From a virus, in IMG/VR virus record IMGVR_UViG_3300027861_000021, positions 1 through 64,000 of that record: DNA of 64,000 bases. One strand, written 5' to 3'. Below are positions 1 through 64,000 of the stretch, in pieces (position 1 is the stretch's first letter; the number at the start of each line of letters is the position of its first letter). Position numbers and translations under genes: made by a program. The notes beneath the pieces are model-generated. The model searched no databases, was not told the origin of the DNA, and saw only the letters and a list, made by a program, of their open reading frames with translations.

Positions 1-135
1 CACCACTCAAGTCAGCACCACTCAAGTCAACATCTCTCAAGTTAGCATCTCCCAAGTTAGCACCACTCAAGTCAGCATCTCCCAAGTTAGCACCTCTCAA
101 GTAAGCACCCCCCAAGTAAGCACCTCTCAAGGTAT
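1..135. repeat. 15-bp degenerate tandem repeat coding for pentapeptides
   Basis: Units of the form (c/t)aagt(c/t)agca(c/t)c(t)c repeat every 15 bases without spacers. They are the DNA face of the pentapeptide repeats on the minus strand and the same family as the array at 61338-61772. Confidence 0.8.
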
Positions 136-181
136 CAATCTCAAGAAGTACCTCACCTGTAATCTTGTGTAGTATCTTCAT
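1..181 (-). CDS. Pentapeptide-repeat protein, C-terminus beyond window edge
   Basis: Starts at the ATG read from 181 and runs off base 1. The N-terminus ([18 protein letters not shown]) is followed by A(D/N/Y)LxG-type pentapeptides, which build a right-handed quadrilateral beta-helix. Its first 51 bases are identical to those of the complete paralogue at 61118-61819, so this is a duplicated gene. The start overlaps the upstream stop (ATGA). Some members of this fold mimic DNA and bind gyrase (Qnr, MfpA); that role here is only an inference. Confidence 0.85.
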
Positions 182-405
182 ACTTCACCTACCTTCTTTG
201 TTGTGTAGTAGTTGTATTTCTTCATATACTTTAGTAACTTCTTTTCTGACATCATACCATCACCAACTATCATGTAACTGGTAGTATTCATAAGACCGTA
301 ATAACGGTCCCAAGAAACCACCGTTAGGCTATAGGTGAAGCCATAGAACTTGTTCTCCCTAAACACCTCCTGTCCGTGTGTTACCTTAGTTGTTAATGTT
401 GCCAT
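178..405 (-). CDS. Small protein of unknown function (75 aa)
   Basis: An AGGAGG ribosome-binding site lies 8 bases before the ATG and the stop overlaps the next gene's start as ATGA, so it is a real member of the leftward operon. The protein is rich in Tyr and Lys with a lysine-rich C-terminus, and has no signal peptide or membrane segment. I do not recognise its family. Confidence 0.7.
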
Positions 406-649
406 TGTCTAAACCTCCTAGTTGAAGTGCTGCAATGCACTTGTGTTGGGCTGGCGTCCATTGTGAGTAAGGAACAACACGTCCCTCCTTTAAGACTTCA
501 CAGATTTCTAGTATCCTGTCAAGTGTACTGTAGGTATTAATCTCGGCATCCGCTTTGTGTTTAGTGGATGCTGTACTCTCTGTTTTGATCGTCGGACTCA
601 GTGGGCCACACCCACTCAATATCAGTCCAGTCAGTAGGATTACTTTCAT
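386..649 (-). CDS. Small lipoprotein (87 aa)
   Basis: The chosen start (MKVILLTGL) lies 6 bases after GGAGA; the upstream in-frame ATG abuts that site and is less likely. Residues 1-14 form a signal peptide ending in a LSGC lipobox, predicting a lipidated envelope protein. The remaining ~73 residues are polar. About 89 bases overlap a second frame (561-704), an arrangement like nested Rz/Rz1 spanins, but the outer frame has no membrane segment, so a spanin role is unproven. Confidence 0.65.
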   Translation of the reverse strand: MKVILLTGLILSGCGPLSPTIKTESTASTKHKADAEINTYSTLDRILEICEVLKEGRVVPYSQWTPAQHKCIAALQLGGLDNGNINN

Positions 650-704
650 GCTCATTCTCCAATCGTTCAAGGATTATTTGTAGTATTGCCGGATTAAATG
701 TCAT
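561..704 (-). CDS. Micro-protein overlapping the lipoprotein gene (47 aa)
   Basis: A strong AGGAG lies 6 bases before the ATG at 704. The frame (MTFNPAILQIILERLENE...) ends in TAA at 561, inside the lipoprotein gene but in another frame. It is an acidic, Trp-rich protein with no recognised domain. The upstream 44-aa gene ends inside its start region, a coupled arrangement that supports translation. Confidence 0.5.
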   Translation of the reverse strand: MTFNPAILQIILERLENEHESNPTDWTDIEWVWPTESDDQNREYSIH

Positions 705-828
705 TTTCACTCCTACGTTGTTCTAGTTGTATTTCAACCCTAGTTAGCTCATCATAAAGTCTCTCTTTATATCTTTCTAGCTCTAAGGCTGTCATTCTTA
801 TGATCTTATCTCTAGGAAGGTGGTTCAT
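694..828 (-). CDS. Charged helical micro-protein (44 aa)
   Basis: Begins MNHLPRDKIIRMTALELERY at the ATG at 828, which overlaps the stop of the 825-1061 gene as ATGA; a GGGAG lies just upstream. It is very rich in Glu and Arg, likely one long helix. Its stop overlaps the start of the 561-704 gene. Function unknown. Confidence 0.55.
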   Translation of the reverse strand: MNHLPRDKIIRMTALELERYKERLYDELTRVEIQLEQRRSENDI

Positions 829-1061
829 AGTATCTCCCTCTCCATCTTGCTTACGTGGGCTGCTACTTCTCTCCAGAATGCAGCACCTTGGCGAGTCTTA
901 CTCCAACGACACATACCCCAAATAACATCGGAAGGTTTACTGAAGATAGCGTAAAGGTCTGTAAGATCAGGACCATATTCCCCATCGCGCACTGACTCTA
1001 ACATTGCTAGAGGTACAGCGTTCGGCAAACAGTACTCCATTGCTGCTTTGTTTACTATCAT
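825..1061 (-). CDS. Small protein of unknown function (78 aa)
   Basis: GGAG lies 7 bases before the ATG at 1061. The 78-residue product is soluble with three Trp and two Cys. It is translationally coupled downstream to the 44-aa gene (ATGA). No family recognised; its position in a run of tiny leftward genes suggests an accessory or takeover role. Confidence 0.6.
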   Translation of the reverse strand: MIVNKAAMEYCLPNAVPLAMLESVRDGEYGPDLTDLYAIFSKPSDVIWGMCRWSKTRQGAAFWREVAAHVSKMEREIL

Positions 1062-1064
1062 AGT

Positions 1065-1169
1065 TTAACTCCAGTTCATTAGCACCCATGTTAGGCTGCC
1101 TAGTATTGTTGTTGTTACACCTGCTGCAAACAGGCTATACATTAGTGTCTCGAAAATTGTTGGTTGCAT
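1065..1169 (-). CDS. Single-pass membrane micro-protein (34 aa)
   Basis: MQPTIFETLMYSLFAAGV begins at an ATG that shares its A with the preceding stop (TAATG). Residues ~8-31 form one hydrophobic segment. Such peptides in phages can be holin-like or modulate membrane processes, but nothing here identifies the function. Confidence 0.5.
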   Translation of the reverse strand: MQPTIFETLMYSLFAAGVTTTILGSLTWVLMNWS

Positions 1170-1414
1170 TAGTTACTCACTTTCTTGGTAGTATTCCAAT
1201 TAGCTGCTTTAATTAATCTAGTCGCTTTTCGCCGAGTACCTTCATTGGCCCTAGACTTCTTAATTGCGTTACGTTGTTGGGTTTTACACATGTGCTTCTT
1301 TTTATGTTGTGCGTCCAGTAGCTTGCGTCGCTTCTTTGGCTCGCAGTACTCCACACTGAAGTTACTTACATCTGTGTTAGGCTTACGTTGATTACTTGGG
1401 CAAATTCCGCTCAT
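1169..1414 (-). CDS. Highly basic small protein (81 aa)
   Basis: About a third of the residues are Lys or Arg, including KKRRKLL and a KKKH patch, with four Cys spread through the chain, suggesting nucleic-acid binding. GAGG lies 9 bases before the ATG. Stop and next start overlap as TAATG. No domain recognised. Confidence 0.6.
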   Translation of the reverse strand: MSGICPSNQRKPNTDVSNFSVEYCEPKKRRKLLDAQHKKKHMCKTQQRNAIKKSRANEGTRRKATRLIKAANWNTTKKVSN

Positions 1415-1415
1415 G

Positions 1416-1577
1416 TTATACTACCTCGACTTGTCTAAGGGTTACTGCATATGGCGTAGGACTTCCGACTACTTGAAAATGGTAGCCGCTTCCGCATTCA
1501 ATTTCGATGATTTCGTTTGCTACTGGGATTCGACCCAGTGCACATTCTACATAGTCTAATTCAACTGTTGTTAACAT
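1416..1577 (-). CDS. Small acidic protein (53 aa)
   Basis: The start chosen (MLTTVELDYVECALG) has AAAGGAG 7 bases upstream; a longer TTG-initiated reading to 1601 would run through that site and is rejected. The protein looks beta-rich with two Cys. It is the first gene of the leftward small-gene operon, next to the large noncoding region. Function unknown. Confidence 0.6.
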   Translation of the reverse strand: MLTTVELDYVECALGRIPVANEIIEIECGSGYHFQVVGSPTPYAVTLRQVEVV

Positions 1578-1594
1578 TACTTGACTCCTTTGTT

Positions 1595-2590
1595 GGTTCA
1601 ACTAAAGACAGTTGTGGCTGTCCTTAATTCAACCGCAATAATTTCACCGAGTTATCAATTCAGTTACTATTATTGCAGCGGAGTTATGCCAGAAGCTTTG
1701 ATTTAAATGGTTGTACTTCCAAAACCATTAGGACTCATTTTAATTGCGTTTGATCCTAGTACAATAGTCTATTAAAAAATCGGATAGACTGTCCGTTAAT
1801 TTACGTTCAATTTGGAGAAAGGACTCGCACTAAAGCAGTCTATTCTTACACTACAGGGACTTTCAATCCTGATAATTGTGCTATAACTTCCCTAGTCACC
1901 CGCAACTCAATCGGGGCTCAAGTATCGGCCAGTTAAAAAGATTTAGGCCGCAAAGATTCTGATAAAAATGGGAGAGCTTTGATCCCACGCACCGATTACG
2001 TTCGGTCGTTGACGTGCCATACTAGTACAATTAGATAGGTGGTACTATTCTATTAAAACGCTCTAAGTTTATACTGGCTTCGTTGCTCCAGTTCTGCCTT
2101 AATACTATTTTACTTATCGGTACTTGTCAAGAAAACTTTAGAACTATTTTACAAGTCACCGTTATTATTAATGTAATACTTATTCAGTGAAGAGTTTCAC
2201 CTATTCTACTAAGTTAGAGTAACTCAGGAGACACTAATAGTATTGCAGAACCTGTGCCAAACTAAGTACCAACAATATCAAAGGCTTATAAATAGTTGGC
2301 ATGGCTAAGGATTAGACACCCCCAAAAATATAACCTACTGAAATCAGGTGAAATCGGGCGAGTAACTCCATGAAATTGTTGGAGGTGTATTCAAAACGTT
2401 CAATGACCAATGCTTAGACACTCACAAGAGGCGGCAGGGTCAACCTATTGATATTATTGAAGATATCGGGCGATTGAAGGCAGTAAAGGAGAGTAAGCTA
2501 GCGGAATTGTTGATGATTGTTATGATAATCTCAGCAATCTAACAGGAGAGCCGTTTCCCCATATAAGGAAGTGATCGCTTCGATTATCAG
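1595..2590. ncRNA. Candidate large structured non-coding RNA
   Basis: No credible ORF exists in about 1 kb, but at least fifteen inverted repeats follow one another: 1607-1622, 1635-1676 (8 bp), 1706-1729 (7 bp), 1764-1792 (9 bp), 1821-1840, 1855-1893, 1926-1950, 1968-1987, 1991-2006, 2023-2047, 2073-2092, 2118-2161 (10 bp with one bulge), 2187-2200, 2255-2301 (9 bp with one bulge) and 2365-2384. Several stems extend by pairs that are G-U only if the plus strand is the RNA (1765/1791, 2253/2303, 2254/2302), favouring plus; a promoter-like site at 2102-2130 favours minus. Size and density recall the ornate phage RNAs GOLLD and ROOL, but I cannot match it to either. A leader, or folded origin DNA, is the alternative. 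Confidence 0.5.
2102..2130 (-). promoter_or_regulatory. Possible leftward sigma70 promoter
   Basis: Reading leftward: TTGACA (2130-2125), 17-nt spacer, TAGTAT (2107-2102). The -10 matches 4 of 6 and lacks the TGC extension of the six main promoters. It would produce a ~500-nt leader before the gene at 1577. It lies partly in the 2118-2161 stem, so it may be fortuitous. Confidence 0.35.
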
Positions 2591-2601
2591 GCTGGCAGCA
2601 T

Positions 2602-2692
2602 TTACGTAAGCCCGTAAGCACATACGTAAGTACATAAGTAAGTTAGTATCATTACCCATACTTCCACACACACATACGTACACAAATACGTA
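2602..2692. repeat. Cluster of TACGTA palindromes and CGTAAG direct repeats
   Basis: TACGTA occurs at 2603, 2623, 2675 and 2687, the first as TTACGTAA; CGTAAG recurs three times between 2604 and 2630. The cluster sits in gene-free DNA between divergent transcription units, as iterons of an origin or operators would. No function is shown by sequence alone. Confidence 0.45.
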
Positions 2693-2713
2693 TTGCCATA
2701 TGTACGGCTTTAA

Positions 2714-2736
2714 GGGATTTGGGGAGTGGGTTTGGG
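2714..2736 (+). other. G-quadruplex motif
   Basis: Four G runs (2714-2716, 2721-2724, 2728-2730, 2734-2736) separated by loops of 4, 3 and 3 bases fit the canonical G3+N1-7 pattern in an otherwise AT-rich genome. It lies just downstream of the TACGTA cluster in noncoding DNA. Confidence 0.6.
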
Positions 2737-2798
2737 AATTGCAGGTGAATGAGATTAACTTCTGCACATTTTTTTGCCCCGCTAGTTTGAGAATGGGT

Positions 2799-2879
2799 GT
2801 GAAAGGCACGAGTGAGGACCAGCCGCTTCAAATGTACACCGAACGAAGGGCTTTCACCTAGAAGAAGTAGACACTCGCC
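2799..2879. other. Interleaved inverted repeats (possible pseudoknot)
   Basis: GTGAAAG (2799-2805) can pair with CTTTCAC (2851-2857), while CGAGTG (2809-2814) can pair with CACTCG (2872-2877). The second helix crosses the first, as in a pseudoknot. The rest of 2737-2990 holds nothing else I can identify. Confidence 0.3.
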
Positions 2880-2990
2880 CAGTTTTTCCACTTTATTTTA
2901 GCTAACCCCAGTAATTCCAACTACTTACACGTAACTCCACTTGCACAAACTCAGGTTTTTGATTTATTTGCTGTTTGGTGAAAATAAAGC

Positions 2991-3019
2991 TTGACATTTG
3001 CTTTAAAGTGTGCTATAAT
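2991..3019 (+). promoter_or_regulatory. Rightward sigma70 promoter, extended -10
   Basis: TTGACA (2991-2996), 17-nt spacer, TGC then TATAAT (3014-3019). Both hexamers are consensus. It is one of six near-identical promoters in the window and starts the rightward block at the antitoxin-like gene. Confidence 0.85.
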
Positions 3020-3078
3020 AGATATAGACCTACACGTTCTTGCTACAAAGCGTGTCTATAACCGCAAAAGGAGCGCAG

Positions 3079-3285
3079 ATGACAGTACTGAAACACTCAC
3101 ACAGCAAACAGCCTAAAAGCAGTATCTATATAACAGAATGGGACGTAGAGCCACTAGATGATGTGCTGAGAGAGGACCAACTTCTACGTTTATCCGACAG
3201 AGATTGGGAATTGGTTTCGAGCACTCTTGAATCTCCACCTGAACCAAATGAAGCACTTAAGAATTTGCTGAAGACGACTAAATGA
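3079..3285 (+). CDS. DUF1778/TacA-type antitoxin C-terminal domain, no DNA-binding domain
   Basis: The start has AAAGGAG 7 bases upstream (an in-frame ATG at 3040 lacks one). Residues 38-63 (LSDRDWE... PPEPNEALKNLL) match the hallmark C-terminal segment of DUF1778 antitoxins (TacA/AtaR), which wraps GNAT toxins that acetylate aminoacyl-tRNA. The ribbon-helix-helix domain normally before it is absent, and no GNAT toxin gene is adjacent. As first gene after a consensus promoter, it may be a decoy antitoxin that neutralises a host toxin (inference). Confidence 0.65.
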   Translation: MTVLKHSHSKQPKSSIYITEWDVEPLDDVLREDQLLRLSDRDWELVSSTLESPPEPNEALKNLLKTTK

Positions 3286-3524
3286 GAAGTATATGGCGAA
3301 CAAGCGGAGGCAGGGTCTTAATTGAGCTACTGTACGGAACTGAGGGTATTACTCGCCAGAATTTGACGGTAACCTTCGACAGAGTGCAACTTTGCCGCAG
3401 ATTAAACATTAGAAGGGCCAGATGGGATGAAACTCTCGGCTGGCTATCCGATCAAGGACTAATATATTGGGAGAGCGGGAATACTGCTATTCTTAAGGAG
3501 ATTAAAAGTAATGGCAAAAAGTAA
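3282..3524 (+). CDS. Small winged-helix-like protein (80 aa)
   Basis: Coupled to the antitoxin-like gene by ATGA. The pattern of an arginine-rich helix (QLCRRLNIRRARWDETLGWL) followed by a short hairpin (GLIYWESGNTAIL) resembles a winged-helix DNA-binding fold. A regulator of the adjacent promoter, or small-terminase-like DNA recognition, are both possible; neither is shown. Confidence 0.5.
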   Translation: MRSIWRTSGGRVLIELLYGTEGITRQNLTVTFDRVQLCRRLNIRRARWDETLGWLSDQGLIYWESGNTAILKEIKSNGKK

Positions 3525-3717
3525 ACCGCTAAAAGGTAAATATGAGACTACAGACGGTAGTAAGAAGAAACCGGAGATGAAGGACGACTTGTTTGACGCA
3601 ATGTTCGGAAACAAAGACATTGCCGACAAAAAGAAGAAAGCAGAGAAAGACATAGATAAGAAGAGAAAAAAATTAAAAGAAAAGGTAAAGAAGCCTAAGA
3701 AAAAGGAAAAGAAATAA
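3511..3717 (+). CDS. Lysine-rich protein (68 aa)
   Basis: More than 40% lysine, with KKK and KKEKK runs and an acidic patch around DDLFDAMFG. AGGAG lies ~10 bases before the ATG. It overlaps the preceding gene by 14 bases and the next by TAATG. Probably a DNA- or RNA-binding charged protein; several such basic small proteins occur in this rightward operon. Confidence 0.6.
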   Translation: MAKSKPLKGKYETTDGSKKKPEMKDDLFDAMFGNKDIADKKKKAEKDIDKKRKKLKEKVKKPKKKEKK

Positions 3718-3890
3718 TGGCTTATGATAAAGACAACAAAGGTAGCTCTGATGCTGCTCGTAAGATAAGTAAGCGATTTAAGCGTAAGAAAAAAAAGGAA
3801 GATGACGAACCTAGCTGGCTTGACAACTTGAAAGAGTCAATGAGTAAAGGTGGTGCACGAGAACGGTACAACAAGAAGAAGAAAAAGTAG
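3717..3890 (+). CDS. Lysine-rich small protein (57 aa)
   Basis: MAYDKDNKGSSDAARKISKR begins at an ATG sharing its A with the preceding stop. Basic clusters at both ends flank an acidic/Trp centre (DDEPSWLDNL). It resembles its neighbour in composition. The following 111 bases are noncoding and hold a CACCC/GGGTG hairpin (3945-3962) before the next gene's GGAGGAG site. Confidence 0.55.
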   Translation: MAYDKDNKGSSDAARKISKRFKRKKKKEDDEPSWLDNLKESMSKGGARERYNKKKKK

Positions 3891-4001
3891 CCCGGTCCTC
3901 GGATCGAGCATTCCTCCGCCGACTGAGTGTGTTCGCATAAAGTCCACCCCTGAGTACGGGTGTGAAAAACTTCTCACCAAACACCTTGGAGGAGCATAAA
4001 A

Positions 4002-4442
4002 GTGAATAGAACAGATCAAGATAATATAACAAGTCTAATGAGTCAGGTATACACGCCCAGCGTCCCTGAGAAGAAGCTGAAAGCACGTTTCTGGTCTAGC
4101 TGGACTGACGGGCCTTCTAAGGGTGATCCAACAGCAGAAGACGCTGTACGCATCGTTGGCAAGCCAGAGAAGTTTTCAAATCCTGCATTTGTTGACTGGT
4201 TTCTGAACACCCGTGAAATGGTGGAAACCCTTCACTTTGCACAAAGTCTAGTAATGGACATGCTTGTTGAGGGAATACAAGACCCTGAACTCCGGTTTAG
4301 TGACAAGCTAAAAGCGGCGGCAATGGTTTGGGACATGACAAAAACACATGCTCCAAAAGCAGAAGTTGTGTACGCAGATGCGGAACTCGCCCAACTTTCA
4401 GATGATGAACTAGAAAAGAAGATCAAGAAGCTGGAGAAGTAG
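4002..4442 (+). CDS. Possible terminase small subunit (146 aa)
   Basis: GTG start with GGAGGAG 7 bases upstream. The protein is helical, with a C-terminal charged helix (LSDDELEKKIKKLEK) of the kind seen at the end of many small terminase subunits, and central helices that could form an oligomer core. It lies upstream of terL in the same operon, but several genes away, and has no unmistakable motif, so this is a guess from size, fold and position. Confidence 0.35.
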   Translation: MNRTDQDNITSLMSQVYTPSVPEKKLKARFWSSWTDGPSKGDPTAEDAVRIVGKPEKFSNPAFVDWFLNTREMVETLHFAQSLVMDMLVEGIQDPELRFSDKLKAAAMVWDMTKTHAPKAEVVYADAELAQLSDDELEKKIKKLEK

Positions 4443-4445
4443 GCA

Positions 4446-4763
4446 GTGGAAAAGAAACAATTTGTAACTGTAATGGGTGTGGCTTTTGAGGTCAAATTTA
4501 AAGAAAAGCTGACAGAGGATGGTGATGAATGTTACGGACTCACAGACGGTGCTGCACGTACAATTGAAATTAGTACCGCACTAAATAAAACAGAAGATAT
4601 GAAAGCCAGCACACTAGTCCACGAGTATTGCCACGCTGTACTCTACGTAACAGGACAGAGTGAGACTCTCACAACAGAACAAGAAGAAGGACTGGTAATT
4701 GCATTTGAACATGCACTAGTCCAAAGTGGATTTGTACTTGAACTAGAGGAGGATGAAGAATGA
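4446..4763 (+). CDS. Zinc metallopeptidase-like protein, HExxH
   Basis: GTG start 4 bases after the preceding stop. The motif HEYCH at residues 59-63 plus a downstream Glu (E81) in a helical segment (EQEEGLVIAFEHAL) matches the zinc site of small ImmA/IrrE- or SprT-like gluzincins. At 105 aa it is a minimal catalytic domain with an acidic tail. ImmA-type proteases cleave phage repressors; in a late structural operon it might instead process virion proteins. Substrate unknown. Confidence 0.6.
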   Translation: MEKKQFVTVMGVAFEVKFKEKLTEDGDECYGLTDGAARTIEISTALNKTEDMKASTLVHEYCHAVLYVTGQSETLTTEQEEGLVIAFEHALVQSGFVLELEEDEE

Positions 4764-4993
4764 GCGTTAGAACAGGTGGTTCAATGTCATTTGTTGCAGG
4801 GCTAATGGCACCTCGTAAATTTGATTTAATTCTAACAGAATACACCACTACATTCATAACTAATTATGGGTACTTTAGTGTGGCTCCAGACGGTACAGAG
4901 GTCTTTCAGAGTAGAACAGAAATAACAAAAGACTCCTCTGGTAGAGAAATTAGAATACAACTTTTTACAACACAAGACGGGATATTTAGCTAA
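4760..4993 (+). CDS. Small protein of unknown function (77 aa)
   Basis: Coupled to the metallopeptidase gene by ATGA and to the next by TAATG. The sequence looks beta-rich, with alternating hydrophobic residues and several Thr/Phe. No domain recognised; position suggests a minor structural protein. Confidence 0.55.
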   Translation: MSVRTGGSMSFVAGLMAPRKFDLILTEYTTTFITNYGYFSVAPDGTEVFQSRTEITKDSSGREIRIQLFTTQDGIFS

Positions 4994-5184
4994 TGGCGTT
5001 TCAATTTAATCCATTCACATCAAACCTAGACGCAACAGGTGGCGGTTGTATAGACCCTCACACTGAGGCCCTGTTCCAAGTAACTGTGGACATAGCAAAT
5101 GGGATTGACCTAGCTGCTACTTATATGGTAAATGATCTTGGAGAACTTTTAATTAACGATTCTGGACAACTCTTGGAGGAGTAG
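4993..5184 (+). CDS. Small protein, possible virion adaptor (63 aa)
   Basis: Begins MAFQFNPFTSNLDATG, an N-terminal pattern common in short phage proteins encoded beside fibre genes. A short internal repeat (LGELLIND / SGQLLEE) lies at the C-terminus. TAATG coupling at the start; a GGAGG near its end serves the next gene. Function unknown. Confidence 0.55.
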   Translation: MAFQFNPFTSNLDATGGGCIDPHTEALFQVTVDIANGIDLAATYMVNDLGELLINDSGQLLEE

Positions 5185-5187
5185 AAT

Positions 5188-6063
5188 ATGGCAACGCACA
5201 AAGAACAAACAGACACAGAAGGTCTCCACAGACCAAAAGATTTTGATGCTGCTAGTAATAATACAGCACTAATTAAAAATGGTTCTGGTACACTTGAGTA
5301 CCGTGACCTCACAACCCTTGGTGCAACAGGACCTTCCGGTCCTTCAGGAACTACTCTGTTAAGCGTTTCAGTATTAGATATAGATAACCCAGACCTATCA
5401 GCGCAAGGCGGCGTGTTAGGTGATTCCATAGTTGTTTATGAAGTAGTAGCTTTAGGTGAAAATAAATCAAGGCGATATGTTTTTGATACAGAAGTTATTA
5501 CTGCTGACGCTCCGAGAGTTGTCACAGGTGATTCTGGTACTTGGGTATTAGATGAGATTAGTACAGCTAGTACACTTCAATCTGCTTATGACAACAGTAC
5601 CGATCCTGAAATAACTACAGATGCAACTAATGGAGCAGTGACCTACAAACAAGGTTCAGGTGCTTCTGTTAATCTCTTAGAGTTTGAAGATAGCTCTGCT
5701 GTAGATAAGGGTCGTATTGCAACAGACGAGTGGAAGGTTAACACACAGGCTTACTCGTCAATGAATACCCTATCTGATGCAGCTACCATTGCAACAGATT
5801 GTTCGGCTGGTAACGTGCACGAAGTCACTCTAACTGACAACAGAGCACTAGGTGCACCTACCAACTTAAAAAATGGTGCTACATACATTTGGATAATTAC
5901 CCAAGATGGAACAGGTAGCAGAACGCTGTCTTATAATGCGGTGTTTAAGTTTCAGGGTGGTACAGCTCCAGTGCTTTCAACAGCAGGCAGCTCAGTAGAT
6001 ATATTAACCGGAGTATCAGACGGAACTAACGTCTATTGCTCACTAGCGGGAGACTTTCAATAA
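5188..6063 (+). CDS. Fibre-like structural protein with short collagen-like stretch
   Basis: 291 residues with a Gly-Xaa-Yaa stretch (GATGPSGPSG) near residue 47 and Thr/Ser/Ala-rich beta segments, as in head fibres or fibre bases. The segment STLQSAYDNSTDPEI near residue 130 is typical of phage fibre proteins. GGAGG precedes the ATG. It is coupled to the LamG protein gene, suggesting both decorate the same structure. Confidence 0.55.
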   Translation: MATHKEQTDTEGLHRPKDFDAASNNTALIKNGSGTLEYRDLTTLGATGPSGPSGTTLLSVSVLDIDNPDLSAQGGVLGDSIVVYEVVALGENKSRRYVFDTEVITADAPRVVTGDSGTWVLDEISTASTLQSAYDNSTDPEITTDATNGAVTYKQGSGASVNLLEFEDSSAVDKGRIATDEWKVNTQAYSSMNTLSDAATIATDCSAGNVHEVTLTDNRALGAPTNLKNGATYIWIITQDGTGSRTLSYNAVFKFQGGTAPVLSTAGSSVDILTGVSDGTNVYCSLAGDFQ

Positions 6064-7496
6064 TGTTTACTTTTCCTTTTACTAACTTTGCAGGAGGCTC
6101 ATTATTTATTAATGAATATTCTGCTGTGTTCAATGGCGTTGATGCGTGGATCAACTGTGGTCAGGCTGCTCCCTTTGCCCATAACGTGAGCTTTAGTTAC
6201 GAGTGTTATATAAAAACAAGTAGCGCAACTAACATGGCCCTAATGGGTAAAGTCTTGGGCGGCGGTGTTCGAGGCAGCTCTATGAAGATGAGTTCGGGTA
6301 ACATACACATGAAGCTAACTAACTCGCTTACTACCAGCGATCTAGAAGTTCATACAGATGCAGTATTTGATGATGGACTATGGCATCACGTTGTTACTAC
6401 CTACGATGGCACAAGCCTTGCTAGTGGTATCAATATCTATGTAGATGGATTTCTTAGATCGACTACTACAGACCTTGATACGCTTACTGGAACAATTACA
6501 AGCTCTGCTAACTTTGGCATTGGTGCAAGGAACGGATCAAACCACTATGTTGATGGCCAGTTAGATGAGGTTGTAGTCTACGATAAAGAACTAAGCCAAG
6601 CGGAAGTTACATCTAGATTCAATCTTGGGGTATTCTCAGACCCATTAAAAGAGTCATTTTCGGCCAATGTTAGTCACTACTGGCGATTAGGTGATGGTGA
6701 TGATGATGCTACAACTACCTATGATCTAGCTAGTACCTTTGACGGAACGCTTGCCAATATGGACGCTTCCAACTATATAACAGACGTTAGGCCAGCTCCC
6801 GGCTTCAGTGTCTTTGCTGCCTCTCTTAATGGGACAGACGAATATATCAACATGGGCAATGCGTTTAGCTACACCGATAATCTCAGTGTGTTCTTGTGGG
6901 TTCAAACAGGCAACCTTACAAGCAATAGGACTATATTCAGCAAGCGACACACAGGCATTAACCAAAGAAGCTGGGCGCTTCGAGTGACCTCCGGTGGCAA
7001 GATTAGGGTTTATGTTAGCTCTGATGGTGGCGGTACAAATGAAAAAGACTACACTAGTACTGATGCCGGTCATATAGAGAACAACGGCTGGCACCTTGTA
7101 GGCTTTACCTTCGCATCAGGTACGCTAAAGCTCTACGTTGACGGCTCAGAAGTAACGACCAGCAAAGGCTCAGACCCAACGGTGTCTGCCATCCATGCGG
7201 GAACCACTGATATTAATGTAGGTAGACAGAGAAGTGGTATTGAATACTTCCCCGGAGATATCGACGACACAACTATATGGACAGGGACAGTTTTATCGGA
7301 TGCTAATATAGCTACCCTCTATAACTCTGGCTTACCTTCAGACCCAACGACATTATCACTAGCTGGAACTCTTGCCCACTGGTGGCGTATGGGTGACGGC
7401 GATGACGCTACAACAGTATATGACAATGTTGGCTCTGCTGACGGAACGCTTGCCAATATGGACGCTTCTAACTATACAACGGATGTACCGAGCTAA
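6063..7496 (+). CDS. Twin LamG/concanavalin-like domain virion protein
   Basis: Starts at the TAATG overlap with the preceding gene. Two tandem Laminin-G-3-type lectin folds of ~230 residues are visible: each has a strand pattern containing DGLWHHVV or NGWHLVGF, a YVDG turn, and ends in W(R)xGDGDD...DGTLANMDASNY. Such domains bind carbohydrate, so adhesion to the host surface or environmental glycans is likely. The two copies are similar enough at DNA level to imply internal duplication. Confidence 0.7.
   Translation: MFTFPFTNFAGGSLFINEYSAVFNGVDAWINCGQAAPFAHNVSFSYECYIKTSSATNMALMGKVLGGGVRGSSMKMSSGNIHMKLTNSLTTSDLEVHTDAVFDDGLWHHVVTTYDGTSLASGINIYVDGFLRSTTTDLDTLTGTITSSANFGIGARNGSNHYVDGQLDEVVVYDKELSQAEVTSRFNLGVFSDPLKESFSANVSHYWRLGDGDDDATTTYDLASTFDGTLANMDASNYITDVRPAPGFSVFAASLNGTDEYINMGNAFSYTDNLSVFLWVQTGNLTSNRTIFSKRHTGINQRSWALRVTSGGKIRVYVSSDGGGTNEKDYTSTDAGHIENNGWHLVGFTFASGTLKLYVDGSEVTTSKGSDPTVSAIHAGTTDINVGRQRSGIEYFPGDIDDTTIWTGTVLSDANIATLYNSGLPSDPTTLSLAGTLAHWWRMGDGDDATTVYDNVGSADGTLANMDASNYTTDVPS
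6741..6787 (+). repeat. Direct repeat within LamG gene, copy 1
   Basis: About 47 bases nearly identical to 7440-7486 (offset 699). They encode the end of each LamG domain and mark the unit of tandem duplication. Confidence 0.75.
7440..7486 (+). repeat. Direct repeat within LamG gene, copy 2
   Basis: Second copy of the repeat at 6741-6787, with a few substitutions, at the end of the second LamG domain. Confidence 0.75.
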
Positions 7497-7720
7497 TGGA
7501 AAAAGTTTACGTAGTAATACCAACAGATGATATTGTGCAAGAGATGGTTGAAGAGTCTTGTCACACGGAGGCTACCTTCAGAAGAAGCCTTGATGGAGAG
7601 TTGTCTATATTAAAGTTCTGTACCCCTTTTCCAAACACGATGGGTGGGAGAGAGAAGAAGAGTCACGCAGAAATTCTGGCCTACCTTGCTGCCAACGCTG
7701 CTGATTGGGAGGGCGAGTAA
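7496..7720 (+). CDS. Small protein of unknown function (74 aa)
   Basis: TAATG overlaps at both ends tie it to the fibre and holin-like genes. It looks like a compact alpha/beta protein (MEKVYVVIPTDDI ... SILKF) with a C-terminal helix. No family recognised. Confidence 0.55.
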   Translation: MEKVYVVIPTDDIVQEMVEESCHTEATFRRSLDGELSILKFCTPFPNTMGGREKKSHAEILAYLAANAADWEGE

Positions 7721-7968
7721 TGGACACAGAACAGATGCTGTACGAGATAATAGACAGGGTTGGCAAGACTCAGGATGATATGAGGGATATATTGGTTGCA
7801 ATGCAAGCCGATCTAAAATACCATATAAAAAGAACAGACCTACTCGAAGAACAAGTGGAGTTACTGCGTACTGAGATAAGGAAACCTTTCCCTTGGAAAC
7901 CAGTTGCTGCCATAACTACAACCATTGCCGCCATTATTGGAACAGCTCTAAAAGTATTAGGTCAATAA
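7720..7968 (+). CDS. Holin-like protein, XhlA-type layout (82 aa)
   Basis: Start at TAATG. Residues 1-55 form an amphipathic coiled coil (DLLEEQVELLRTEIRK) and residues ~60-80 one hydrophobic transmembrane segment (AAITTTIAAIIGTALKVLG). This order, coil then C-terminal anchor, is that of XhlA/hemolysin-type phage proteins acting in lysis. It lies directly before a spanin-like gene, which supports a lysis role, but no endolysin is adjacent. Confidence 0.5.
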   Translation: MDTEQMLYEIIDRVGKTQDDMRDILVAMQADLKYHIKRTDLLEEQVELLRTEIRKPFPWKPVAAITTTIAAIIGTALKVLGQ

Positions 7969-7992
7969 TATTAGTGGGTTGTAAAATAGTAC

Positions 7993-8021
7993 TTGACATT
8001 TGTGTTTAGATATGCTATAAT
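7993..8021 (+). promoter_or_regulatory. Rightward sigma70 promoter, extended -10
   Basis: TTGACA (7993-7998), 17-nt spacer, TGC, TATAAT (8016-8021). The AAAGGAG of the next gene follows at once, so transcripts from here would start near 8028, inside or after that site, giving an almost leaderless message. Confidence 0.85.
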
Positions 8022-8032
8022 AAAGGAGTGAC

Positions 8033-8578
8033 ATGAAGTTCATAACAACACACCCTAGATTCACATACCTCCTAGCAGGACTAGCTATGGGGGTAGTAAT
8101 GTCGGCTTTCACGATCCATGAAACTGACAAATATACTAGTCGAATGGAGAAGACCATTGAGCGTAATATTGAGATACATCAAGAATATGTGGAACGAACT
8201 AGTAGAACCATTGAGAAATACAAGACCGAAAACAGGAAACTTAAGAAGAGTTCCAATACCTACAAGATTGTGCACCCCGATGGAACGGTTGAAACACGAA
8301 CAAGCTCTAGCTCAGAGTCGGAAGAATCAATCTCAACTGAAGTAAAAGAGCGTTACGAGAAGCAGATCGAGGAACGAATGTCCAGATTTGAAAAGACCCT
8401 CTTGCGGGAAATAGCAAACATAACAAAAGAACAAAAATACCTCTCAATCGGGGTAGGATATACCACTGAATTGGAGTACTACGGAAGTTTAAACTACACC
8501 GTATTACCACCATTCACAATCAACGGCTGGGCAACACAAGGTGGCACGGTGGCAGTTGGAATCGGAGTAAGACTATGA
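8033..8578 (+). CDS. Membrane-anchored coiled-coil protein, possible spanin
   Basis: 181 residues. An N-terminal hydrophobic segment (~10-27, YLLAGLAMGVVMSAF) is followed by a charged coiled coil to ~residue 75, a Ser-rich linker, another helix to ~135 and a beta-rich C-terminus ending VGIGVRL. An inner-membrane anchor with a periplasmic coil and an end able to engage the outer membrane is the layout of a spanin. It follows a holin-like gene. A structural role is also possible. Confidence 0.4.
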   Translation: MKFITTHPRFTYLLAGLAMGVVMSAFTIHETDKYTSRMEKTIERNIEIHQEYVERTSRTIEKYKTENRKLKKSSNTYKIVHPDGTVETRTSSSSESEESISTEVKERYEKQIEERMSRFEKTLLREIANITKEQKYLSIGVGYTTELEYYGSLNYTVLPPFTINGWATQGGTVAVGIGVRL

Positions 8579-8787
8579 AAGACCTTATGGAGAACCTGAG
8601 TCAAGCAATGGGTTCAAACCAAGAAGAGGAAGAAGACCTCGTAAAAAAAGAAGATGCAGCCAAGGAAGTTAAATTCAATAAGAAATTTAAGCGGCTAAAA
8701 AAGAGTAAAAAAGCAAAAGCAGATGAAGCAGCTAGATCAGGTCTTAAAGGACCAACCCCAGAGAAACCACAGACAGGAGCAGTATAA
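8575..8787 (+). CDS. Highly charged small protein (70 aa)
   Basis: Acidic segment (EEEEDLVKKEDAAKE) then a lysine-rich half (KKFKRLKKSKKAK) and a Pro/Gly tail. ATGA overlap upstream and TAATG downstream. Possibly DNA-associated or a virion assembly helper; no family recognised. Confidence 0.55.
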   Translation: MKDLMENLSQAMGSNQEEEEDLVKKEDAAKEVKFNKKFKRLKKSKKAKADEAARSGLKGPTPEKPQTGAV

Positions 8788-9047
8788 TGGGAACACGAAA
8801 TTACGGCAGTATAACTCCTGCTAACACAGTAGATTTAGATTTAACTGAAGACGTAGTAGCACTTAGGGCAGCTTCTAATGCGGTCCTGACTGTAATAACC
8901 TATGCTGACTCGGCTCGTACCATAGCAATAACAACCGCACCAACGCCAGCAACAGTTGTTGTTGTATCTGATAGAGCACTAGGTCGTTACGTACGTATAA
9001 CAAGCTCCGGTGCAACCCGTTTAGACGTAATCGTAGAAAGAACTTAA
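8787..9047 (+). CDS. Small beta-rich structural-type protein (86 aa)
   Basis: Alternating short strands (VLTVITYAD, ATVVVVSD, YVRITSS) end in VERT, resembling small decoration or head-fibre base proteins. Coupled on both sides by TAATG, directly upstream of terL. Not assigned to a family. Confidence 0.5.
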   Translation: MGTRNYGSITPANTVDLDLTEDVVALRAASNAVLTVITYADSARTIAITTAPTPATVVVVSDRALGRYVRITSSGATRLDVIVERT

Positions 9048-10597
9048 TGTCAGATGATCGTAAATTATATCTTGCGGCACTGAAGTTAAAACGAATAAGA
9101 GAAAAGAACATCTGTTATGACCCACTTAAACTGGGAAGTAGACCAACAGAGAAGCAAGACGAGATACTGAAGGACCAACTACATCGTATTCTGTACGTGG
9201 TTGCAGGTAACCAGAGTGGAAAGAGTACCCTTGGTGGTAGACTTACTGCGTGGTTTTTCAATGAAACACATCCGTACTGGGAGAGACCAAACTCAAAACA
9301 TTGCCACCACTGTAAATCAGAGAACTTTGAGCCAATTGAAAATAGTGGCGGTGAAGAAGAAGAATTTAGGTGTCTTGATTGTAAGAAAGTTTGGTGTAAC
9401 TGGGGTGATGAACCTCTAACACTTCTAGTTTCAGGTAAAGTATCTAAGATGGTAACTGAACTTTGGGAAAAGAAGATCAAAGGTTTCTTAGAACCCGGAA
9501 CTTACAGACTAGCAAAAGACGGTAACGCCCTATCCAGTGTAACTCATCTAAAGAATGGTAACAAGATTATCTTTCTGAGTCACGAAAAGGCAATAAAAAG
9601 TAAAGATAAAATCCAGAGTTACGTAGCACACTTTGTATGGATCGACGAAATGCCGGATCATTACATGTACCTTGAAGAAGCAATACAGCGTATCACTTCA
9701 AAAAAAGGTAAAATGGTAGTTACAATGACTCCAAAGACTTCTAATCCAGAAGTTAGAGATATGATTGATGGTGTTGATTCTCGTGTTGGACGTAAGTATC
9801 AGTTCGGTAAGCTAGATAACCCAATCTTTCAAAGTCCAGAAGCAGTTGAAACTGTAATGGCCGAAGTAGCAGGTCTTCCTGAATCAGCTAGAAATGCTGT
9901 ACTGTACGGAGACTGGATGGATGCAGATGATTCTGTGTTTCATTTTGATCGTAGCAAACATATACACTCTCTTCCAGAGGGATACAGTACTAGCCAAGAA
10001 CACGTAATGGCTTACGACCCTGCTGCATCTGGTAAAGGTGGGCTGGTAATGGCTGTTAGAACAGATTCTGGTTGGCATGTAAACAAGGCTAGTTACACAA
10101 ATGGCGGCAAGGCGTATTCTGATTTAGTTGTGGACATTGATCGACAGATTGCACCATACACAATTAGTCGTAAAGTATATGATGTACATGAGACTAACTT
10201 TATACTTGAGTTCAACAAGCTAAAGAAAGTTCCGGGAGCGTTGCAGAATAATGATCCTTGGCTTGCAGTTAAAAAACATAGTAGAAAATTAGAGCTGATT
10301 ACAAACTTACAACAAGCAATGCTGGATGGGTGGCTTACATTTAGTCCAGAATTACACGAGTTGTTTAATGAATTTACAGGTGCTCAATGGAATGCAGCAC
10401 AGGACGGAATACAGGGAAGTCAACATTTCCACCTGTTAGACGCACTTCAATACCTTATTGATCTATTGCCAAACAAGAAGCTGTTTAAGCCTAAGATGAC
10501 AAGAGATCAACAGATAATGCAAAAGATGCAACTACAAGCATTTGCGCCAAAGAAGAAGAAGTCTAAGATGATGGTTAAACGAAGAGGACGTAGATGA
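9047..10597 (+). CDS. terL: Terminase large subunit (packaging ATPase/nuclease)
   Basis: 516 residues. It packages DNA into proheads using ATP and cuts concatemers. Walker A AGNQSGKS at 53-60, Walker B FVWIDE at 196-201, coupling motif TMTP at 227-230. The RNase H-like nuclease has D324 (AYDPAASGK), D379/E382 and D465 (HLLDAL). Between Walker A and B sits a CxxC-x19-CxxC zinc-ribbon insertion (C86, C89, C109, C112), unusual for terminases. Start by TAATG coupling. Confidence 0.95.
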   Translation: MSDDRKLYLAALKLKRIREKNICYDPLKLGSRPTEKQDEILKDQLHRILYVVAGNQSGKSTLGGRLTAWFFNETHPYWERPNSKHCHHCKSENFEPIENSGGEEEEFRCLDCKKVWCNWGDEPLTLLVSGKVSKMVTELWEKKIKGFLEPGTYRLAKDGNALSSVTHLKNGNKIIFLSHEKAIKSKDKIQSYVAHFVWIDEMPDHYMYLEEAIQRITSKKGKMVVTMTPKTSNPEVRDMIDGVDSRVGRKYQFGKLDNPIFQSPEAVETVMAEVAGLPESARNAVLYGDWMDADDSVFHFDRSKHIHSLPEGYSTSQEHVMAYDPAASGKGGLVMAVRTDSGWHVNKASYTNGGKAYSDLVVDIDRQIAPYTISRKVYDVHETNFILEFNKLKKVPGALQNNDPWLAVKKHSRKLELITNLQQAMLDGWLTFSPELHELFNEFTGAQWNAAQDGIQGSQHFHLLDALQYLIDLLPNKKLFKPKMTRDQQIMQKMQLQAFAPKKKKSKMMVKRRGRR

Positions 10598-10737
10598 TAG
10601 TCAATGTACTTACTGTGTTGTTTTGTACCTACATACTACTTAGAGCAAAACAAAAGCACGAAGAAGATGTCAGAACCCTGAAGATTGTTAGAGAAGAACG
10701 AAGATTACGTAAACCTTGGAGGCACCGTAAACTATGA
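10594..10737 (+). CDS. Membrane-anchored basic micro-protein (47 aa)
   Basis: ATG overlaps the terL stop (ATGA) and its own stop overlaps the next start (ATGA). Residues 1-16 (MIVNVLTVLFCTYILL) are hydrophobic; the rest is basic (EERRLRKPWRHRK). The double coupling between terL and the next gene supports that it is translated. Function unknown. Confidence 0.55.
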   Translation: MIVNVLTVLFCTYILLRAKQKHEEDVRTLKIVREERRLRKPWRHRKL

Positions 10738-10961
10738 AATTAAACTTGAAAATAACGATGCCTGATAGAGCACCCAAAGAAGAAGAAGAATGTGAGCATT
10801 GTAACCAAGTTCACGATCACTACGCAAGATGTGAAGGATTTGGTTTCGACCATTACCAAGAACCAGCCTATGAAACACCACAAGTTGAAGACTCTAGTTA
10901 CTTGAAAAAAGCACTAGCTCAATTTAAGAAGAAGAGGGCTAAGAAGAATGCTAAAAATTAA
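10734..10961 (+). CDS. Small Cys/His-rich protein (75 aa)
   Basis: CEHC, followed by H, H and another Cys within ~15 residues (CNQVHDHYARC), could bind zinc. The C-terminus is lysine-rich (KKKRAKKNAKN). It overlaps the portal gene by 14 bases. Perhaps an accessory of packaging; no family recognised. Confidence 0.55.
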   Translation: MKLNLKITMPDRAPKEEEECEHCNQVHDHYARCEGFGFDHYQEPAYETPQVEDSSYLKKALAQFKKKRAKKNAKN

Positions 10962-12993
10962 ACAATGGTCACAGGCCGAAGCATCGAAGAATCTAAAGGT
11001 TCGTTTTAATGATGCAAAACAAATGAGAATACAACAAGAGCATCAGTGGCGTTACAATGAAGTACTGTTGTACAACGCTCTTTCTGAAGAAACGTCTGAT
11101 TACAAAGGACCAGTTACGGCTGACATCCTTCAAAGGGTCTTTACTCCAGAAAATGAAAATGAAACAGGTGTTAATTACTTGTTCAAACATCACCGTTTTT
11201 TAAATGCACAAATGAGTGCTAACCCGCCAAGTGTGCAAGCTCGTCCAACCAGTAGTGATCCTGCTGACAAGAGAAGGGCAGACACGGCAGATCGTCTTTG
11301 TAGACACGGTATCAGAGCATACCAAATGCAAGAGAAGATTGACCTAAACAACGGACAAACTCTACTGTACGGAACAGGCTTTATTAAAACTAGCTTTGAT
11401 CCTAACGCTGGTGAGATTGTAAGTTTCGATCCTGCTGCTGGAATGCTAGAGATGTCTGGTGATTTTACAATGAAGCCTCTCACAATATGGGACATCTGGC
11501 TTGATCCACATGCTAGAAACTGGGCTGATGTTGAGTACGTATTTGAACGTGTGTGGTATTCGCTAGATGAAGCTACTATGAAATGGCCTGACAAAGAAGA
11601 ATTATTTAAGAAAGCACAAAAAGACTTACAAGACGATACATACAAGCAAGAGCAATACGGAATTGTGCAGTTACAAGAAGTACGTATTCCCATTTTTCAC
11701 TACTACGAAAAAGGTCTTCCAATCAATGGAATGCAGGGTAGGTATACATGTATGCTTGAAGATGCAACACTTCTTCAACCATGTGACACCAGCCCTCACC
11801 GTTTTTATGAGCCAAGTAATGACCCTGCTGAAATTAGAGAACAAGTAGACGCAGAGGCAATGGGATTTGAAGTTGACCGTGGACCAGAAGTTGCAATGCT
11901 TCCATACCATATTCTTACTGACATAGATGTAACTGATTCTGTGTACGGAAAGAGTTTTATTGAGTACGGTGCTCCGGGTCAAGAAACGATTAACAGACTA
12001 GACTCTCTTACAATGGAGAACATTGCAGCACATGGTTACTGTAGAATGGTAATTGATGAAGGTGCTGATGTCTCAGAAGACTCTATTACAGATACTCCTT
12101 GGGAAATCGTTAAAGTTACTGGACAAGCTCCACACTTTATCGAGACACCAAAGTTAATGCCAGAAGTTGCTACAATGCGTGACCGTCATGCTGGTGGTGT
12201 TGATGACATGGCTGGAATCAATGATTCAATGTATGGTAAACAAGAACGAGAGCAATCTGGATTTAGTATGCAGTATGCAACTAATCAAGGTAATATGATA
12301 CGCAGACGTATATTTAACAAATATGTATTACTTGTTGAAGGTATATACCGTAGTTACCTAGCACTAATACAAAGACACTGGAAAGATGACCGTACAATCA
12401 AAGTACTTGGTAAAGAAAAAAGCTACCAACTATATGATGTAAAAGGCTCAGACATAATGGGTGGATTTGATTTAGTTGTTGAGTACGGTAGTAGTCTTAG
12501 TTTAGACCCTACCTCCAGACGAGAAGAGATTATGGCCCTGATGCCGCTCTTTGAAAAAGCTGGTGTAGAAAACAGACAATTAATGTCAATGCTTAAGCTG
12601 AATGAACTAGAAGGACAACACGACCTATTAGGACTAGCAGCAAGTAGACAACAAGAGATATTTGAAAGAATCATTTCAACAGAAGCATATGTTAAGCCTA
12701 GAGAAATGGCAGATCATAAAAACATGCTTATTCACTGTAACGAGTTTGTAATGACAGCAGAGTTTAGAGACCTTGATGCCAAAATTCAGATTCTAATTGA
12801 AAAGCATATTGAAGATCGTGTGAGTCTTAGCCAAGGTAAATCACCTGACGCAGCTCCACAGGCAGCAGAACCACAACCAGCAGGTGCTCCAACGGAAATG
12901 CCAGCAGGACAGGGTGGATTAGAAACACCGGGAATGGGGGGAGGTGCTCCACTTCCAAGTAGTCCTACCCCAACACCACTACCAGAACAGTAA
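10948..12993 (+). CDS. Portal protein (head-tail connector, 681 aa)
   Basis: Immediately after terL and before scaffold and coat genes. It begins with a helical region typical of podovirus portals (FNDAKQMRIQQEHQWRYNE), has a long helical stem/crown region (residues ~430-620) and a Pro/Gly/Gln-rich C-terminal tail. Length fits the large P22-type portals. It forms the dodecameric vertex through which DNA passes. Identified by composition, length and synteny rather than a single motif. Confidence 0.85.
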   Translation: MLKIKQWSQAEASKNLKVRFNDAKQMRIQQEHQWRYNEVLLYNALSEETSDYKGPVTADILQRVFTPENENETGVNYLFKHHRFLNAQMSANPPSVQARPTSSDPADKRRADTADRLCRHGIRAYQMQEKIDLNNGQTLLYGTGFIKTSFDPNAGEIVSFDPAAGMLEMSGDFTMKPLTIWDIWLDPHARNWADVEYVFERVWYSLDEATMKWPDKEELFKKAQKDLQDDTYKQEQYGIVQLQEVRIPIFHYYEKGLPINGMQGRYTCMLEDATLLQPCDTSPHRFYEPSNDPAEIREQVDAEAMGFEVDRGPEVAMLPYHILTDIDVTDSVYGKSFIEYGAPGQETINRLDSLTMENIAAHGYCRMVIDEGADVSEDSITDTPWEIVKVTGQAPHFIETPKLMPEVATMRDRHAGGVDDMAGINDSMYGKQEREQSGFSMQYATNQGNMIRRRIFNKYVLLVEGIYRSYLALIQRHWKDDRTIKVLGKEKSYQLYDVKGSDIMGGFDLVVEYGSSLSLDPTSRREEIMALMPLFEKAGVENRQLMSMLKLNELEGQHDLLGLAASRQQEIFERIISTEAYVKPREMADHKNMLIHCNEFVMTAEFRDLDAKIQILIEKHIEDRVSLSQGKSPDAAPQAAEPQPAGAPTEMPAGQGGLETPGMGGGAPLPSSPTPTPLPEQ

Positions 12994-13059
12994 CCCCAAT
13001 ACAGGGGTTTACCAGCTACCTTTCGAGGCGTTGGAATTAAGTAGTAGCCATCCGAAAGG
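12992..13059 (+). other. Structured spacer between portal and scaffold genes
   Basis: Two hairpins in 86 noncoding bases: AACCCC/GGGGTT (12992-12997, 13004-13009), then CCTTTCG/CGAAAGG (13019-13025, 13053-13059) enclosing GGC/GCC. There is only a TTT run after the first. Likely an mRNA processing or partial termination element tuning coat-module expression; inference. Confidence 0.4.
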
Positions 13060-13079
13060 ACGTTACAAAGGAGTAAAGA

Positions 13080-14111
13080 ATGGCAGACGAAAAAGCTCAA
13101 GCAGAAACAGCATCAGTACTAGATGGGGCATATGCCGCTTTTGGAGGAGATGTTGAAGACTCAGCAGAATCATTTGAAGATTCAGAAGAAATTGAAGACT
13201 TAGATGAGGTGAGCACAGAGGACGAAGACGAGGAATCTGAAGAGAGCGTAGACTTTTCAGAGGATGAAGAAGATGATGAAGATGACCTTGAAGAAGAGTC
13301 AGACGAGCTACCTTCAGTAATCACAGTCAAGGCCGATGGAAAAAACGTGAAGATCGACTTTAATAATCGAGATCACATAACACGAGTGTACCAGAAATAC
13401 GTGGCACAAGCTCGTTACCAAAAAGAAAGAGATGACTACAAATCTCAACTTGATGGAATAAAGGCATCCGACTCAGCAGAATCAAAAGCAGTCGAAATGG
13501 TTGCCCTTCTAAATGAGAACATTGAAAATCCTAAAGAGCTACTTAGGTTATTCACAGGCGGCACAGAAGCTGCTGAAAAAGTTCTTACAGATTGGCAGAA
13601 GGATAACGACAGCTTTGCGCTACTTTCAGAGCCAGAACAAAAGGCTTACCTCAACGCTAAGAAGCAAGAGGCAAAACAAAAGGATTTGGATAAGAGAGAA
13701 GCAGCACTCAACCGTCAGGTAGAGGATTCAGAGAGTAAGAAGTCTAACGCAGAATTAGCAGAACAACAGTCACTTGTAACTAGTGCATTTGAACAGCACA
13801 GGTTTAATCAAGAGTCTGACCCAGATGAAGCCCTTAAACTAGACAAAAGATTATGGAATGATGTTATATCTAGATTAGGTGAATACGAAAGTGTCAACAA
13901 AGAAATCATCAACAAGGAAATGAAGGATGCTGCTGACGAATTACGTAGTCTACTTGGAAGATCAGCTAGGGTAGCCGCTAAGAAAACAAAAACAAAAAGC
14001 AAAAAACAAGCAAAGAAAGCTGTAGCAAAAGCTGTTGCAGTGGAAAAAGAAGACAAACCAACTGGTGACTTCATGGCCGATCTAATGTCCGCTATGAACC
14101 CAATGAACTAA
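13080..14111 (+). CDS. Scaffolding protein (343 aa)
   Basis: Lies between portal and coat genes. The N-terminal ~80 residues are extremely acidic (Glu/Asp/Ser), followed by a small folded segment (LPSVITVKADGKNVKID) and long charged helices, with a Lys-rich region near 300 and a short C-terminal tail, as in phage scaffolds whose basic/helical C-terminus contacts coat. AAAGGAG precedes the ATG. Removed from the mature particle in related systems. Confidence 0.8.
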   Translation: MADEKAQAETASVLDGAYAAFGGDVEDSAESFEDSEEIEDLDEVSTEDEDEESEESVDFSEDEEDDEDDLEEESDELPSVITVKADGKNVKIDFNNRDHITRVYQKYVAQARYQKERDDYKSQLDGIKASDSAESKAVEMVALLNENIENPKELLRLFTGGTEAAEKVLTDWQKDNDSFALLSEPEQKAYLNAKKQEAKQKDLDKREAALNRQVEDSESKKSNAELAEQQSLVTSAFEQHRFNQESDPDEALKLDKRLWNDVISRLGEYESVNKEIINKEMKDAADELRSLLGRSARVAAKKTKTKSKKQAKKAVAKAVAVEKEDKPTGDFMADLMSAMNPMN

Positions 14112-14129
14112 TTTTAAGGAAAACAAATT

Positions 14130-15452
14130 ATGGCAACAACACAAATTGATGCGTCAGCAGCCCTCGGTAAATTTTTACAGAAGGTATACTCTGATGGTAT
14201 TACAAATCAAATCTCTGAAGACTTCCGTGACTGGGAAATGGTAAACAAGCTAAAGGTTTCTGACCAAGCAGCCCGTTCTGTCGATTTCTTAATCAACAAG
14301 ACTTATGGTGCTCCTGCTGTCGAGTGGAAGACCTCGGGTTCTGTCGCTCTTCCAAGTGGCTCTCAGTCTAGTACTGAAGAAGGTTCTGCTGGATTCAACC
14401 AACTTTACTCTACAGTTGAATTAGAGTATGATCTTTGGGAACGTGCAAAGTCTGGCGCTAAGAAGTATCTCGAGCCTCTTGCTCACGAAATCCAAAACAA
14501 AGGTATCGTTCAAAAGCGTATCCTTTCTGCTAACTTCCACCTTGATGGAACTGGAATCATGGGAGAAGTTGTTTCTTCCGTAGCTTCCGGTACTAGTCGT
14601 GTACTTACTCTTGCAAGTACTGACACAAGCCGTGGTGGAGAGCGTTACATCGAGTTCGGTGACGAGCTAAAGGTATATACAGCAAACGCTGGTGTAGGTA
14701 CAACTACTTTAACACTAGTTGTAGATGATAAAGATCGTGATGCAAATACCATCACTGTTTCTGATAAATTGGGTGCCTCTCTTGCTCTTGTAGCGATTAC
14801 AAGTACAGACATTCTTTACCGTAAGTCTGCTACTCCTTGGGACCAAGGTTCTTACACTAACGGTACTGATGAGTACAACTCTATTTCAGAAGCAATGCCG
14901 GGATTAGAAACTCTTACTGCGGTTGATGGTCGTAAGATTCACAACTTAACACTTGACGGTGTTTACAAAGGTGAGCACTATAACGCTGGCGCAGCTCCAG
15001 TAGATATCTCTCACATCCAGAAGTCTATGGATCGAATTAAGACTCGTAACGGTTCTTCTTTTAAGTACCAACAAGTTCTTTGTGCTCCTGAAACTCTTAG
15101 TGCTTTCATTGAAAGTAACGAAGCTGATCGTAGATTAGTTGCTAACACTGACAAGGAACGTGGATTCAAAGGATTCTGCTTTGTTCATGGTAGCGATCAA
15201 CTTGAGCTTGCGAGTTCTGAATTTGCTGGTGATAAGCGTATGTGGGTTATCCCTAACGGTGCTGCTGGTCAAGACTGTCTTGAACTTCACGGTAAAGACT
15301 TCAAAGAAATCAATGTCGGTGGCAGTGAGTTTTTAAAGCAGAACGGTAGTGGAAGCTATGAGTCAACTGTTCAGAAATTTATGATGGGTTACATGACAAT
15401 GATCTGTAAACGTCCGGGCGCAATCTTGAAGATTCATAACTTCGAGAACTAG
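14130..15452 (+). CDS. Major capsid protein (440 aa)
   Basis: Directly follows the scaffold gene. It starts with a helical N-arm (ASAALGKFLQKVYSDGITNQI), has an E-loop-like segment and a long central helix (LEYDLWERAKSGAKKYLEPLAHEI), and a C-terminal strand region, consistent with an HK97-fold coat of P22-like size. Codon use is more T-ending and regular than in neighbours, as expected for a highly expressed gene. Position and length support the call strongly. Confidence 0.9.
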   Translation: MATTQIDASAALGKFLQKVYSDGITNQISEDFRDWEMVNKLKVSDQAARSVDFLINKTYGAPAVEWKTSGSVALPSGSQSSTEEGSAGFNQLYSTVELEYDLWERAKSGAKKYLEPLAHEIQNKGIVQKRILSANFHLDGTGIMGEVVSSVASGTSRVLTLASTDTSRGGERYIEFGDELKVYTANAGVGTTTLTLVVDDKDRDANTITVSDKLGASLALVAITSTDILYRKSATPWDQGSYTNGTDEYNSISEAMPGLETLTAVDGRKIHNLTLDGVYKGEHYNAGAAPVDISHIQKSMDRIKTRNGSSFKYQQVLCAPETLSAFIESNEADRRLVANTDKERGFKGFCFVHGSDQLELASSEFAGDKRMWVIPNGAAGQDCLELHGKDFKEINVGGSEFLKQNGSGSYESTVQKFMMGYMTMICKRPGAILKIHNFEN

Positions 15453-15529
15453 AATACAAATTAGGGGAATGGGGTACTGGGAATAATTTCAGTATATCCC
15501 TCCTCTTTCTCTTGAAAGGAGAACACAAC

Positions 15530-15925
15530 ATGGCAACACGTATAGCAAGACCACCTTTTAGAAGGAAAACTGGTTTACGCATAAGTAAAGGCGAAGCAGC
15601 CTTAGAACACGCATTTAAAGAAAGAGACATAGAAGACGTTGGTGATGTCGCCACTCTAGAATTAAGTAGAGTTCCTGATATTATCGTTGTTCCTACTCTA
15701 TCTCAACCTGTTGTTATTGATATCGTCGTACCTGCTGGTGATCCAATCGCAACAGATCGAGTTGTTATGGTATCCAATACTTCGGCTAGTACTGTACAAA
15801 TCAAAGTAAAGGGAGGTATGGGTGCAACTGCTTTAGCGGCAGGATTAACTGGTCAATACCTTATACGAGATTCTAGTGCAACCACTGTTCCAACGAAGTT
15901 ATTCGTAGAAGAAACAGAAGCCTAA
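15530..15925 (+). CDS. Possible capsid decoration or head-completion protein (131 aa)
   Basis: GAAAGGAG precedes this ATG; an upstream in-frame start lies inside that site. After a basic N-terminus, the protein is beta-rich (VVIDIVVPAGDP, VQIKVKGG). It sits between the coat gene and a UUCG hairpin, forming a coat mini-operon, hence probably an abundant head protein. Family unknown. Confidence 0.55.
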   Translation: MATRIARPPFRRKTGLRISKGEAALEHAFKERDIEDVGDVATLELSRVPDIIVVPTLSQPVVIDIVVPAGDPIATDRVVMVSNTSASTVQIKVKGGMGATALAAGLTGQYLIRDSSATTVPTKLFVEETEA

Positions 15926-15932
15926 TACGCAG

Positions 15933-15950
15933 GGGGGTCTTCGGACCCCC
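15933..15950 (+). terminator. Stable GC hairpin with UUCG loop after coat module
   Basis: GGGGGTC-TTCG-GACCCCC is a perfect 7-bp stem with a UUCG tetraloop, 8 bases after the stop at 15925. No U tract follows, so it may protect or define the 3' end of the abundant coat mRNA rather than act as a classical terminator. Confidence 0.6.
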
Positions 15951-15987
15951 ACCTCACTTAAAAACAATATTCTAAGGAATTAAATAT

Positions 15988-17991
15988 ATGAAAGTACTCG
16001 GCAAAATATCAGAAACGGTAAGGGTAATCTTTAGAGGACTTACTCGGATTGTTACAATTGATCCAGATGTCACCTATACTCCTTCTGGTAATGTGACCGT
16101 TGCTGCCAGTACTGCTGTAGCTGGTGATGGTTCTACACTCTTTGACACTGAACTGGCCTCCGGTCAATCAATAACAATAGGAGGTGAAACAAGAGTCATA
16201 GACGTAATTACCGACCTAGATACAATGACTGTGACTGTTGCATTTACTGTTTCTACTGGACCAGTCTCCTTCACAGCAACACCTCACACAGACAAAGTTT
16301 TAACAGTTAAAAGTAATGGTAACGCAACAGACGAAATTACAACAAACACAGAAACACAAACCCTAACAAATAAAACAATTAACTCTCCCCGAATAAATGA
16401 AGCTGTAGACCTACTATCAACCAGTACAGAACTAAACCAACTTGATGGAATCATTGTTGGAGGTACTGGTGCGACAGATATTGTTACTCTCTCTTCTGGA
16501 CAGATTCTTACAAATAAAACTCTAGGTGACACAAACACAATTAATGCTCAGGATGATGCGTTTACAATTGATGATGCAGCAGACCCAACACTTCAAATTG
16601 ACTTTGATGCTGCTGGTACTACTGGTACAAAGACAACAATTACAAGTTCTCAAACAACAAACAAAACGGTGACTCTTCCAGATGCAACCGACACTCTTGT
16701 TGGTAAAGCAACACTCGACGAACTCTCAAACAAAACACTAGTTTCTCCAAAAATATCAGATGCAGGTACTTATGATCTTGTAGTAACTAGCTCAGATGGT
16801 GCTCTTAACACAGCAGACCGTACTCTTAGCCTCGACGTAAATGATGCAAACAGAACAATTAACCTAGCACAAGACCTTATACTACAGGGTGGGGTAGCTG
16901 TTGATATTAATCTGGTTAGTCCTGAAGAGGGAGATGCCCTCCTTTATGATTCAGCTTCTGGCGAGTTTCAGAACAAACCAAGTGGTGACGTTTCGTTTCA
17001 AATTCAGTCAATGCAGACAGACGGTTCTTGTCTCATCAAAGGTGGTACAATCCTTGTTGATTCAGGAATGGAGATTGTTACTTATGATGGTGCAGGTGCA
17101 CTTAGTACAGACATTGAAGTTGATATTACAATTGATCTAGATACAGTCGGCGGATTCGGAGATTCTGATACACCTTCAGGTACAGCAATTTCGTACATAT
17201 ATATTGATATGGATTCTCTTGGACTTGATCTACTTATTACAGACAATGGAAGAACGGTTCGTACAGTAACTGAGTCAAACTTTGTGGTTAAAACCTCACA
17301 ACCGAGTAACATAGACTTTAACAGATTTATTCCTGTTGGGTATGCACAGTATGACACATCTCAGTGGGCAGTTGGTCTTACTGATTTTGGTACAACTGGT
17401 CGAAGAAGACACGATACAACAAATGTAGTTACAGCAGCTAGTTCATATCAAGTAAGCGATACTGCAACAAACATTGATGCCGCTGCTCCTTTTGCACACG
17501 GTATAGATGGTGTTCCAACTAATGCAATACTTCTAGTTGAAGATACTGGCGAGTGGGAAATTCATGATGTTGGCGCATATTTCAATGTAACTAGTACACA
17601 AGTAATATCTACAGGTACAACACTTGCAAGTATTATTGGTGGAAGTACAAATGTAAAATTAGCCTTTGCAAATGGAGGCGTGGCAGCAGGTGCTCAGAGT
17701 TACGTAACTGTTGAAGGTGCTTCATATCCTTATACTGCTGGTGCTCAAGAAGAAGTAATGGTAGATTCTAGTGCAGGTGCATACACGGTAACACTTCCTG
17801 CAAACCCTCTCCCCTCTCAAAGAGTGCGGGTGGTGGATGTAGGTGACAACGCTGCTGTTAATAACATTACAGTAGGTAGAAACGCAAACCCTATTGAAGC
17901 AGTTGCCGCAGATTTTACAATTGACATATCAGGAGTACACGCAACTTTCGTGTATTCAGATGTAACAAATGGCTGGGAGGTCTTAATATAA
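15988..17991 (+). CDS. Tail fibre protein with LTNKT repeats (667 aa)
   Basis: Contains the fibre signature LTNKT and variants (TLTNKTINSP, ILTNKTLGD, LSNKTLVSPKISD) spaced along residues ~120-260, then beta-rich Ser/Thr/Asp-rich sequence, ending in a domain with VEGASYPYTAGAQEE. These repeats form trimeric beta shafts. AAGGA before the ATG; TAATG couples it to the next fibre gene. Confidence 0.75.
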   Translation: MKVLGKISETVRVIFRGLTRIVTIDPDVTYTPSGNVTVAASTAVAGDGSTLFDTELASGQSITIGGETRVIDVITDLDTMTVTVAFTVSTGPVSFTATPHTDKVLTVKSNGNATDEITTNTETQTLTNKTINSPRINEAVDLLSTSTELNQLDGIIVGGTGATDIVTLSSGQILTNKTLGDTNTINAQDDAFTIDDAADPTLQIDFDAAGTTGTKTTITSSQTTNKTVTLPDATDTLVGKATLDELSNKTLVSPKISDAGTYDLVVTSSDGALNTADRTLSLDVNDANRTINLAQDLILQGGVAVDINLVSPEEGDALLYDSASGEFQNKPSGDVSFQIQSMQTDGSCLIKGGTILVDSGMEIVTYDGAGALSTDIEVDITIDLDTVGGFGDSDTPSGTAISYIYIDMDSLGLDLLITDNGRTVRTVTESNFVVKTSQPSNIDFNRFIPVGYAQYDTSQWAVGLTDFGTTGRRRHDTTNVVTAASSYQVSDTATNIDAAAPFAHGIDGVPTNAILLVEDTGEWEIHDVGAYFNVTSTQVISTGTTLASIIGGSTNVKLAFANGGVAAGAQSYVTVEGASYPYTAGAQEEVMVDSSAGAYTVTLPANPLPSQRVRVVDVGDNAAVNNITVGRNANPIEAVAADFTIDISGVHATFVYSDVTNGWEVLI

Positions 17992-19898
17992 TGGCTAATT
18001 ATTCAGATAAAGCAAATGCAATTGCACTACAACTGTCTGGTGGTGGAAGTGGAAGTGGCGAAACTAATTACGTAACAAACGGTAGTGGTGCTGTTGCACT
18101 GGACAGAACAGGAACAAACGACGAGGGTGACTGGATTGACAGTAACGCATCTAACTTCACAGCTTCTGTTACTACAACTAGTGCCGAACTTCCACGGGAG
18201 TTTCTAACTACAACAGCAATTAAATTTAAACCAGTTACAACTACTGCTGCTGATTACGTGCGGTACAGATTTCAAATTGGTGAAGCAGATAAAAACCGTA
18301 AACTTAAGATTCAGTGGGCACAACTGGTTGGAAGTACTGTTGTAAACGACGAGTTTAAAGTAGAACTCTGGTCAGGTACAGATGCAACTTATGCGACAAC
18401 TACTGAGGTTCCTCTGAGTGGGGATGATACTTCGGGCGATTCTTTCATTAAAGCAACTAACGGTGGATATATTAATACGTTCAGTGCTGGGAGCGACGAC
18501 TACTACGAACTTAGGATTGTAAAGGTAGGAGTACTGGGTGTTGTAAGTACTGACTGGATTAGTCTTAACGATGTTGTGATTGGACCGGGAAGCATTACAG
18601 CTAACCTTGATCCAAGGTGGCCAAGGTATACCGATGCCGACTTCTCAATAACAAGCAACGCCACTAGCTTTAGTATTCACCACGCAGAGGCGATGCCATA
18701 CCAGCTCACAGACGGCTCTTGGCGCATGACCTTCAACTTTGCAACAACAAACGACAGTACCGCCGACCAGAGTATTACGTGGACAGGCGTTACTTTTGAA
18801 GCAACAACTAACTTCATCCAATCGCTTTCAATGCTTGCTGGCGGCGCAGCTCAAAACACTAAGGCGTTTGCAAATCCCAACACCTCCACTATTACAACCG
18901 ACACAGACACAGCCAACACAGCAATCCGAGTGTCGGGCGATGTAGCCCTAGAATCCAAACCCACATGGGCAACCAAATCCGCACCTGATACTTATTTAGG
19001 CAAGGTGCCTAGTGTTGTTACTGGTTGGACCAGTTCTACCGACTTCACAGCGTCTACAGGATATGGTGCTAGTGCCGAAGAGTATTACTACAAACGCTCA
19101 GGCGACGAGATGCACGTAAAGTGCCGAATAACAGTAGGAACCACCACAACAGAGAAAGCTTATGTCACCCTGCCAACCGGGTACACTCTCGACTTCACAA
19201 AGCTATCGGCAGGACTTCAATCAACCCACGTAGGAGAATGGACGAGCCTATCTACTGGGGCAAGTGTAGAGCCATATCCTTCGGGCACTAGGGCTGGGCG
19301 AGCCTTTGTTGATGACGCTGCCCCTAGTCGCATTTATCTGGCGAGATATGTGGACCAAAACAGGTTCGAGACTGGTGCTGTAAGTTCTATTTTTGGACCC
19401 GCTTCGGGCAGCATACTTGTGCTAAACTTCTCGGTTCCAATAGCTGAATGGGCTGGCGGCTCACAAGACACCGCAACGGTCGGCTTCGGAGAAGCTACTG
19501 AGGATCAACTAGGACTTAATAAGAAAAATAAGTGGGCGAAAAATGATTGGTCTACGTCTGCTTCAGACCTTAATTTTAACAACCTTACTATCGGAAAAAC
19601 CTATAGAGCAACGGTTTACGCTATCCTACAACTCTCAGCAGATAGTACAGCGGAGTATGCACAAATAAAAATGAATCACGATAGTTCCGAGATAACTAAA
19701 ATTCAGCTTCAGCTCGATCAAGTGAATAGCTCTAATGATAGCAAGAACATAACGGCGCAAGCCGATGTGATTTTTGAGGCTTCAGCAACAACTGTAACGT
19801 TTGTTAGTGGTACTGGAGGCAGTGGCGGTATTTCTGGAGCTTACTCTATGATTGAGGAACTTAACAACTATGAGTCAGAAACAACAGACTTTACTTAG
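17991..19898 (+). CDS. Receptor-binding/tail fibre protein (635 aa)
   Basis: Coupled to the LTNKT fibre. Gly/Ser-rich N-terminus, then repeated beta-sandwich-like segments rich in Thr, Ser, Trp and Tyr. Codon use shifts from ~18600 to ~19480 toward C-ending codons compared with the flanks, hinting at a domain acquired by recombination, as is common for adhesins. Exact receptor unknown. Confidence 0.6.
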   Translation: MANYSDKANAIALQLSGGGSGSGETNYVTNGSGAVALDRTGTNDEGDWIDSNASNFTASVTTTSAELPREFLTTTAIKFKPVTTTAADYVRYRFQIGEADKNRKLKIQWAQLVGSTVVNDEFKVELWSGTDATYATTTEVPLSGDDTSGDSFIKATNGGYINTFSAGSDDYYELRIVKVGVLGVVSTDWISLNDVVIGPGSITANLDPRWPRYTDADFSITSNATSFSIHHAEAMPYQLTDGSWRMTFNFATTNDSTADQSITWTGVTFEATTNFIQSLSMLAGGAAQNTKAFANPNTSTITTDTDTANTAIRVSGDVALESKPTWATKSAPDTYLGKVPSVVTGWTSSTDFTASTGYGASAEEYYYKRSGDEMHVKCRITVGTTTTEKAYVTLPTGYTLDFTKLSAGLQSTHVGEWTSLSTGASVEPYPSGTRAGRAFVDDAAPSRIYLARYVDQNRFETGAVSSIFGPASGSILVLNFSVPIAEWAGGSQDTATVGFGEATEDQLGLNKKNKWAKNDWSTSASDLNFNNLTIGKTYRATVYAILQLSADSTAEYAQIKMNHDSSEITKIQLQLDQVNSSNDSKNITAQADVIFEASATTVTFVSGTGGSGGISGAYSMIEELNNYESETTDFT

Positions 19899-19906
19899 GA
19901 GCACCC

Positions 19907-20551
19907 TTGAAAATACACAAAGGTGATTACCTAACATTCGCAAGCATCGGAAACGTAGCTGGCTGGAAATCCTGTGAACTCAGGCCCGGAATATACCGGA
20001 GACATCCTGACTTGGACCCTTCAGAATCTAGGAGTGACATCTCACGGGATGGTTACTTAGGTGTACTTTGGAGGTCACTGGTAGATGGAGACACTGCCCG
20101 AATTGACCGGATTCTAGGAGCAATCTTCAAAACTGGAGGTACGGTTGGTGAGAGAGGTAACTTTGACTACATTAACATTTTACCCTTGCTACCATTGTTT
20201 TTAGCAGCAAGATTTAAACTAATGCCCTTTCTCCCTCTAGTGATTCCTGAGCAATTTACAACAGGATTTAGAGCCCACCTAGTTGCTCTCACAATTATGA
20301 TTGAGCTAGAAGCTGGTTGCAGCGGGTGGACTAGCCGGAGAGCAATTCGCAAACTTGTGTCGGCAAACCCAGAGAACCCTCTGTTTTTGAGCATCCTCTG
20401 TAGAATGCTGGGAACGTCACAAACTACTACACTAGATTTACTCGCCCAGACACCACCAGAAACCAGTCCTCACGGATGGGGAAGTTGTCCGTTTGAGATA
20501 TTTAAAACACTTACGCAACACAATATAGGAAATACAAACCATGGCAGATAA
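19907..20551 (+). CDS. Conserved-looking helical protein in fibre module (214 aa)
   Basis: TTG start with AGGAG 5 bases upstream. The segment DPSESRSDISRDGYLGVLW looks like an active-site or conserved loop, followed by alternating hydrophobic helices (ILPLLPLFLAARF, LVALTIMIELEAG), suggesting a helical-barrel enzyme or fibre accessory. I cannot name its family. It overlaps the next fibre gene by 11 bases. Confidence 0.55.
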   Translation: MKIHKGDYLTFASIGNVAGWKSCELRPGIYRRHPDLDPSESRSDISRDGYLGVLWRSLVDGDTARIDRILGAIFKTGGTVGERGNFDYINILPLLPLFLAARFKLMPFLPLVIPEQFTTGFRAHLVALTIMIELEAGCSGWTSRRAIRKLVSANPENPLFLSILCRMLGTSQTTTLDLLAQTPPETSPHGWGSCPFEIFKTLTQHNIGNTNHGR

Positions 20552-21209
20552 ACTAATTAGGGCAAACGGAAACATTGTAATTAATGATGACAGAAGCTCC
20601 AGTACAAGTAATGATCGCTGGGACATTGGTGATGTTCGTGCATCCTTACTTACCCGCACTCAATTCCAAGCACGCAACGGAACTGATTGGGAACTGCTGG
20701 ACGGAACAGACGTTTCTGGGAGTGCTCTTGATACCTTGGTTACTCTGGGTTCGGGTTCGGGACTACTTCCAAACGCAACAGGTAAATTCATGCGTATGGA
20801 TGATGGTGGACAGGATGCTCAGACACTTTCTGCCACTCTTTCTGGATCAACTCAGGGTGATGCGATGTTCTCACACACTCACTCAGGCCCAAGCCACACT
20901 CACTCAGGTCCAAGCCACAGTCACAGTGGTACTAGTTTATATGCTAAAATAAATGTCGTGGACGGAAAGATTTATCAAGACACTAACGGCACCAACTTTA
21001 CTGCTGATAAGCGTAGTGCTGACACAGGCTCAAACGCCACCGGCTCTTTTAACATGACAGATTCCACAAATATTGGTGGAAATACTGGTTCTGGTGGTAC
21101 GGGTAGCACAGGATCAGGCGGTACAGGTAGCACAGGCGCAACTTCTACAGGTTCGGGAGAAACAAGACCTGTAAACATTACAGTGAATTACTTCGTAAAG
21201 ATTAACTAA
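20541..21209 (+). CDS. Tail-collar-like fibre tip protein (222 aa)
   Basis: Shows the short-tail-fibre ending: GKFMRMDDGG, repeated H(T/S)HSG elements (HTHSGPSHTHSGPSHSHSG), Gly/Ser/Thr-rich loops, and the terminal ETRPVNITVNYFVKIN characteristic of phage tail-collar domains. His pairs in such fibres coordinate metal ions along the trimer. Last gene of the fibre block. Confidence 0.75.
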   Translation: MADKLIRANGNIVINDDRSSSTSNDRWDIGDVRASLLTRTQFQARNGTDWELLDGTDVSGSALDTLVTLGSGSGLLPNATGKFMRMDDGGQDAQTLSATLSGSTQGDAMFSHTHSGPSHTHSGPSHSHSGTSLYAKINVVDGKIYQDTNGTNFTADKRSADTGSNATGSFNMTDSTNIGGNTGSGGTGSTGSGGTGSTGATSTGSGETRPVNITVNYFVKIN

Positions 21210-21242
21210 CAGACCGTTATTACTAGGTATTTGAGAAAGTAC

Positions 21243-21271
21243 TTGACAAATGACGTAGAACATGCTATAAT
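21243..21271 (+). promoter_or_regulatory. Rightward sigma70 promoter, extended -10
   Basis: TTGACA (21243-21248), 17-nt spacer, TGC, TATAAT (21266-21271). The leader has a CCCTC/GAGGG hairpin (21281-21295) just before the AAGGAG of the next gene, which could modulate translation. Confidence 0.85.
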
Positions 21272-21308
21272 ATAACTAACCCCTCATTCCGAGGGTAAGG
21301 AGAACAAA

Positions 21309-21560
21309 ATGGGACCAGATTTAAAAGGTATGGAAATGCCACCAGCACCAGCAGGAGCTGAAGGAGCAGAAGAGGAATTTGATTTCGGTGAAGAGTTTGA
21401 ATCCGAAGGTGAAGAAGAAATGGGCGAGAGTCCAGACTTAGCAGAAGTTTCAGATGAAGACCTCATCAAAGAAATGGAAGCACGTGGATTTCTCGTAGAG
21501 GATGAGGTTGAGGAGACGGGTGAAGTCGTCGATGAAGAGGCTGAAGAACCAATTCTGTAA
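21309..21560 (+). CDS. Highly acidic small protein (83 aa)
   Basis: More than a third Glu/Asp, with a Pro/Ala/Gly-rich start (PPAPAGAEGAEEEFDFG). First gene after a consensus promoter with AAGGAG. Could be a DNA mimic, assembly chaperone or linker; no motif decides. Confidence 0.55.
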   Translation: MGPDLKGMEMPPAPAGAEGAEEEFDFGEEFESEGEEEMGESPDLAEVSDEDLIKEMEARGFLVEDEVEETGEVVDEEAEEPIL

Positions 21561-21568
21561 AGGTTACT

Positions 21569-22105
21569 ATGTATTATATCTACGCACATTACACAGAAGA
21601 TACTAATGAGCTGTTCTATATAGGAGTAGGTCAAGGTGGTCGTGCAAATACTATCTCAGGAAGAAATGAGTACTGGAGTCGTATTTATAAAAAACACGGC
21701 AGAACAGTAAGTATATTTCCTCATAGATATAATAGTAGAGAGATAGCGGTTCAAAGAGAAGTCACACTACAAGTCTTACTTCGGCCTAGAGCCTGTCTTA
21801 TCTATGGTGAATACGGTAACTCGTCACATACAGAAGAATCAAAGAAGAAGATGAGGAAGCCTAAGAGTAAGGTTCATTATGGAAGACCTTGTTCGGATCA
21901 CACCAAGAAACGAACAAGTGAAGAGAACTCAAAACCTGTGATAAACTGTCGTGGCATTATATTCGACTCAGCTAAATTGGCAGCAGATTCTATAGGACAA
22001 GAGAAGTCTTCAGTGGCGAGGGCTGCTAGAGGCTTAGTGAAAACATCAGGAACCTATTCAGACGGTACTAGAATCCGCTGGAATTATATACAGAAAGAGA
22101 GGTAA
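21569..22105 (+). CDS. GIY-YIG homing endonuclease
   Basis: 178 residues. The N-terminus carries the GIY-YIG-type pair (YYIYAHY and LFYIGVGQGGRA), with later Arg and Glu (R51/R54 region, REIAVQRE) of the catalytic set. A linker with KKKMRKPK-type basic stretch leads to a C-terminal NUMOD-like DNA-binding segment (VINCRGIIFDSAKLAADSIG). Inserted between a small gene and a tail adaptor gene; probably mobile. Confidence 0.8.
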   Translation: MYYIYAHYTEDTNELFYIGVGQGGRANTISGRNEYWSRIYKKHGRTVSIFPHRYNSREIAVQREVTLQVLLRPRACLIYGEYGNSSHTEESKKKMRKPKSKVHYGRPCSDHTKKRTSEENSKPVINCRGIIFDSAKLAADSIGQEKSSVARAARGLVKTSGTYSDGTRIRWNYIQKER

Positions 22106-22126
22106 GTCATCTACACCGTTTCAGAT

Positions 22127-23053
22127 ATGATTAGAACGATCAGGAATAAAATAGCAGAACAAAACACAACAAAGGTATCAGATGAGAATATCTTAGATTA
22201 CCTCAACCAAGGACAGGATTTTGTTTTTGATTTGATTGCAAGACGTTATCCTGACATCTTAGGCAGTATTGCAACAGCAACTATCAATAGTGATGGAATT
22301 ACATTTGACATGCCTGAAAATGCTTTTGAACAAAGACTAACAAGGGTCTACAAAAAAGATAACAACTACACCGTTCCACTTGAGCGTGTTGGATATCGTG
22401 AAATCTCAGATTTTGACGGTAGACAAGGTTATCCCACAAACTATGCAATCTTAAAAGATAAGGTATATTTACTACCTTCTTCTGATATAAGTTCGTATAC
22501 GTGGAAGTATGCGTTTGTAGAAGACATTGAATCCTTTGTGAAACCACAAGGAAGAATCAAATCTGTTGTTATTGGTGACGGTTCTGTGGTGAATGCTAGT
22601 ATTGTTGTTGATGCAATTGGTAGTGATCTTAGTATTCTTGATTCAAGTTACAACAGATACGCAAACATTGTTGATAACAAAACAGGTACAGTAAAGTGTA
22701 CTCTGGAAATTAAAGCACTAGACACGGTTAATAACCGTATTACATTTAAACTTGCTCCTACTGCACTTGTTGATAACAAGACACTAGTGAACGTAATTCC
22801 TGCAACTGTAGGTGTTGACGATCATATCTGTGTTAGTTCTGGCTCCTGTATTCCTTACTTTCAAAAACCTGCATACAACTACATCATCCAATGGGCCGCT
22901 ACCGAACTGAAGCGAAGTCTTGGTATGGACGCTCAAATGGAAGAAAACGCCCTCAAGAAATACGAAGAACAAATAGAAAAACTAAATAGTAAACGAGAAG
23001 GTTCAGCAAGAGTCTATCGTAGAAGAAATCCTAGAAGCGACAGAAGGTGGTAA
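22127..23053 (+). CDS. Tail adaptor / tubular tail A-like protein (308 aa)
   Basis: Helical N-terminus (MIRTIRNKIAEQN... LDYLNQGQDFVFDLIARRYPDI) and C-terminus with a central beta domain, as in podovirus head-tail adaptors (gp4/gp11-like); the gene lies immediately before the nozzle gene. The ATG has no ribosome-binding site. The reading frame continues upstream to ATC at 22109, which is 6 bases after GAGG, so the true start may be non-canonical or displaced by endonuclease insertion. Confidence 0.6.
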   Translation: MIRTIRNKIAEQNTTKVSDENILDYLNQGQDFVFDLIARRYPDILGSIATATINSDGITFDMPENAFEQRLTRVYKKDNNYTVPLERVGYREISDFDGRQGYPTNYAILKDKVYLLPSSDISSYTWKYAFVEDIESFVKPQGRIKSVVIGDGSVVNASIVVDAIGSDLSILDSSYNRYANIVDNKTGTVKCTLEIKALDTVNNRITFKLAPTALVDNKTLVNVIPATVGVDDHICVSSGSCIPYFQKPAYNYIIQWAATELKRSLGMDAQMEENALKKYEEQIEKLNSKREGSARVYRRRNPRSDRRW

Positions 23054-23056
23054 ACC

Positions 23057-26000
23057 GTGGTTAAGTTTCAAACAATACCTCACCCTAATATTGCACGAGG
23101 AATGGACACCCGTTCCGCAATCAAAAACATTCAAGAAGGTTTTGCAGAGGAAATCCGTAATATGGATACTAACTCTGCTGGCTTTGTTGAAAAACGTAAA
23201 GGCTACGAGTCCTATGTAGGTACTATTCCTCTCCGTGCAACAAGCATATCTGAAGATGCTGTTGGTGGATTTGATATTGAATTTGATGCTTCCATGTCTT
23301 TTTCTAACGTAACCTCTGATCCTGTACTGGGCAAAGGTAAACTATGGTGGGACAAGGATTCTGCTGGTACAGTGAGAACTCTTGATAGGGCTGCTGGTGT
23401 TATTACCTCAGACAACTCAGAGACCTTTGTGGTAGGACAAGCAATAAAGATTAAGGTTCCTGCACTGACTGGTACTTGGGGTGATTACACATTCACTACC
23501 ACTACAGACGTTACTCCTGCTCTTGCTAACGCCAACAATTACGAATATGCACTTCTAGAAGATAAAGAAATCTACTGGGATGACTTCACAAACAATATAT
23601 ATAAATCAATGGTTAGTGGTACTGAAAAAGAATTTACAAAGACTGATCCTGCACTAGACATTCTGGTGGGTGTAGCAGTTAACAATGGCACAAATTATGA
23701 GCTAATCGAAACTGATCTTACCACTGTTGATGCTGATTCTGTAAACCACACAGTTACTACACCTACAGGAAGTGTACAGATTGCTAATTACCTTGTTGAT
23801 CCTGACGCTACATTTAACTCTTACACAAGCATTGACAACACACTAGCTTCTGGGATTAAAACAATTCCAATTGCTCAGACCACTCACAACCTACCAAATA
23901 AAAACATTGTGTACCAAATATGGGAACAAGACACTGCTCCAAGTGCAACCCTCGGTACTCTAGTTACACCTGAATCTTTTGTAATTGATCCTAGTGGTGA
24001 CATTACAATTACGATTGACTCAATTGCAGGTGGTGATTATACAGTTGTGTTATATGACGTTCCTGTAAGTAACACAGAAGTTACTGGTCTATCAGGAGCT
24101 GAAGAAGCCTTTGAACTTACTATTCCTGTGACCTCAGAGTTTGTCTTTGTACAGGCTTACTTACTAGGGGCAGTGCAAGAAGAAGTAAAACTAGATGCTG
24201 TAACAGTAGCTGGAGGTACGGTTACTTTTACTGTTAACCCACCTACTGCTGATTTTGACCTAAAGATTGTATATCTTGAAGGTAAAACTGGGTCCCCTAG
24301 TATCACAGTTGGTAGTGGTGGTGTACCCGATAGTACTCCTGAGTTCTGTATATACGGAATTAACCCTGATGACATCGTGTTTGAGGATAAAGCAGGACAC
24401 ATCAATGCACTGGACGAATACTCGGCACTTGCTCAAAGTGACCTTGTTGTTGGTATGGGAGGTAATCTATTTGTAGAAAGTACTGATTTTATCTTACCTT
24501 CCACCAGAGTAGATATCAGAGGAACTAGTGACTTTACTGTTTCATCAGAACCACAAACAGTTGTACCTGTGTTTGCTAATGTTGCAATTACAAGTATATC
24601 AAATACTGGGAGTACTGCTACATTTACGCTTGCCAGTGATCCCGGTCTATCTGCTATTGACAGTGAATATGTGACGGTCGCAGGTGCTAGTAATGCGGAA
24701 TATAATGGTACGTTTAAAGTAGATTCACATACTGCTGCCTTTGAAGATTATACAATCACAGTCTCTGGTACATTTATTGCAGGAACTGAAACAGATACAC
24801 CAGCCTTGATTTCTCAAGACTCTTTTCTCCTTCTTATGGAAGACACTGCCGGAGGACTTCAGGACCACAGCTTTGAGGTTGGCGATCTTATTACAAGCAA
24901 TCAATTTACTTACACCCCAATTGTGCGTGAACTACCCTCTAACACATCAATTCGTATTGGTGGGATCACAGGGTCACAGGATGTGTACGCTGGTGTAACT
25001 CTCACAGGGACAAGAACTAGTAATGTAATTAAAACTCCTTACACGGTCTCTACATTTGTTAAGGGTGATGTACTCACGCTAGGTGGATTCTCTCGTAAAT
25101 TTAGAGTGCTCGATATAGATGTAACAGATCAGGTCCATGCTGTAATGACACTCGACGAATCTATTACAGTTTCAGACTCTACTCTTGGAGCAAGTGTAAC
25201 AGGTGTTAGTCTTGCTTCTAGGTGGCTTTGTGTTGAATTACCTGACTTAAATGATAGAACAGGTAAACACTTCATTGCTGCCTACAGTGCTCAAGAAAGA
25301 CTTCAAACAGCAAAGATCAATGACTCCGTGTTTTATACAGATTACACAGGTGCTGTTATGAAATATGATGGTGCAAACCTGTACCGATCAGGTCTAATTG
25401 CTTGGCAACCACAAACACACTCATACGTTGACATTTCTACCGCACAAGAAAAGGTTGTTGTTGATAACTATCTTGTAACAGGTGCCTCAGACGAAGGTGA
25501 CTTAACAGTTGATATCAAATTTGATAAGAACACAATGCCACCACTTCCTGCCAACAACCAGATATTCATTCACGGTGGAGACCAACTACAGGATTACAAA
25601 CCAACCGAAGTACTAGATTATAATGAGACTGACTTTACTATTTCTGTAAGTTCTTCAGATATGGGAACTTCAACAAAGGCTAGTGCTACTTCTGCTGCAC
25701 CGGCTGAGGCTTACGTTTTTACAGCGGATAAGTTTGGTAGTAGAGGTAATAGAATCCAATTAGTAGTCGCTGCTGGTGATACACTTGAAGATATAATAGG
25801 TAATTGGAATCTGGCTAATCCTACTAATACTGTGAGTCACGACCAGACTGATGACACACAGACTATTGCCGTTGCTGAGATAATTAACTTGTCAGGTGCG
25901 ACAGGACCAAACCTACAGGCTAGTGTAGTTTATGAAGATATTATCTTCTACGCAGTTAATGCAGGAACCTTGGGAAATGATATAGACCTTGTTATAGATG

Positions 26001-28378
26001 GTACTGATGATACCGCAGAAAAAGTGAAAACAGCGCACAATCTAGCTAATCCTACTAATACTATTGATTACGTTGGTGATGGGGATGCGGGACCACTTAC
26101 TCCCATTAACCCACTTGAACTTACTGGTGGTACGGTTGAGACTAATGTGACCATTCCTCAAAGTGCTGGTTACTATTTTAAACTACAAGCATATGACCGT
26201 AACAATAACATTGTAGCAAGTGCTGTTACAGACCACAGAGATTGCTACCTTACAATGCTTAAGACAGGCCGTGTGTATCACCGTCTAAATAGATTCCCTA
26301 AGTTTGATGCCTACCACTACGACCGTGTTGACCTTGAAGTATATCGGCAGAAATGGGCAGAGGTTCCTATTGCTGAGTTCTTTAAGATACGTACAATACC
26401 ATTTGATTACTCTGAGTATCAAGCAACAACAGATTTATTGATATCTGATTCGCTAGGTAATACTACATTTAACAATCCAGACGATCTTGTGTCTAATGCT
26501 ATTTCTCTTCAGACCACAGGGAATGCTCTTGAGCGTCCTCTCAGTTACGAAGAACCTCAAAAGAGTAAATATATTACTAGTATTGCAAACAGGATGGTAC
26601 AGGGTAACATCAAGGGATATGATAAAATAGACGTTAGATTAGATTCTGATGCAACTACCTCTTTAGATGGAGTAACGGTTCTCGTTGGTGATGGTACAGT
26701 TAACACTGTATTTGAATTTCAGGAGTCTGCTGAGAGTTCTGCTCAAGTAATAGCTACCGTTGCAGATGATGCGGCAGGGTCTCTTACGTTTGCTGTGTCT
26801 GATGCCTCTGTTTATTCAATAGGTGATTGGGTACAGGTTTCTGCTACAGGTACAAACAACACAGCAGAGAAGATATCAGGTTTCGCATTAGGTTGGTGGA
26901 AAGTAACTGGGAAGGTTACAGGTAGTGGTACAGAAGAAGTCAATGTTGCGGGTTTCACAAGCAATACCGCTGTTTATTCTGCTACTGCTCCTAATTACCT
27001 AAACGAATTAAAATTATATAGAGCGGCAACCTCTGGTAATGTACCTGTGGTTAGTTTCACTGCCAGCGAGTTTAGACCGTTTCAAGGCACAAACGTACTG
27101 GATGTATCGCCTCCAAATGTTTCTGGTGTCCTAGACCTAACTCGTGCAATCAATACAGTACAAGCCCATTTAGAGACTCCTACGGTGTATGCTCGTAGTG
27201 GAGCTACTTTTGGCAGTGGTGTGTTTAATCTAACAAGTGCAGACACGGCTGGTTCAGTTAACTGTGTTGTCACTGCAAACGGGTATGACATGTCTGTGTA
27301 TGGTAATAATATACTAGCACCAGATGGCAGTACAATGACCAGCACCGGACTAGTGTTTCCTAGTAGACTCCTGATCTCCCCAGAGAAGTTCCCAGAAACC
27401 TTTGACAATCCTCTTGCTGACTCCGCAATTTACTCCAATTCAATTGTAGATGTAAACGCAGATGATGGTGAAGAGATAACAGGGTTCGCAAGTTTCCTAG
27501 CGATTTCATCTAGTTCAGACTCACAGGTACAGAGTACTCTTATTGTATGTAAAAGCAGTAGTGTATATGCAATTGATGTTGTATCTAAGAGTCAAACAAA
27601 ACTAGAGAGTTACGGTCAAGGTTGTACAATTCCTAATTCTATTTCAGCAACCGCTGATGGTATTATGTTTGCAAACAAATCTGGTGTATATGTTGTAACT
27701 AGTTCACTTGACATAGAATATGTAGGTAAACTTATGGAAGGTTACTGGAATGAGACAGTAAACACAGATCAAGTTGAAACAGAGGCTTACGGCTTTACTG
27801 ATTCAAAGGATCGTAAATATAAACTAAGTCTTCCAGTAGGTAGTGGCACAACTAATTCTGAAACTATGGTATATGACTATATTACAGAACAGGGTGAATC
27901 AGGTAGTTGGTTCTTGTATGACTCGATACCAGCCTCAAACTGGGAGCAGACAAGCACAGATGTATTCTTTGGAGGGTATGGTGCCAGAGTATTCAAAGGA
28001 CGCAACACGGGCGATTCTACGGATCACAGGGATGATGCCAGTGCTATTACTTCAGTGTTTGAATATAGTCCAAGAAGTTTTGGAGATTCAGGTGAAGAAG
28101 TATTAATGAGTGGTGTAATAACACATGTTGAAGAAGGAAGTGGAATCACGGTTGAAGAGGCTTCAGACATGAACAAGACCTATACTACATTAGACAGTAT
28201 TACCAATGACGGTACACTTAAGAGTAAAGCTGTGAACAATACACCTAGTACACATAGTAGCTTATTTTACCAGATCAAGTATACACACGCCGTAAAGGAT
28301 CAAGGTATGAAAATAGCTGGCATCGACTTTAGGGTTGCACCAACTAATGCTAAGAAGGTCACTGATGCTGGAGAATAA
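23057..28378 (+). CDS. Tail nozzle / tubular tail B-like protein (1773 aa)
   Basis: GTG start 4 bases after the adaptor gene. The N-terminal part (PNIARGMDTRS... EEIRNMDTNSAGFVEKRKGYE) matches the pattern of tail-nozzle proteins. At 1773 residues it is about twice the T7 gp12 length, with many inserted beta-sandwich-like domains (residues ~230-650 and 850-1000). The C-terminal third resumes nozzle-like sequence. Assembles the tail tip through which DNA is ejected. Confidence 0.65.
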   Translation: MVKFQTIPHPNIARGMDTRSAIKNIQEGFAEEIRNMDTNSAGFVEKRKGYESYVGTIPLRATSISEDAVGGFDIEFDASMSFSNVTSDPVLGKGKLWWDKDSAGTVRTLDRAAGVITSDNSETFVVGQAIKIKVPALTGTWGDYTFTTTTDVTPALANANNYEYALLEDKEIYWDDFTNNIYKSMVSGTEKEFTKTDPALDILVGVAVNNGTNYELIETDLTTVDADSVNHTVTTPTGSVQIANYLVDPDATFNSYTSIDNTLASGIKTIPIAQTTHNLPNKNIVYQIWEQDTAPSATLGTLVTPESFVIDPSGDITITIDSIAGGDYTVVLYDVPVSNTEVTGLSGAEEAFELTIPVTSEFVFVQAYLLGAVQEEVKLDAVTVAGGTVTFTVNPPTADFDLKIVYLEGKTGSPSITVGSGGVPDSTPEFCIYGINPDDIVFEDKAGHINALDEYSALAQSDLVVGMGGNLFVESTDFILPSTRVDIRGTSDFTVSSEPQTVVPVFANVAITSISNTGSTATFTLASDPGLSAIDSEYVTVAGASNAEYNGTFKVDSHTAAFEDYTITVSGTFIAGTETDTPALISQDSFLLLMEDTAGGLQDHSFEVGDLITSNQFTYTPIVRELPSNTSIRIGGITGSQDVYAGVTLTGTRTSNVIKTPYTVSTFVKGDVLTLGGFSRKFRVLDIDVTDQVHAVMTLDESITVSDSTLGASVTGVSLASRWLCVELPDLNDRTGKHFIAAYSAQERLQTAKINDSVFYTDYTGAVMKYDGANLYRSGLIAWQPQTHSYVDISTAQEKVVVDNYLVTGASDEGDLTVDIKFDKNTMPPLPANNQIFIHGGDQLQDYKPTEVLDYNETDFTISVSSSDMGTSTKASATSAAPAEAYVFTADKFGSRGNRIQLVVAAGDTLEDIIGNWNLANPTNTVSHDQTDDTQTIAVAEIINLSGATGPNLQASVVYEDIIFYAVNAGTLGNDIDLVIDGTDDTAEKVKTAHNLANPTNTIDYVGDGDAGPLTPINPLELTGGTVETNVTIPQSAGYYFKLQAYDRNNNIVASAVTDHRDCYLTMLKTGRVYHRLNRFPKFDAYHYDRVDLEVYRQKWAEVPIAEFFKIRTIPFDYSEYQATTDLLISDSLGNTTFNNPDDLVSNAISLQTTGNALERPLSYEEPQKSKYITSIANRMVQGNIKGYDKIDVRLDSDATTSLDGVTVLVGDGTVNTVFEFQESAESSAQVIATVADDAAGSLTFAVSDASVYSIGDWVQVSATGTNNTAEKISGFALGWWKVTGKVTGSGTEEVNVAGFTSNTAVYSATAPNYLNELKLYRAATSGNVPVVSFTASEFRPFQGTNVLDVSPPNVSGVLDLTRAINTVQAHLETPTVYARSGATFGSGVFNLTSADTAGSVNCVVTANGYDMSVYGNNILAPDGSTMTSTGLVFPSRLLISPEKFPETFDNPLADSAIYSNSIVDVNADDGEEITGFASFLAISSSSDSQVQSTLIVCKSSSVYAIDVVSKSQTKLESYGQGCTIPNSISATADGIMFANKSGVYVVTSSLDIEYVGKLMEGYWNETVNTDQVETEAYGFTDSKDRKYKLSLPVGSGTTNSETMVYDYITEQGESGSWFLYDSIPASNWEQTSTDVFFGGYGARVFKGRNTGDSTDHRDDASAITSVFEYSPRSFGDSGEEVLMSGVITHVEEGSGITVEEASDMNKTYTTLDSITNDGTLKSKAVNNTPSTHSSLFYQIKYTHAVKDQGMKIAGIDFRVAPTNAKKVTDAGE

Positions 28379-28380
28379 CA

Positions 28381-28396
28381 CCAGTGACTCCACTGG
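28381..28396 (+). terminator. Perfect hairpin after nozzle gene
   Basis: CCAGTG-ACTC-CACTGG, a perfect 6-bp stem two bases after the stop and just before the next promoter. Only a weak AT run follows, so termination is plausible but partial. Confidence 0.45.
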
Positions 28397-28411
28397 GTTA
28401 TAAATTAGTGC

Positions 28412-28440
28412 TTGACAAATGTAAAGAAGTATGCTATAAT
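28412..28440 (+). promoter_or_regulatory. Rightward sigma70 promoter, extended -10
   Basis: TTGACA (28412-28417), 17-nt spacer, TGC, TATAAT (28435-28440). Drives the internal virion protein block from 28475. Confidence 0.85.
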
Positions 28441-28474
28441 ATAGTAAAGAAACAAACGTAAGGGAGTAAGGGTT

Positions 28475-31114
28475 ATGACAATTAAACCAGCGTCTACAGG
28501 CGGGTCATTAAATGATAATATGGCGAATGCCGCTTTTGAAGAAGCTAAGGAGGCACGTGCTGCGGCTGGTGGTGGTCGTGCTCAGAGTCCTGCTGATGCT
28601 GCTGGTATGGGTGCAAGCCCGGATCAAGCTAAGATGGCTGGTGTCAATAAGCCTACTGCTCTTAATCAAGCAATGACTCAAGCTAAGGCTGAGAAAGACC
28701 TGAAGCAAGAAGAACTGTATGATGCAATCGAACGTGAACGTAACATTGAAGATGAACAACTTACACCAGAACAAAAAGAAGCACAGAAACTAGCTGAGAG
28801 TTTGGAGGGACTGGGTTCCTTAGACAATCTAGTACAGAAAGCAACTGAAGAAGCCTTTGCCGATGTTACATACACAGCAGATTTACAGCTTGTAGAAGAA
28901 CAAATGGAGAGTCTACTCCCTGAAGGTGCTCCTCCCGAAGCAGCAGAAGAAATCAAAGGCGCATTTAATACATATAACGAGATGTTACAAGACCCAGAAC
29001 AAGGGATTGCTGCTGCAAATGCCTACCTTGTATCGCTTCAAGAAGGTGAGAATCCTCTAATTAACCCTGAAGTCAAAACAGAAACAATCCTAATGAGCAT
29101 CGTAAACAGTGTTGACACTGACCCAAAGACAGCAGCAGCCCTCACAGCCTCTGCTATTGCTGAAGGTGTTGTGGACGTTGACGGGCTAACTATGGACTTC
29201 CTAGAGGAGCAAGGGTTAATCAACTTCCCTGAGAGTGATGACGATGAGATTCCTGAATTTGGTATGTCTAAAAATCAAATGATGGGAATACTTGGTGATA
29301 GTATGGGTGAGCTTACTGTTGAAGAGATTGGGAATATTATAGAAAACAAAGTACTGAGTGACATACACCAGACAGAGAACCTACAAAAGACCATTAGTGA
29401 TCCTAACGTAAGTCCTGTTCTACGTGAAGCCCTACAAGGACAACTGGCTCAAATAGAAGCCTCCGGTATGGCAGCAATCGAACAAGATGCAGACGATGCA
29501 GCAGCTCAAGTAATGGCAGCAGGGTCTGTGTTGTTTGGTGGAGAAGTGCGGGAACTTAACGATCTACTATCTGATGATGGTATTGTGTCTATGGTTGATG
29601 ATTTCCTAATGTTAGATGAAGAAGACAGAGCTAACTCCGATATGTTCAAGGATAACCCAGCATTTGCAAACACCATGACTACAGTATTCCAGAATGCTCT
29701 TGATGCAGGACAGGATTTTGAAGAGGCAGTTGGTGAACTTAAAGCTATTAACGACGAGAATGACGCAAACACGAAGAAAGAAAAAGAGAACATGCCTGTG
29801 AACCCGATTAATGGGGAGATACTGAAGTTGTTTGGGAAAGACGGTAAAGGACTTGTTGCAGAAATACCCGAAGCAAATGCTTTTTGGGACGAGGCACAGA
29901 ACAGTAACGCAATCATGCAATCCATGAATCAGTGGCCCTCAGAGACAATTGCAGAGTTTGGTACTTGGATGGAGGCAAATGCTGGAGTTGATGGTGCATA
30001 TGATGAGATGCTAGAAATATTAAAAGACCCGGAATCCTCTAAAGCCTTTATGGATGTTGCTAATATAGACGAGACACTCAAGGGTATTCACAAAGATGAT
30101 CCAAATGCAAATCAACTACTAATGAATACTTTGTTTGGGTTTGCCGATGGTGGAGTAATTGGAGCAGGGTTTGGTGAAAATCAATTTACTTCCATTCCTA
30201 CCCCTCCGGGAGCTGCTGGCTATCTAGACAAACTAAAGTTTGACGCAATGGGCGGTGGTAGAGAACAGCGAGAATCTTACGAGAAATTTAAAGATGTACT
30301 AGATGCCAACGGCGATGGAGTCCAAGACTCTCCAGAACAACTTAAAAAGAATATTGCGAAGTTTATGAAGGGCGGCGGCATGGAGGACATGATGGCCTCT
30401 GCTACATCTCTATCATCAGCTCGTGACTCTGCACAAAAAGAAGTTAACTCTACCAGTGATGCACCATTTCCGGGAGGCGAGAGTTCCATCTCCGTTCGTA
30501 ATGATCTATTGTCGAATGGACTTATGAAGGGTGGGAAGCTAGATGTTGATGCGCTCATCAAGTGGGCATCGGGACAAAATAAAAATTCAAAATACCTAGA
30601 GTCTGTTATTGCAGCTATTCCGGGCGGTATTCCGGGTGGAAGTAAAAACTTAAGTAGTACATTAGGAAAAGAAATAGACCGATTAGCCACAGAAGAGTTT
30701 GAAGGTACTCAAGGTGATCCATTTGAAGACATGGAAAAATATATGTCTGATCCAAAGAGAAGTTCAAAAGGAAAAGAAGTTAGAGCTAACTACAGAAAAA
30801 ATAAGAAGCGTGTTAAGATTGCAGAGAAAGCACTTGCTGACTATATAGCCGCAGCAAAAAGAGATGGTCGGACTATGGATGGAAATCAATATGCGGCCCT
30901 CCAGCGTAATGTAACACAATACAAAAAAGACCGTGATGGTTGGAGTGGTAAAAAAGCTTTGGATAAATATAACTCAGAGAACGCTGACCAGATTACAAGC
31001 GGGATGGAGAGCACACTAAAGACCCTAACTGATTGGGAAGCTAATGGTTCTCCTGCTCAGAAGCGTAAAGCAAAGGCAATGAAGAAAGAATATAAAAGAA
31101 GAGGATGGATGTAA
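28475..31114 (+). CDS. Large internal virion protein (879 aa)
   Basis: AGGGAG precedes the ATG. Helix-rich, acidic, Ala/Gln/Glu-rich with a flexible Gly/Ala N-terminus and a lysine-rich C-terminus. A Gly-rich segment (FADGGVIGAGFG) and an EF-hand-like DANGDGVQDSPE loop (~610) are visible. Position downstream of nozzle and upstream of a transglycosylase-containing giant fits an ejection protein that leaves the capsid with DNA. No enzymatic motif found. Confidence 0.55.
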   Translation: MTIKPASTGGSLNDNMANAAFEEAKEARAAAGGGRAQSPADAAGMGASPDQAKMAGVNKPTALNQAMTQAKAEKDLKQEELYDAIERERNIEDEQLTPEQKEAQKLAESLEGLGSLDNLVQKATEEAFADVTYTADLQLVEEQMESLLPEGAPPEAAEEIKGAFNTYNEMLQDPEQGIAAANAYLVSLQEGENPLINPEVKTETILMSIVNSVDTDPKTAAALTASAIAEGVVDVDGLTMDFLEEQGLINFPESDDDEIPEFGMSKNQMMGILGDSMGELTVEEIGNIIENKVLSDIHQTENLQKTISDPNVSPVLREALQGQLAQIEASGMAAIEQDADDAAAQVMAAGSVLFGGEVRELNDLLSDDGIVSMVDDFLMLDEEDRANSDMFKDNPAFANTMTTVFQNALDAGQDFEEAVGELKAINDENDANTKKEKENMPVNPINGEILKLFGKDGKGLVAEIPEANAFWDEAQNSNAIMQSMNQWPSETIAEFGTWMEANAGVDGAYDEMLEILKDPESSKAFMDVANIDETLKGIHKDDPNANQLLMNTLFGFADGGVIGAGFGENQFTSIPTPPGAAGYLDKLKFDAMGGGREQRESYEKFKDVLDANGDGVQDSPEQLKKNIAKFMKGGGMEDMMASATSLSSARDSAQKEVNSTSDAPFPGGESSISVRNDLLSNGLMKGGKLDVDALIKWASGQNKNSKYLESVIAAIPGGIPGGSKNLSSTLGKEIDRLATEEFEGTQGDPFEDMEKYMSDPKRSSKGKEVRANYRKNKKRVKIAEKALADYIAAAKRDGRTMDGNQYAALQRNVTQYKKDRDGWSGKKALDKYNSENADQITSGMESTLKTLTDWEANGSPAQKRKAKAMKKEYKRRGWM

Positions 31115-32079
31115 TGGGTAGTTTAGCAGAGAACGTACGCAAAGCGGCACTCGATAAGAACAACGCCAATCAACCAACTGGCACCAACACAGCAGACCTA
31201 CAAACTCAGGCGGCAACAGGTGCTACTGGTAAGGGTCAAGCTGCTGGTCAGAATCTAAAGCAGTCTAACATTGCCGAACAAATCGGAATGGTTGAAGCTC
31301 GTGGTGCTCAACAAGACGTTGCAGTTGCAGGACTTGATAAGGCTTCTGCTGTTGCTGCAAAAGAAGCAGAGCAAGAAGTTGCACAGAAAGAGGTACAAGC
31401 CTCCAACCGTGTAAAAGAAATGCAGATGGAAGCAGAACAAGCCGATGAGATGGATTCTATTATTAGTGGTATGAAGTATGCAGATGCAGAACTTGAAGAT
31501 AGAGAAGACGCATTACAACTAGAACAACTAGGTCAATCACTCCGGTTGTCAGATGAAAAATACAGACACGATGTAGAACAGATAGGCACAAGAAATAGGT
31601 TAGATAGATCAGAAGAGATAGCTCACGAAGCAGCACGAATTGAGATAGGTGAAAACACCAAAAGACTCTACGACCAAATAGAACACAGCAATAAGATTAA
31701 GGCAGAGGATAGAGCAGAACGTGAAGAGACCCTTATGATGGGACTAGAAGACGCATATAAGATTGCGGAAGCTAAAATCCAAGATGAAGTAAGTGCAGCT
31801 AAGATCAGCTTTGTTAAAGACGCAGCAGTTACAGGTGTGAGTGCGTACGCAGCTAGTGGTCCTTCACAGAATCCAGATGCTCCAGAAGCCGGTCCAATAC
31901 AACAAGGTCCAGCAGGAGGCCCAACAGCAGCTAACGCAGGTAATGATTGGGATAGTACAGGCGGCTGGCAACCCGACCAAAATGCCAGTAACGATAACTA
32001 TTATGGGACAACCTCAACTTCTGGCGGTGGTGCCTCAGACGATATCTCAGTATTTAATTCAGGGTCAGGAGATAAATAA
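31114..32079 (+). CDS. Helical internal virion protein (321 aa)
   Basis: Start by TAATG coupling. Residues ~40-230 are long coiled-coil helices rich in Ala, Glu, Gln and Lys; the C-terminal ~80 residues are Gly/Ser/Asn-rich and disordered. Likely structural within the head or ejection apparatus; no family name. Confidence 0.55.
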   Translation: MGSLAENVRKAALDKNNANQPTGTNTADLQTQAATGATGKGQAAGQNLKQSNIAEQIGMVEARGAQQDVAVAGLDKASAVAAKEAEQEVAQKEVQASNRVKEMQMEAEQADEMDSIISGMKYADAELEDREDALQLEQLGQSLRLSDEKYRHDVEQIGTRNRLDRSEEIAHEAARIEIGENTKRLYDQIEHSNKIKAEDRAEREETLMMGLEDAYKIAEAKIQDEVSAAKISFVKDAAVTGVSAYAASGPSQNPDAPEAGPIQQGPAGGPTAANAGNDWDSTGGWQPDQNASNDNYYGTTSTSGGGASDDISVFNSGSGDK

Positions 32080-32939
32080 TGGCTAATCAAACAGGTGGCA
32101 CACAGATGCCAATTGCAAATCAAGCAGCAGCAGACAGAGCCAGTACCACCAGCCGTGCTAGGATGCAAGCAAACGCATCAGCTCCAAGTGCAGGAGCAGC
32201 AATGATGGCAGGACCGGCACAGGCTCAAAAGGCGGCAGGTATTCAAGCAACAGAGCAAGGTCAGATTGCAGCAGAGGCTCAGACAGCAGTTGTCCAGAAG
32301 AGTGTAGGGCAAGCACAACAAGAGCTACATGCAACAGACCTTAGACAAAAAGAACAACAAACCATACACGCTGAATCAATGGAAAAGAGACACACAGCAA
32401 TGAAGAGTAAAGTAGCAGCACTAGGTCGTGATGTTAAACAAAAGTTACTAGATGACCAGCTAGAATTTGATGAGACAGAGCGTGAAGCTAGGTTTAAATC
32501 ACAAAGACAGTTACAAGACTTTCTGACAATCAAAGCTGTAGATCAACAAGCAATGAAAAACTATGAACAGTCCGTACAGGCAGCAATACAGAAGGACGTT
32601 ATGATGATGGAGTCAGCATATAAGTCACTTGTCCAAGCAGAGAATCAACACTTTGAGGATAAGAATAGAAGACTAGATAAAGAGTCTAATGAGAGGATCA
32701 AGAAAGCAAAAGAGGTAATAGAGGCGAACCTCAAGAAATCCAGACGTAGAGGAGCTTATGTGAAACAAGGACTAGGTGTTCTTAAAGTAGCAGCAGGTGC
32801 AACAGCAATGTATTACACTGGTGGTACTGTTGGAGGTACACTGGCAGTTCAAGGAGCAACAGAGATGGGCGAGGCTGAAGGTCAGAAAAATAAAGAGTAT
32901 GTATATAATGAAAATACAGGACAGTACCAACAACAATAA
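32079..32939 (+). CDS. Helical internal protein with Gly-rich membrane-like tail (286 aa)
   Basis: TAATG start. A Gln/Ala-rich coiled coil to ~residue 215 is followed by a basic turn (KKSRRRGAYVKQGLG) and a hydrophobic Gly/Thr stretch (AAGATAMYYTGGTVGGTLAV) able to enter a membrane. The last domain is duplicated in the next gene. Suggests a protein that helps form an ejection channel (inference). Confidence 0.55.
   Translation: MANQTGGTQMPIANQAAADRASTTSRARMQANASAPSAGAAMMAGPAQAQKAAGIQATEQGQIAAEAQTAVVQKSVGQAQQELHATDLRQKEQQTIHAESMEKRHTAMKSKVAALGRDVKQKLLDDQLEFDETEREARFKSQRQLQDFLTIKAVDQQAMKNYEQSVQAAIQKDVMMMESAYKSLVQAENQHFEDKNRRLDKESNERIKKAKEVIEANLKKSRRRGAYVKQGLGVLKVAAGATAMYYTGGTVGGTLAVQGATEMGEAEGQKNKEYVYNENTGQYQQQ
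32744..32833 (+). repeat. 90-bp direct repeat, copy 1
   Basis: Nearly identical to 33091-33180 with a constant offset of 347 bases. The two longest identical blocks are 36 and 39 bases. It encodes the basic turn and Gly-rich hydrophobic segment. Confidence 0.85.
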
Positions 32940-32950
32940 GGAGAAAAATA

Positions 32951-33238
32951 ATGACAAGTAGTATATTTGATATGGCTAAGAGTGCAGCAAAGACTGAAGA
33001 AGAGATTCAGAAAGAAGCAGATGATAAGCGTCTAGCAGATGAAGCAAAGGCCGCAAAAGAAATACTTGAGGCTAAGATTAAGAAATCTAAACGTAGAGGA
33101 GCTTATGTGAAACAAGGACTAGGTGTAGCTAAGATGGCAGTAGGTGCAACAGCAATGTATTACACTGGTGGTACTGTTGGCGGTAGTTTAGTGGTATCAG
33201 GTGGCTCAGAAGCAGTTGCCGCAGAACAGGAGAAATAA
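32951..33238 (+). CDS. Small paralogue of the preceding protein's C-terminus (95 aa)
   Basis: Residues ~35-90 repeat the C-terminal domain of the 286-aa protein (KKSKRRGAYVKQGLG then GATAMYYTGGTVGG). The N-terminal 35 residues are a new charged helix. It arose by local duplication and kept its reading frame, suggesting that both copies are useful, perhaps as two subunits of one assembly. Confidence 0.7.
   Translation: MTSSIFDMAKSAAKTEEEIQKEADDKRLADEAKAAKEILEAKIKKSKRRGAYVKQGLGVAKMAVGATAMYYTGGTVGGSLVVSGGSEAVAAEQEK
33091..33180 (+). repeat. 90-bp direct repeat, copy 2
   Basis: Second copy of the repeat at 32744-32833. Confidence 0.85.
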
Positions 33239-34566
33239 TGGGAAAAAGATACGATCCAACAATAGATGAAGAGACAGAACTAGAAAAACAGATAAGGCTT
33301 TCACAAGAAGAGTCAGAAATCTCTGCACCTAAAGATGAAACAGACATGGAGTACCAAGCAGATGAACCCAAACGAACCAGAAAACAAAAAGTAGTTGACT
33401 GGTGGGATTCTCTTGACCTTAACCCCCTTGATGATGAAGGTACTATTGGTAAGCCACTTAAGTCGGTTACAGATTACACAGACAAGTTTCCTAAAGTAAG
33501 GGACGGTAAGTTATACTCCGATCAAAAAGAGGTTGACAAGGCTTTTAGTGCTCCAGAAGCTCCTTCGGTAGCAGCCAATGTAACAAAAGCAAAGACAGAA
33601 ACAGACCAAGCTCCCGCCCCTGCTAACAACCCACCACCAGAAAAAGAAGAAGACGATCTAGGTGATGGTGCTCCTAAAACTGCTGATAGAGATACACTGG
33701 ATGGTCTAATCAAACACGCCCAAAGTAGTAAAGACCTTGTTCCTGATCTGGTTAAATATGAAAAAGAGATGAGAGCCTTTGATAAGGAACTCGCAGACAA
33801 AGAAGCGGGACTTGCAAAAGGATTCAAAGATAAGGTAGCAGATGAGAGACTTAGTTCATATATGATAAAAGGTATTGAACTGGCTGCTCAAATGTTTGCT
33901 GCTCACAGAGGAGTCAAGTCTAAACTTTCTGCGCCTTTAGACACAGGTGATAAGGAGAGGATGGAACGCCTTGAGAGAGAGCTGGTTTCAAATCAACGTA
34001 TTCTTCGTTCTAGAATATCACAAAGTAAATCACTTCTTGGTGATATATATTCTAAGAAAGAGCGTAAAGCAAACAGGGTTGAGAGAGCTGAAGATAAAGC
34101 AGCTAACCTTGAAGCACGTAAAAAAGCTAGAGACATTGAGATAATGCGAGTAAGACAGAATCAAGGCACAGCTTATGATGATGCTGTTAGAGCAAAGGCA
34201 CAAAGACTACAGTTTCAATTTGGTCGGCTAAAAGAATCTAAGAGATTAGAGTTTCTCACTACACTAGGAATGACAGAAACTGCTGGTAAAAAACTACTAG
34301 GTGAAAGAGACTGGTGGCTTGATGATGACCCTGACCTAGCTGGTATAAGAGACTATCTCGAAACCACAGCAATAGCTTCAGTTACACGGCCAGAACCTAG
34401 AAAGACTAGTGCCGAACTTGAAGCAGAAGCAAAGGGAGAAATGGTTGTTACTCCAACAGCACCTAAAACAGAGACAGGAAGAAGATATAACAAGCAAGGC
34501 AACTATACAGAAGTTACATATAGTGATGGGTCTACAAGTAAATTTGATGGAAGGGTTCTTAAGTAA
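33238..34566 (+). CDS. Helical virion-module protein (442 aa)
   Basis: TAATG at both ends. Acidic, charged N-terminal third with Pro-rich linker (APAPANNPPPEKEEDD) then a long helical region (~150-350) with basic clusters, and a short Gly/Thr/Tyr-rich end. No catalytic motif. Belongs to the ejection-protein block by position. Confidence 0.5.
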   Translation: MGKRYDPTIDEETELEKQIRLSQEESEISAPKDETDMEYQADEPKRTRKQKVVDWWDSLDLNPLDDEGTIGKPLKSVTDYTDKFPKVRDGKLYSDQKEVDKAFSAPEAPSVAANVTKAKTETDQAPAPANNPPPEKEEDDLGDGAPKTADRDTLDGLIKHAQSSKDLVPDLVKYEKEMRAFDKELADKEAGLAKGFKDKVADERLSSYMIKGIELAAQMFAAHRGVKSKLSAPLDTGDKERMERLERELVSNQRILRSRISQSKSLLGDIYSKKERKANRVERAEDKAANLEARKKARDIEIMRVRQNQGTAYDDAVRAKAQRLQFQFGRLKESKRLEFLTTLGMTETAGKKLLGERDWWLDDDPDLAGIRDYLETTAIASVTRPEPRKTSAELEAEAKGEMVVTPTAPKTETGRRYNKQGNYTEVTYSDGSTSKFDGRVLK

Positions 34567-37500
34567 TGGCAGAAGAATTACAAACATATACAGTTGTTGC
34601 ACACGACAACCCTTCTAAAATAGCTAGAAAATTTGGTATCAGTCCTGAGCTTCTTCAGAGTCATAATGGTATTGATGATCCCACAAAGATGCAACTTGGG
34701 CAAGTACTGACAATTCCACCAAAGCTACCAGAGCCGCCAGAACCTCAGTGGCATACTGAAGGAGGTGACTTTGAACGCTATGCTTCTATTGTCGGTTCTA
34801 GAGAGTCCCGTGACAACACTAAAGAGACTTATAAAAAGTACGGATTTGCGCCTTTAGATAAAGACCAAGTAAACTCTTTGGGGTATACTGGTCAGTATCA
34901 GATGGGCGGGTCTGCTTTAAGTGCAGGAAATTATCTCACAAAAGCTGCAATAAAAAAGATGGTGGCTTGGGGGGAGAGTAACAAAGACAAACAAAACGCC
35001 TACATACTCAAGCCCGAAGCATGGCGTGGCACAAATGGCATTAACAATATAGAGGACTTTAAAGATAGCTTCGCCGCACAGACTGATGCGTTCAAGCAAT
35101 TTACGAAATCGAACGAAAAATATCTCCGTAAGTGGGGTATTATTACTGATGAGACAGACCCTAAAGTAGCCTTCTCTCACATGATGGGTGCTCATATTGC
35201 GGGTGGTCCGGGGTATCGTAAAAACCCTGCTGCATCAGACTCTATGGGAACGACTGGAACAGAATACCAACAACATATAATCAATAACTGGGACGCTTGG
35301 GAAGCTAAAGAAGAATGGGAAGCAATGCAATCAGGAGAAGGTTACACTCCTGAAGTACTGGCTGCTGCACAGAAACTCCATAATGCACGAAAAAAAACAT
35401 ACAATGATGTTGAGTCTCATACAATTGTGGCTGGTGATGAACTAGGTAAACTTTCCAAAAAATATCTAGGTAACACAAAAAGATGGAAAGAGATACAAGC
35501 CTTAAATGAGATGGAAGGTACAGGTTTAGAAATAGGCCAGATAATAAAACTACCTGTAGAAGAAGCACCAGCTCCTGATGAGATTCCTTATGGAAGTTCT
35601 AAATACAAGGGGATAGTGATTGGAGGAGAACGTGGCACTCCAATGCCTCCACCTGCGGGAGAAGAAATTCAATATGATTCTTTAGAAGACCCTGAAGGGA
35701 ATATTACCCAAGTCCCTCACCAAGAGACTGTCACGTTCGAGGACTATGACTCTCCCGACGAGGCTCCGGAAGAAAAAACAGAAAGACTTCACGATGAATC
35801 TATACTAAATGATCTTATGGGAGAAGTCCCAATAGAAGAAGTCACAGAAGTACCTCGTGACCCTAATATGATGTCACTGGATCAAGAAGGTGTAGAAGGT
35901 TTAACTGTTCCAGAAGAGGGCGGTTTTGCACCACCAACTGTAATAGAAGAACCGTATACACCAAGAGAAGACGTACCTCTATCTGAAGGTACTCTGTATG
36001 AAGCCTCAACCGGAGTAGGAGATGATACCGTATCTAATCTCGTGTCTGACTTACATAGACCAGCAATGGCAGCAGGGGATCACTTTGATGATAAGGTTCC
36101 ACAAGAAGACCCTACCCAAAATCAAACTGTAGCTGACGTACAAGAAAGTGAATGGGAAGACCTGAGTACTGCTGAGTCGGACGAGTGGGAAGATTTGTCT
36201 GTAGATAGTGAGTGGGAAGACCTAAGTACCGCATCAGAACCTACAGTTAGTAATACCCCAGACTATAGTATAGCAGAAACAGTAGCATTACACTCTGCTC
36301 AGGGTACTACATTCGGCACCAGTGAAACGATTACTGGCGGTGCTTATGCAATTGAACAAATGATGACAGGAGAGAATGCTCACCGCAGTTTTGGAGAAGC
36401 ATTTGAAGTAGGTAGAGAAGCGGCCAAAGAGATGAATCGTGAGAGTGCAAAACAAAACCCTGTGACTGCGACTACAACAGACATAGGATCAGGCATTGCC
36501 ACATCTATTCTACTTCCGGGATCAGGACTACTCAAAGCAAAAGGTGCTGTTGCAACTGCTAAGGCTGTTGGAGCTGGTGCTGCTGAAGGTGCTGTGGCTG
36601 GACTAGGTTATTCACAAGATGGTGAAGAACTGTTTGGTGCAGGACTAGGTGGTGCATTTGGAGCTGGAGGTACGCTTGTTATGAAGGGTGCTGGTAAAGG
36701 TTGGAGATGGTATAAGGGTGAAGAACTCACCAAGGAACTAGCTGAACAAGCCTATGAAACTGGCAGTGCTCAACTAGCTAAAAGAGTAGATGAAAAGATG
36801 TATGGTAGTAACAGTACTGATACTATACATTACGGTGCGTTAGGTGAAGATATGGACATTGAATCCCTACTACTCACAGATAACCCTCGTGTGTTTAGAG
36901 CAGAACTAGAGAAAATTAAAGTACCTGATGTCGATAGTTCTTATGATTTACTATCACGTAATGTGAAGTATGACTCTAAGAAATACGGATTAGATTATAA
37001 TAAACAACTAAAAGAAATGCAACAAGTAGCAGATGATAAAGCCTATCAAGACTTAGGAGAAACTGGTGTTGGTGATGCTGTGGACCTTTCGGGTGCTGAA
37101 CCTCATATTGTATATACACCACAAGACATAACGGCAATTAATACTATGGCTGTGTTCCGTGCTGAATCAGTATCCTTTATGAGATATGTTACAAATGCTG
37201 ATGCTAGGGCTTCCGCAAAGAACTTTGTAGGAAAAGGATATGTACCACCTACCTCATCTTCAGCAGATCAAATAGGAGAATTAGTAGGAGAATTTAGGAA
37301 AGCACAGAAAGCAGGACTAGCTGACGAGTCTGCCTACCGAGCATTTAGATTACATAAGTATACACTAGAGTCTGCAAGAGATATCAAGTCAGAGTGGATT
37401 AGTAAGAAGTCTAGAGAGTTGATGGAGTCTGATGGATACCGTAGAGAAGATGCAATACAATCAGCTAGGATGGAATTTAAAGAAACATTAGGTAAAGACA

Positions 37501-39563
37501 TTAGTGAGAGAGAGCGTAAGTTCCTTGAGAATAACTTCATGTTCAGGGAGATTGACCGGACTACCAAAGGTATGGACACTGAGATGCTTCAGAACCAAGC
37601 ATACAGACATGGGTTAATGAAAGACTTCTTTGAAACTAAGGTACTTGTTGAAGTAAGAAAAGCAACTAAAGCTATCCGAAAGAGTAAATACTCGGAATCA
37701 GATATACATCTTATGATGACTAGAGCAGAACTCGGTGAACTTAAAATTCCCAATGATGCACAGCATGTAGTAGCAGCCGTAACTAAAGCCACTAAATTTG
37801 TAAGAGAAGCTAGTGAAAGTCTAGGACTAAAGATTGGAGATAAGGGTGACTTCTATGTAACTAAGAGAAGACTTCAAGGTGCTGAGTATGTACACGCATT
37901 AACTGAGTTTTATAACAGTAAGGTACAAGGAGCTAAAGGTACTCTAGGAGACCTTATTAGAAGTACGGTTGATAAGACAGATCAAGAAGTAGAACAAATG
38001 ATTAAACTTGTTTCAAGAGATAAAGCTGAGATGATTGGTTTTGTACAGGAAATGAGGAGAGTGGTTGATGGAGATTTGAATGTTGCTTCTATTGATTCTA
38101 TCTTTAGAAGTGGTTCTTTACAGAGTGGTACTCTTAAGAAAGTAGTAAAAGAATTAGATGCCAACGCATTACACACAAGAAATGATATACTTCCAGAGTT
38201 TATAATTGATAGGAATTTAGGTAGGAGTTTATTGAAGAACGTAACTGAGGCAGGTGACTTGATCTTTATGGAACCAGTCGGGCGATTGCTTGATGGTAGA
38301 GCACAGATATTAAGAGGACTAGGTAAAGACAATGCTTCCGAAGCCGTTATGAATTTCAGAAGAGACATTACAGGTCAAGCACGCAAGAGTAAACTGTCTT
38401 CTACATACGACTGGGTTGATAAGATGAAGATGAAGTACGGCAGTAAACCTGTTAGTGCAGCTCTTGATTTCTATGAGATGTCGGTGAGTGCCATTTACCC
38501 AAACCTTGTCGGAGGTAATCCAGCAAGTGTTGTACGTAACTTAACACAGGTTATAACTAAGACCATTCCTGAGATGGGTATGTGGAGTCCTAGGAAGATC
38601 GCTAGTGCATACGGATCAGCTCTTGACCAGCTAAGGACTACTGAAGGTAGAGAGGCTCTCAGAAGGGCAGGTATCATTAGTTCTGATAGGTCTGGTTTGA
38701 TTTCTGAGATAGGGTCAACTAGTGTACTAACTGATTCAGCTCTTGCTAACTTTCAACGTAGCTGGAACAACTTCTCTATGATGGCATTTAATGCTAGTGA
38801 CGATTTAAACCGTGTAGTAACAGCAGAGCTTGCACTAGATATTAGTACAGCGATTGTAAAGAAAGACCCTAAAGCCCTTAAGTATATTGATAAGCTACCA
38901 CCAGCAATTAAGTCTAAAGCTCTAAGGATATTTAGATCAGATGGGTATGAGATTATAGATAAACGTGGATTTGAGATTGCCGTTAGGGATCACTTTGAAG
39001 TTCAAACACAGATTGCTTATGGTAAGATTGGTAACTCAGAGTTCGTTAGAGACAACGGTAGATTATTTTCAATGATGACTAAGTGGCCTATTCAAGTAGG
39101 TTCTGATATATACTCTATGACTAAACAACGTAAGTTTATTAGTAGGTTTACTCAGAAGTATTTCGGTCCACTTGTACTAGCTAATATGGCAGCACATCAA
39201 GTTAAGGATGCTGTAGGTGATGATGAAGAATTAGATGCAAAGACTAAGTTCTTTCTAGGTAATCAATACGGTGGTAACTTTACTGGACTAAGTGCCTTGT
39301 CTGGACCTAGCGCATTGAGTCCTGCTCTTACTGGTATGTTTGCCGGTGTACAGGGTGGTGGTGATATGATTGAGGGATTGTTATATGATGATGAGAGAGC
39401 TATGAGGAAGGGTGTTAAGGGAGTTACCGGTGGTATAATGCAATACGTACCTGTTGTTGGTGGAGGCTTTAAGATGTACGATAGAGTGCAGAGAGGGTTC
39501 TACGGAGACAGTCCAAGGCTGGACAATCTGTTACTATCTGATGAATATGATTATGATTATTAA
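34566..39563 (+). CDS. Giant ejection protein: LysM, transglycosylase-like, membrane and helical domains (1665 aa)
   Basis: LysM at residues ~6-50 (TVVAHDNPSKIARKFG) and again at ~283-330 bind peptidoglycan. Between them a lysozyme-like domain has a candidate catalytic Glu in SRES (E80) and the GYTGQYQMG element (107-115) typical of transglycosylases. An acidic linker carries three EWEDLS repeats (~535-560). A Gly/Ala-rich hydrophobic zone (~640-720) and ~900 helical residues follow. The layout parallels T7 gp16: it would open the cell wall and help DNA cross the envelope. Confidence 0.75.
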   Translation: MAEELQTYTVVAHDNPSKIARKFGISPELLQSHNGIDDPTKMQLGQVLTIPPKLPEPPEPQWHTEGGDFERYASIVGSRESRDNTKETYKKYGFAPLDKDQVNSLGYTGQYQMGGSALSAGNYLTKAAIKKMVAWGESNKDKQNAYILKPEAWRGTNGINNIEDFKDSFAAQTDAFKQFTKSNEKYLRKWGIITDETDPKVAFSHMMGAHIAGGPGYRKNPAASDSMGTTGTEYQQHIINNWDAWEAKEEWEAMQSGEGYTPEVLAAAQKLHNARKKTYNDVESHTIVAGDELGKLSKKYLGNTKRWKEIQALNEMEGTGLEIGQIIKLPVEEAPAPDEIPYGSSKYKGIVIGGERGTPMPPPAGEEIQYDSLEDPEGNITQVPHQETVTFEDYDSPDEAPEEKTERLHDESILNDLMGEVPIEEVTEVPRDPNMMSLDQEGVEGLTVPEEGGFAPPTVIEEPYTPREDVPLSEGTLYEASTGVGDDTVSNLVSDLHRPAMAAGDHFDDKVPQEDPTQNQTVADVQESEWEDLSTAESDEWEDLSVDSEWEDLSTASEPTVSNTPDYSIAETVALHSAQGTTFGTSETITGGAYAIEQMMTGENAHRSFGEAFEVGREAAKEMNRESAKQNPVTATTTDIGSGIATSILLPGSGLLKAKGAVATAKAVGAGAAEGAVAGLGYSQDGEELFGAGLGGAFGAGGTLVMKGAGKGWRWYKGEELTKELAEQAYETGSAQLAKRVDEKMYGSNSTDTIHYGALGEDMDIESLLLTDNPRVFRAELEKIKVPDVDSSYDLLSRNVKYDSKKYGLDYNKQLKEMQQVADDKAYQDLGETGVGDAVDLSGAEPHIVYTPQDITAINTMAVFRAESVSFMRYVTNADARASAKNFVGKGYVPPTSSSADQIGELVGEFRKAQKAGLADESAYRAFRLHKYTLESARDIKSEWISKKSRELMESDGYRREDAIQSARMEFKETLGKDISERERKFLENNFMFREIDRTTKGMDTEMLQNQAYRHGLMKDFFETKVLVEVRKATKAIRKSKYSESDIHLMMTRAELGELKIPNDAQHVVAAVTKATKFVREASESLGLKIGDKGDFYVTKRRLQGAEYVHALTEFYNSKVQGAKGTLGDLIRSTVDKTDQEVEQMIKLVSRDKAEMIGFVQEMRRVVDGDLNVASIDSIFRSGSLQSGTLKKVVKELDANALHTRNDILPEFIIDRNLGRSLLKNVTEAGDLIFMEPVGRLLDGRAQILRGLGKDNASEAVMNFRRDITGQARKSKLSSTYDWVDKMKMKYGSKPVSAALDFYEMSVSAIYPNLVGGNPASVVRNLTQVITKTIPEMGMWSPRKIASAYGSALDQLRTTEGREALRRAGIISSDRSGLISEIGSTSVLTDSALANFQRSWNNFSMMAFNASDDLNRVVTAELALDISTAIVKKDPKALKYIDKLPPAIKSKALRIFRSDGYEIIDKRGFEIAVRDHFEVQTQIAYGKIGNSEFVRDNGRLFSMMTKWPIQVGSDIYSMTKQRKFISRFTQKYFGPLVLANMAAHQVKDAVGDDEELDAKTKFFLGNQYGGNFTGLSALSGPSALSPALTGMFAGVQGGGDMIEGLLYDDERAMRKGVKGVTGGIMQYVPVVGGGFKMYDRVQRGFYGDSPRLDNLLLSDEYDYDY

Positions 39564-39603
39564 GATGTTCTAGAAAATAGAATGATATTCTTAATTATAG
39601 AAT

Positions 39604-39665
39604 GAAGGGGTTGGACTGTGTTGTAGCTGTGTGGAGGCAGTTACTTCACAATCTTATTCCCCTTC
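39604..39665 (+). terminator. Candidate terminator between convergent operons
   Basis: GAAGGGG (39604-39610) pairs with CCCCTTC (39659-39665), followed on the plus strand by TTTATT. A smaller AGAAT/ATTCT hairpin lies at 39579-39591. Long loop, so only a moderate candidate. The stretch 39564-39669 holds no gene. Confidence 0.35.
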
Positions 39666-39669
39666 TTTA

Positions 39670-39819
39670 TTACTGCTTGCTCCAGAGTATTACCAAAGGA
39701 CCAATGCCTAGCTTAGTGAAGTCACAAGGTAGTCCTCGTTCAAAAGTAAACTCAAACCTCCAGTCTAAAAAGACACAGATAAATGTCTGGTTCTTAGTTG
39801 TTCTCCAATACTGGATCAT
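39670..39819 (-). CDS. Small protein (49 aa)
   Basis: ATG shares its A with the stop of the co-chaperonin-like gene (TAATG), with GGAG 7 bases upstream. Sequence MIQYWRTTKNQTFICVFLDW then an FEFTFERGLP segment looks like a compact beta hairpin protein. Last gene of the leftward block before the convergence point. Function unknown. Confidence 0.6.
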   Translation of the reverse strand: MIQYWRTTKNQTFICVFLDWRFEFTFERGLPCDFTKLGIGPLVILWSKQ

Positions 39820-40130
39820 TACTTCTCCTCTGGTGTAAAGGAAGCGAATGCCTCCGACTCTGGCATGATACCAAATGTCTCACCGCCTACCTTTACTTCA
39901 ATAACCATTGGTTGCTTAGAGGTAATCACCATATCTCCAACTGTTAGCTCTGACCTTTCAGAAGTACCTACAATCAAATGTTCTAAGTGAGTTACTTCTT
40001 CATCCTCCATATGGGCGGCAAGTGCTCCTGTAATTACGATACCAGAATCTAGTGTCTGGTGTGCTCCTTTGTCTATTTCTTTTAAATCAAACTTGATTAC
40101 TACAAATCCGGGTTGGGCTTTAATGTTCAT
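39819..40130 (-). CDS. GroES-like co-chaperonin
   Basis: 103 residues. The pattern MNIKAQPGFVVIKFD, then SGIVITGALAA (mobile-loop flank), VGTSERSELTVGDMVI and a final FGIMPESEAFASF follows GroES (opening strands, G-I-V-[IL]-T, VGD.V, M.E.D). Phage homologues (T4 gp31, RB49 CocO) replace host GroES so that GroEL folds the coat protein. The insertion after ALAA is slightly divergent. Encoded next to a Tat-signal protein. Confidence 0.6.
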   Translation of the reverse strand: MNIKAQPGFVVIKFDLKEIDKGAHQTLDSGIVITGALAAHMEDEEVTHLEHLIVGTSERSELTVGDMVITSKQPMVIEVKVGGETFGIMPESEAFASFTPEEK

Positions 40131-40131
40131 G

Positions 40132-40446
40132 TTATTCTCCTAGTCTAATATTCATTGATGTCTCAAAACAGTCAGTACCTTTACCGATAAGGGCATCTAT
40201 TGACGATGCTCTCTTGTCAGTACAGGCTTCGTGTAGTTCTAGTTTAAGCTGCTTATCGAATACAAGGGTTTCTATATGACCTGTGTACCCTGCGTCCCAG
40301 AGAGCTTGTTGCGTACTTCTGTAACCTCTCATTATAATGTCTATAGCTCCATTAGGGTTTGTGGGTGCTGCTCCAACACCAGATGCAAGTACAACCGTAC
40401 CTCCAACTGCTACCATACCGGACTTAAATAATTTACGTCTATCCAT
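40132..40446 (-). CDS. Exported protein with twin-arginine signal (104 aa)
   Basis: Start at the TGATG overlap with the upstream gene. The N-terminus MDRRKLFKSG followed by a hydrophobic stretch (MVAVGGTVVLASGVGAA) fits a Tat signal peptide with an A-x-A-type cleavage site, so the mature ~75-residue protein with two Cys would be exported folded. Unusual for a phage. Function unknown. Confidence 0.6.
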   Translation of the reverse strand: MDRRKLFKSGMVAVGGTVVLASGVGAAPTNPNGAIDIIMRGYRSTQQALWDAGYTGHIETLVFDKQLKLELHEACTDKRASSIDALIGKGTDCFETSMNIRLGE

Positions 40447-40670
40447 CAATCCTTCTCCTTCATTAATTCTGCCAAGTCATTCTCGGCAGCTTCTAGTTTA
40501 AATTCTAATACCTTTTGATTATATGCTAATGCTATATTGGTATCAGCTAGATGGTCTATTATACCTATTAGTTGATACACTATCATAGTATCAGCAGTAC
40601 TACCATTTAACTGATCCCTTAGCTTCTTAAACCTTTCAAGATCAATCGGTTCTAATTCTGTCATTCTCAT
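40446..40670 (-). CDS. Coiled-coil protein (74 aa)
   Basis: GGAGG just upstream; two possible ATGs (40670, 40664). Long helix with heptad-like hydrophobics in the second half (ALAYNQKVLEFKLEAAENDL). Coupled to the Tat-signal gene. Contains a GSTADTMIVYQ segment resembling GGTADTMIKVY of the next upstream protein. Confidence 0.55.
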   Translation of the reverse strand: MRMTELEPIDLERFKKLRDQLNGSTADTMIVYQLIGIIDHLADTNIALAYNQKVLEFKLEAAENDLAELMKEKD

Positions 40671-40857
40671 ACTCCTCCATGATACAGTATACCTTTATCA
40701 TTGTATCAGCCGTACCTCCAATTGTCTCTGGGACTACAACGAATCCTTCAGCAGAAAAGAAATCTGCCATAGACTTATTCTCTGTGTGAAAGTGACCAGT
40801 ATCGCATATTGTGTTTATAGCTTCTACTACTTTAGCTAAGGTTGTTTCCAATTTCAT
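40642..40857 (-). CDS. Small protein (71 aa)
   Basis: The ATG lies inside the 3' end of the HNH gene, whose AAAGG provides the ribosome-binding site. Helical start, then an extended acidic C-terminus. Shares the (G/S)GTADTMI element with its downstream neighbour. Unknown function; apparent target-flanking gene of an HNH insertion. Confidence 0.55.
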   Translation of the reverse strand: MKLETTLAKVVEAINTICDTGHFHTENKSMADFFSAEGFVVVPETIGGTADTMIKVYCIMEEYENDRIRTD

Positions 40858-41383
40858 ATCTGTTACCTTTCTTCATATTCTCTTCTGCGGTTAATATCTG
40901 CAAGTTACTTGGTACATGTAGCCCACTAACTAATTCACCATGTAGAGGTATGATATGATCTACATGGTATTTGATTCCATGTAACTTCTCCAACCTAGCA
41001 GACTGTTTATATATCCAATCCATCCACTTGAAATCATCTTCAGTCATCCATATGGGGGTCTGGTTAGTTCTCCTGTACATGTACTGTGCTTTAACAGATC
41101 GGCCATTGTCTGTCTCTCTGTACTTCTTAGCCCTTGCTAAACCTTTCTTAGATGTATTACTTTTGTGAGAGGTAGCCTTACCTTTGTCGGACTGTTTATA
41201 AGCCCTCTGAGATTCCTTAAAGGAGTCACGGGTTCTGTATTCCCTACCATATGCTGCTAAACACTTCCTGCACTTTGATTGTTTGCCGTGCTTACCTAGC
41301 TTGGCATTCTGATAATCACTTAAAGGTTTATCTATATTACAAGTCGTACATTGTTTCTTTATTGGTGTTCTTTCCAAGCACAT
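40832..41383 (-). CDS. HNH homing endonuclease with zinc ribbon
   Basis: 183 residues: CxxC...CxxC at the N-terminus (C12, C15, C38, C41), a Lys/Arg-rich middle with repeated RAKKYRETD-type segments, and the HNH core HVDHIIPLHG followed by N-L-Q-I-L-T-A-E-E-N. It ends KKGNRYE + 5 residues, where the codons also spell AAAGG and the ATG of the next gene. Free-standing, probably mobile. Confidence 0.85.
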   Translation of the reverse strand: MCLERTPIKKQCTTCNIDKPLSDYQNAKLGKHGKQSKCRKCLAAYGREYRTRDSFKESQRAYKQSDKGKATSHKSNTSKKGLARAKKYRETDNGRSVKAQYMYRRTNQTPIWMTEDDFKWMDWIYKQSARLEKLHGIKYHVDHIIPLHGELVSGLHVPSNLQILTAEENMKKGNRYEIGNNLS

Positions 41384-41615
41384 CCTTTAGTTCCTTCCTC
41401 TCTTTCTTGAGTTGTTTAATATCATCTCGTAAGTCATCCAACCTCTTCTGATCCCAGAGGGCTGCCTCCATCCTATTTACCATTGTCTGTGTCTCCTCAA
41501 TAAGAGACTTAAGATGTCGGTAGGTGGAGAAGGTGGGGGCATCAGGGTTAAGGTGATCCCATACCTTGATTGCATCTCTCATTTCTTCCAGTGCACTACA
41601 TACTAATCTACTCAT
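41337..41615 (-). CDS. Coiled-coil protein (92 aa)
   Basis: ATG embedded in the end of the HNH gene at 41612-42028 (ATGA). C-terminal half is a strong coiled coil (DDLRDDIKQLKKERKELKD). It overlaps the next HNH gene by 47 bases, so it is flanked on both sides by homing endonucleases. Function unknown. Confidence 0.55.
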   Translation of the reverse strand: MSRLVCSALEEMRDAIKVWDHLNPDAPTFSTYRHLKSLIEETQTMVNRMEAALWDQKRLDDLRDDIKQLKKERKELKDVLGKNTNKETMYDL

Positions 41616-42028
41616 CCTTGTCCACCTTTTGATAAGTTCTCTTCTGCTGAGAGAATCTGTAAGTTATTAAATTCATGTAAGCCTCCCTTACTCAAGGGCT
41701 TGATATGATCTATATGAAATCTTTCACCACAACTGGTACTCAGTACATCACTTATCCAGTACATTGCTCGGATAGCCGACACTTCCATATCACACATATC
41801 AGGAGTCTGGTCCTTCTTCTGTGCTCTATACCTAGCTGCGATAGCATTAGACCTGCCTCGATCAACCTCTCTCCACCGCTTACCTCTAAGATAATTAGCC
41901 TCTTTAGTTGAGTCTCTGTAGGTCTTCAAACAGAGCTTACAAGAACCTTTGACCCCCCACTTACCCATTGCTTGTTTATTAAAATCACCAAGAGGTTTAT
42001 CTGTTTTACATGTATTACATTGCTTCAT
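41612..42028 (-). CDS. HNH homing endonuclease with zinc ribbon
   Basis: 138 residues: MKQCNTCKTDKPLGDF zinc ribbon (CxxC...CxxC), HNH core HIDHIKPLSKGG, then NNLQILSAEENLSKG. TAATG overlap with its upstream gene. Its last codons (KGGQG stop) also form AAAGGTGG plus the next ATG. The upstream gene also ends in (D)GQG, suggesting the insertion occurred at a related sequence. Confidence 0.85.
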   Translation of the reverse strand: MKQCNTCKTDKPLGDFNKQAMGKWGVKGSCKLCLKTYRDSTKEANYLRGKRWREVDRGRSNAIAARYRAQKKDQTPDMCDMEVSAIRAMYWISDVLSTSCGERFHIDHIKPLSKGGLHEFNNLQILSAEENLSKGGQG

Positions 42029-42366
42029 TATCCTTGCCCGTCTTTATTAGTTTCTATAAATCCTTTACGTTTACCTTCAGCTTCTTTAACTGCCTTAGAT
42101 ATCTCAGTACGTTTCTTTGAGTTAGTACCAGCTTCTATTACTTTAAGACTTGCTATTTCTTTTTCTAACATAATAGCTTGTCTTCTGGAGTTAGGTGCTT
42201 TACCATCTAAGAAGGTAGCAGACTTAACTGTATTAATAGTAGTACATACATTAAGAGCTGGAGTTAGGTGTGGATTGTCTTGGTTGTACTGCTCAACTTT
42301 ATTAGGATCAAGCAGTACCTCCAATTCCTTACCTTCTTCATCTGTATATATGAAGTACTTAAGCAT
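42028..42366 (-). CDS. Protein of unknown function (112 aa)
   Basis: Short beta start (MLKYFIYTDEEGKELEVLLDP) followed by charged helices rich in Lys/Glu. Follows a 47-aa gene and precedes an HNH gene. No family recognised. Confidence 0.55.
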   Translation of the reverse strand: MLKYFIYTDEEGKELEVLLDPNKVEQYNQDNPHLTPALNVCTTINTVKSATFLDGKAPNSRRQAIMLEKEIASLKVIEAGTNSKKRTEISKAVKEAEGKRKGFIETNKDGQG

Positions 42367-42510
42367 CTATTCTACCTCTACCTTCTTAGCAGCCTGTGCT
42401 GCCTGTATAAGCTGCGATACTTCTTGGAAGGGCTTAGTAACCAAATACTGTAGTAAGGCATTCAGCGTTGATTCTGGTAGGGTGTATAGGTCTTCTTGTT
42501 GTTCAGTCAT
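42367..42510 (-). CDS. Helical micro-protein (47 aa)
   Basis: MTEQQEDLYTLPESTLNALL begins 8 bases inside the preceding gene's end and stops just before the next ATG. A two-helix protein (LQYLVTKPFQEVSQLIQAAQ). Tight packing supports translation. Function unknown. Confidence 0.5.
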   Translation of the reverse strand: MTEQQEDLYTLPESTLNALLQYLVTKPFQEVSQLIQAAQAAKKVEVE

Positions 42511-42763
42511 CTTCTTCAATCTCCACATTGACAGGCTGTATTGCCTGACCTGATCTTATGTTTGGTTTGGCGTGTGCCTTTACGTTTGCTTCTATCTCTG
42601 CTCGTAACTCTCTTATCTCTTCTCGTACAGCCTCTGTTACTAGCTTACCACGTTTATATAATGTCCAGCAAGGTTCACAGTAATAACGGTGTGGATTAAT
42701 ACCACAGCCTACTTCTGATTCAGCACCACAACCACAGCAAGGGTCTTCTATTTCATTACTCAT
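42503..42763 (-). CDS. Cys-rich zinc-finger-like protein (86 aa)
   Basis: First gene behind the leftward promoter at 42813-42841. C9, C10, C12, C20 and CEPC (~29-32) can form a zinc finger like the short treble-clef fingers of phage regulators; a charged helix and acidic tail follow. Regulatory or host-interaction role is only suggested. Confidence 0.55.
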   Translation of the reverse strand: MSNEIEDPCCGCGAESEVGCGINPHRYYCEPCWTLYKRGKLVTEAVREEIRELRAEIEANVKAHAKPNIRSGQAIQPVNVEIEEDD

Positions 42764-42812
42764 AACTTATTCCTTTAGTTGGAGATATGGGTCTAGTTAG
42801 TAGTATAAGTAT

Positions 42813-42841
42813 ATTATAGCATATCTAACCTAAATTGTCAA
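42813..42841 (-). promoter_or_regulatory. Leftward sigma70 promoter, extended -10
   Basis: Reading leftward: TTGACA (42841-42836), 17-nt spacer, TGC, TATAAT (42818-42813). Same architecture as the rightward promoters. Expected start near 42806; drives genes from 42763 leftward including the co-chaperonin-like gene. Confidence 0.85.
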
Positions 42842-42870
42842 GTACTATTTTATAACTAACTGTAATCATC

Positions 42871-42930
42871 CTAGTCTTTTTTATTATATATACTAACAAC
42901 CATAACTCCAATTAGTTTTAATAGTTTCAT
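42871..42930 (-). CDS. Membrane micro-peptide (19 aa)
   Basis: MKLLKLIGVMVVSIYNKKD starts at an ATGA overlap with the preceding 42-aa gene. A short hydrophobic stretch flanked by Lys. Too small to judge; listed because of exact coupling. Confidence 0.3.
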   Translation of the reverse strand: MKLLKLIGVMVVSIYNKKD

Positions 42931-43055
42931 ACTTCCTCTTCTTCTAAGTCAAATGGTATAAATGTAGTAACACCATTAACACATATCTCATAACCATCTT
43001 TATATACCTGTACTATTTCTGCTTCTATTTCTACTGTGCTGTATAACTTCTTCAT
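42927..43055 (-). CDS. Acidic micro-protein (42 aa)
   Basis: AAAGGAG precedes the ATG, which overlaps the lipoprotein stop (ATGA). The sequence (MKKLYSTVEIEAEIVQVY, then DGYEICVNGVTTFIPF) looks like a small beta sheet with an acidic tail. Function unknown. Confidence 0.55.
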   Translation of the reverse strand: MKKLYSTVEIEAEIVQVYKDGYEICVNGVTTFIPFDLEEEEV

Positions 43056-43273
43056 TTCTTCTCTCCTTTGAAGCAGCTTAGTCCTGCACTAGCACTGTTA
43101 CCACTCCTAGTCGTATAGCTCCAACACACAGCACCATCAGGCATCTCACATCTGGACCACTTCCATCCATGATCTACACAGAAGATTTTAGAGTCCTCGG
43201 TTTCAGGAGCATTAACAGTTTTATTGTGGGTATCACATCCTGCAATCAATAATATCAATAGTAGTACTCTCAT
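43052..43273 (-). CDS. Small Cys-containing lipoprotein (73 aa)
   Basis: Signal MRVLLLILLIAGC with lipobox LIAGC at residues 9-13; mature part has four more Cys (FCVDHGWKWSRCEM, VCWSY, LSCF) that could form disulfides in the periplasm. Coupled to the helicase gene stop. One of three small lipoproteins of this phage; a surface exclusion role is possible. Confidence 0.65.
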   Translation of the reverse strand: MRVLLLILLIAGCDTHNKTVNAPETEDSKIFCVDHGWKWSRCEMPDGAVCWSYTTRSGNSASAGLSCFKGEKK

Positions 43274-44700
43274 TACTTCTCCTTTGGGTTAAACCAGTCA
43301 GGAATCTGACCGTACTTCTCTGCTCTCTCTATCCACAGGTCATAGTCTGAGTCTAGAATATGCGTTTCACCATAGTCATCAGGCGTTCTACAAATCCTAC
43401 CTGATGCTTGGAGGAGGTCTTTGGAGGTGAGCCAGATGTAGTCTCTGGGTTTATTGGCAGCCAAGAATCTATAACTTGGGGAGACAAGAGACTTGAAGGG
43501 GATTTTAGTGATGATCTGGAAATGTCCCGCATCATATTTAAGGTCGATTCCCTCTGCCATGCCGCTTCCAACGAATACCGCACCAGTGCTTGCTGGCAAT
43601 GAGAGAAAGTACTCGAATCGCTCACGCTTGTTGGTGTTGTTATGGAATATGAATCGGTCGGACGGTAACTCATCTCGTAACATTCTTGCCAGTTCATAGG
43701 TGGCGTGGATAAATCCTTTACGTCCTTCGTTTTTACTGACAATTCCTTCGATTTCTTTAACGAGTAGTGGCATTGTTCCATGTTTATTCCTCATGCTCAT
43801 TGAGCCAACAGGGTTGTAGATAATTGGTCTGCGTTTCTCTGCAATCTCTGAATCAGCCTTGATATAAAGTACTCTACGGTCACTAAGACCCATGTTTTCT
43901 ACATCTGACTCACCAATTGTAGCACTCATTAGTACCATCTTCTTGGTTTTCTTAGGCCAGAAGATAGGTGCCTCTGCACTTACATCCATAGGTAGCAGCT
44001 TGATACACTCACGTTCCTCACCTCTGTACCAGTCAGTTGTAAACTCAATAGTGGTGGCGGGGGTTAGGGATTTAATCTCTTGCTTCAGTTTCAACAAGGC
44101 ACCATTCACCTCACCCAAACCCTCCAGCCAAAGCAGTATATCATTGACAGATTTGACGTTACTTGGGTACTTGTGGATATGTTTCCATATCTTTGTAGCA
44201 TGGATACCCTGTAGTACAGGTAACATCTGATGTGCTTCATCAATAATCATCACATTTCTGAACAGTTTTTGGGCCTGATAACCCATAAAGTTAGCAATAA
44301 TAGGAGTGCCTACTCTTTTACATATCTTACGGTCTTCATTGTATTTACATCCTCTGGGACCAAACTTAATCCTATGCTTCACCATGAACTGTTTGACAGT
44401 CATATTATAACGAGGAAGAAAATATTCGTCTTGCTTCTTAATGGTTCTTAGCCAGTCGAACTCGTCCAAATACTGTTGTCTCAATAAGTTATTCGGTACA
44501 GTGATGGCGGTACTGGCTTTGTTTGCCAAGCACCAGTTCTGTATGGTAATAGCTATCGCACTCTTACCTCCTGCAACGGGTATCTGCAAAACAAAAGTGT
44601 CGAACCTATTCCAATTCTTCTCTACACTCTTAAGAACCTCTACTTGGCTGGGTCTTGGTTCGTCGTAGGGAAAGTATGAGAGTATATCCGTCTTATCCAT
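43273..44700 (-). CDS. SF2 DNA helicase, DinG/XPD-like
   Basis: 475 residues. Walker A variant PVAGGKSA at 41-48, DEAH at 154-157, SAT motif (LMSATIG ~residue 257), and motif VI QASGRICRT. Between motifs I and II a region with only two Cys (GCKY...KICK) takes the place of the four-Cys Fe-S domain of XPD/DinG, so the cluster is probably absent. Likely the replicative or recombination helicase; it lies beside the resolvase and primase genes. Confidence 0.8.
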   Translation of the reverse strand: MDKTDILSYFPYDEPRPSQVEVLKSVEKNWNRFDTFVLQIPVAGGKSAIAITIQNWCLANKASTAITVPNNLLRQQYLDEFDWLRTIKKQDEYFLPRYNMTVKQFMVKHRIKFGPRGCKYNEDRKICKRVGTPIIANFMGYQAQKLFRNVMIIDEAHQMLPVLQGIHATKIWKHIHKYPSNVKSVNDILLWLEGLGEVNGALLKLKQEIKSLTPATTIEFTTDWYRGEERECIKLLPMDVSAEAPIFWPKKTKKMVLMSATIGESDVENMGLSDRRVLYIKADSEIAEKRRPIIYNPVGSMSMRNKHGTMPLLVKEIEGIVSKNEGRKGFIHATYELARMLRDELPSDRFIFHNNTNKRERFEYFLSLPASTGAVFVGSGMAEGIDLKYDAGHFQIITKIPFKSLVSPSYRFLAANKPRDYIWLTSKDLLQASGRICRTPDDYGETHILDSDYDLWIERAEKYGQIPDWFNPKEK

Positions 44701-44771
44701 ATTTTAAATTCCTCCATAGTATTGAGAGTGTTACATAAATCTTCCTTACGTTTTCTTTTCTTATGTCCCAT
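44640..44771 (-). CDS. Possible overlapping basic micro-protein (43 aa)
   Basis: MGHKKRKRKEDLCNTLNTME is preceded by AGGAG 7 bases upstream and reads through into the helicase start region in another frame. It competes with the 44-aa frame at 44693-44827; only one, or both, may be translated. Confidence 0.3.
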   Translation of the reverse strand: MGHKKRKRKEDLCNTLNTMEEFKIWIRRIYSHTFPTTNQDPAK

Positions 44772-44827
44772 CTGTATCTCCTAGCTAGTCGTTTTGATTC
44801 TCTGTATTCTTCCGCTGTATTAGGCAT
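44693..44827 (-). CDS. Basic micro-protein (44 aa)
   Basis: MPNTAEEYRESKRLARRYRW, with GAGG 8 bases upstream and a stop 8 bases inside the helicase gene. Arg-rich helix. It overlaps another possible frame (44640-44771). Function unknown. Confidence 0.45.
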   Translation of the reverse strand: MPNTAEEYRESKRLARRYRWDIRKENVRKIYVTLSILWRNLKYG

Positions 44828-44976
44828 ATAATTTCCTCGTAGTGTGGGATGAATGGGTCTTGGTTACCAATTATATCTTTAAGTATCTCTTTCATACGTG
44901 TGTTCTCTTCAGTCAGTCTCTTCAACTCACTCACTGCCAGCTTTTGTACTGACTCTTCATTGTGTTCCACGTACAA
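44785..44976 (-). CDS. Coiled-coil small protein (63 aa)
   Basis: Helix (VQKLAVSELKRLTEENTRMK) followed by a short acidic/hydrophobic segment. Overlaps the resolvase gene end by 20 bases. No family recognised. Confidence 0.55.
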   Translation of the reverse strand: MYVEHNEESVQKLAVSELKRLTEENTRMKEILKDIIGNQDPFIPHYEEIICLIQRKNTENQND

Positions 44977-45487
44977 TCTCCTTTGCTCGTTCGATTAACT
45001 CTTCTTTCTTTGTATCACTAAGGCCGGACTTCCAACCCAGTGCAATAGCAACAGTCGCTTTACCCATATAGATTGCGTCCTGTTCATCACTCTTTACATA
45101 ACCACCCCACCATTTAGCAATTGACTTCCATGTACTTACGTTAAGTTGGAAGAACTCGGAGGAATCAATACCTACAATGTATACACCACAAGCCTGAATC
45201 AGACTAGCCTGTGCTTTGTAGCCTTTGATTTCCTCAAGTACCAATAGATCGTAGTGGTCGTGTATGTGCTTTAACTCTGCGGCTACATTACGTAACCTTT
45301 CAAATACAATCTTCTCTTCTGGAAATTCGATAGTGCCTGAATCTACTAGAGCACCACCTTGAAAGACAGCATAGCCAGCTACTGACTTGTTACCTTTCTT
45401 ATCGGTGGCACCACTAGTAGGATCAATAACGATCATAGAACCAGAGAGAGCGGCTTTCCTTGAAGCAGCATTCTGTAGTAGAATCAT
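44957..45487 (-). CDS. RuvC-like Holliday junction resolvase
   Basis: 176 residues. RNase H fold with the first Asp in MIVIDPTSG, a Glu after the fourth strand (LLVLEEIKGY) and C-terminal acidic motif KSDEQDAIYMG, as in phage RuvC-like enzymes that cut branched DNA before packaging. ATGA overlap with the primase gene. The first ~18 residues precede the first strand and may be an extension. Confidence 0.75.
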   Translation of the reverse strand: MILLQNAASRKAALSGSMIVIDPTSGATDKKGNKSVAGYAVFQGGALVDSGTIEFPEEKIVFERLRNVAAELKHIHDHYDLLVLEEIKGYKAQASLIQACGVYIVGIDSSEFFQLNVSTWKSIAKWWGGYVKSDEQDAIYMGKATVAIALGWKSGLSDTKKEELIERAKEIVRGTQ

Positions 45488-46260
45488 CTAAAACCACCAA
45501 TCTTTTTCATCATCATCTGTTCACTGTGTGGTTCATCTTGTGCTGCGTTCCATTCAAGTATTGCAGACTCAATGACATCCTCACTAAGCCCTGCCTCCTT
45601 GCCACTCTGCCAGAGGATATAGATATGCAGGTGCCTACCACCCACACCTCTCCTCTGTAGTAAATTCATGTGGAAGTTCCTTACGTCACCTGTCACATCA
45701 ATCGACATTGGGTTCACAGTTTTTTTCGGGGTTGCCTTAATATCAAGCTCCAGTAGTTCACCATCAAACTCGTTGGTCATTACTTTAGTTTTACCTGTCT
45801 TCTGATGTGTTGCAGATTCCATTCTAAACTGACCACCCTCACGGTATACTGAGCTGTCTATAAACTCCCAAAGACCAACATCTTTAAGCCAAGCCGTTAC
45901 TGTGTATAATGTATCAGTACCAGTAATGCGGCTACTGAGAGGGATATGGAAATGACAACCTCGATTACCAGTTTTGTACTCCTCGAAAGCAATACCCTGT
46001 CCAAGCAATACGTCACGAGACTCATCAACAAATTCAGGCTCATCCACATCAATATATATTGTAGTACAAGATAGGGATAGTCCACTAAGGCCTGCGGTAT
46101 TCCCATTAGCACGTATCCTATCAGCAACTGTTTCAGGATAGTCAAAGGTACTCCTAAAATTATAAATCGAGGGAGGAATAACTTCCCCTACCTCTACGAT
46201 TATTGGGGGTCCGACACGGACAACTTCTTTCCTTACCTCATGGTAAAAAAGCTCACTCAT
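45484..46260 (-). CDS. Archaeo-eukaryotic-type primase (AEP) domain protein
   Basis: 258 residues. The catalytic DxD (IYIDVDE, D71/D73) and the GxHxH motif (NRGCHFHIPL, H103/H105) are both present, followed by an Arg segment (QFRMESATHQKTGK) like motif III. This is the AEP/PrimPol core used by many phages and plasmids to make primers. No helicase domain is fused; the DinG-like helicase nearby may partner. The ribosome-binding site lies in the HNH remnant upstream. Confidence 0.7.
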   Translation of the reverse strand: MSELFYHEVRKEVVRVGPPIIVEVGEVIPPSIYNFRSTFDYPETVADRIRANGNTAGLSGLSLSCTTIYIDVDEPEFVDESRDVLLGQGIAFEEYKTGNRGCHFHIPLSSRITGTDTLYTVTAWLKDVGLWEFIDSSVYREGGQFRMESATHQKTGKTKVMTNEFDGELLELDIKATPKKTVNPMSIDVTGDVRNFHMNLLQRRGVGGRHLHIYILWQSGKEAGLSEDVIESAILEWNAAQDEPHSEQMMMKKIGGFR

Positions 46261-46399
46261 ATTTAGCTCCTTTTCGTCTGTTCTCTTCCGCTGTTAATAT
46301 CTGCAAATTCAACAACTCATGATTACCTCCTTTATTCTTAGAAGATTTGTGGAATTGTTGTAATTCTTTGCTGACCTTACAGGTGCTACACTGTCTCAT
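46253..46399 (-). pseudogene. HNH endonuclease remnant lacking its catalytic core (48 aa)
   Basis: Keeps the N-terminal CxxC ribbon start (MRQCSTCKVSKELQQFH) and the C-terminal NLQILTAEENRRKGAKYE, but the middle with the HNH motif is missing, leaving an in-frame 48-codon fusion. The end still provides AAAAGGAG and the ATG of the primase gene, which may be why this stub is kept. Confidence 0.75.
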
Positions 46400-46536
46400 T
46401 TGCCACCTCTCTTTGTGTGATCTATAAGTTTTATAATCTCTACTAAATGAGACCTTAATCCGTCAAGGTCTTTTAGTGGGTTGGCTGCTACAGTGTTCAG
46501 GAAATCAAAAAGTTCTTCTAGTCTTTCCTTAGTCAT
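46396..46536 (-). CDS. Helical micro-protein (46 aa)
   Basis: MTKERLEELFDFLNTVAANP starts after GGAG with 6-base spacing and ends ATGA with the HNH remnant. Two predicted helices. Function unknown. Confidence 0.55.
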   Translation of the reverse strand: MTKERLEELFDFLNTVAANPLKDLDGLRSHLVEIIKLIDHTKRGGK

Positions 46537-46539
46537 CGT

Positions 46540-47319
46540 CTACTCCAGTGTGTTAATTAGTTTAATCTCAGTTGCTGACATAGAATTGAAAGGCTTAAAC
46601 TCGCCAGATACAATATCAATTGGGTAACTGATAAGAGGACATCCACTGAATACAAGTTTCACACTACCAAACAATGTCTTACGTTCTAGCTCGGTGGTTG
46701 ATTCTCGTAACTCAGGAGTACAGCTTACAGTTTCAACTGCATCAGCAGCACCATCTACTACAGCATCCATACCATATATCCAATAGTCATCTCTAACTCG
46801 TGCCTTAAAAGCAGGTAGTGGCATGTTCATTCTAAGTGCTTGTCGTACTGTTAGCTCAGATACCTGTCTTTCAATCAATGTAATCAAGGTTCTTTGTTGT
46901 GGAACAGGTGCTGCGGGAAGACTGTAACTAGCCTCGTGCTGCATGATGATCGAGTGACTCATAACAATACGTCTTGGACATTCCTGTAGGATAGCGAAAG
47001 CCATACTAGCAGCAAACTCTGCAATGCACACTATCTTTTTTTCAGTGGCTCGGAAATACGATATCAGTGCTGCTCCTGCTTGTACACTGCCTCCCGGACT
47101 ACTAATGAAAAGGTACACGGTTTCGTCAGCCGTATCCTCAATGTCATTAATAAGTTTGGAGATTGATTTGTCTCTAACAGCATCACTAAAAACCACCGTG
47201 TTGGTAGTCTTAAGTGTGATATCTGCTACAGTACTGTCTTGTTCGGCGACTGCCTCCCTAGCAAGTGGAACTGTGACTACTAGTGCTGCTACTACTGCTG
47301 CTTTAATAAGTGTATTCAT
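46540..47319 (-). CDS. Exported ClpP/SppA-like serine protease
   Basis: Start with AAGGAG 8 bases upstream and ATGA coupling (a longer reading to 47343 lacks this). Residues 1-25 form a signal peptide (LIKAAVVAALVVTVPLA). The ClpP-type core follows: SSPGGSVQAG (oxyanion region, 73-82), catalytic Ser in FAASMAF (S105) and His in IMQHEA (H128). C-terminal ~100 residues with two Cys are extra. Unlike cytoplasmic phage prohead proteases, it should act in the periplasm; substrate unknown. Confidence 0.7.
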   Translation of the reverse strand: MNTLIKAAVVAALVVTVPLAREAVAEQDSTVADITLKTTNTVVFSDAVRDKSISKLINDIEDTADETVYLFISSPGGSVQAGAALISYFRATEKKIVCIAEFAASMAFAILQECPRRIVMSHSIIMQHEASYSLPAAPVPQQRTLITLIERQVSELTVRQALRMNMPLPAFKARVRDDYWIYGMDAVVDGAADAVETVSCTPELRESTTELERKTLFGSVKLVFSGCPLISYPIDIVSGEFKPFNSMSATEIKLINTLE

Positions 47320-47549
47320 CCTTGGTACTCCTTTGGACCGCATGTAATACGGTACTTTAATGGTTTAACTATATGGAACACCGCTACACAGGGGTTACGT
47401 GGTCCATAATCTTCTTTGCATGTTCTTTGTGCGTTGGTTAGTGTCCATTCATCTACCCAAGTAATCTCGTGTGCTACAGGTGCCTTGAGTTCAAAGAGAG
47501 GACAGACCAGATAGGCTGCGAGCAGTAGATTAGTCACGACTCCTCCCAT
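47316..47549 (-). CDS. Exported or membrane-anchored Cys-containing protein (77 aa)
   Basis: N-terminal hydrophobic segment (TNLLLAAYLVCPLF) then a soluble part with three more Cys. The ATG at 47549 lies too close to its purine run; a GTG four codons on, after GGAGGAG, may be the true start. Adjacent to the exported protease and could be its partner. Confidence 0.5.
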   Translation of the reverse strand: MGGVVTNLLLAAYLVCPLFELKAPVAHEITWVDEWTLTNAQRTCKEDYGPRNPCVAVFHIVKPLKYRITCGPKEYQG

Positions 47550-47761
47550 TCCTCAAGCTGTAATACTGCTAAGTCTAAAACTCCAATAGCCGCTGGTAGT
47601 TCTACAACGTCGGCAACAACTACACTTCTTGCAGCCTTGGCCACCTTACGGAGCAAGTGGATTTCTTTGATAAGCATAGGTACTTTACTTGCTAGATAGC
47701 TAGAACCTACATTGCTTGTCATTTCACGCTGTAAATCGTCTAATTGTTTCTCACTAAGCAT
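47534..47761 (-). CDS. Small helical protein (75 aa)
   Basis: Amphipathic helices (LSEKQLDDLQREM; VPMLIKEIHLLRKVAKAA) with a Val/Ala-rich C-terminal half and acidic end. Overlaps its downstream gene by 16 bases. No family recognised. Confidence 0.55.
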   Translation of the reverse strand: MLSEKQLDDLQREMTSNVGSSYLASKVPMLIKEIHLLRKVAKAARSVVVADVVELPAAIGVLDLAVLQLEEWEES

Positions 47762-47792
47762 TACTTGTCCCTTCTGGCTCAGTTAGCCAGTG

Positions 47793-47870
47793 TTAATTTA
47801 AAAAGCCGCCTATCGCAATAAGTGCGAGGAATATTATCATTACTAGCAATATGTTATCAATCAAGCTCAT
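47793..47870 (-). CDS. Single-pass membrane micro-peptide (25 aa)
   Basis: MSLIDNILLVMIIFLALIAI then GGFLN, almost entirely a transmembrane helix, with AAGGA 8 bases before the ATG. Similar free-standing hydrophobic peptides occur elsewhere in this window. Function unknown. Confidence 0.45.
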   Translation of the reverse strand: MSLIDNILLVMIIFLALIAIGGFLN

Positions 47871-47909
47871 TACTTGTTCCTTTCACGCTTATAGCTGATT
47901 TAATCATAG

Positions 47910-48068
47910 TTATTTGAACGGCTCATAATCGTCACAAACCGAATCCGCTAATTTATACCCTTCGTGTTTTTTGCATTGCATGGTTCGCTTGCCATCAATA
48001 AAAACAACTTTCTTACAATTTGAACACGTATTAGCCTGTCGAAAATTCGGATCTTTTTTCTTACTCAT
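47910..48068 (-). CDS. Small zinc-finger-like protein (52 aa)
   Basis: Start MSKKKDPNFRQ chosen for GGAGG 9 bases upstream. CSNC, then C and C (MQCKKH, SVCDDYEP) form a CxxC...C...C pattern typical of small zinc-binding phage proteins. The stretch between it and 47793 has no other feature. Confidence 0.55.
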   Translation of the reverse strand: MSKKKDPNFRQANTCSNCKKVVFIDGKRTMQCKKHEGYKLADSVCDDYEPFK

Positions 48069-48402
48069 TACTTGTTCCCTCCACGCCACGGGCTTCACGG
48101 TCCTTGGTTCTGTTTTTCAATTCGTCAACAGCATGTGTCAGATATGCACAGGCCCTAGCGTTCTCACGGCACGGATATTTAGCGTTCAACTTGCCTATAA
48201 TCTGCAAGGCAGCATGTATCAGCGTATCAACTTGACAACCGTTCACACCGTTTTCTTTGATCGGGCCGTTTTGGATTTTGAATAAGATACTATTAGTCAC
48301 ATGATTAACTTCAATGTAACTAGGACTAGGGTGCTTCCAGTTTGTTTCAATAACCTTAAAGCCACCGATCTCTGTTACGCCTTTTAATGTTTCTAGTGCC
48401 AT
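48061..48402 (-). CDS. Acb2/Tad1-like cyclic-nucleotide sponge (anti-CBASS/Thoeris candidate)
   Basis: 113 residues; start by TAATG. Two blocks recall the phage Acb2/Tad1 hairpin-domain family: FKIQNGPIKENGVNGC (41-56) and PCRENARACAYLTHAVDELK then RTKDREARGVEGT (78-110). Members form oligomers that trap signals such as cyclic oligonucleotides (Acb2, against CBASS) or gcADPR (Tad1, against Thoeris). Whether this one binds either is unknown. It sits among early leftward genes of small unknown proteins, as anti-defence genes often do. Assignment is by motif memory, without alignment. Confidence 0.6.
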   Translation of the reverse strand: MALETLKGVTEIGGFKVIETNWKHPSPSYIEVNHVTNSILFKIQNGPIKENGVNGCQVDTLIHAALQIIGKLNAKYPCRENARACAYLTHAVDELKNRTKDREARGVEGTSNE

Positions 48403-48590
48403 TAGTATCCATCCCGAAACCATCCGGTTCCTTCTAAGTTAAAGCTCGTACCTGAGCTGATTTGTTTCTCCAATCCTTCAGTATTCTCACAGTGTTCACA
48501 CTTTTCTGGTGGAACTTTGTAGTCTTTCATACTTCTGGATACCACTGTAATTTGTTCACACTCTTTACAAAGCCAATCGTATTTAGGCAT
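48402..48590 (-). CDS. FmdB-type zinc ribbon protein (62 aa)
   Basis: Starts MPKYDWLCKECEQ; CxxC...CxxC (LCKEC, KCEHC) then ISSGTSFNLEGTGWF, the classic FmdB regulatory zinc-ribbon layout (short N-terminal strand, two knuckles, GxGF-like end). Widespread small proteins of uncertain role. An upstream extension inside the phosphoesterase gene is less likely. Confidence 0.75.
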   Translation of the reverse strand: MPKYDWLCKECEQITVVSRSMKDYKVPPEKCEHCENTEGLEKQISSGTSFNLEGTGWFRDGY

Positions 48591-48591
48591 C

Positions 48592-49320
48592 CTAAAATAC
48601 CTCACCAATCCAGCGTCCACTCTTATCAAGTATCATAGGTATCAACATTGGTACACCATATAGGATAACAGTACAACCAAGTAAAGGTCTATTAAGGTTC
48701 AGCTTATTATAGGCAAACGCTCGGCTCTTCTTATCAATTAAACAACCAGACATTACCGCCCAAATTAATGAGTTAGGATTACCTGCATATTTAATACTGA
48801 AGTCTTCATGGAAGTGACCACAGATGAATCGTTGACCTCTCTGTTGTGCAACTTGTAGTGCATTCTTACGAATACCATGAGCTACATAAAGATCAGGCAG
48901 GTGTATTGATCCTGTTTCGATTGTTAAGTCATCAACAAATTTCCACTTTTCTCCGACCTCATAGATATCATTGTAGCTTTTGATTAAGTCCTTTGGAATA
49001 CCATTTGCAAGGAACTTACGTAGTGGTAAATCACCGTGGTTACTACCAACAATGTACTGCTCAGGGATAACCTTCTCCCACTCAGCGATCTTCTTTACTG
49101 ACAGCTCTAGTTCATCACCAGCACTAAGTAAATCTGGATCATTGTCATGGAAACTAATTGCATGGAAGTCCAGCATGTCACCCAGATTAATTACTAAATC
49201 CGGCGTATAACTTTTTTTCACTGCTTTGATAAATTCAAGTGCGTCTGGATGCTCATACGGAATGTGCAAGTCAGGCACCATCAGTATCACATCTTCTCTG
49301 TAATCTCGTTTAATTCTCAT
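48592..49320 (-). CDS. Calcineurin-like metallophosphoesterase
   Basis: 242 residues, GGAGGAG upstream. Metal-site motifs in order: D-x-H (VPDLHIPYEH, 16-25), GD (INLGDMLDFH), GSNH (a GNHD variant, 92-95), an HG (VAHGIR) and GHFH. Fits phage phosphoesterases acting on nucleic acids or phosphoproteins. Exact substrate unknown. Confidence 0.85.
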   Translation of the reverse strand: MRIKRDYREDVILMVPDLHIPYEHPDALEFIKAVKKSYTPDLVINLGDMLDFHAISFHDNDPDLLSAGDELELSVKKIAEWEKVIPEQYIVGSNHGDLPLRKFLANGIPKDLIKSYNDIYEVGEKWKFVDDLTIETGSIHLPDLYVAHGIRKNALQVAQQRGQRFICGHFHEDFSIKYAGNPNSLIWAVMSGCLIDKKSRAFAYNKLNLNRPLLGCTVILYGVPMLIPMILDKSGRWIGEVF

Positions 49321-49561
49321 TTGTTCTCCTCCATTTTACTACCACAACTGGCAGTAATAATATTACATTTGCTGCGTAATTAAATATCAATGCTATATCC
49401 TTTAAGGACACTGCATACACGGCCATAAGAGCCTCTCCCGTAAACCATAAGATCAGGAACGGTGTTTGTACATCTGCTTTATTGTGTTTAATGGCTTCCC
49501 AACTGAGAGGCACAGCACATACAGCCAGAAGTACGGCACCTGCCCAACTAATCAGTTCCAT
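49310..49561 (-). CDS. SemiSWEET/PQ-loop-like membrane protein (83 aa)
   Basis: Three hydrophobic helices (~4-22, 35-52, 58-76). The first ends CAVPLSWEAIKHNKAD, close to the PQ-loop pattern (P-Q/L followed by polar linker) of SemiSWEET transporters, and the second starts TPFLILWFTGEALM. SemiSWEETs dimerise to move sugars; PQ-loop proteins are sometimes found in phages. Substrate and topology not determined. Confidence 0.55.
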   Translation of the reverse strand: MELISWAGAVLLAVCAVPLSWEAIKHNKADVQTPFLILWFTGEALMAVYAVSLKDIALIFNYAANVILLLPVVVVKWRRTNEN

Positions 49562-50087
49562 CAGTGTCCTCCACTAGTGTTAGTCCAGTCTTCTTCTTCT
49601 CTAGTTTAGGAAGTCCTAACTTCTTTGTTAGGAACTCCTCTCTTACATCCTCGTCATCAGAATCGGGGCGCTTAAACAGTTCCTCTTCAATAGACATCCG
49701 TGCCGCCAATGCTTTCTTAGAGAATCCTTCTTCAAATGCTCTATCAAAGTTTGTTACTGTAGTCTCGGCCAGTGCAGCAAGTTGCATACCTGCTATGGTT
49801 ATACGGTCTTCAAGCTGTGCCCAATCAACTGTTACATCATTGTGTAAATACAACAAACAGTTTACCATATCACCAAAGAACATTGCGTGACCTGTCTCAT
49901 AGTTTTTCATGTGTAGTCCGGCACCAAGTCCTTCCAATTGTGAGTCCTCTGTAAATGAGAGTACCCATTCTTGTGGTTCTTGTAGAGCTGGTTTGATGTC
50001 AAAAGGTATGTGTATTGGGTATCTAGGATTGTTAGCTAACATCACTGCCGCCAACTTGACTCCTATTGTTGCTATTAATTCTACCAT
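49548..50087 (-). CDS. Protein of unknown function (179 aa)
   Basis: Mixed alpha/beta; hydrophobic N-terminus (MVELIATIGVKLAAVMLA), a central MHMKNYETGHAMFFGD-like region, and a charged C-terminus (DSDDEDVREEFLTKKLG). Overlaps the SemiSWEET-like gene by 14 bases. No family recognised. Confidence 0.55.
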   Translation of the reverse strand: MVELIATIGVKLAAVMLANNPRYPIHIPFDIKPALQEPQEWVLSFTEDSQLEGLGAGLHMKNYETGHAMFFGDMVNCLLYLHNDVTVDWAQLEDRITIAGMQLAALAETTVTNFDRAFEEGFSKKALAARMSIEEELFKRPDSDDEDVREEFLTKKLGLPKLEKKKTGLTLVEDTDGTD

Positions 50088-50088
50088 C

Positions 50089-50271
50089 TTAAATCTTCTC
50101 CTTACAGTCAGGGCAAATGTAATACATTGTCATGTCTCTTTCTCGTGAATATATTCCTATCTCTCTGCGAAAATGTGTTGCTCCTCCATAGTATTTCTCT
50201 CGATACTCTTCTGGGATGGGTTCATCAATAAGTGTGGCCTTACAATGAGGGCAGTTATCTAATTCGACCAT
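50089..50271 (-). CDS. Zinc-ribbon small protein (60 aa)
   Basis: CPHC at 7-10 and CPDC near the end bracket a central segment (EEYREKYYGGATHFRREIG), a two-knuckle ribbon common in tailed phages and in restriction-alleviation-type small proteins (Lar-like). Binding partner unknown. Confidence 0.65.
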   Translation of the reverse strand: MVELDNCPHCKATLIDEPIPEEYREKYYGGATHFRREIGIYSRERDMTMYYICPDCKEKI

Positions 50272-50513
50272 TTCTTATCACTCCTTACGTTCTTTGGGTC
50301 AGCGACCACTGTGAATGTGTTGATACACTCGTCACATGTACAAGTGATCTGGGATTCATCTACTAGTTCATCAAGATCATTGTCTTCAATCAGTTTACTA
50401 ATGTGCCACTTAAGCATCTCAACAGCTAGTTGATTTTGCTCCAGTTCGTATTCAAGTAGTTCATAATCTGTCTGTGAGATACTTACAATCCCATCTTCCT
50501 CCAAGCCTATCAT
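50259..50513 (-). CDS. Small protein with CxC...C (84 aa)
   Basis: ATG and AGGAGGT site lie inside the end of the HNH-AP2 gene. Helical (DYELLEYELEQNQLAVEMLKW), acidic, with CTCDEC near residue 58. Overlaps the downstream zinc-ribbon gene by 13 bases. Unknown function. Confidence 0.55.
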   Translation of the reverse strand: MIGLEEDGIVSISQTDYELLEYELEQNQLAVEMLKWHISKLIEDNDLDELVDESQITCTCDECINTFTVVADPKNVRSDKKWSN

Positions 50514-50968
50514 AGAATACCTCCTGCGTTACGCCACGCTTGATGAGCTTCCTCTGCCGTATCAAATGTGCCTAAGTAAATTTGTTTTCCGTTCACACCA
50601 ACTCTAGCATTCCACTTACCATTAGGTGTTTGGTGTGTCCCCGGTAGATGTCCTTCTCTGTGTTCAACTCTATTGAGATTATTTACACTACGGGTAACGG
50701 TTCTCAGATTTGAGAGTCTATTGTCTGACCTGTCTCCATTAATATGATCTATCTCTTTCCCTGTTCCTACAGGAACACAGGCTAGGTATAATGCCAGTCG
50801 GTGTGCTTGGTATTGTTTACCTTTAATCATAATCTTACGATATCCGTCAGGGCATAAACAACCTGCTTCGTCCCCAATATTGACTGGAGATTTCTTACTG
50901 GTCTTATACTTCCATTTAAGTATCCCTGTCTGCGGGTTGTAACTTATATATCTTTCAGTTCCTATCAT
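50510..50968 (-). CDS. HNH homing endonuclease with AP2 DNA-binding domain
   Basis: 152 residues: HNH core (AHRLALYL ... EIDHINGDRSDNRLSNLR) at ~55-95, then an AP2/ERF-type domain (GKWNARVGVNGKQIYLGTF, EEAHQAWRNAGG). This pairing is typical of phage H-N-H homing enzymes. It starts on the polymerase stop (ATGA) and its final AGGAGGT codons provide the next gene's ribosome-binding site. Confidence 0.9.
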   Translation of the reverse strand: MIGTERYISYNPQTGILKWKYKTSKKSPVNIGDEAGCLCPDGYRKIMIKGKQYQAHRLALYLACVPVGTGKEIDHINGDRSDNRLSNLRTVTRSVNNLNRVEHREGHLPGTHQTPNGKWNARVGVNGKQIYLGTFDTAEEAHQAWRNAGGIL

Positions 50969-53142
50969 GCTTTAAAACTCCAAAAATGTGGGTGAAATTC
51001 AGGTGTACCTGTCAGTGGAATGATACCACCTAGCTCGTTATTAGTTAAGACCCATGCCTCATCGAATAAATCCTTGGCTTGCTCCTTCCATTCTAAAGGA
51101 ACTTGCCAAACAGTCTCATCATGAAAGTCTGGTAGTACGGGTTTTATATGATACATCTTGTTCTCCTGTACTAACTGATTCAGATGGTACAAGTACTTGA
51201 CTAGGATGAAGTGTCCTGTCCTCTGAATTAGTCTGTTGAGGATGTCTTTTTCAAAGTCTTTTGTGACTGTGACTGGGGTTCCGAGTCCGTCAACGAAGAA
51301 GCCTTTGTTTGCTTTCCACTCTGCAACAAGTCTTTTTCTGTACGTTGTAACTCCTTCAAATGTTTTCCAATATCCTTCCCATATTGTTGTAACTTCTGCA
51401 AGGCTAATTTGTATTCCTGACTCGATGAGGGTTTCGTGTATCGTGTCCGGCCAAGCACCGTATTGTGAAGAGAGGTGTATGACTTTACAGATTGTTCTAA
51501 TTCGTTTAGCGACTTTTTTAGCTCTCTTAATTCCGCTGCTCGTTGGATTTGTATTTGAGTATCCTGCATCTTCAATCTCCTGTTTAAACATTTCAATCTG
51601 TGAACCAATGAATAAATATACATCATTGGGTGGCCGGTTTGGTCCATATAAATTCATGTAACTGGGACAAGCACTTAACTCGGCCAGTACTACTGCTTCT
51701 AATGCGTCTATATCCATCTGCAAGAAAACGAAGCCTTTCTTCGGTATCAAGCAACTGAGATATCCTTCTGATTTAGGTAGCTGCTGTATGTTAACACCAC
51801 CAGTACCACTACATCTATCTGTCTTGGTCCCACTCACCCTAAGTTGGCTATAATGAACTCCAGTTTCAGATCGGTCCAACATCTTAGATACATAGCCTAA
51901 CTCTTTGTTGAGTGTGTTATACTCGGCCAGTAACTCACCAGCTCTACCAAGTTTAGGTAATACTGTCTTGTCTACCTTCCTGTTAGGCACCTCTAAAGAT
52001 GTCTCTTGAAACTCCCAGCGTATTGTCGGACCTCCTGAGACTATTATTTGGTTCTGCACTATTCGTCGTCCTGCCTTATTCCTTACAGGGAAGCCTGAAT
52101 AACCTACCTTGAATTTATAGGTGTGCTCTGTCTCATATAGGCAGTCATAAAATAACCAAGCTAGTTGCTTCTTGCTGTTGGCATTGAAGTGTTGTGTATC
52201 CTTGACGGTCACTAGTTTTTCAGACCACTTGGAGTAACGGCTGCTAGGTTTACCCGTCTTCGTTTGCTTAGGAGGCATCCTATCATAGTGTTCTCTTACT
52301 GCCTGTGCATTGTACTCTTGTATGTGTACTGAGGCTGGGCTGTCTTCATAAAACTCAGTCATTAACTCAGCCATCCGGTCAGTTAATTTCTTAGAATGGG
52401 CTTCCAGTTTTTTTCTGTCAATCGTAATTCCCTCCCGCCTTGCCTCATCTATTAGGCGAATTAGGTTCTGAAAGTCACGAGTATGGTATACGTCCAACTC
52501 TGGGAATCTAGAGAGTATTGGGCTGAAGATATTTTGGTACAAGTCCCAAGTTGCTTGAGCATCCATGTTACAGTACTTTCCGAGCACTGAGTCAGGAGCA
52601 TTGTGCATTTCTCCTTTGAGGACTTTACCTCTGTTATTAACATACCCGTTAAGGGTGAGCCACTCATCCAATTCGACATCACCTTTGTCCTCCCATCCTA
52701 GTAAATCTACCTGTAAATTCTTAAGTCCTTTGTTACCGGGTACACCTGCGTAATCACCTTCGATCGAATTGAGTAGGCACATTGTATCGTATTGAATATT
52801 TGCGTACCTACCTAAAGCACTGTAGGTCATCCACTGTTCATATTGAGCACCGTGAGCTATTGTTGGTCTCATTGCCACCCTTCTTAGTATGATTTTCTTT
52901 ACTCCGTCAGTTTTGTCATCCAAGTTTTTGAAGCTGAAGTATACTCCTGCGGGGTATTCATCGTCAACAACACTTACACCAACAATTTTGTCCTCTAGTT
53001 CTAGGCCAGTAGCTTCATAATCAAAGGCTGCCAGTTTATTAGAGCTTGCCATCGGTAAATATTTGTTAACATCCTCTGTGGTAGGGTTCTCTAGTATAAT
53101 GCCCTGTCTAGGGGCTGTCTTTACTGATTTCAATAATATCAT
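50965..53142 (-). CDS. polA: Family A DNA polymerase with 3'-5' exonuclease
   Basis: 725 residues; copies the phage genome. Exonuclease motif I FDYEATG (D41, E43). Polymerase motif A QMDIDALEAV (D476, E481), motif B RTICKVIHLSSQYG (R548, K552, L556, Y560), motif C FHDE (672-675). No 5' nuclease domain. Aligning motif B to E. coli Pol I places Leu at position 762, where Phe or Tyr is seen in many lytic phages. Flanked by HNH genes on both sides. Confidence 0.92.
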   Translation of the reverse strand: MILLKSVKTAPRQGIILENPTTEDVNKYLPMASSNKLAAFDYEATGLELEDKIVGVSVVDDEYPAGVYFSFKNLDDKTDGVKKIILRRVAMRPTIAHGAQYEQWMTYSALGRYANIQYDTMCLLNSIEGDYAGVPGNKGLKNLQVDLLGWEDKGDVELDEWLTLNGYVNNRGKVLKGEMHNAPDSVLGKYCNMDAQATWDLYQNIFSPILSRFPELDVYHTRDFQNLIRLIDEARREGITIDRKKLEAHSKKLTDRMAELMTEFYEDSPASVHIQEYNAQAVREHYDRMPPKQTKTGKPSSRYSKWSEKLVTVKDTQHFNANSKKQLAWLFYDCLYETEHTYKFKVGYSGFPVRNKAGRRIVQNQIIVSGGPTIRWEFQETSLEVPNRKVDKTVLPKLGRAGELLAEYNTLNKELGYVSKMLDRSETGVHYSQLRVSGTKTDRCSGTGGVNIQQLPKSEGYLSCLIPKKGFVFLQMDIDALEAVVLAELSACPSYMNLYGPNRPPNDVYLFIGSQIEMFKQEIEDAGYSNTNPTSSGIKRAKKVAKRIRTICKVIHLSSQYGAWPDTIHETLIESGIQISLAEVTTIWEGYWKTFEGVTTYRKRLVAEWKANKGFFVDGLGTPVTVTKDFEKDILNRLIQRTGHFILVKYLYHLNQLVQENKMYHIKPVLPDFHDETVWQVPLEWKEQAKDLFDEAWVLTNNELGGIIPLTGTPEFHPHFWSFKA

Positions 53143-53746
53143 ATCTAGCTCCCTTACTTATATTATCAAATGCGGTTAGGTATTGTAAATTTGTGTAATG
53201 ATTCAACTCATACACCTCTGATTCTGTTTTTGCAGAGCTAATAGGTATTATGTGATCTATGTGTAGGGCTAGATCAGGAGCAAGTAACTCTTTCATCTCC
53301 CAACTAACATCATAATTACGACTAAATGAATCTTTCAGATGTTGTTGCACTGTCTCGTAATCTGTTCCTAGTATGTCAGAAGTCTTACTTCCTTTCTTAT
53401 ATCCCTTAGTCTTAAAGCATTGCCATAATAGTGTGCGTAAGCCACACCTCAATTTGAATAAGGGGTCGGAGGCTTTTCTATTCCTACTGTACTCCCTGTT
53501 GTAGTGCCTTTTCTGTTCTTCCTTACCTTTTCTATATTCTTTAGCATAACTCCTTTCATGGTCTTTGTTCTCTATACGCCATTTATCTCTGTATATCTTT
53601 CTCTCCTCTTTGTGGGAAGAGTTATATATAGCCCTAGCTACCTTATCACACTCTTTACATTGCGGCCTCAATCCATCTACGCTTGCAGACTTTTTACTGA
53701 AAAGTTCTATTCCTTTATTCTCTTTGCATTTGGTACAAGTCTTCAT
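53108..53746 (-). CDS. HNH homing endonuclease with zinc ribbon
   Basis: 212 residues: CTKC...CKEC ribbon, a long Lys/Arg/Glu-rich helical linker, then HIDHIIPIS and TNLQYLTAFDNISKGARYD. The KGARYD codons contain AAGGGAG and the ATG of the polymerase gene; the frame runs 9 codons into polA before stopping. Inserted directly upstream of the polymerase. Confidence 0.85.
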   Translation of the reverse strand: MKTCTKCKENKGIELFSKKSASVDGLRPQCKECDKVARAIYNSSHKEERKIYRDKWRIENKDHERSYAKEYRKGKEEQKRHYNREYSRNRKASDPLFKLRCGLRTLLWQCFKTKGYKKGSKTSDILGTDYETVQQHLKDSFSRNYDVSWEMKELLAPDLALHIDHIIPISSAKTESEVYELNHYTNLQYLTAFDNISKGARYDIIEISKDSP

Positions 53747-54312
53747 TAAAATTGTAGCTCCTTTGGTAATTGCCTACGTCTTGGTTTGGGTTCTTCTACA
53801 GGTGTCTCTGGTTTATCTTCGTTGTCATTGCTGTATACCCCTTGTATCTCTGTACGGTACATCTTAATTTGGTCCTGTGCTAGAGCCTGTCTTAGTTCTG
53901 TAAGAGTCTCAGCAGTGTATCTACCTGCCTTGAAACCCTCTGGTACTCTAGTGAACTTCTGTCCACCATTATTACCAATATCTAATCTTACTTTTGAGCC
54001 AACTAAGATGGAGATACGGGTTGGGTCATCTTGTATTGCCCAAAGTCCAGAAGCATCCTCAACACCTGATGCCACTAGTTGCTTAAACAAGTAGCTCATA
54101 TCTGTCTTGTTGAAATTGGCGAAAAAGAATCTCTGGCGAATAGTTTCCCCAAAGTTGTTTTTAAATTCAATGTCTGCACTGTCATCATTTATTATTACTG
54201 TGTCTACTTCTACTGTGTGTGTTCCTTCTTTCATGTCACCTCCAAAGAATGTTGTGCTGAGGTCTCGTTCAAGAGACTCTGTTGGTTTACCTGATATGCT
54301 TTTGTATGCCAT
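53746..54312 (-). CDS. Possible single-stranded DNA-binding protein (188 aa)
   Basis: Start MAYKSISGK chosen for GGGAGG 7 bases upstream. Beta-rich middle (THTVEVDTVIINDDSADIEFKN is one strand pair) followed by helical and Pro/Arg-rich tail ending PKELQF. Position between the polymerase and recombination genes suits an SSB or replication accessory, but no definitive motif is visible. Confidence 0.35.
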   Translation of the reverse strand: MAYKSISGKPTESLERDLSTTFFGGDMKEGTHTVEVDTVIINDDSADIEFKNNFGETIRQRFFFANFNKTDMSYLFKQLVASGVEDASGLWAIQDDPTRISILVGSKVRLDIGNNGGQKFTRVPEGFKAGRYTAETLTELRQALAQDQIKMYRTEIQGVYSNDNEDKPETPVEEPKPRRRQLPKELQF

Positions 54313-54469
54313 CACCGTACCTCCCATAGCGATCATTCATTTCTTCACCCCATATTAGTACTTCTTGTGTGTGATTAAGGAAGTAATACATAAAAGAATA
54401 GTGATATCCATCACCAAACATGATGTCCATAGTCTGTTCCCATGCTTCCGATACGTCTTCTTTATTCAT
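54287..54469 (-). CDS. Small protein (60 aa)
   Basis: AGGAGG before the ATG, downstream of the tRNA-shaped RNA. Tyr/Trp/Met-rich, acidic (EAWEQTMDIMFGDGYHYSFM). Overlaps the next gene by 26 bases. Function unknown. Confidence 0.55.
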   Translation of the reverse strand: MNKEDVSEAWEQTMDIMFGDGYHYSFMYYFLNHTQEVLIWGEEMNDRYGRYGDGIQKHIR

Positions 54470-54491
54470 TACTTCCTCCTGTTGTGTGTAG

Positions 54492-54544
54492 TTGTGGCTG
54501 AAGGGACTCTACTCCTTCATTTAATCCATTCGTGTGAACCACAA
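54492..54544 (-). other. Nested hairpin after the tRNA-shaped RNA
   Basis: TTGTGG/CCACAA (54492-54497 with 54539-54544) encloses GAAGG/CCTTC (54500-54504 with 54514-54518). It lies between the tRNA-shaped RNA and the ribosome-binding site of the 60-aa gene, forming a structured leader. Confidence 0.45.
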
Positions 54545-54546
54545 TT

Positions 54547-54624
54547 GATACGGGTCGGACCTTCCCCGACGACCTCTACGGCGATTTCTCTGGTAGTGCT
54601 CTAATATATCTGAGCTACCGTATC
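54547..54624 (-). tRNA. tRNA-shaped RNA with non-canonical loops (tRNA-like or pseudo-tRNA)
   Basis: Reading leftward: acceptor GATACGG (54624-54618) pairs perfectly with CCGTATC (54553-54547); TA; D stem GCTC/GAGC; A26; anticodon stem CTAC/GTAG; variable AGGTC; T stem GTCGG/CCGAC joined directly to the acceptor. All stems and linkers have tRNA geometry. But the T loop is GGAAGGT instead of TTCGANN, the D loop lacks GG, and the anticodon loop is 13 nt between 4-bp stems. No anticodon can be assigned. Either a decayed tRNA or a tRNA mimic. Confidence 0.55.
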
Positions 54625-54630
54625 AATTCA

Positions 54631-55020
54631 TTACCCTATTACTAGGTTGTGCGTTGGGTTGTTGCACGGCTCACCATCGTAACCAATAACAGCTTCACCT
54701 GCCTTGTTACGAAGTTCTGTAGTACCATCTTCATTGAAGTAGAACTTGTTGTTGCCCAAAAGCATACCGTCTGCTACATAAAAGATTGACTCTACTCCAT
54801 CCTTCTCGGATGTACGTTGGTCCAGTGACCCAGCATCCTGAAAAGGAGACTCGTTATCACCAATTTTAGTTGTACGAACATTACGTACCCCTGCTTTCTT
54901 GTTGTCCTTAAATACCCAGTACTTAAGTCCAGATTCCTTGTCCTTACCTGCTAAGTAGGTGTTACCTGCTTTGCTTACGGTTGGCCAAAGTCCAATGTGT
55001 TTCTTCTTACCTTCGCTCAT
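54631..55020 (-). CDS. Protein of unknown function (129 aa)
   Basis: Start MSEGKKKHIG chosen for GGAGG 7 bases upstream. Gly/Asn-rich beta protein with repeated short strands (YWVFKDNKKAGVRNVRT; KFYFNEDGTTELRNK). Lies between annealing-protein and tRNA-like loci. No family recognised. Confidence 0.55.
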   Translation of the reverse strand: MSEGKKKHIGLWPTVSKAGNTYLAGKDKESGLKYWVFKDNKKAGVRNVRTTKIGDNESPFQDAGSLDQRTSEKDGVESIFYVADGMLLGNNKFYFNEDGTTELRNKAGEAVIGYDGEPCNNPTHNLVIG

Positions 55021-55067
55021 ATTGTTTCCTCCAATGAGAGATTCACCCACAGTATTGTGGGTTATTG

Positions 55068-55538
55068 TTAAAATGGTATTTCTTGTGTTTTAGTTGCTAC
55101 CTTCTTACGAACCCGAGCCTTACTCTTACCTAGACCATTACCTAAGTCTAAAGGCGTTCCCTGTCCATCTATGTAGACCTGAATGCCTAGTCCGTGCATT
55201 GCAAGACCTTTAACTAAGCAGCGTTTGGTTGCTGAGTTGATGTCAAACACGCCCAACTTTTCGCCTCGTATTGCGTTGTTATAGTTATCCAGTACGGGTA
55301 GGACTTCAATCAGTGAGTTACCTTTGATGGTTACCTCAACCTGAACCATTGCACCAGCCTCAGTGAATGAGAATGGATTACCCTGTGGGTCATTAATTAC
55401 CCTATAGCTCGCTTCTGGGTCATAGTTCTTAGCTAATGCCCAAGCTGCTGACCACTTTAGGTATGAAAGGTTCTGCTTCTGCTCCAAGTGCATTGATACA
55501 TCAATCTTGCTTAAGTCTGCGAATGTTGTGTTAGTCAT
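55068..55538 (-). CDS. Single-strand annealing protein, Sak3/DUF1071-like
   Basis: 156 residues. Conserved block LSYLKWSAAWALAKNYDP near 25, Val/Ile-rich strands (MVQVEVTIKG), LPVLDNYNNAI and FDINSATKRCLVKGLAMHGLGI match the Sak3/DUF1071 recombinase family, which anneals ssDNA during recombination and pairs with an exonuclease. The C-terminus IPF may bind a partner. The exonuclease gene is ~1.6 kb upstream in the same direction. Confidence 0.75.
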   Translation of the reverse strand: MTNTTFADLSKIDVSMHLEQKQNLSYLKWSAAWALAKNYDPEASYRVINDPQGNPFSFTEAGAMVQVEVTIKGNSLIEVLPVLDNYNNAIRGEKLGVFDINSATKRCLVKGLAMHGLGIQVYIDGQGTPLDLGNGLGKSKARVRKKVATKTQEIPF

Positions 55539-56043
55539 ATTTTGCCCCTTTGGCTAAGTTGTCCTCAGGAGTGAGGATTTGTAGGTTAGTGTAGTAGCAG
55601 AGTGCCACCACCTCCTCTTCAGTTGTTGCTGTTGCAATAGGTTTGATATGGTCAATGTGATGGCCACCCAGTTCTTCAATGCTACATCCATAGTTTGCTT
55701 GACAAGTTGCTTCTAAGTGGGCTTGTGCTGTCTCAAATGAGCATCCTATTATCTCAATGGTTTTGTTAGGTTTGTTCCAGTTTTTACGCTTAAAAGAATG
55801 AAGTACGGCTAGTCTTAGGTCATGTTTGAATTTGAAGAATGGGTCTGTCTTTAGTCGTTTCCTCATTGACTTACGTACTTGTACTCCCCTACATACTTTA
55901 CAAGCATTATCATATCCATATTGACCACCTGTGTCTTTATTGAATCCACCAACACCTCGGATACCACCACAATAATTACACTGTAACAATTCCATATCAT
56001 TCCATAAGGCATCTCTGTCTTTAGGTTTCATTCTTATTCCCAC
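55531..56043 (-). CDS. HNH homing endonuclease with zinc ribbon
   Basis: 170 residues. GTG start 9 bases after AAGGAG (an ATG four codons on is an alternative). CNYC...CKVC ribbon, helical linker, then HHIDHIKPIATA and TNLQILTPEDNLAKGAKYD. Final codons contain AAAGGGG and the ATG of the annealing-protein gene. First gene after the leftward promoter at 56089-56117. Confidence 0.85.
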   Translation of the reverse strand: MGIRMKPKDRDALWNDMELLQCNYCGGIRGVGGFNKDTGGQYGYDNACKVCRGVQVRKSMRKRLKTDPFFKFKHDLRLAVLHSFKRKNWNKPNKTIEIIGCSFETAQAHLEATCQANYGCSIEELGGHHIDHIKPIATATTEEEVVALCYYTNLQILTPEDNLAKGAKYD

Positions 56044-56088
56044 GAACTTTATCTCCTTAATGAGTTACGGTTATTTGTTTATGTTTAT

Positions 56089-56117
56089 ATTATAGCATAC
56101 CTTTATCAATTTGTCAA
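56089..56117 (-). promoter_or_regulatory. Leftward sigma70 promoter, extended -10
   Basis: Reading leftward: TTGACA (56117-56112), 17-nt spacer, TGC, TATAAT (56094-56089). Drives the recombination/replication block beginning with the HNH and annealing-protein genes. Confidence 0.85.
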
Positions 56118-56152
56118 CCCTTAATTTATAAAGGTCTAATTTAACAGAACAC

Positions 56153-56671
56153 TTATTTCCAAACACCACTTGAATCCATAAGTTCTTCCTTGTCACAATT
56201 ATTACACCACCGTTTACGGCCACCACCATCTATCATAACATGACCTGTAAGTATACAAGGTGGGGTCAGGGTCTTTAGTTTAGTTTTGTAGCCCTGTTTA
56301 GCATCCCACCATTCTTGGTAGGTTCCTTTGTGTGTAATTCCTCTATCATAGGATTCTGATACCATCCTTTGAAACTCTTCAATACTCTCAGAATCATTGT
56401 CTCGTTCGTTCGACATCTCTGCCACACCTCTGCTACCGTACTGGTCTTGAAAGTGTTGTGCCTCAGTCTTCCATCCTCTAGTGTATAGCCAACCCTTAAC
56501 GTCACTTACTGCATAGTCAAGTCCGTACATACGAGACTCTGATAACGCATCCTTTTGATAGATAGCAGGGTCTGCACCACGCTCATCCATTCTCCACACA
56601 TACCCACCAAAGGTGAAGTCATTCTCTGGATGCTTATCAAACTCTTCTGCTGCTAATTCATCAGACATCAT
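56153..56671 (-). CDS. Protein of unknown function with C-terminal CxxC (172 aa)
   Basis: ATGA overlap with the upstream gene. Acidic, helical, Trp/Tyr-rich; ends with a zinc-finger-like segment (C at ~140, then H, then WCNNCDKEE). Possibly binds nucleic acid. No family recognised. Confidence 0.55.
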   Translation of the reverse strand: MMSDELAAEEFDKHPENDFTFGGYVWRMDERGADPAIYQKDALSESRMYGLDYAVSDVKGWLYTRGWKTEAQHFQDQYGSRGVAEMSNERDNDSESIEEFQRMVSESYDRGITHKGTYQEWWDAKQGYKTKLKTLTPPCILTGHVMIDGGGRKRWCNNCDKEELMDSSGVWK

Positions 56672-56856
56672 AATAGTGTGACCCCCGCTTCCTCTTGTCC
56701 TTTGGTGTACCCAAATACATTAGAATCGAACTCCAACCATGGAGATTCATAATGTGGCGGCTCTCCATACTCACCATCACGAAGTACGTATACATTATAG
56801 TCTCCGTGGGCATTTATATACTCATTTAACTTTTCTATTAGTTCACTTGCTTTCAT
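56668..56856 (-). CDS. Small protein (62 aa)
   Basis: AGGAGG before the ATG. Begins MKASELIEKLNEYINAHGDY then NVYVLRDGEYGEPPHYESPW, an alpha/beta pattern common to small phage proteins of unknown role (helix then short sheet). Confidence 0.6.
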   Translation of the reverse strand: MKASELIEKLNEYINAHGDYNVYVLRDGEYGEPPHYESPWLEFDSNVFGYTKGQEEAGVTLL

Positions 56857-56867
56857 TACATTGCCTC

Positions 56868-57149
56868 CTAAAATGTGGTGGGGACTCTTATCTTGTCTTT
56901 TCTGGCTACTAATTCCCTGTTTACTTCTAGCAACCTAGCATATGATTTTTTGTGTTCCTCCTGTTGCTTGGCGGCAGCACGTAATTTAATACCATTACCC
57001 CAGTTAACAAAATTCATACATATCGAAGAGGCATCTATACCAGCAGCGGGAACTCTCTCACAGGTCCATGTGATGTCTCCATCGTCTATGTCATAGTTAC
57101 CGAAGAAGCAGGTCTCACAACTTGGTCTTTCAAATATAATATCACTCAT
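56868..57149 (-). CDS. Small Cys-containing protein (93 aa)
   Basis: Start MSDIIFERPSCETC by TAATG coupling with the exonuclease gene and GGAGG. CETCFFGNYDIDD, C, then C (TWTCERVP, SICMNF) is a pattern of four Cys that may coordinate a metal; the C-terminus is a charged helix. Function unknown. Confidence 0.55.
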   Translation of the reverse strand: MSDIIFERPSCETCFFGNYDIDDGDITWTCERVPAAGIDASSICMNFVNWGNGIKLRAAAKQQEEHKKSYARLLEVNRELVARKDKIRVPTTF

Positions 57150-58117
57150 TACAGTGCCTCCGCTATTGCCATACAACTAGCCACCCAAGCATCAAAGCCA
57201 TTTCGTGTGTCAGCGTCCTTAAATGGATCGTAGAGCAATGTTTTGTTCTTTTTGTTAGTCTTACCCCAATGATCCACGTTACCGCTTCTAATTTGTGGTA
57301 TCTCTTTGTTTCTTATGCAGTCAGAACAGTACTCATAGAATGCCGTGATGCCACTTGCTGTGATATTGGTTACCTCACCATCTAGTAGTAAGTTATCACC
57401 TTCGTAAGTAACATCATAGAAACTCTGGAAGGGTTTAATCATAAAGGGTTTACCTGTCTTCTCATCCCTCATCACTGCTCTGTGTTCAGGGTTAATCATG
57501 TGTTTCTCTTCGTCCTTGATTGCGTAAAATGGGAAGAAGTAATTAACACGACTTGTGTATGCTAAGACCCACGGAATCTTAAAGAAGCTGGCGTAATGTG
57601 CTGCTTGTATTAGATGTTTTGAATCCACGTTACCTTTAAACCAACTTGCTTTATCATGTGCTGAGTAAGGACTACAGATTAATTTTAGTTCTACTCCGAG
57701 GGTTGGAGTGAACTCAGTACTTAAGTAACCGTCCTCTCCTATCTTATCGTAATTACCTAGTACAATATCAGGTCTTCCGGTAACAAGCTCGCCGTTAGGC
57801 AAGTTATACTTCATTGGAATCTCTTCTTCGCATTTGTACTCAGTACCGTTAAGGTCCAGTAACTGACTGAAACTGTCCTCATTGGTCAGACCTGCATCAA
57901 ACATTAACTGTGTATCGTAACTGACAGGTGTCTGAACCCCTAGATACCTAAGTACTACTTGGCGAGGGTCGGCTCCAACAATAGAACCAGAAGCAGTAAT
58001 ACAACCACTACTACCACCACGCCATGTCCCCACTTTTGTTTTCTCTTTGGCAACTGCTGCCTCCTGCATGTTTGCAAACCCGTTTGTGAGTTTGTCATAA
58101 AATGTAAACTTATCCAT
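57149..58117 (-). CDS. PD-(D/E)XK exonuclease, YqaJ/lambda-Exo-like
   Basis: 322 residues. Begins with a helical segment then KTKVGTWRGGSSGCITASG; nuclease core GRPDIVLG (D near 118) and VELKLI (E-x-K) with HLIQAAHY (QxxxY) as motif IV. These define viral recombinases that resect DNA ends for the partner annealing protein. C-terminal Cys (YCSDC, SC) could hint at a metal site but not a clear Fe-S set. Confidence 0.75.
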   Translation of the reverse strand: MDKFTFYDKLTNGFANMQEAAVAKEKTKVGTWRGGSSGCITASGSIVGADPRQVVLRYLGVQTPVSYDTQLMFDAGLTNEDSFSQLLDLNGTEYKCEEEIPMKYNLPNGELVTGRPDIVLGNYDKIGEDGYLSTEFTPTLGVELKLICSPYSAHDKASWFKGNVDSKHLIQAAHYASFFKIPWVLAYTSRVNYFFPFYAIKDEEKHMINPEHRAVMRDEKTGKPFMIKPFQSFYDVTYEGDNLLLDGEVTNITASGITAFYEYCSDCIRNKEIPQIRSGNVDHWGKTNKKNKTLLYDPFKDADTRNGFDAWVASCMAIAEAL

Positions 58118-58466
58118 TATTATTCTCCAGTTCTTTTATATGTATCTTGTATTCTTCTTGAATTGCTGTGTGTCTATCATCCTTACCTAAACCACGTTTC
58201 TCGTGTTCAATAAGAAACATCAGACAACATCCTGCATGTGCTAGGTGACTTAGCTTGGTCTCAGGGTCTTTGTCTTCTCCGTTCATGTGAGCCGAAAGGT
58301 GCCTCATTGCCGCACCATATAACCTACTCCAATCAAACCCTTTTCGCCAATTATGGTCTTCATATTTCTTTGCTCCAAATGTAAGAACTTCCGCTATTGC
58401 ATTCAATGCATCTACACTTAGTAATTCCATTCGCACCTTATCTGTATCATGTTTAGTTGCTGTCAT
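58110..58466 (-). CDS. dATP/dGTP diphosphohydrolase-type (MazG-like) protein
   Basis: 118 residues. Conserved sequence: KHDTDKVRMELLSVDALNAI, VLTFGAKKYEDHNWRKG, RHLSAHMNGEDKDPE and LSHLAHAGCCLMFLIE. This is the N-terminal dATP/dGTP diphosphohydrolase family frequent in phages, all-helical with acidic metal ligands. It trims nucleotide pools during replication. 2-aminoadenine genomes use related enzymes, but no PurZ is in this window. Confidence 0.8.
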   Translation of the reverse strand: MTATKHDTDKVRMELLSVDALNAIAEVLTFGAKKYEDHNWRKGFDWSRLYGAAMRHLSAHMNGEDKDPETKLSHLAHAGCCLMFLIEHEKRGLGKDDRHTAIQEEYKIHIKELENNNG

Positions 58467-58710
58467 CTGGTAGTACCTCTAAGTTATAAGTGGAGTTAAG
58501 TGTGTTAAACCTAATTGATTGATTACCTTCACAGTCACTGTAGTAACTAGCTGATGTTACTGTTGATGTTCTAATAGCGTTTGAAGTAAGGTGATAATCA
58601 CGGTCTTCTTCTAAGGCAATATAGAGACACTGACCGACTACTGGCAACCGTGCCACCATACCGACAATTCTAGGTTCGATGTAATTGTGTGTAGAACTAA
58701 TCTTAGTCAT
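58453..58710 (-). CDS. Small beta-rich protein (85 aa)
   Basis: Start at the ATG coupled to the stop of the membrane protein gene (MTKISSTHNYIEPRI); upstream in-frame Mets lie inside that gene. Alternating strands with Ser/Thr, two Cys. Unknown function. Confidence 0.5.
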   Translation of the reverse strand: MTKISSTHNYIEPRIVGMVARLPVVGQCLYIALEEDRDYHLTSNAIRTSTVTSASYYSDCEGNQSIRFNTLNSTYNLEVLPDDSN

Positions 58711-58912
58711 TATTATTTTCTTCATTGTTATCATCTGTAAACTCCCACGCTGGAAATAGTTTAGCAAACACATAAGCTGCTACAATTATTAGCATCAGCC
58801 CTTGATTGTTATTGATTGCTCCTGCTTTGTCTAGTAGATACATACCACTAGAGAATATCCACAGGCCACCAAGACCTGCGAATAGATTACCCTTATCTAA
58901 TTTAGCTTTCAT
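58703..58912 (-). CDS. Two-helix membrane protein (69 aa)
   Basis: Two hydrophobic segments (LFAGLGGLWIFSSGMYLL and LMLIIVAAYVFAKLF) joined by AGAINNNQ, with an acidic Asn-rich tail. GGAG upstream. Resembles small phage inner-membrane proteins (holin-like or exclusion). Confidence 0.6.
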   Translation of the reverse strand: MKAKLDKGNLFAGLGGLWIFSSGMYLLDKAGAINNNQGLMLIIVAAYVFAKLFPAWEFTDDNNEENNND

Positions 58913-59129
58913 CCTTACTCATCTCCTTTAACTCGGCCATTAACTTATTGATTTTAGCTAGACTGGTTCTAACCCTAGAAAGACGATCACCAAAGTCATT
59001 TGATTCTGGTAACTTAAACTGTGGACTACCTGATACTTTACCAGTTACCCTTGATACAGTTAAAGATGGGTTAATGTCTGGTACTAACTTTCTCTTACCA
59101 AATATATAGGTTACTTTATCATCACTCAT
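58902..59129 (-). CDS. Small protein (75 aa)
   Basis: ATGA overlap with the collagen-like lipoprotein gene. Begins MSDDKVTYIFGKRKLVPDIN; a Ser/Gly-rich middle; C-terminal coiled helix (RLSRVRTSLAKINKLMAELK). Unknown function. Confidence 0.55.
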   Translation of the reverse strand: MSDDKVTYIFGKRKLVPDINPSLTVSRVTGKVSGSPQFKLPESNDFGDRLSRVRTSLAKINKLMAELKEMSKDES

Positions 59130-59521
59130 TCACATGTCCCCTTTATCTTGAATATTGATGTTGAATTTGGGCAAGCAATAGTAATAACTATCTTACCTCT
59201 ATCGGATGACAAACACGTTGTTGTGCAATCCTCGCCATCCTGTCCCATCTCTCCTTTAGGGCCAGTGGCTCCCTTACCGCCAGTACTACCAGCAGGACCA
59301 CTAGGGCCAACCATACCATCCTCTCCATCATTACCGTCTACTCCCCTAGTACCGTCAGCACCGCTATTACCATCAATTCCATCCTTTCCTTTAGTTCCAT
59401 TAGAGCCGCTGATTACTGTAGGAGTATCTTGTACCCCTAAGTCTGTGCCTCCTTGTGGTGTCTCTTCTTCACTGCCGCAGCTACTCAGCAATAGGCTCGT
59501 CAGTAGTATTACCAGCTTCAT
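59126..59521 (-). CDS. Collagen-like lipoprotein (131 aa)
   Basis: Signal peptide with lipobox LLSSC (residues ~11-15), then about 18 consecutive Gly-Xaa-Yaa triplets (~41-97: GTKGKDGIDGNSGADG..., GPSGPAGSTGGKG...), then a Cys-containing end (CTTTC, ITIACP). It should form a lipid-anchored trimeric rod on the host envelope. GGAG precedes the ATG. Expressed from the leftward block rather than the virion block, so perhaps a cell-surface change such as superinfection exclusion. Confidence 0.75.
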   Translation of the reverse strand: MKLVILLTSLLLSSCGSEEETPQGGTDLGVQDTPTVISGSNGTKGKDGIDGNSGADGTRGVDGNDGEDGMVGPSGPAGSTGGKGATGPKGEMGQDGEDCTTTCLSSDRGKIVITIACPNSTSIFKIKGTCE

Positions 59522-59666
59522 CTAACTTCTCCTTTAGTACTTCATCTACATCAGTTCCAGCCCTTGCCGCCTCTTCGATTCTAAGACAGAACTCTACTGC
59601 CATGAATCTAACGAAGTTTGAAAAGCTCATGTCTAATCCACTGTTTGAGTGTGCAATCTTCAGCAT
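59481..59666 (-). CDS. Helical small protein (61 aa)
   Basis: Overlaps the lipoprotein gene start by 41 bases. Segment FVRFMAVEFCLRIEEAARAG looks like a genuine amphipathic helix. No clear ribosome-binding site, but coupling to a 21-aa upstream frame is present. Confidence 0.5.
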   Translation of the reverse strand: MLKIAHSNSGLDMSFSNFVRFMAVEFCLRIEEAARAGTDVDEVLKEKLDEAGNTTDEPIAE

Positions 59667-59725
59667 GTTAAGCTGTGGTGCATCACCCTTTTAAAATTAA
59701 TCATAACTCTAGTGCTCTTACTCAT
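59660..59725 (-). CDS. Possible leader micro-peptide (21 aa)
   Basis: MSKSTRVMINFKRVMHHSLT then C, with GGGAGG 7 bases before the ATG. It ends 7 bases inside the next gene, which lacks its own site, so it may couple translation. Confidence 0.4.
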   Translation of the reverse strand: MSKSTRVMINFKRVMHHSLTC

Positions 59726-59727
59726 TT

Positions 59728-59925
59728 CTAATCCTCCCAGCTTTGTGTTTCTTTGTCTATTCCTACCATATCACAGAACTCATCATAAGTGTACTTACCA
59801 TCCAGTACTTCATTAATCACAGCTAACTGCCGCCTAACAGAGCGACCATCTATATCACTCCAATCACCCCGAATGGCTGACCCAAAAGCATCTAAACATT
59901 TCTTCGCCTCTTCTACATTACTCAT
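59728..59925 (-). CDS. Small helical protein (65 aa)
   Basis: ATGA coupling with the 50-aa gene. Acidic, Asp-rich (GDWSDIDGRSVRRQLAVIN, YDEFCDMVGID). No family recognised. Confidence 0.55.
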   Translation of the reverse strand: MSNVEEAKKCLDAFGSAIRGDWSDIDGRSVRRQLAVINEVLDGKYTYDEFCDMVGIDKETQSWED

Positions 59926-60074
59926 AGTACCACCCTAATTCCTTGTTTCCACATTAATTCTGCAATCTTGATTTCTCTACGCCAGCTCTTAATTGCTGCT
60001 AGATAGTCACCTGTTGTTTTAAAGTCACCCCAATGATAAGGGTGGGCATACGGTTTGATCTTGTATAGATTCAT
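59922..60074 (-). CDS. Basic micro-protein (50 aa)
   Basis: MNLYKIKPYAHPYHWGDFKT begins directly after the preceding TAA with GGAGG 8 bases upstream, and ends ATGA with the next gene. Trp/Lys-rich helical C-terminus (AAIKSWRREIKIAELMWKQG). Confidence 0.6.
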   Translation of the reverse strand: MNLYKIKPYAHPYHWGDFKTTGDYLAAIKSWRREIKIAELMWKQGIRVVL

Positions 60075-60428
60075 TTAAAAGTCCTCCATTAATTCATCTA
60101 GTGGGCGATACTCTTCGTCTGTGTCTTCTCTGTACTCTTCCAGTGCGGTCTCTGCATTCTCAGCAGCAGTGTCTAGAAAGTCATCGTCTTCTAAGAAAAG
60201 TGCATCAGTCTCAGACGGTGCCTCCGCTTCCTGTAGTTTAAGGTCGTGTTCCTTTTGAAGCTGTTTGATTGCTTCAAGTTGTTCAGGAGTAGCACTCCCA
60301 AGTTGGTCCATTAATTTACCCACTGGAAATACTGGGTCTGGGTCCACCTCCTTGTATACTGATACTTCTACTAGTTGTCCGTGTATTTCTTTCATCTCTG
60401 TTCCTATAAATAGTGGTTTACGTTTCAT
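60075..60428 (-). CDS. Acidic protein of unknown function (117 aa)
   Basis: Short beta start (MKRKPLFIGTEMKEIHGQLV) then a helix and a very acidic C-terminal half (LEDDDFLDTAAENAETALEE). ATGA overlap with the upstream gene. No family recognised. Confidence 0.55.
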   Translation of the reverse strand: MKRKPLFIGTEMKEIHGQLVEVSVYKEVDPDPVFPVGKLMDQLGSATPEQLEAIKQLQKEHDLKLQEAEAPSETDALFLEDDDFLDTAAENAETALEEYREDTDEEYRPLDELMEDF

Positions 60429-60871
60429 CTTTTGGCTCCTAAATATGTTACTAAGTCTCTATGTGAGAAGCCAGCTACGCCATGATAGTAGTAAGCATTA
60501 ACTATGAGGTCTCTCGCATAGAATGACCACTTGTTCCCAGCAGCATCCTCTACAAGAAACCCGCTCTTACCCACACCTACTACAACCGCTCTACCTCCGT
60601 CCCTCATTAAAAACGTATCACCTTCCTGCACCTCACTAAAAGGCGGCATTGATAGTTCCTCCGATTTCAACGGAACCTCTTGACGGTCTGGATCATAAAA
60701 GTCTAGTATTGCATAAGCTAACTTCACTGCCTCATCTGGTGTGTAGTCTGTATCTGAGAACTCCAAACCTCCATCATGGTGATTGATACCGACATCTTGG
60801 AACCCAATGAACTTGGGCAGCATGGCTTCTACCTCCTGTTTGGCCTTTAAGTATTCTCTGTATGTTTTCAT
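60425..60871 (-). CDS. Protein of unknown function (148 aa)
   Basis: Helix (YREYLKAKQEVEAML), then an acidic loop (HHDGGLEFSDTDYTPDEA) and an SH3-like beta region (EVQEGDTFLMRDGGRAVVVG, GFLVEDAAGNKWSFY). Coupled on both sides by ATGA. Unknown function. Confidence 0.55.
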   Translation of the reverse strand: MKTYREYLKAKQEVEAMLPKFIGFQDVGINHHDGGLEFSDTDYTPDEAVKLAYAILDFYDPDRQEVPLKSEELSMPPFSEVQEGDTFLMRDGGRAVVVGVGKSGFLVEDAAGNKWSFYARDLIVNAYYYHGVAGFSHRDLVTYLGAKR

Positions 60872-61125
60872 TTCTTAAGTCCTTTCGTTATCTTCTTGTT
60901 GGCTGCATCTCTCATTTCAGCCAGTTTTCTCTTTGCTTCCTTACTAGCTGCTGTGGTATGGTCTGGACCCTCCCCACTAGCTACTACTGCTGTTGCTGCA
61001 ACCTTACGTGCTGCCTCTGCGTCTTCAGGGTTATCATATCCACAGTAAGAGAGTTGCCATTTAATGTCATACTCACCAGAACTGTCTTTAACTACTACCC
61101 ACATTGCTTTTAATACGTCACCCAT
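60868..61125 (-). CDS. Small basic protein (85 aa)
   Basis: Begins MGDVLKAMWVVVKDSSGEYD and ends with a Lys/Ala-rich helix (SKEAKRKLAEMRDAANKKIT). Overlaps the pentapeptide gene end by 8 bases. Unknown function. Confidence 0.55.
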   Translation of the reverse strand: MGDVLKAMWVVVKDSSGEYDIKWQLSYCGYDNPEDAEAARKVAATAVVASGEGPDHTTAASKEAKRKLAEMRDAANKKITKGLKK

Positions 61126-61819
61126 TAGTCATTCTCCTTTTAACTATATTAATCCAAGCACCATAATCCTTAATTTCATCGGGACTGTAGTTATTCTTCT
61201 TACCAATCTCCTTGTAGTTTTCTACCCAATGGTTAATACTGTGGTGTTCACAACCAAGTTGGATACCTGCACTGGTTGCATACCCAATGTGTCTCCCTGC
61301 ACTGAATGAAAGTATTCCAGAAGCACTGTATAAGTCAGCCTTTCTCAAGTTAGCACCACTCAAGTCAACACCACTCAAGTCAACACCATTCAAGTTAGCA
61401 TCTCTTAAGTAAGCACTGTGTAAGTTAGCACCCTCCAAGTTAGCACCACTCAAGTCAGCACCTCTCAAGTCAACATCTCTCAAGTTAGCATCTCCCAAGT
61501 TAGCACCACTCAAGTCAGCATCTCTTAAGTTAGCATCTCTCAAGTTAGCATCCTCCAAGTTAGCACCACTCAAGTTAGCACCTCTCAAGTCAACATCTCT
61601 CAAGTTAGCATCCTCCAAGTTAGCACCACTCAAGTCAGCACCTCTCAAGTAAGCATCTCTTAAGTTAGCATCTCCCAAGTCAACACCACTCAAGTCAACA
61701 CCATTCAAGTTAGCACCTCTCAAGTCAACATCTCTCAAGTCAACACCTCTCAAGTAAGCACCTTCCAAGGTATCAATCTCAAGAAGTACCTCACCTGTAA
61801 TCTTGTGTAGTATCTTCAT
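61118..61819 (-). CDS. Pentapeptide-repeat protein (233 aa)
   Basis: After [20 protein letters not shown] come about 28 pentapeptides of A/V-(D/N/Y)-L-x-x type (residues ~20-163), forming a long quadrilateral beta-helix, then a ~70-residue C-terminal domain (SFSAGRHIGYATSAGIQLGC ...). Identical 51-base start to the paralogue cut at base 1. Related folds mimic DNA and protect or inhibit gyrase; function here is unknown. Confidence 0.9.
   Translation of the reverse strand: MKILHKITGEVLLEIDTLEGAYLRGVDLRDVDLRGANLNGVDLSGVDLGDANLRDAYLRGADLSGANLEDANLRDVDLRGANLSGANLEDANLRDANLRDADLSGANLGDANLRDVDLRGADLSGANLEGANLHSAYLRDANLNGVDLSGVDLSGANLRKADLYSASGILSFSAGRHIGYATSAGIQLGCEHHSINHWVENYKEIGKKNNYSPDEIKDYGAWINIVKRRMTNG
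61338..61772. repeat. 15-bp tandem repeat array within pentapeptide gene
   Basis: About 29 spacerless copies of a degenerate 15-base unit (for example caagttagcaccact). Coding, same phase throughout; prone to slippage and recombination with the copy at 1-135. Confidence 0.9.
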
Positions 61820-61995
61820 TTAAGCAGTCTCCTATAAAGTTCTTCTGCAATTAATTTCTCGTCTTCAGTGTTAAGTGAAGCATTTACGGCTGCTGCTCTA
61901 AGAGCAAACATTACTTCCTTTTTATGGAAGGTCTCTTCTCTTAGCAGTACTACCGTATCCTCTACTCTCTTCTTTAATCCTTTACTTAGTGACAT
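61816..61995 (-). CDS. Helical small protein (59 aa)
   Basis: MSLSKGLKKRVEDTVVLLRE begins after AAGGAGG and ends ATGA with the pentapeptide gene. Mostly one or two helices with Leu/Glu/Lys. Unknown function. Confidence 0.65.
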   Translation of the reverse strand: MSLSKGLKKRVEDTVVLLREETFHKKEVMFALRAAAVNASLNTEDEKLIAEELYRRLLK

Positions 61996-62096
61996 AACAC
62001 CTCCTTGTTCCTATTTAGGCTCCTATTACCTGCTGTGGAGTACATACCCCAACCAACGGGGATATGTATCTTGGTTAGTCCTATGTATTCTGGCAT
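61986..62096 (-). CDS. Micro-protein (36 aa)
   Basis: MPEYIGLTKIHIPVGWGMYS with AGGAG 5 bases upstream of the ATG; overlaps the next gene by 10 bases. Its own end carries the next gene's AAGGAGG. Unknown function. Confidence 0.5.
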   Translation of the reverse strand: MPEYIGLTKIHIPVGWGMYSTAGNRSLNRNKEVLCH

Positions 62097-62104
62097 GTTA
62101 GCTC

Positions 62105-62266
62105 CTATGGTGTGTTGTTGAATTTTGCGGTTCTTTCAAACTCTGCTATTGTGACAAGGAGACCCTGAGCCATTTCTATTGGGCAATATTGGTAAGTATC
62201 ATCGAATGGGTCATACTCTTCAATTACTTTATTAAGTTCGGTCTTTAGGGTCTCTATCAAGGTCAT
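62105..62266 (-). CDS. Acidic micro-protein (53 aa)
   Basis: ATG by TAATG overlap with the DUF932-like gene. MTLIETLKTELNKVIEEYDP, then aromatic/acidic and a helix. Unknown function. Confidence 0.55.
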   Translation of the reverse strand: MTLIETLKTELNKVIEEYDPFDDTYQYCPIEMAQGLLVTIAEFERTAKFNNTP

Positions 62267-62946
62267 TACGCTACCACCTTCGATGCTGCCACAATGTCAG
62301 CCATCAAAGTCTTTTCAACTCTCTCTTGTGAGGCTAGTGTACTCTTTGGAGCGGTTCTAGTGAACTCGTTTACAAAGTTGTAGAGTGAAAACAAGTTGTT
62401 ATCTTGGTCATACGTTGGTCTAACTCGGTTATCCAGTACGGCTTGTAGAGATTTCTCTTTAACTGTCTTAGGAATCTTTAGTGAGTCAACAATTTGTAGC
62501 ATCTGACTTCTAGTGACAGGTGTGTTCTGTAGGCTCTCAAGTAAAGGCATTAGCTCATCTTGTATGTACTCTAAGGTTGCCGCTACATAGTGTGGAATGT
62601 TGCGGATTGCTTCCTCGGTAGCGTTACCCTTAATATGGGTAATAGCTTGTGAGAATAGGTCTGTGCCAACCGTACAACCATTTGAACAAATTAGTCGGCT
62701 AAATCCTACTTGGAATCGGGCCTTACTTTGTCCGTCATGTGAGTTGAAGAACTTGATATTCGGAATAATACCACCGAAGCCACTGTTTTGGTAGTCAAGC
62801 AGGTCAAATTGTACTAGTTCCTTGCCGTGGGTTAGTGGTTGCTTAGTGGTCCGAGCATCAATGCCTCGTGATCTAAGGTGGTCATTAATCTTACCTGTTA
62901 GCTCTGCTGTGTCAATTGCTCTGTACTTGTTTGATAAATTTCTCAT
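62266..62946 (-). CDS. DUF932-like phage/plasmid protein (226 aa)
   Basis: The central segment IKFFNSHDGQSKARFQVGFS followed by RLICSNGCTVG matches the core of the DUF932 family, found on phages and plasmids and often near replication genes. Helical C-terminus. Biochemical role unknown. Confidence 0.65.
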   Translation of the reverse strand: MRNLSNKYRAIDTAELTGKINDHLRSRGIDARTTKQPLTHGKELVQFDLLDYQNSGFGGIIPNIKFFNSHDGQSKARFQVGFSRLICSNGCTVGTDLFSQAITHIKGNATEEAIRNIPHYVAATLEYIQDELMPLLESLQNTPVTRSQMLQIVDSLKIPKTVKEKSLQAVLDNRVRPTYDQDNNLFSLYNFVNEFTRTAPKSTLASQERVEKTLMADIVAASKVVA

Positions 62947-62947
62947 G

Positions 62948-63313
62948 TTACTTTACCCCTTCAAGGTGTTTGGTTAGTACTTCGATTAATTTGCGTTGAT
63001 GTCTTGGTTCTAGTGTTTGACAACCAACTATTACGTTGACTCTCCGTAGTAATACTTCGTAGTCAGGTACGGCTTCCCCTTTTTTGGCTAGTACTCTGGT
63101 TGGCACCCTTCCCTCATGTATGTCGTCCCAATAACTGTGGCCTTGTGACGTGCCACCCCAAGCCATTGTCAGATTAATTATGACTCCAAACTCCCGCTCA
63201 CGGGCAATTACTTCAAATGGGTCGGACCGAGACGACTTCTTTTGTTCTGTGAGGTACTCTTCAAAGCTACTGCCCAACTCTTCTAGTTTGGCTGCAAATT
63301 CAGATACTTTCAT
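62948..63313 (-). CDS. Protein of unknown function (121 aa)
   Basis: Helical start (VSEFAAKLEELGSSFEEYL), a Gly/Trp-containing middle (MAWGGTSQGHSYWDDIHEG) and a helical end. ATGA overlap with the next upstream gene. No family recognised. Confidence 0.55.
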   Translation of the reverse strand: MKVSEFAAKLEELGSSFEEYLTEQKKSSRSDPFEVIAREREFGVIINLTMAWGGTSQGHSYWDDIHEGRVPTRVLAKKGEAVPDYEVLLRRVNVIVGCQTLEPRHQRKLIEVLTKHLEGVK

Positions 63314-63888
63314 GCTGTTTCTCCTTTCAAGAGAGGGCGGGACTTAATTTCTTCCCAGATTATTGCTTGGAACTCATGCGGTCTCATGTTTACTAACTTA
63401 GCTGCGGTCTGATATGCTTCTAGTAATTCTGCTCGTTCTAGTTTACGTAAGGACTTATCAGAGTCAAACCCTGCCGCCCTTATTCCCCACCTATCAAGTG
63501 TAACTGTACCAGCAGTGTAACAGTGGTAGATGTTGTTAAAGAATGCCTTTGTCTTTACTCCGTTTAACTCGGCCAGTACTTCCTTCTCTGTATTCCATTT
63601 GTGTAGTATTCGCCAAGCCTTTGCTTTCTGTGCTCCGTATGTACTTACTCGGCAAGAGCCACCTGTTGCTATAAAGTTATGAAGGTCAATACAATTACGT
63701 TCCCATTTATTACTAGGAGATAAGGCACTTAGTATTCCTACTACCTTTACTAGTGGTAAACCTGTATTATTACTTATTTCTTTACACATCTTTCTAGCTT
63801 TCCGATACCAGAACTTACCTTCCTTTCTTCTGGCTGTTGGTACATCACCGTATAACCCTAGTAGTCTACTTATTAGGTAATTTCTCAT
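63310..63888 (-). CDS. Conserved phage helical protein (192 aa), unknown function
   Basis: Shows a pattern I associate with a widespread phage family: W-Y-x-x-A, ILSALSPSNKWERN, an AQKAKAWRIL helix, KTKAFFNNIY and VTLDRWGIRAA. The helix-hairpin-like order and the conserved Asp in TLDRW recall HhH-type DNA glycosylase/endonuclease folds, without proof of activity. Overlaps both neighbours by ATGA. Confidence 0.6.
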   Translation of the reverse strand: MRNYLISRLLGLYGDVPTARRKEGKFWYRKARKMCKEISNNTGLPLVKVVGILSALSPSNKWERNCIDLHNFIATGGSCRVSTYGAQKAKAWRILHKWNTEKEVLAELNGVKTKAFFNNIYHCYTAGTVTLDRWGIRAAGFDSDKSLRKLERAELLEAYQTAAKLVNMRPHEFQAIIWEEIKSRPLLKGETA

Positions 63889-64000
63889 ACTAATTTCTCC
63901 AGTGTGTCAATGAATCGTTGGATGTAGTCGTAGTTTGTGTTGTAATCTTCCTCATCTTGGTCATCTCTGTGCCTATTCTTGTACTGTAATTTGTGTAGTG
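63885..64000 (-). CDS. C-terminal end of an acidic protein, start beyond window
   Basis: Open frame entering at base 64000 and ending in TGA at 63885-63887 (ATGA overlap). Visible residues are rich in Asp, Tyr and Asn (RDDQDEEDYN) with a final helix (IQRFIDTLEKLV). Function cannot be judged. Confidence 0.55.
   Translation of the reverse strand, partial: LHKLQYKNRHRDDQDEEDYNTNYDYIQRFIDTLEKLV

Follow-up and report, generated by a model that had tools for sequence, protein, structure and literature searches.

How could a free-standing homing gene enter a packed operon of essential genes without killing the phage? The question is raised by a viral stretch of 64,000 nucleotides (positions 1 to 64,000 of IMG/VR virus record IMGVR_UViG_3300027861_000021, hereafter the window), for which an earlier note had claimed that the last codons of several HNH genes contain both a Shine-Dalgarno (SD) sequence and the ATG of the next gene. 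Overlaps and anti-SD energies bore this out for four zinc-ribbon HNH genes (h1 to h4), an HNH remnant and an AP2-HNH gene, which are listed here with the embedded start sites and three of the target genes.

40832..41383, minus strand: h1, zinc-ribbon HNH gene (endonuclease VII-like), 183 aa, tail ..KKGNRYEIGNNLS, PHROG 1035 (E=3e-25)
40855..40870, minus strand: AAAGGTAACAGATATG in h1 codons, SD and start codon of a 71-aa gene (40642-40857)
41612..42028, minus strand: h2, zinc-ribbon HNH gene, 138 aa, tail ..SKGGQG, PF01844 and PHROG 1035
41613..41629, minus strand: AAAGGTGGACAAGGATG, SD and start codon of a 92-aa gene (41337-41615)
45484..46260, minus strand: 258-aa gene, target of the remnant, weak primase match
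46253..46399, minus strand: HNH remnant, 48 aa, a zinc-ribbon start fused to ..NLQILTAEENRRKGAKYE, lacking the catalytic middle
46258..46273, minus strand: AAAGGAGCTAAATATG, SD and start codon of the 258-aa gene (45484-46260)
50510..50968, minus strand: HNH_3/AP2 gene, 152 aa, tail ..AWRNAGGIL, of a family other than the zinc-ribbon HNH
50511..50525, minus strand: AGGAGGTATTCTATG, SD and start codon of an 84-aa gene (50259-50513)
50965..53142, minus strand: DNA polymerase family A, target of h3, clear match
53108..53746, minus strand: h3, zinc-ribbon HNH gene, 212 aa, tail ..SKGARYDIIEISKDSP
53140..53155, minus strand: AAGGGAGCTAGATATG, SD and start codon of the DNA polymerase A gene (50965-53142)
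55068..55538, minus strand: Sak single-strand annealing protein (SSAP_Sak), target of h4, clear match
55531..56043, minus strand: h4, zinc-ribbon HNH gene, 170 aa, tail ..AKGAKYD
55536..55551, minus strand: AAAGGGGCAAAATATG, SD and start codon of the Sak gene (55068-55538)

The products of h1 to h4 have CxxC pairs together with D-H-I-x-P and N-x-x-K motifs, and belong to PHROG 1035 (endonuclease VII). The genes appear to be free-standing, outside any intron or intein: each has its own reading frame, and the neighbours are intact from the tail ATG onward, as judged by the polymerase and Sak family matches. The h4 gene was also found to be the first gene downstream of a sigma70-type promoter.

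In h1, h3, h4 and the remnant (tail ..RKGAKYE), KG(A/N)(K/R)Y is encoded as AARGGNNNNNNNNATG, and the downstream ATG is located exactly 13 nt past the first base of the conserved Lys codon. The KG(A/N)(K/R)Y part of the proposed ending, written by AARGGNNNNNNNNATG-like sequence, stands for these tails, but neither for h2, which ends in SKGGQG and has its ATG at +14, nor for the AP2-HNH gene, whose unrelated tail lacks KGxxY and provides AGGAGG as the SD. The resulting overlaps are 26 bp for h1 (downstream ATG at 40857), 4 bp for h2 (an ATGA; ATG 41615), 8 bp for the remnant (ATG 46260), 4 bp for AP2-HNH (ATG 50513), 35 bp for h3 (polymerase ATG 53142) and 8 bp for h4 (Sak ATG 55538). All 5 ribbon-HNH tails of the window have an out-of-frame downstream ATG within +11 to +17, and their Lys-Gly codons contain an SD. 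For the six starts (four ribbon genes, remnant and AP2-HNH), anti-SD pairing ranged from -4.0 to -11.7 kcal/mol, and no rival in-frame start scored better, a TTG two codons further on tying in the h1 target. A GIY-YIG gene ending at 22105, which had been thought to end in a similar way, does not conform: between its GAGAGG and the following ATG (22127) there are about 24 nt, and this ATG has no SD (anti-SD +0.7). Of the target names given earlier, polymerase (PF00476) and annealing protein (PF06378) were confirmed, whereas the primase amounts to a weak PHROG match (E=0.008).

Whether such SD and ATG bases came with the HNH gene or belonged to the target was addressed in cultured phages, in which HNH presence and absence at one conserved site was found for Rosemountvirus, Nonagvirus, Nipunavirus and Drulisvirus. 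At the Rosemountvirus helicase site, renfri is filled while rivia, yarpen and UPF_BP2 are empty, and the leader differs by a 3-nt insertion. The Nonagvirus dpdA site has two HNH alleles, with SE1 and FritzHoffmann filled versus ChristophMerian and BRET empty, and the SE1 leader is identical to that of the empty relatives at 100 of 100 nt. At the Nipunavirus dpdA site, NP1 is filled and DoCa3 and PAJD-1 are empty, the leader showing 3 mismatches. Thus, in these three genera the leader match is complete or nearly so as far as the start codon, while in Drulisvirus, where the gene is likewise present or absent at this position, the leader diverges. The Obolenskvirus terL gene was considered as an extra pair and dropped, its empty relatives being too divergent.

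In the Rosemountvirus, Nonagvirus SE1 and Nipunavirus alleles, the HNH gene now follows the target's native SD, and in the cultured-phage pairs the displaced target restarts at an ATG that follows AAAGG or AAGGG, encoded by the C-terminal codons of the HNH gene. In addition, the filled alleles have a target recoded over its initial 30 to 140 nt, and the divergence is local to the 5′ end (first 60 nt versus the rest, P=9e-9, 2e-6, 2e-6 and 8e-5 for four filled alleles). A metagenomic filled and empty pair (L187 versus L041) agreed with these pairs, and the depositors' annotations independently place HNH/target overlaps of 4 to 14 bp with genes for DNA polymerase I, DpdA, terminase, primase, helicase and tail proteins. 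At the level of genome comparison, these data showed for the cultured phages the insertion point, the handover of the native SD, the new SD and ATG in HNH codons and the recoded target 5′ ends.

These pairs bear on the reading that the overlaps are those of any compact genome, the HNH gene having inserted upstream of the target's SD and its frame having run into the native leader, such that the SD-ATG bases are the target's own. This does describe some loci: in L099, L117 and L129 the target retains its own SD and the ..KEEI tail is written by the native AAGGAGG leader, and the same is seen for the second HNH gene of L125 compared with L119. Overlaps and SDs within upstream genes are, moreover, common in phages, as 149 of 1600 control genes overlap by 5 to 60 bp. 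However, where near-isogenic empty sites allow the comparison, namely for four HNH alleles in three genera, the HNH gene separates the native SD from the target, and the new SD has bases unlike the native ones. The insertion-free relatives thus did not keep the same SD-ATG bases, the native SD appearing to drive the HNH gene instead, and the sequence comparison upholds the idea that the gene inserts at a start codon and that its tail restores the SD and the ATG. As an account of the arrangement as a whole, we regard the native-leader origin as improbable.

No empty site of the window phage was found by megablast against cultured phages or by a polymerase-relative search in IMG/VR; its only near twin, L472 (99.7%), is likewise filled at sak. 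The HNH genes of the window presumably arose in the same way as the cultured-phage insertions.

Beyond the window, downstream-ORF overlaps of 5 to 60 bp were found for 69 of 317 metagenomic HNH genes (22%) versus 149 of 1600 other genes in the sampled contigs (9.3%; P=3e-9). These overlaps cluster at +11 to +17 from the Lys at the HNH end; both the excess over controls and the tie to the Lys codon run against a native-leader origin. The first ATG of the downstream ORF was at +11 to +17 in 48 of the 227 sampled HNH genes having such an ORF, an upper estimate because the first-ATG rule yields some false positives, such as the second HNH gene of L125 versus L119. At +11 to +17, 52 of 71 out-of-frame ATGs open into a long ORF downstream, versus 17 of 543 farther upstream, a contrast that overstates the effect because ATGs near any gene end open downstream more often, the 22% versus 9.3% overlap being the fairer comparison. 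The HYTNLQPLW sample alone gave no excess of long overlaps (15/120, P=0.26), and among the fetched loci the window's remnant was the only clear case of a decayed HNH gene with a ribosome-binding tail. Overlaps are therefore commoner in HNH genes than in others, but the arrangement is frequent rather than universal: a substantial minority of the sampled HNH genes have it, and its supposed generality across free-standing homing genes does not hold, given the GIY-YIG gene.

The sampled downstream genes are diverse (terminase, portal, helicases, exonuclease, endolysin, DNA polymerase, Sak and DpdA), with the terminase large subunit as the top class (at least 8 of 43 by most frequent PHROG). This ranking, and the HK97 HNH protein that works with terminase (discussed in PMC10448857), would fit an HNH protein that is a functional partner of the downstream gene, with the overlap reflecting operon coupling and no trace of mobility. 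The downstream genes are nevertheless unrelated in function, near-identical phages without the HNH gene still have the target, and the HNH targets in the window are polymerase, Sak and small genes, in which HK97-type co-conservation with terminase was not found. We consider such a partnership very improbable.

It could also be asked whether the tail was shaped as a ribosome-binding site, as the term "adaptation" in the earlier note implied. If the KG(N)(K/R)Y tail had been selected as such, beyond its role in the protein, one might expect the enrichment of KG over KS/KN among overlapping genes (21/48 versus 62/256, P=0.008, sequence relatedness uncorrected) and the register kept in 5 of 5 ribbon-HNH tails of the window. 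Yet KGN(K/R) also occurs in KpV52 and skrot, where no co-directional gene follows to be served, the bias toward TAT as the Tyr codon is not significant (P=0.10), and tail SDs are no stronger than those at other overlapping starts (P=0.51), being moderate with means of -2.5 (kind A) and -4.2 (kind B) versus -3.5 to -4.7 kcal/mol at ordinary starts. Purpose-built selection is thus doubtful, and since the HNH domain has KGN(K/R) as its conserved terminus, the SD-writing tail is probably an exaptation. N-x-x-K-G was invariant in a mixed alignment.

Taken together, we consider it likely that these free-standing, endonuclease VII-like HNH homing genes are ATG-to-ATG cassettes that hand over the ribosome-binding site at the target start. 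The HNH frame would insert exactly at the target start codon, such that the native leader and SD translate the nuclease; both the nuclease activity and the cut site of the HNH products are presumed here. The end of the HNH domain, N-x-x-K-(G/S)-N-(K/R)-(Y/F), would read AARGGNAAY..TA(T)G, placing a moderate SD some 6 to 10 nt before an out-of-frame ATG, the new target start, and the HNH frame would stop at the first stop codon near it. With a replacement SD and start codon in the HNH tail, the invaded gene should therefore still be translatable, and the target would be translated from the new SD, perhaps aided by translational coupling as the HNH frame terminates. A recoded target 5′ end would be part of the imported tract and probably renders the filled allele resistant to the nuclease. 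Since the native SD is captured, deleting the tail would silence the target, and the HNH gene may thus be retained by capture of the ribosome-binding site. We are evenly divided on a broader proposal, that the endonuclease VII-like HNH end is a dual-coding ribosome-binding relay with which the cassette enters almost any start codon, swaps ribosome-binding sites and resists deletion even after nuclease decay, and that this is a main reason for its place before essential phage genes.

The proposed cassette resembles T4 seg and mob genes which, as described in a review (PMC2988022), are free-standing, intergenic and beside conserved genes, with embedded promoters of downstream genes that the review links to retention. 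As described there, however, the homing genes overlap the upstream ORF, which limits nuclease expression, whereas the HNH genes here overlap their downstream target and embed, instead of a promoter, its SD and start codon within codons of conserved residues. Target function also survives the insertion of Aeh1 mobE or T4 mobA in nrdA or gene 60, but there, according to the same review, the target is split into two polypeptides, while here it stays whole because insertion is at the start codon. T5orf172 and IPA-HNH genes have similar kinds of neighbours (terminase, polymerase and other essential phage genes; PMC10448857); that survey covers nuclease families other than those here, and the words "ribosome", "start codon" and "overlap" are absent from its main text. 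Ordinary coupled overlapping pairs likewise have the SD and start codon within the last codons of the upstream gene, but in the HNH case a mobile insertion takes the upstream place and brings along the conserved protein motif whose codons form the SD. In the open-licence PMC literature (subscription papers were outside the scope), we found no description of a downstream ribosome-binding site or start codon inside a homing-gene tail.

The finding offers a possible and testable answer to how free-standing homing genes enter packed essential-gene operons without killing the phage, which would survive because one ribosome-binding site is exchanged for another. It predicts how losing such HNH genes becomes difficult, why a remnant would retain its tail even after decay, and the borders of the mobile unit, with the start codon at one border and the end of the recoded tract at the other. 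It would also supply a rule by which gene-calling programs could place the true start of genes downstream of HNH genes.

The window lies on a viral contig of 66 kb, and a comparison with cultured phages found no close cultured relative. Over 2.8 kb, the L472 locus (IMGVR_UViG_3300023112_000084), from another metagenome, is 99.7% identical to the window phage, and h4 is present there too. The HNH genes of the window, including a decayed remnant, are as follows.

40832-41383, minus: h1, zinc-ribbon HNH gene, PHROG 1035 'endonuclease VII'
41612-42028, minus: h2, zinc-ribbon HNH gene, PHROG 1035 'endonuclease VII', Pfam HNH
46253-46399, minus: HNH remnant
50510-50968, minus: HNH_3/AP2 gene
53108-53746, minus: h3, zinc-ribbon HNH gene, PHROG 1035 'endonuclease VII'
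55531-56043, minus: h4, zinc-ribbon HNH gene, PHROG 1035 'endonuclease VII'

All of these 3′ ends lie within the start of the following gene. The junction in h1, h3, h4 and the remnant reads AARGGNNNNNNNNATG, with the downstream ATG at +13 relative to the first nucleotide of the codon for the conserved Lys (+14 in h2), and 5/5 ribbon-HNH tails are in Shine-Dalgarno (SD)-ATG register. Anti-SD pairing at the six downstream ATGs ranged from -4.0 to -11.7 kcal/mol, with a better-scoring alternative in-frame start at none, and the Sak start is independently supported, since its alignments to the PHROG and Pfam profiles begin at residues 2 and 5. These data bore out the claim of an earlier note that the end codons of these genes hold the SD and ATG of the next gene, an arrangement in which the window phage is unusually rich. 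The same claim failed for the GIY-YIG gene, whose GAGAGG lies ~24 nt from the next ATG. This GIY-YIG-like gene (21569-22105, plus), which weakly matches a homing endonuclease in PHROG, is directly 5′ of an SU10-adaptor-like gene (PF24175) with an ATG at 22127 and no SD.

The window also contains six exact TTGACA-N17-TATAAT sites (expectation 0.78, one mismatch allowed), all with TGCTATAAT (extended -10) and one just 5′ of h4 and the sak operon.

2991-3019, 7993-8021, 21243-21271, 28412-28440, plus: promoter-type sites
42813-42841, 56089-56117, minus: promoter-type sites

The origin of the SD was traced in cultured phages with (filled) or without (empty) an HNH gene at the target's start. In the empty Rosemountvirus rivia and yarpen, the helicase start reads ..AGTTAATGAGGAGATGATAA/ATGGCTTTTGAAGC, whereas renfri has this leader plus 3 nt and then the HNH start codon; its helicase starts 490 nt further on (..AGTAAAGGAAATAAAT/ATGAGCTTTGAAGC), preceded by bases encoding SKGNK of the HNH tail. 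The leader of Nonagvirus SE1 is identical to that of the empty ChristophMerian (100/100) up to the ATG, which is the HNH start in SE1, where dpdA begins anew after ..AAAGGAAATAAGTTCG. A different HNH allele occupies this position in FritzHoffmann (..AAAGGGAATCGCTATA/ATG). In Nipunavirus NP1, the HNH gene uses the GGAGG leader that precedes dpdA in DoCa3 and PAJD-1, and dpdA restarts after ..AAGGGTAACAAGGTGACGAC. In Drulisvirus, comparison of RCIP0112/ZX22 with A1o/SU552A again placed the insertion at the start codon, here behind a leader that has diverged further. Therefore, the insertion point is the start codon, and ribosome sites are swapped. Had the SD-ATG bases belonged to the target, relatives lacking the insertion would keep them; in near-isogenic empty relatives they differ, and in the filled phages the native SD serves the HNH gene. 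In these alignments, the nuclease gene takes over the native ribosome site and provides the new one. Over the region searched, the 'Listeria phage' record PP583539.1 is 95% identical to Rosemountvirus of Salmonella, and its host label looks wrong.

The renfri and rivia helicases differ at 10 positions in the first 60 nt and 8 in the next 930 nt (P=9e-9), and FritzHoffmann, SE1 and NP1 show similar local 5′ divergence over about 30-140 nt, mostly synonymous. At the metagenomic locus L079, the first 16 residues of the HNH protein (gene 2779-3360), MSWYDKLLETAKDVAQ, repeat the N-terminal sequence of the protein encoded downstream, MSWYEKLLEVGKDVAP (33/48 nt identical), and thus the target 5′ end flanks the HNH gene on both sides. 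The mobile unit appears larger than the HNH reading frame; donor-flank co-conversion next to a cleavage site would produce such local divergence, and the recoded 5′ end could render the filled allele resistant.

When members from the window, metagenomes and cultured phages (22-42% identity to h1) were aligned together, the N, K and G columns of N-x-x-K-G were invariant. In these proteins the motif marks the end of the HNH domain, at or close to the C-terminus. The K-G pair is written only as AARGGN, always including AGG, and Tyr as TAT before a G-initial codon creates TATG; thus, the protein motif is inherently near an SD and an out-of-frame ATG.

For a wider survey, IMG/VR contigs were sampled with DNA patterns that cover the HNH core and not the tail (GLHVPWNLQ, HYTNLQPLW and YHVDHIIPL), giving 317 distinct genes with sufficient downstream DNA; 1600 other genes on contigs of the first two samples served as controls. 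Without correction for gene kinship, 5-60 bp overlap with a downstream ORF was commoner in HNH genes (69/317, 22%) than in controls (149/1600, 9.3%; P=3e-9), though confined to a minority of them. The GLHVPWNLQ sample showed a clear excess (28/113, P=4e-6), the HYTNLQPLW sample none (15/120, P=0.26). The first ATG of the downstream ORF fell at +11..+17 from the Lys in 48/227 HNH genes with such an ORF (mode +13). Again uncorrected for kinship, K-G was enriched in these genes (21/48 versus 62/256, P=0.008), and SDs at tail starts were stronger than those before random internal ATGs (P=7e-4) and as strong as those of other overlapping starts, but not exceptional. The sampled genes showed no significant codon-level bias at the tail Tyr.

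The broader proposal, a general adaptation of free-standing homing genes, held only as far as the arrangement is frequent in HNH genes; the GIY-YIG gene and several HNH genes depart from it. In loci L099, L117 and L129 (compared with the empty L140), the HNH gene lies 5′ of the native AAGGAGG leader, which writes its tail (..KEEI, stop), the opposite polarity. The second HNH gene of L125 retains the native SD, as in the empty L119; the HNH genes of skrot and KpV52 have no co-directional gene to serve, and those of Wheeler and Skate are clear of the next gene. The arrangement is common but not universal. HNH genes of two different subfamilies occupy the start of a gene for a Dda-like helicase (GPPGTGKTT; L081/L082, L212, L244 and L301), suggesting that this one site may have been invaded repeatedly.

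The best-supported mechanism, and in our view a probable one, is a relay of the ribosome-binding site (RBS) by an ATG-to-ATG homing cassette through the conserved-tail codons. The HNH frame would enter at the target's start codon, so that the native RBS drives the nuclease, and the tail codons would supply the target's new SD and ATG; such RBS capture would favor retention of the HNH tail. The window remnant, which lost the gene middle and kept the RBS-bearing tail, agrees with this as a single case. No empty relative of the window phage was found, and the relay is therefore proposed there by analogy.

In T4, homing genes that overlap the upstream ORF have been described, as have embedded promoters of downstream genes, tied to a retention argument (PMC2988022). 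A 2023 survey found homing genes adjoining terminase and polymerase genes, its main text not mentioning ribosome sites or start codons (PMC10448857), and no earlier description of a downstream RBS or start codon in a homing-gene tail was found in open-licence papers. Exaptation fits better than purpose-built adaptation, since the motif is conserved even where there is no downstream gene and the Tyr shows no codon-level bias.
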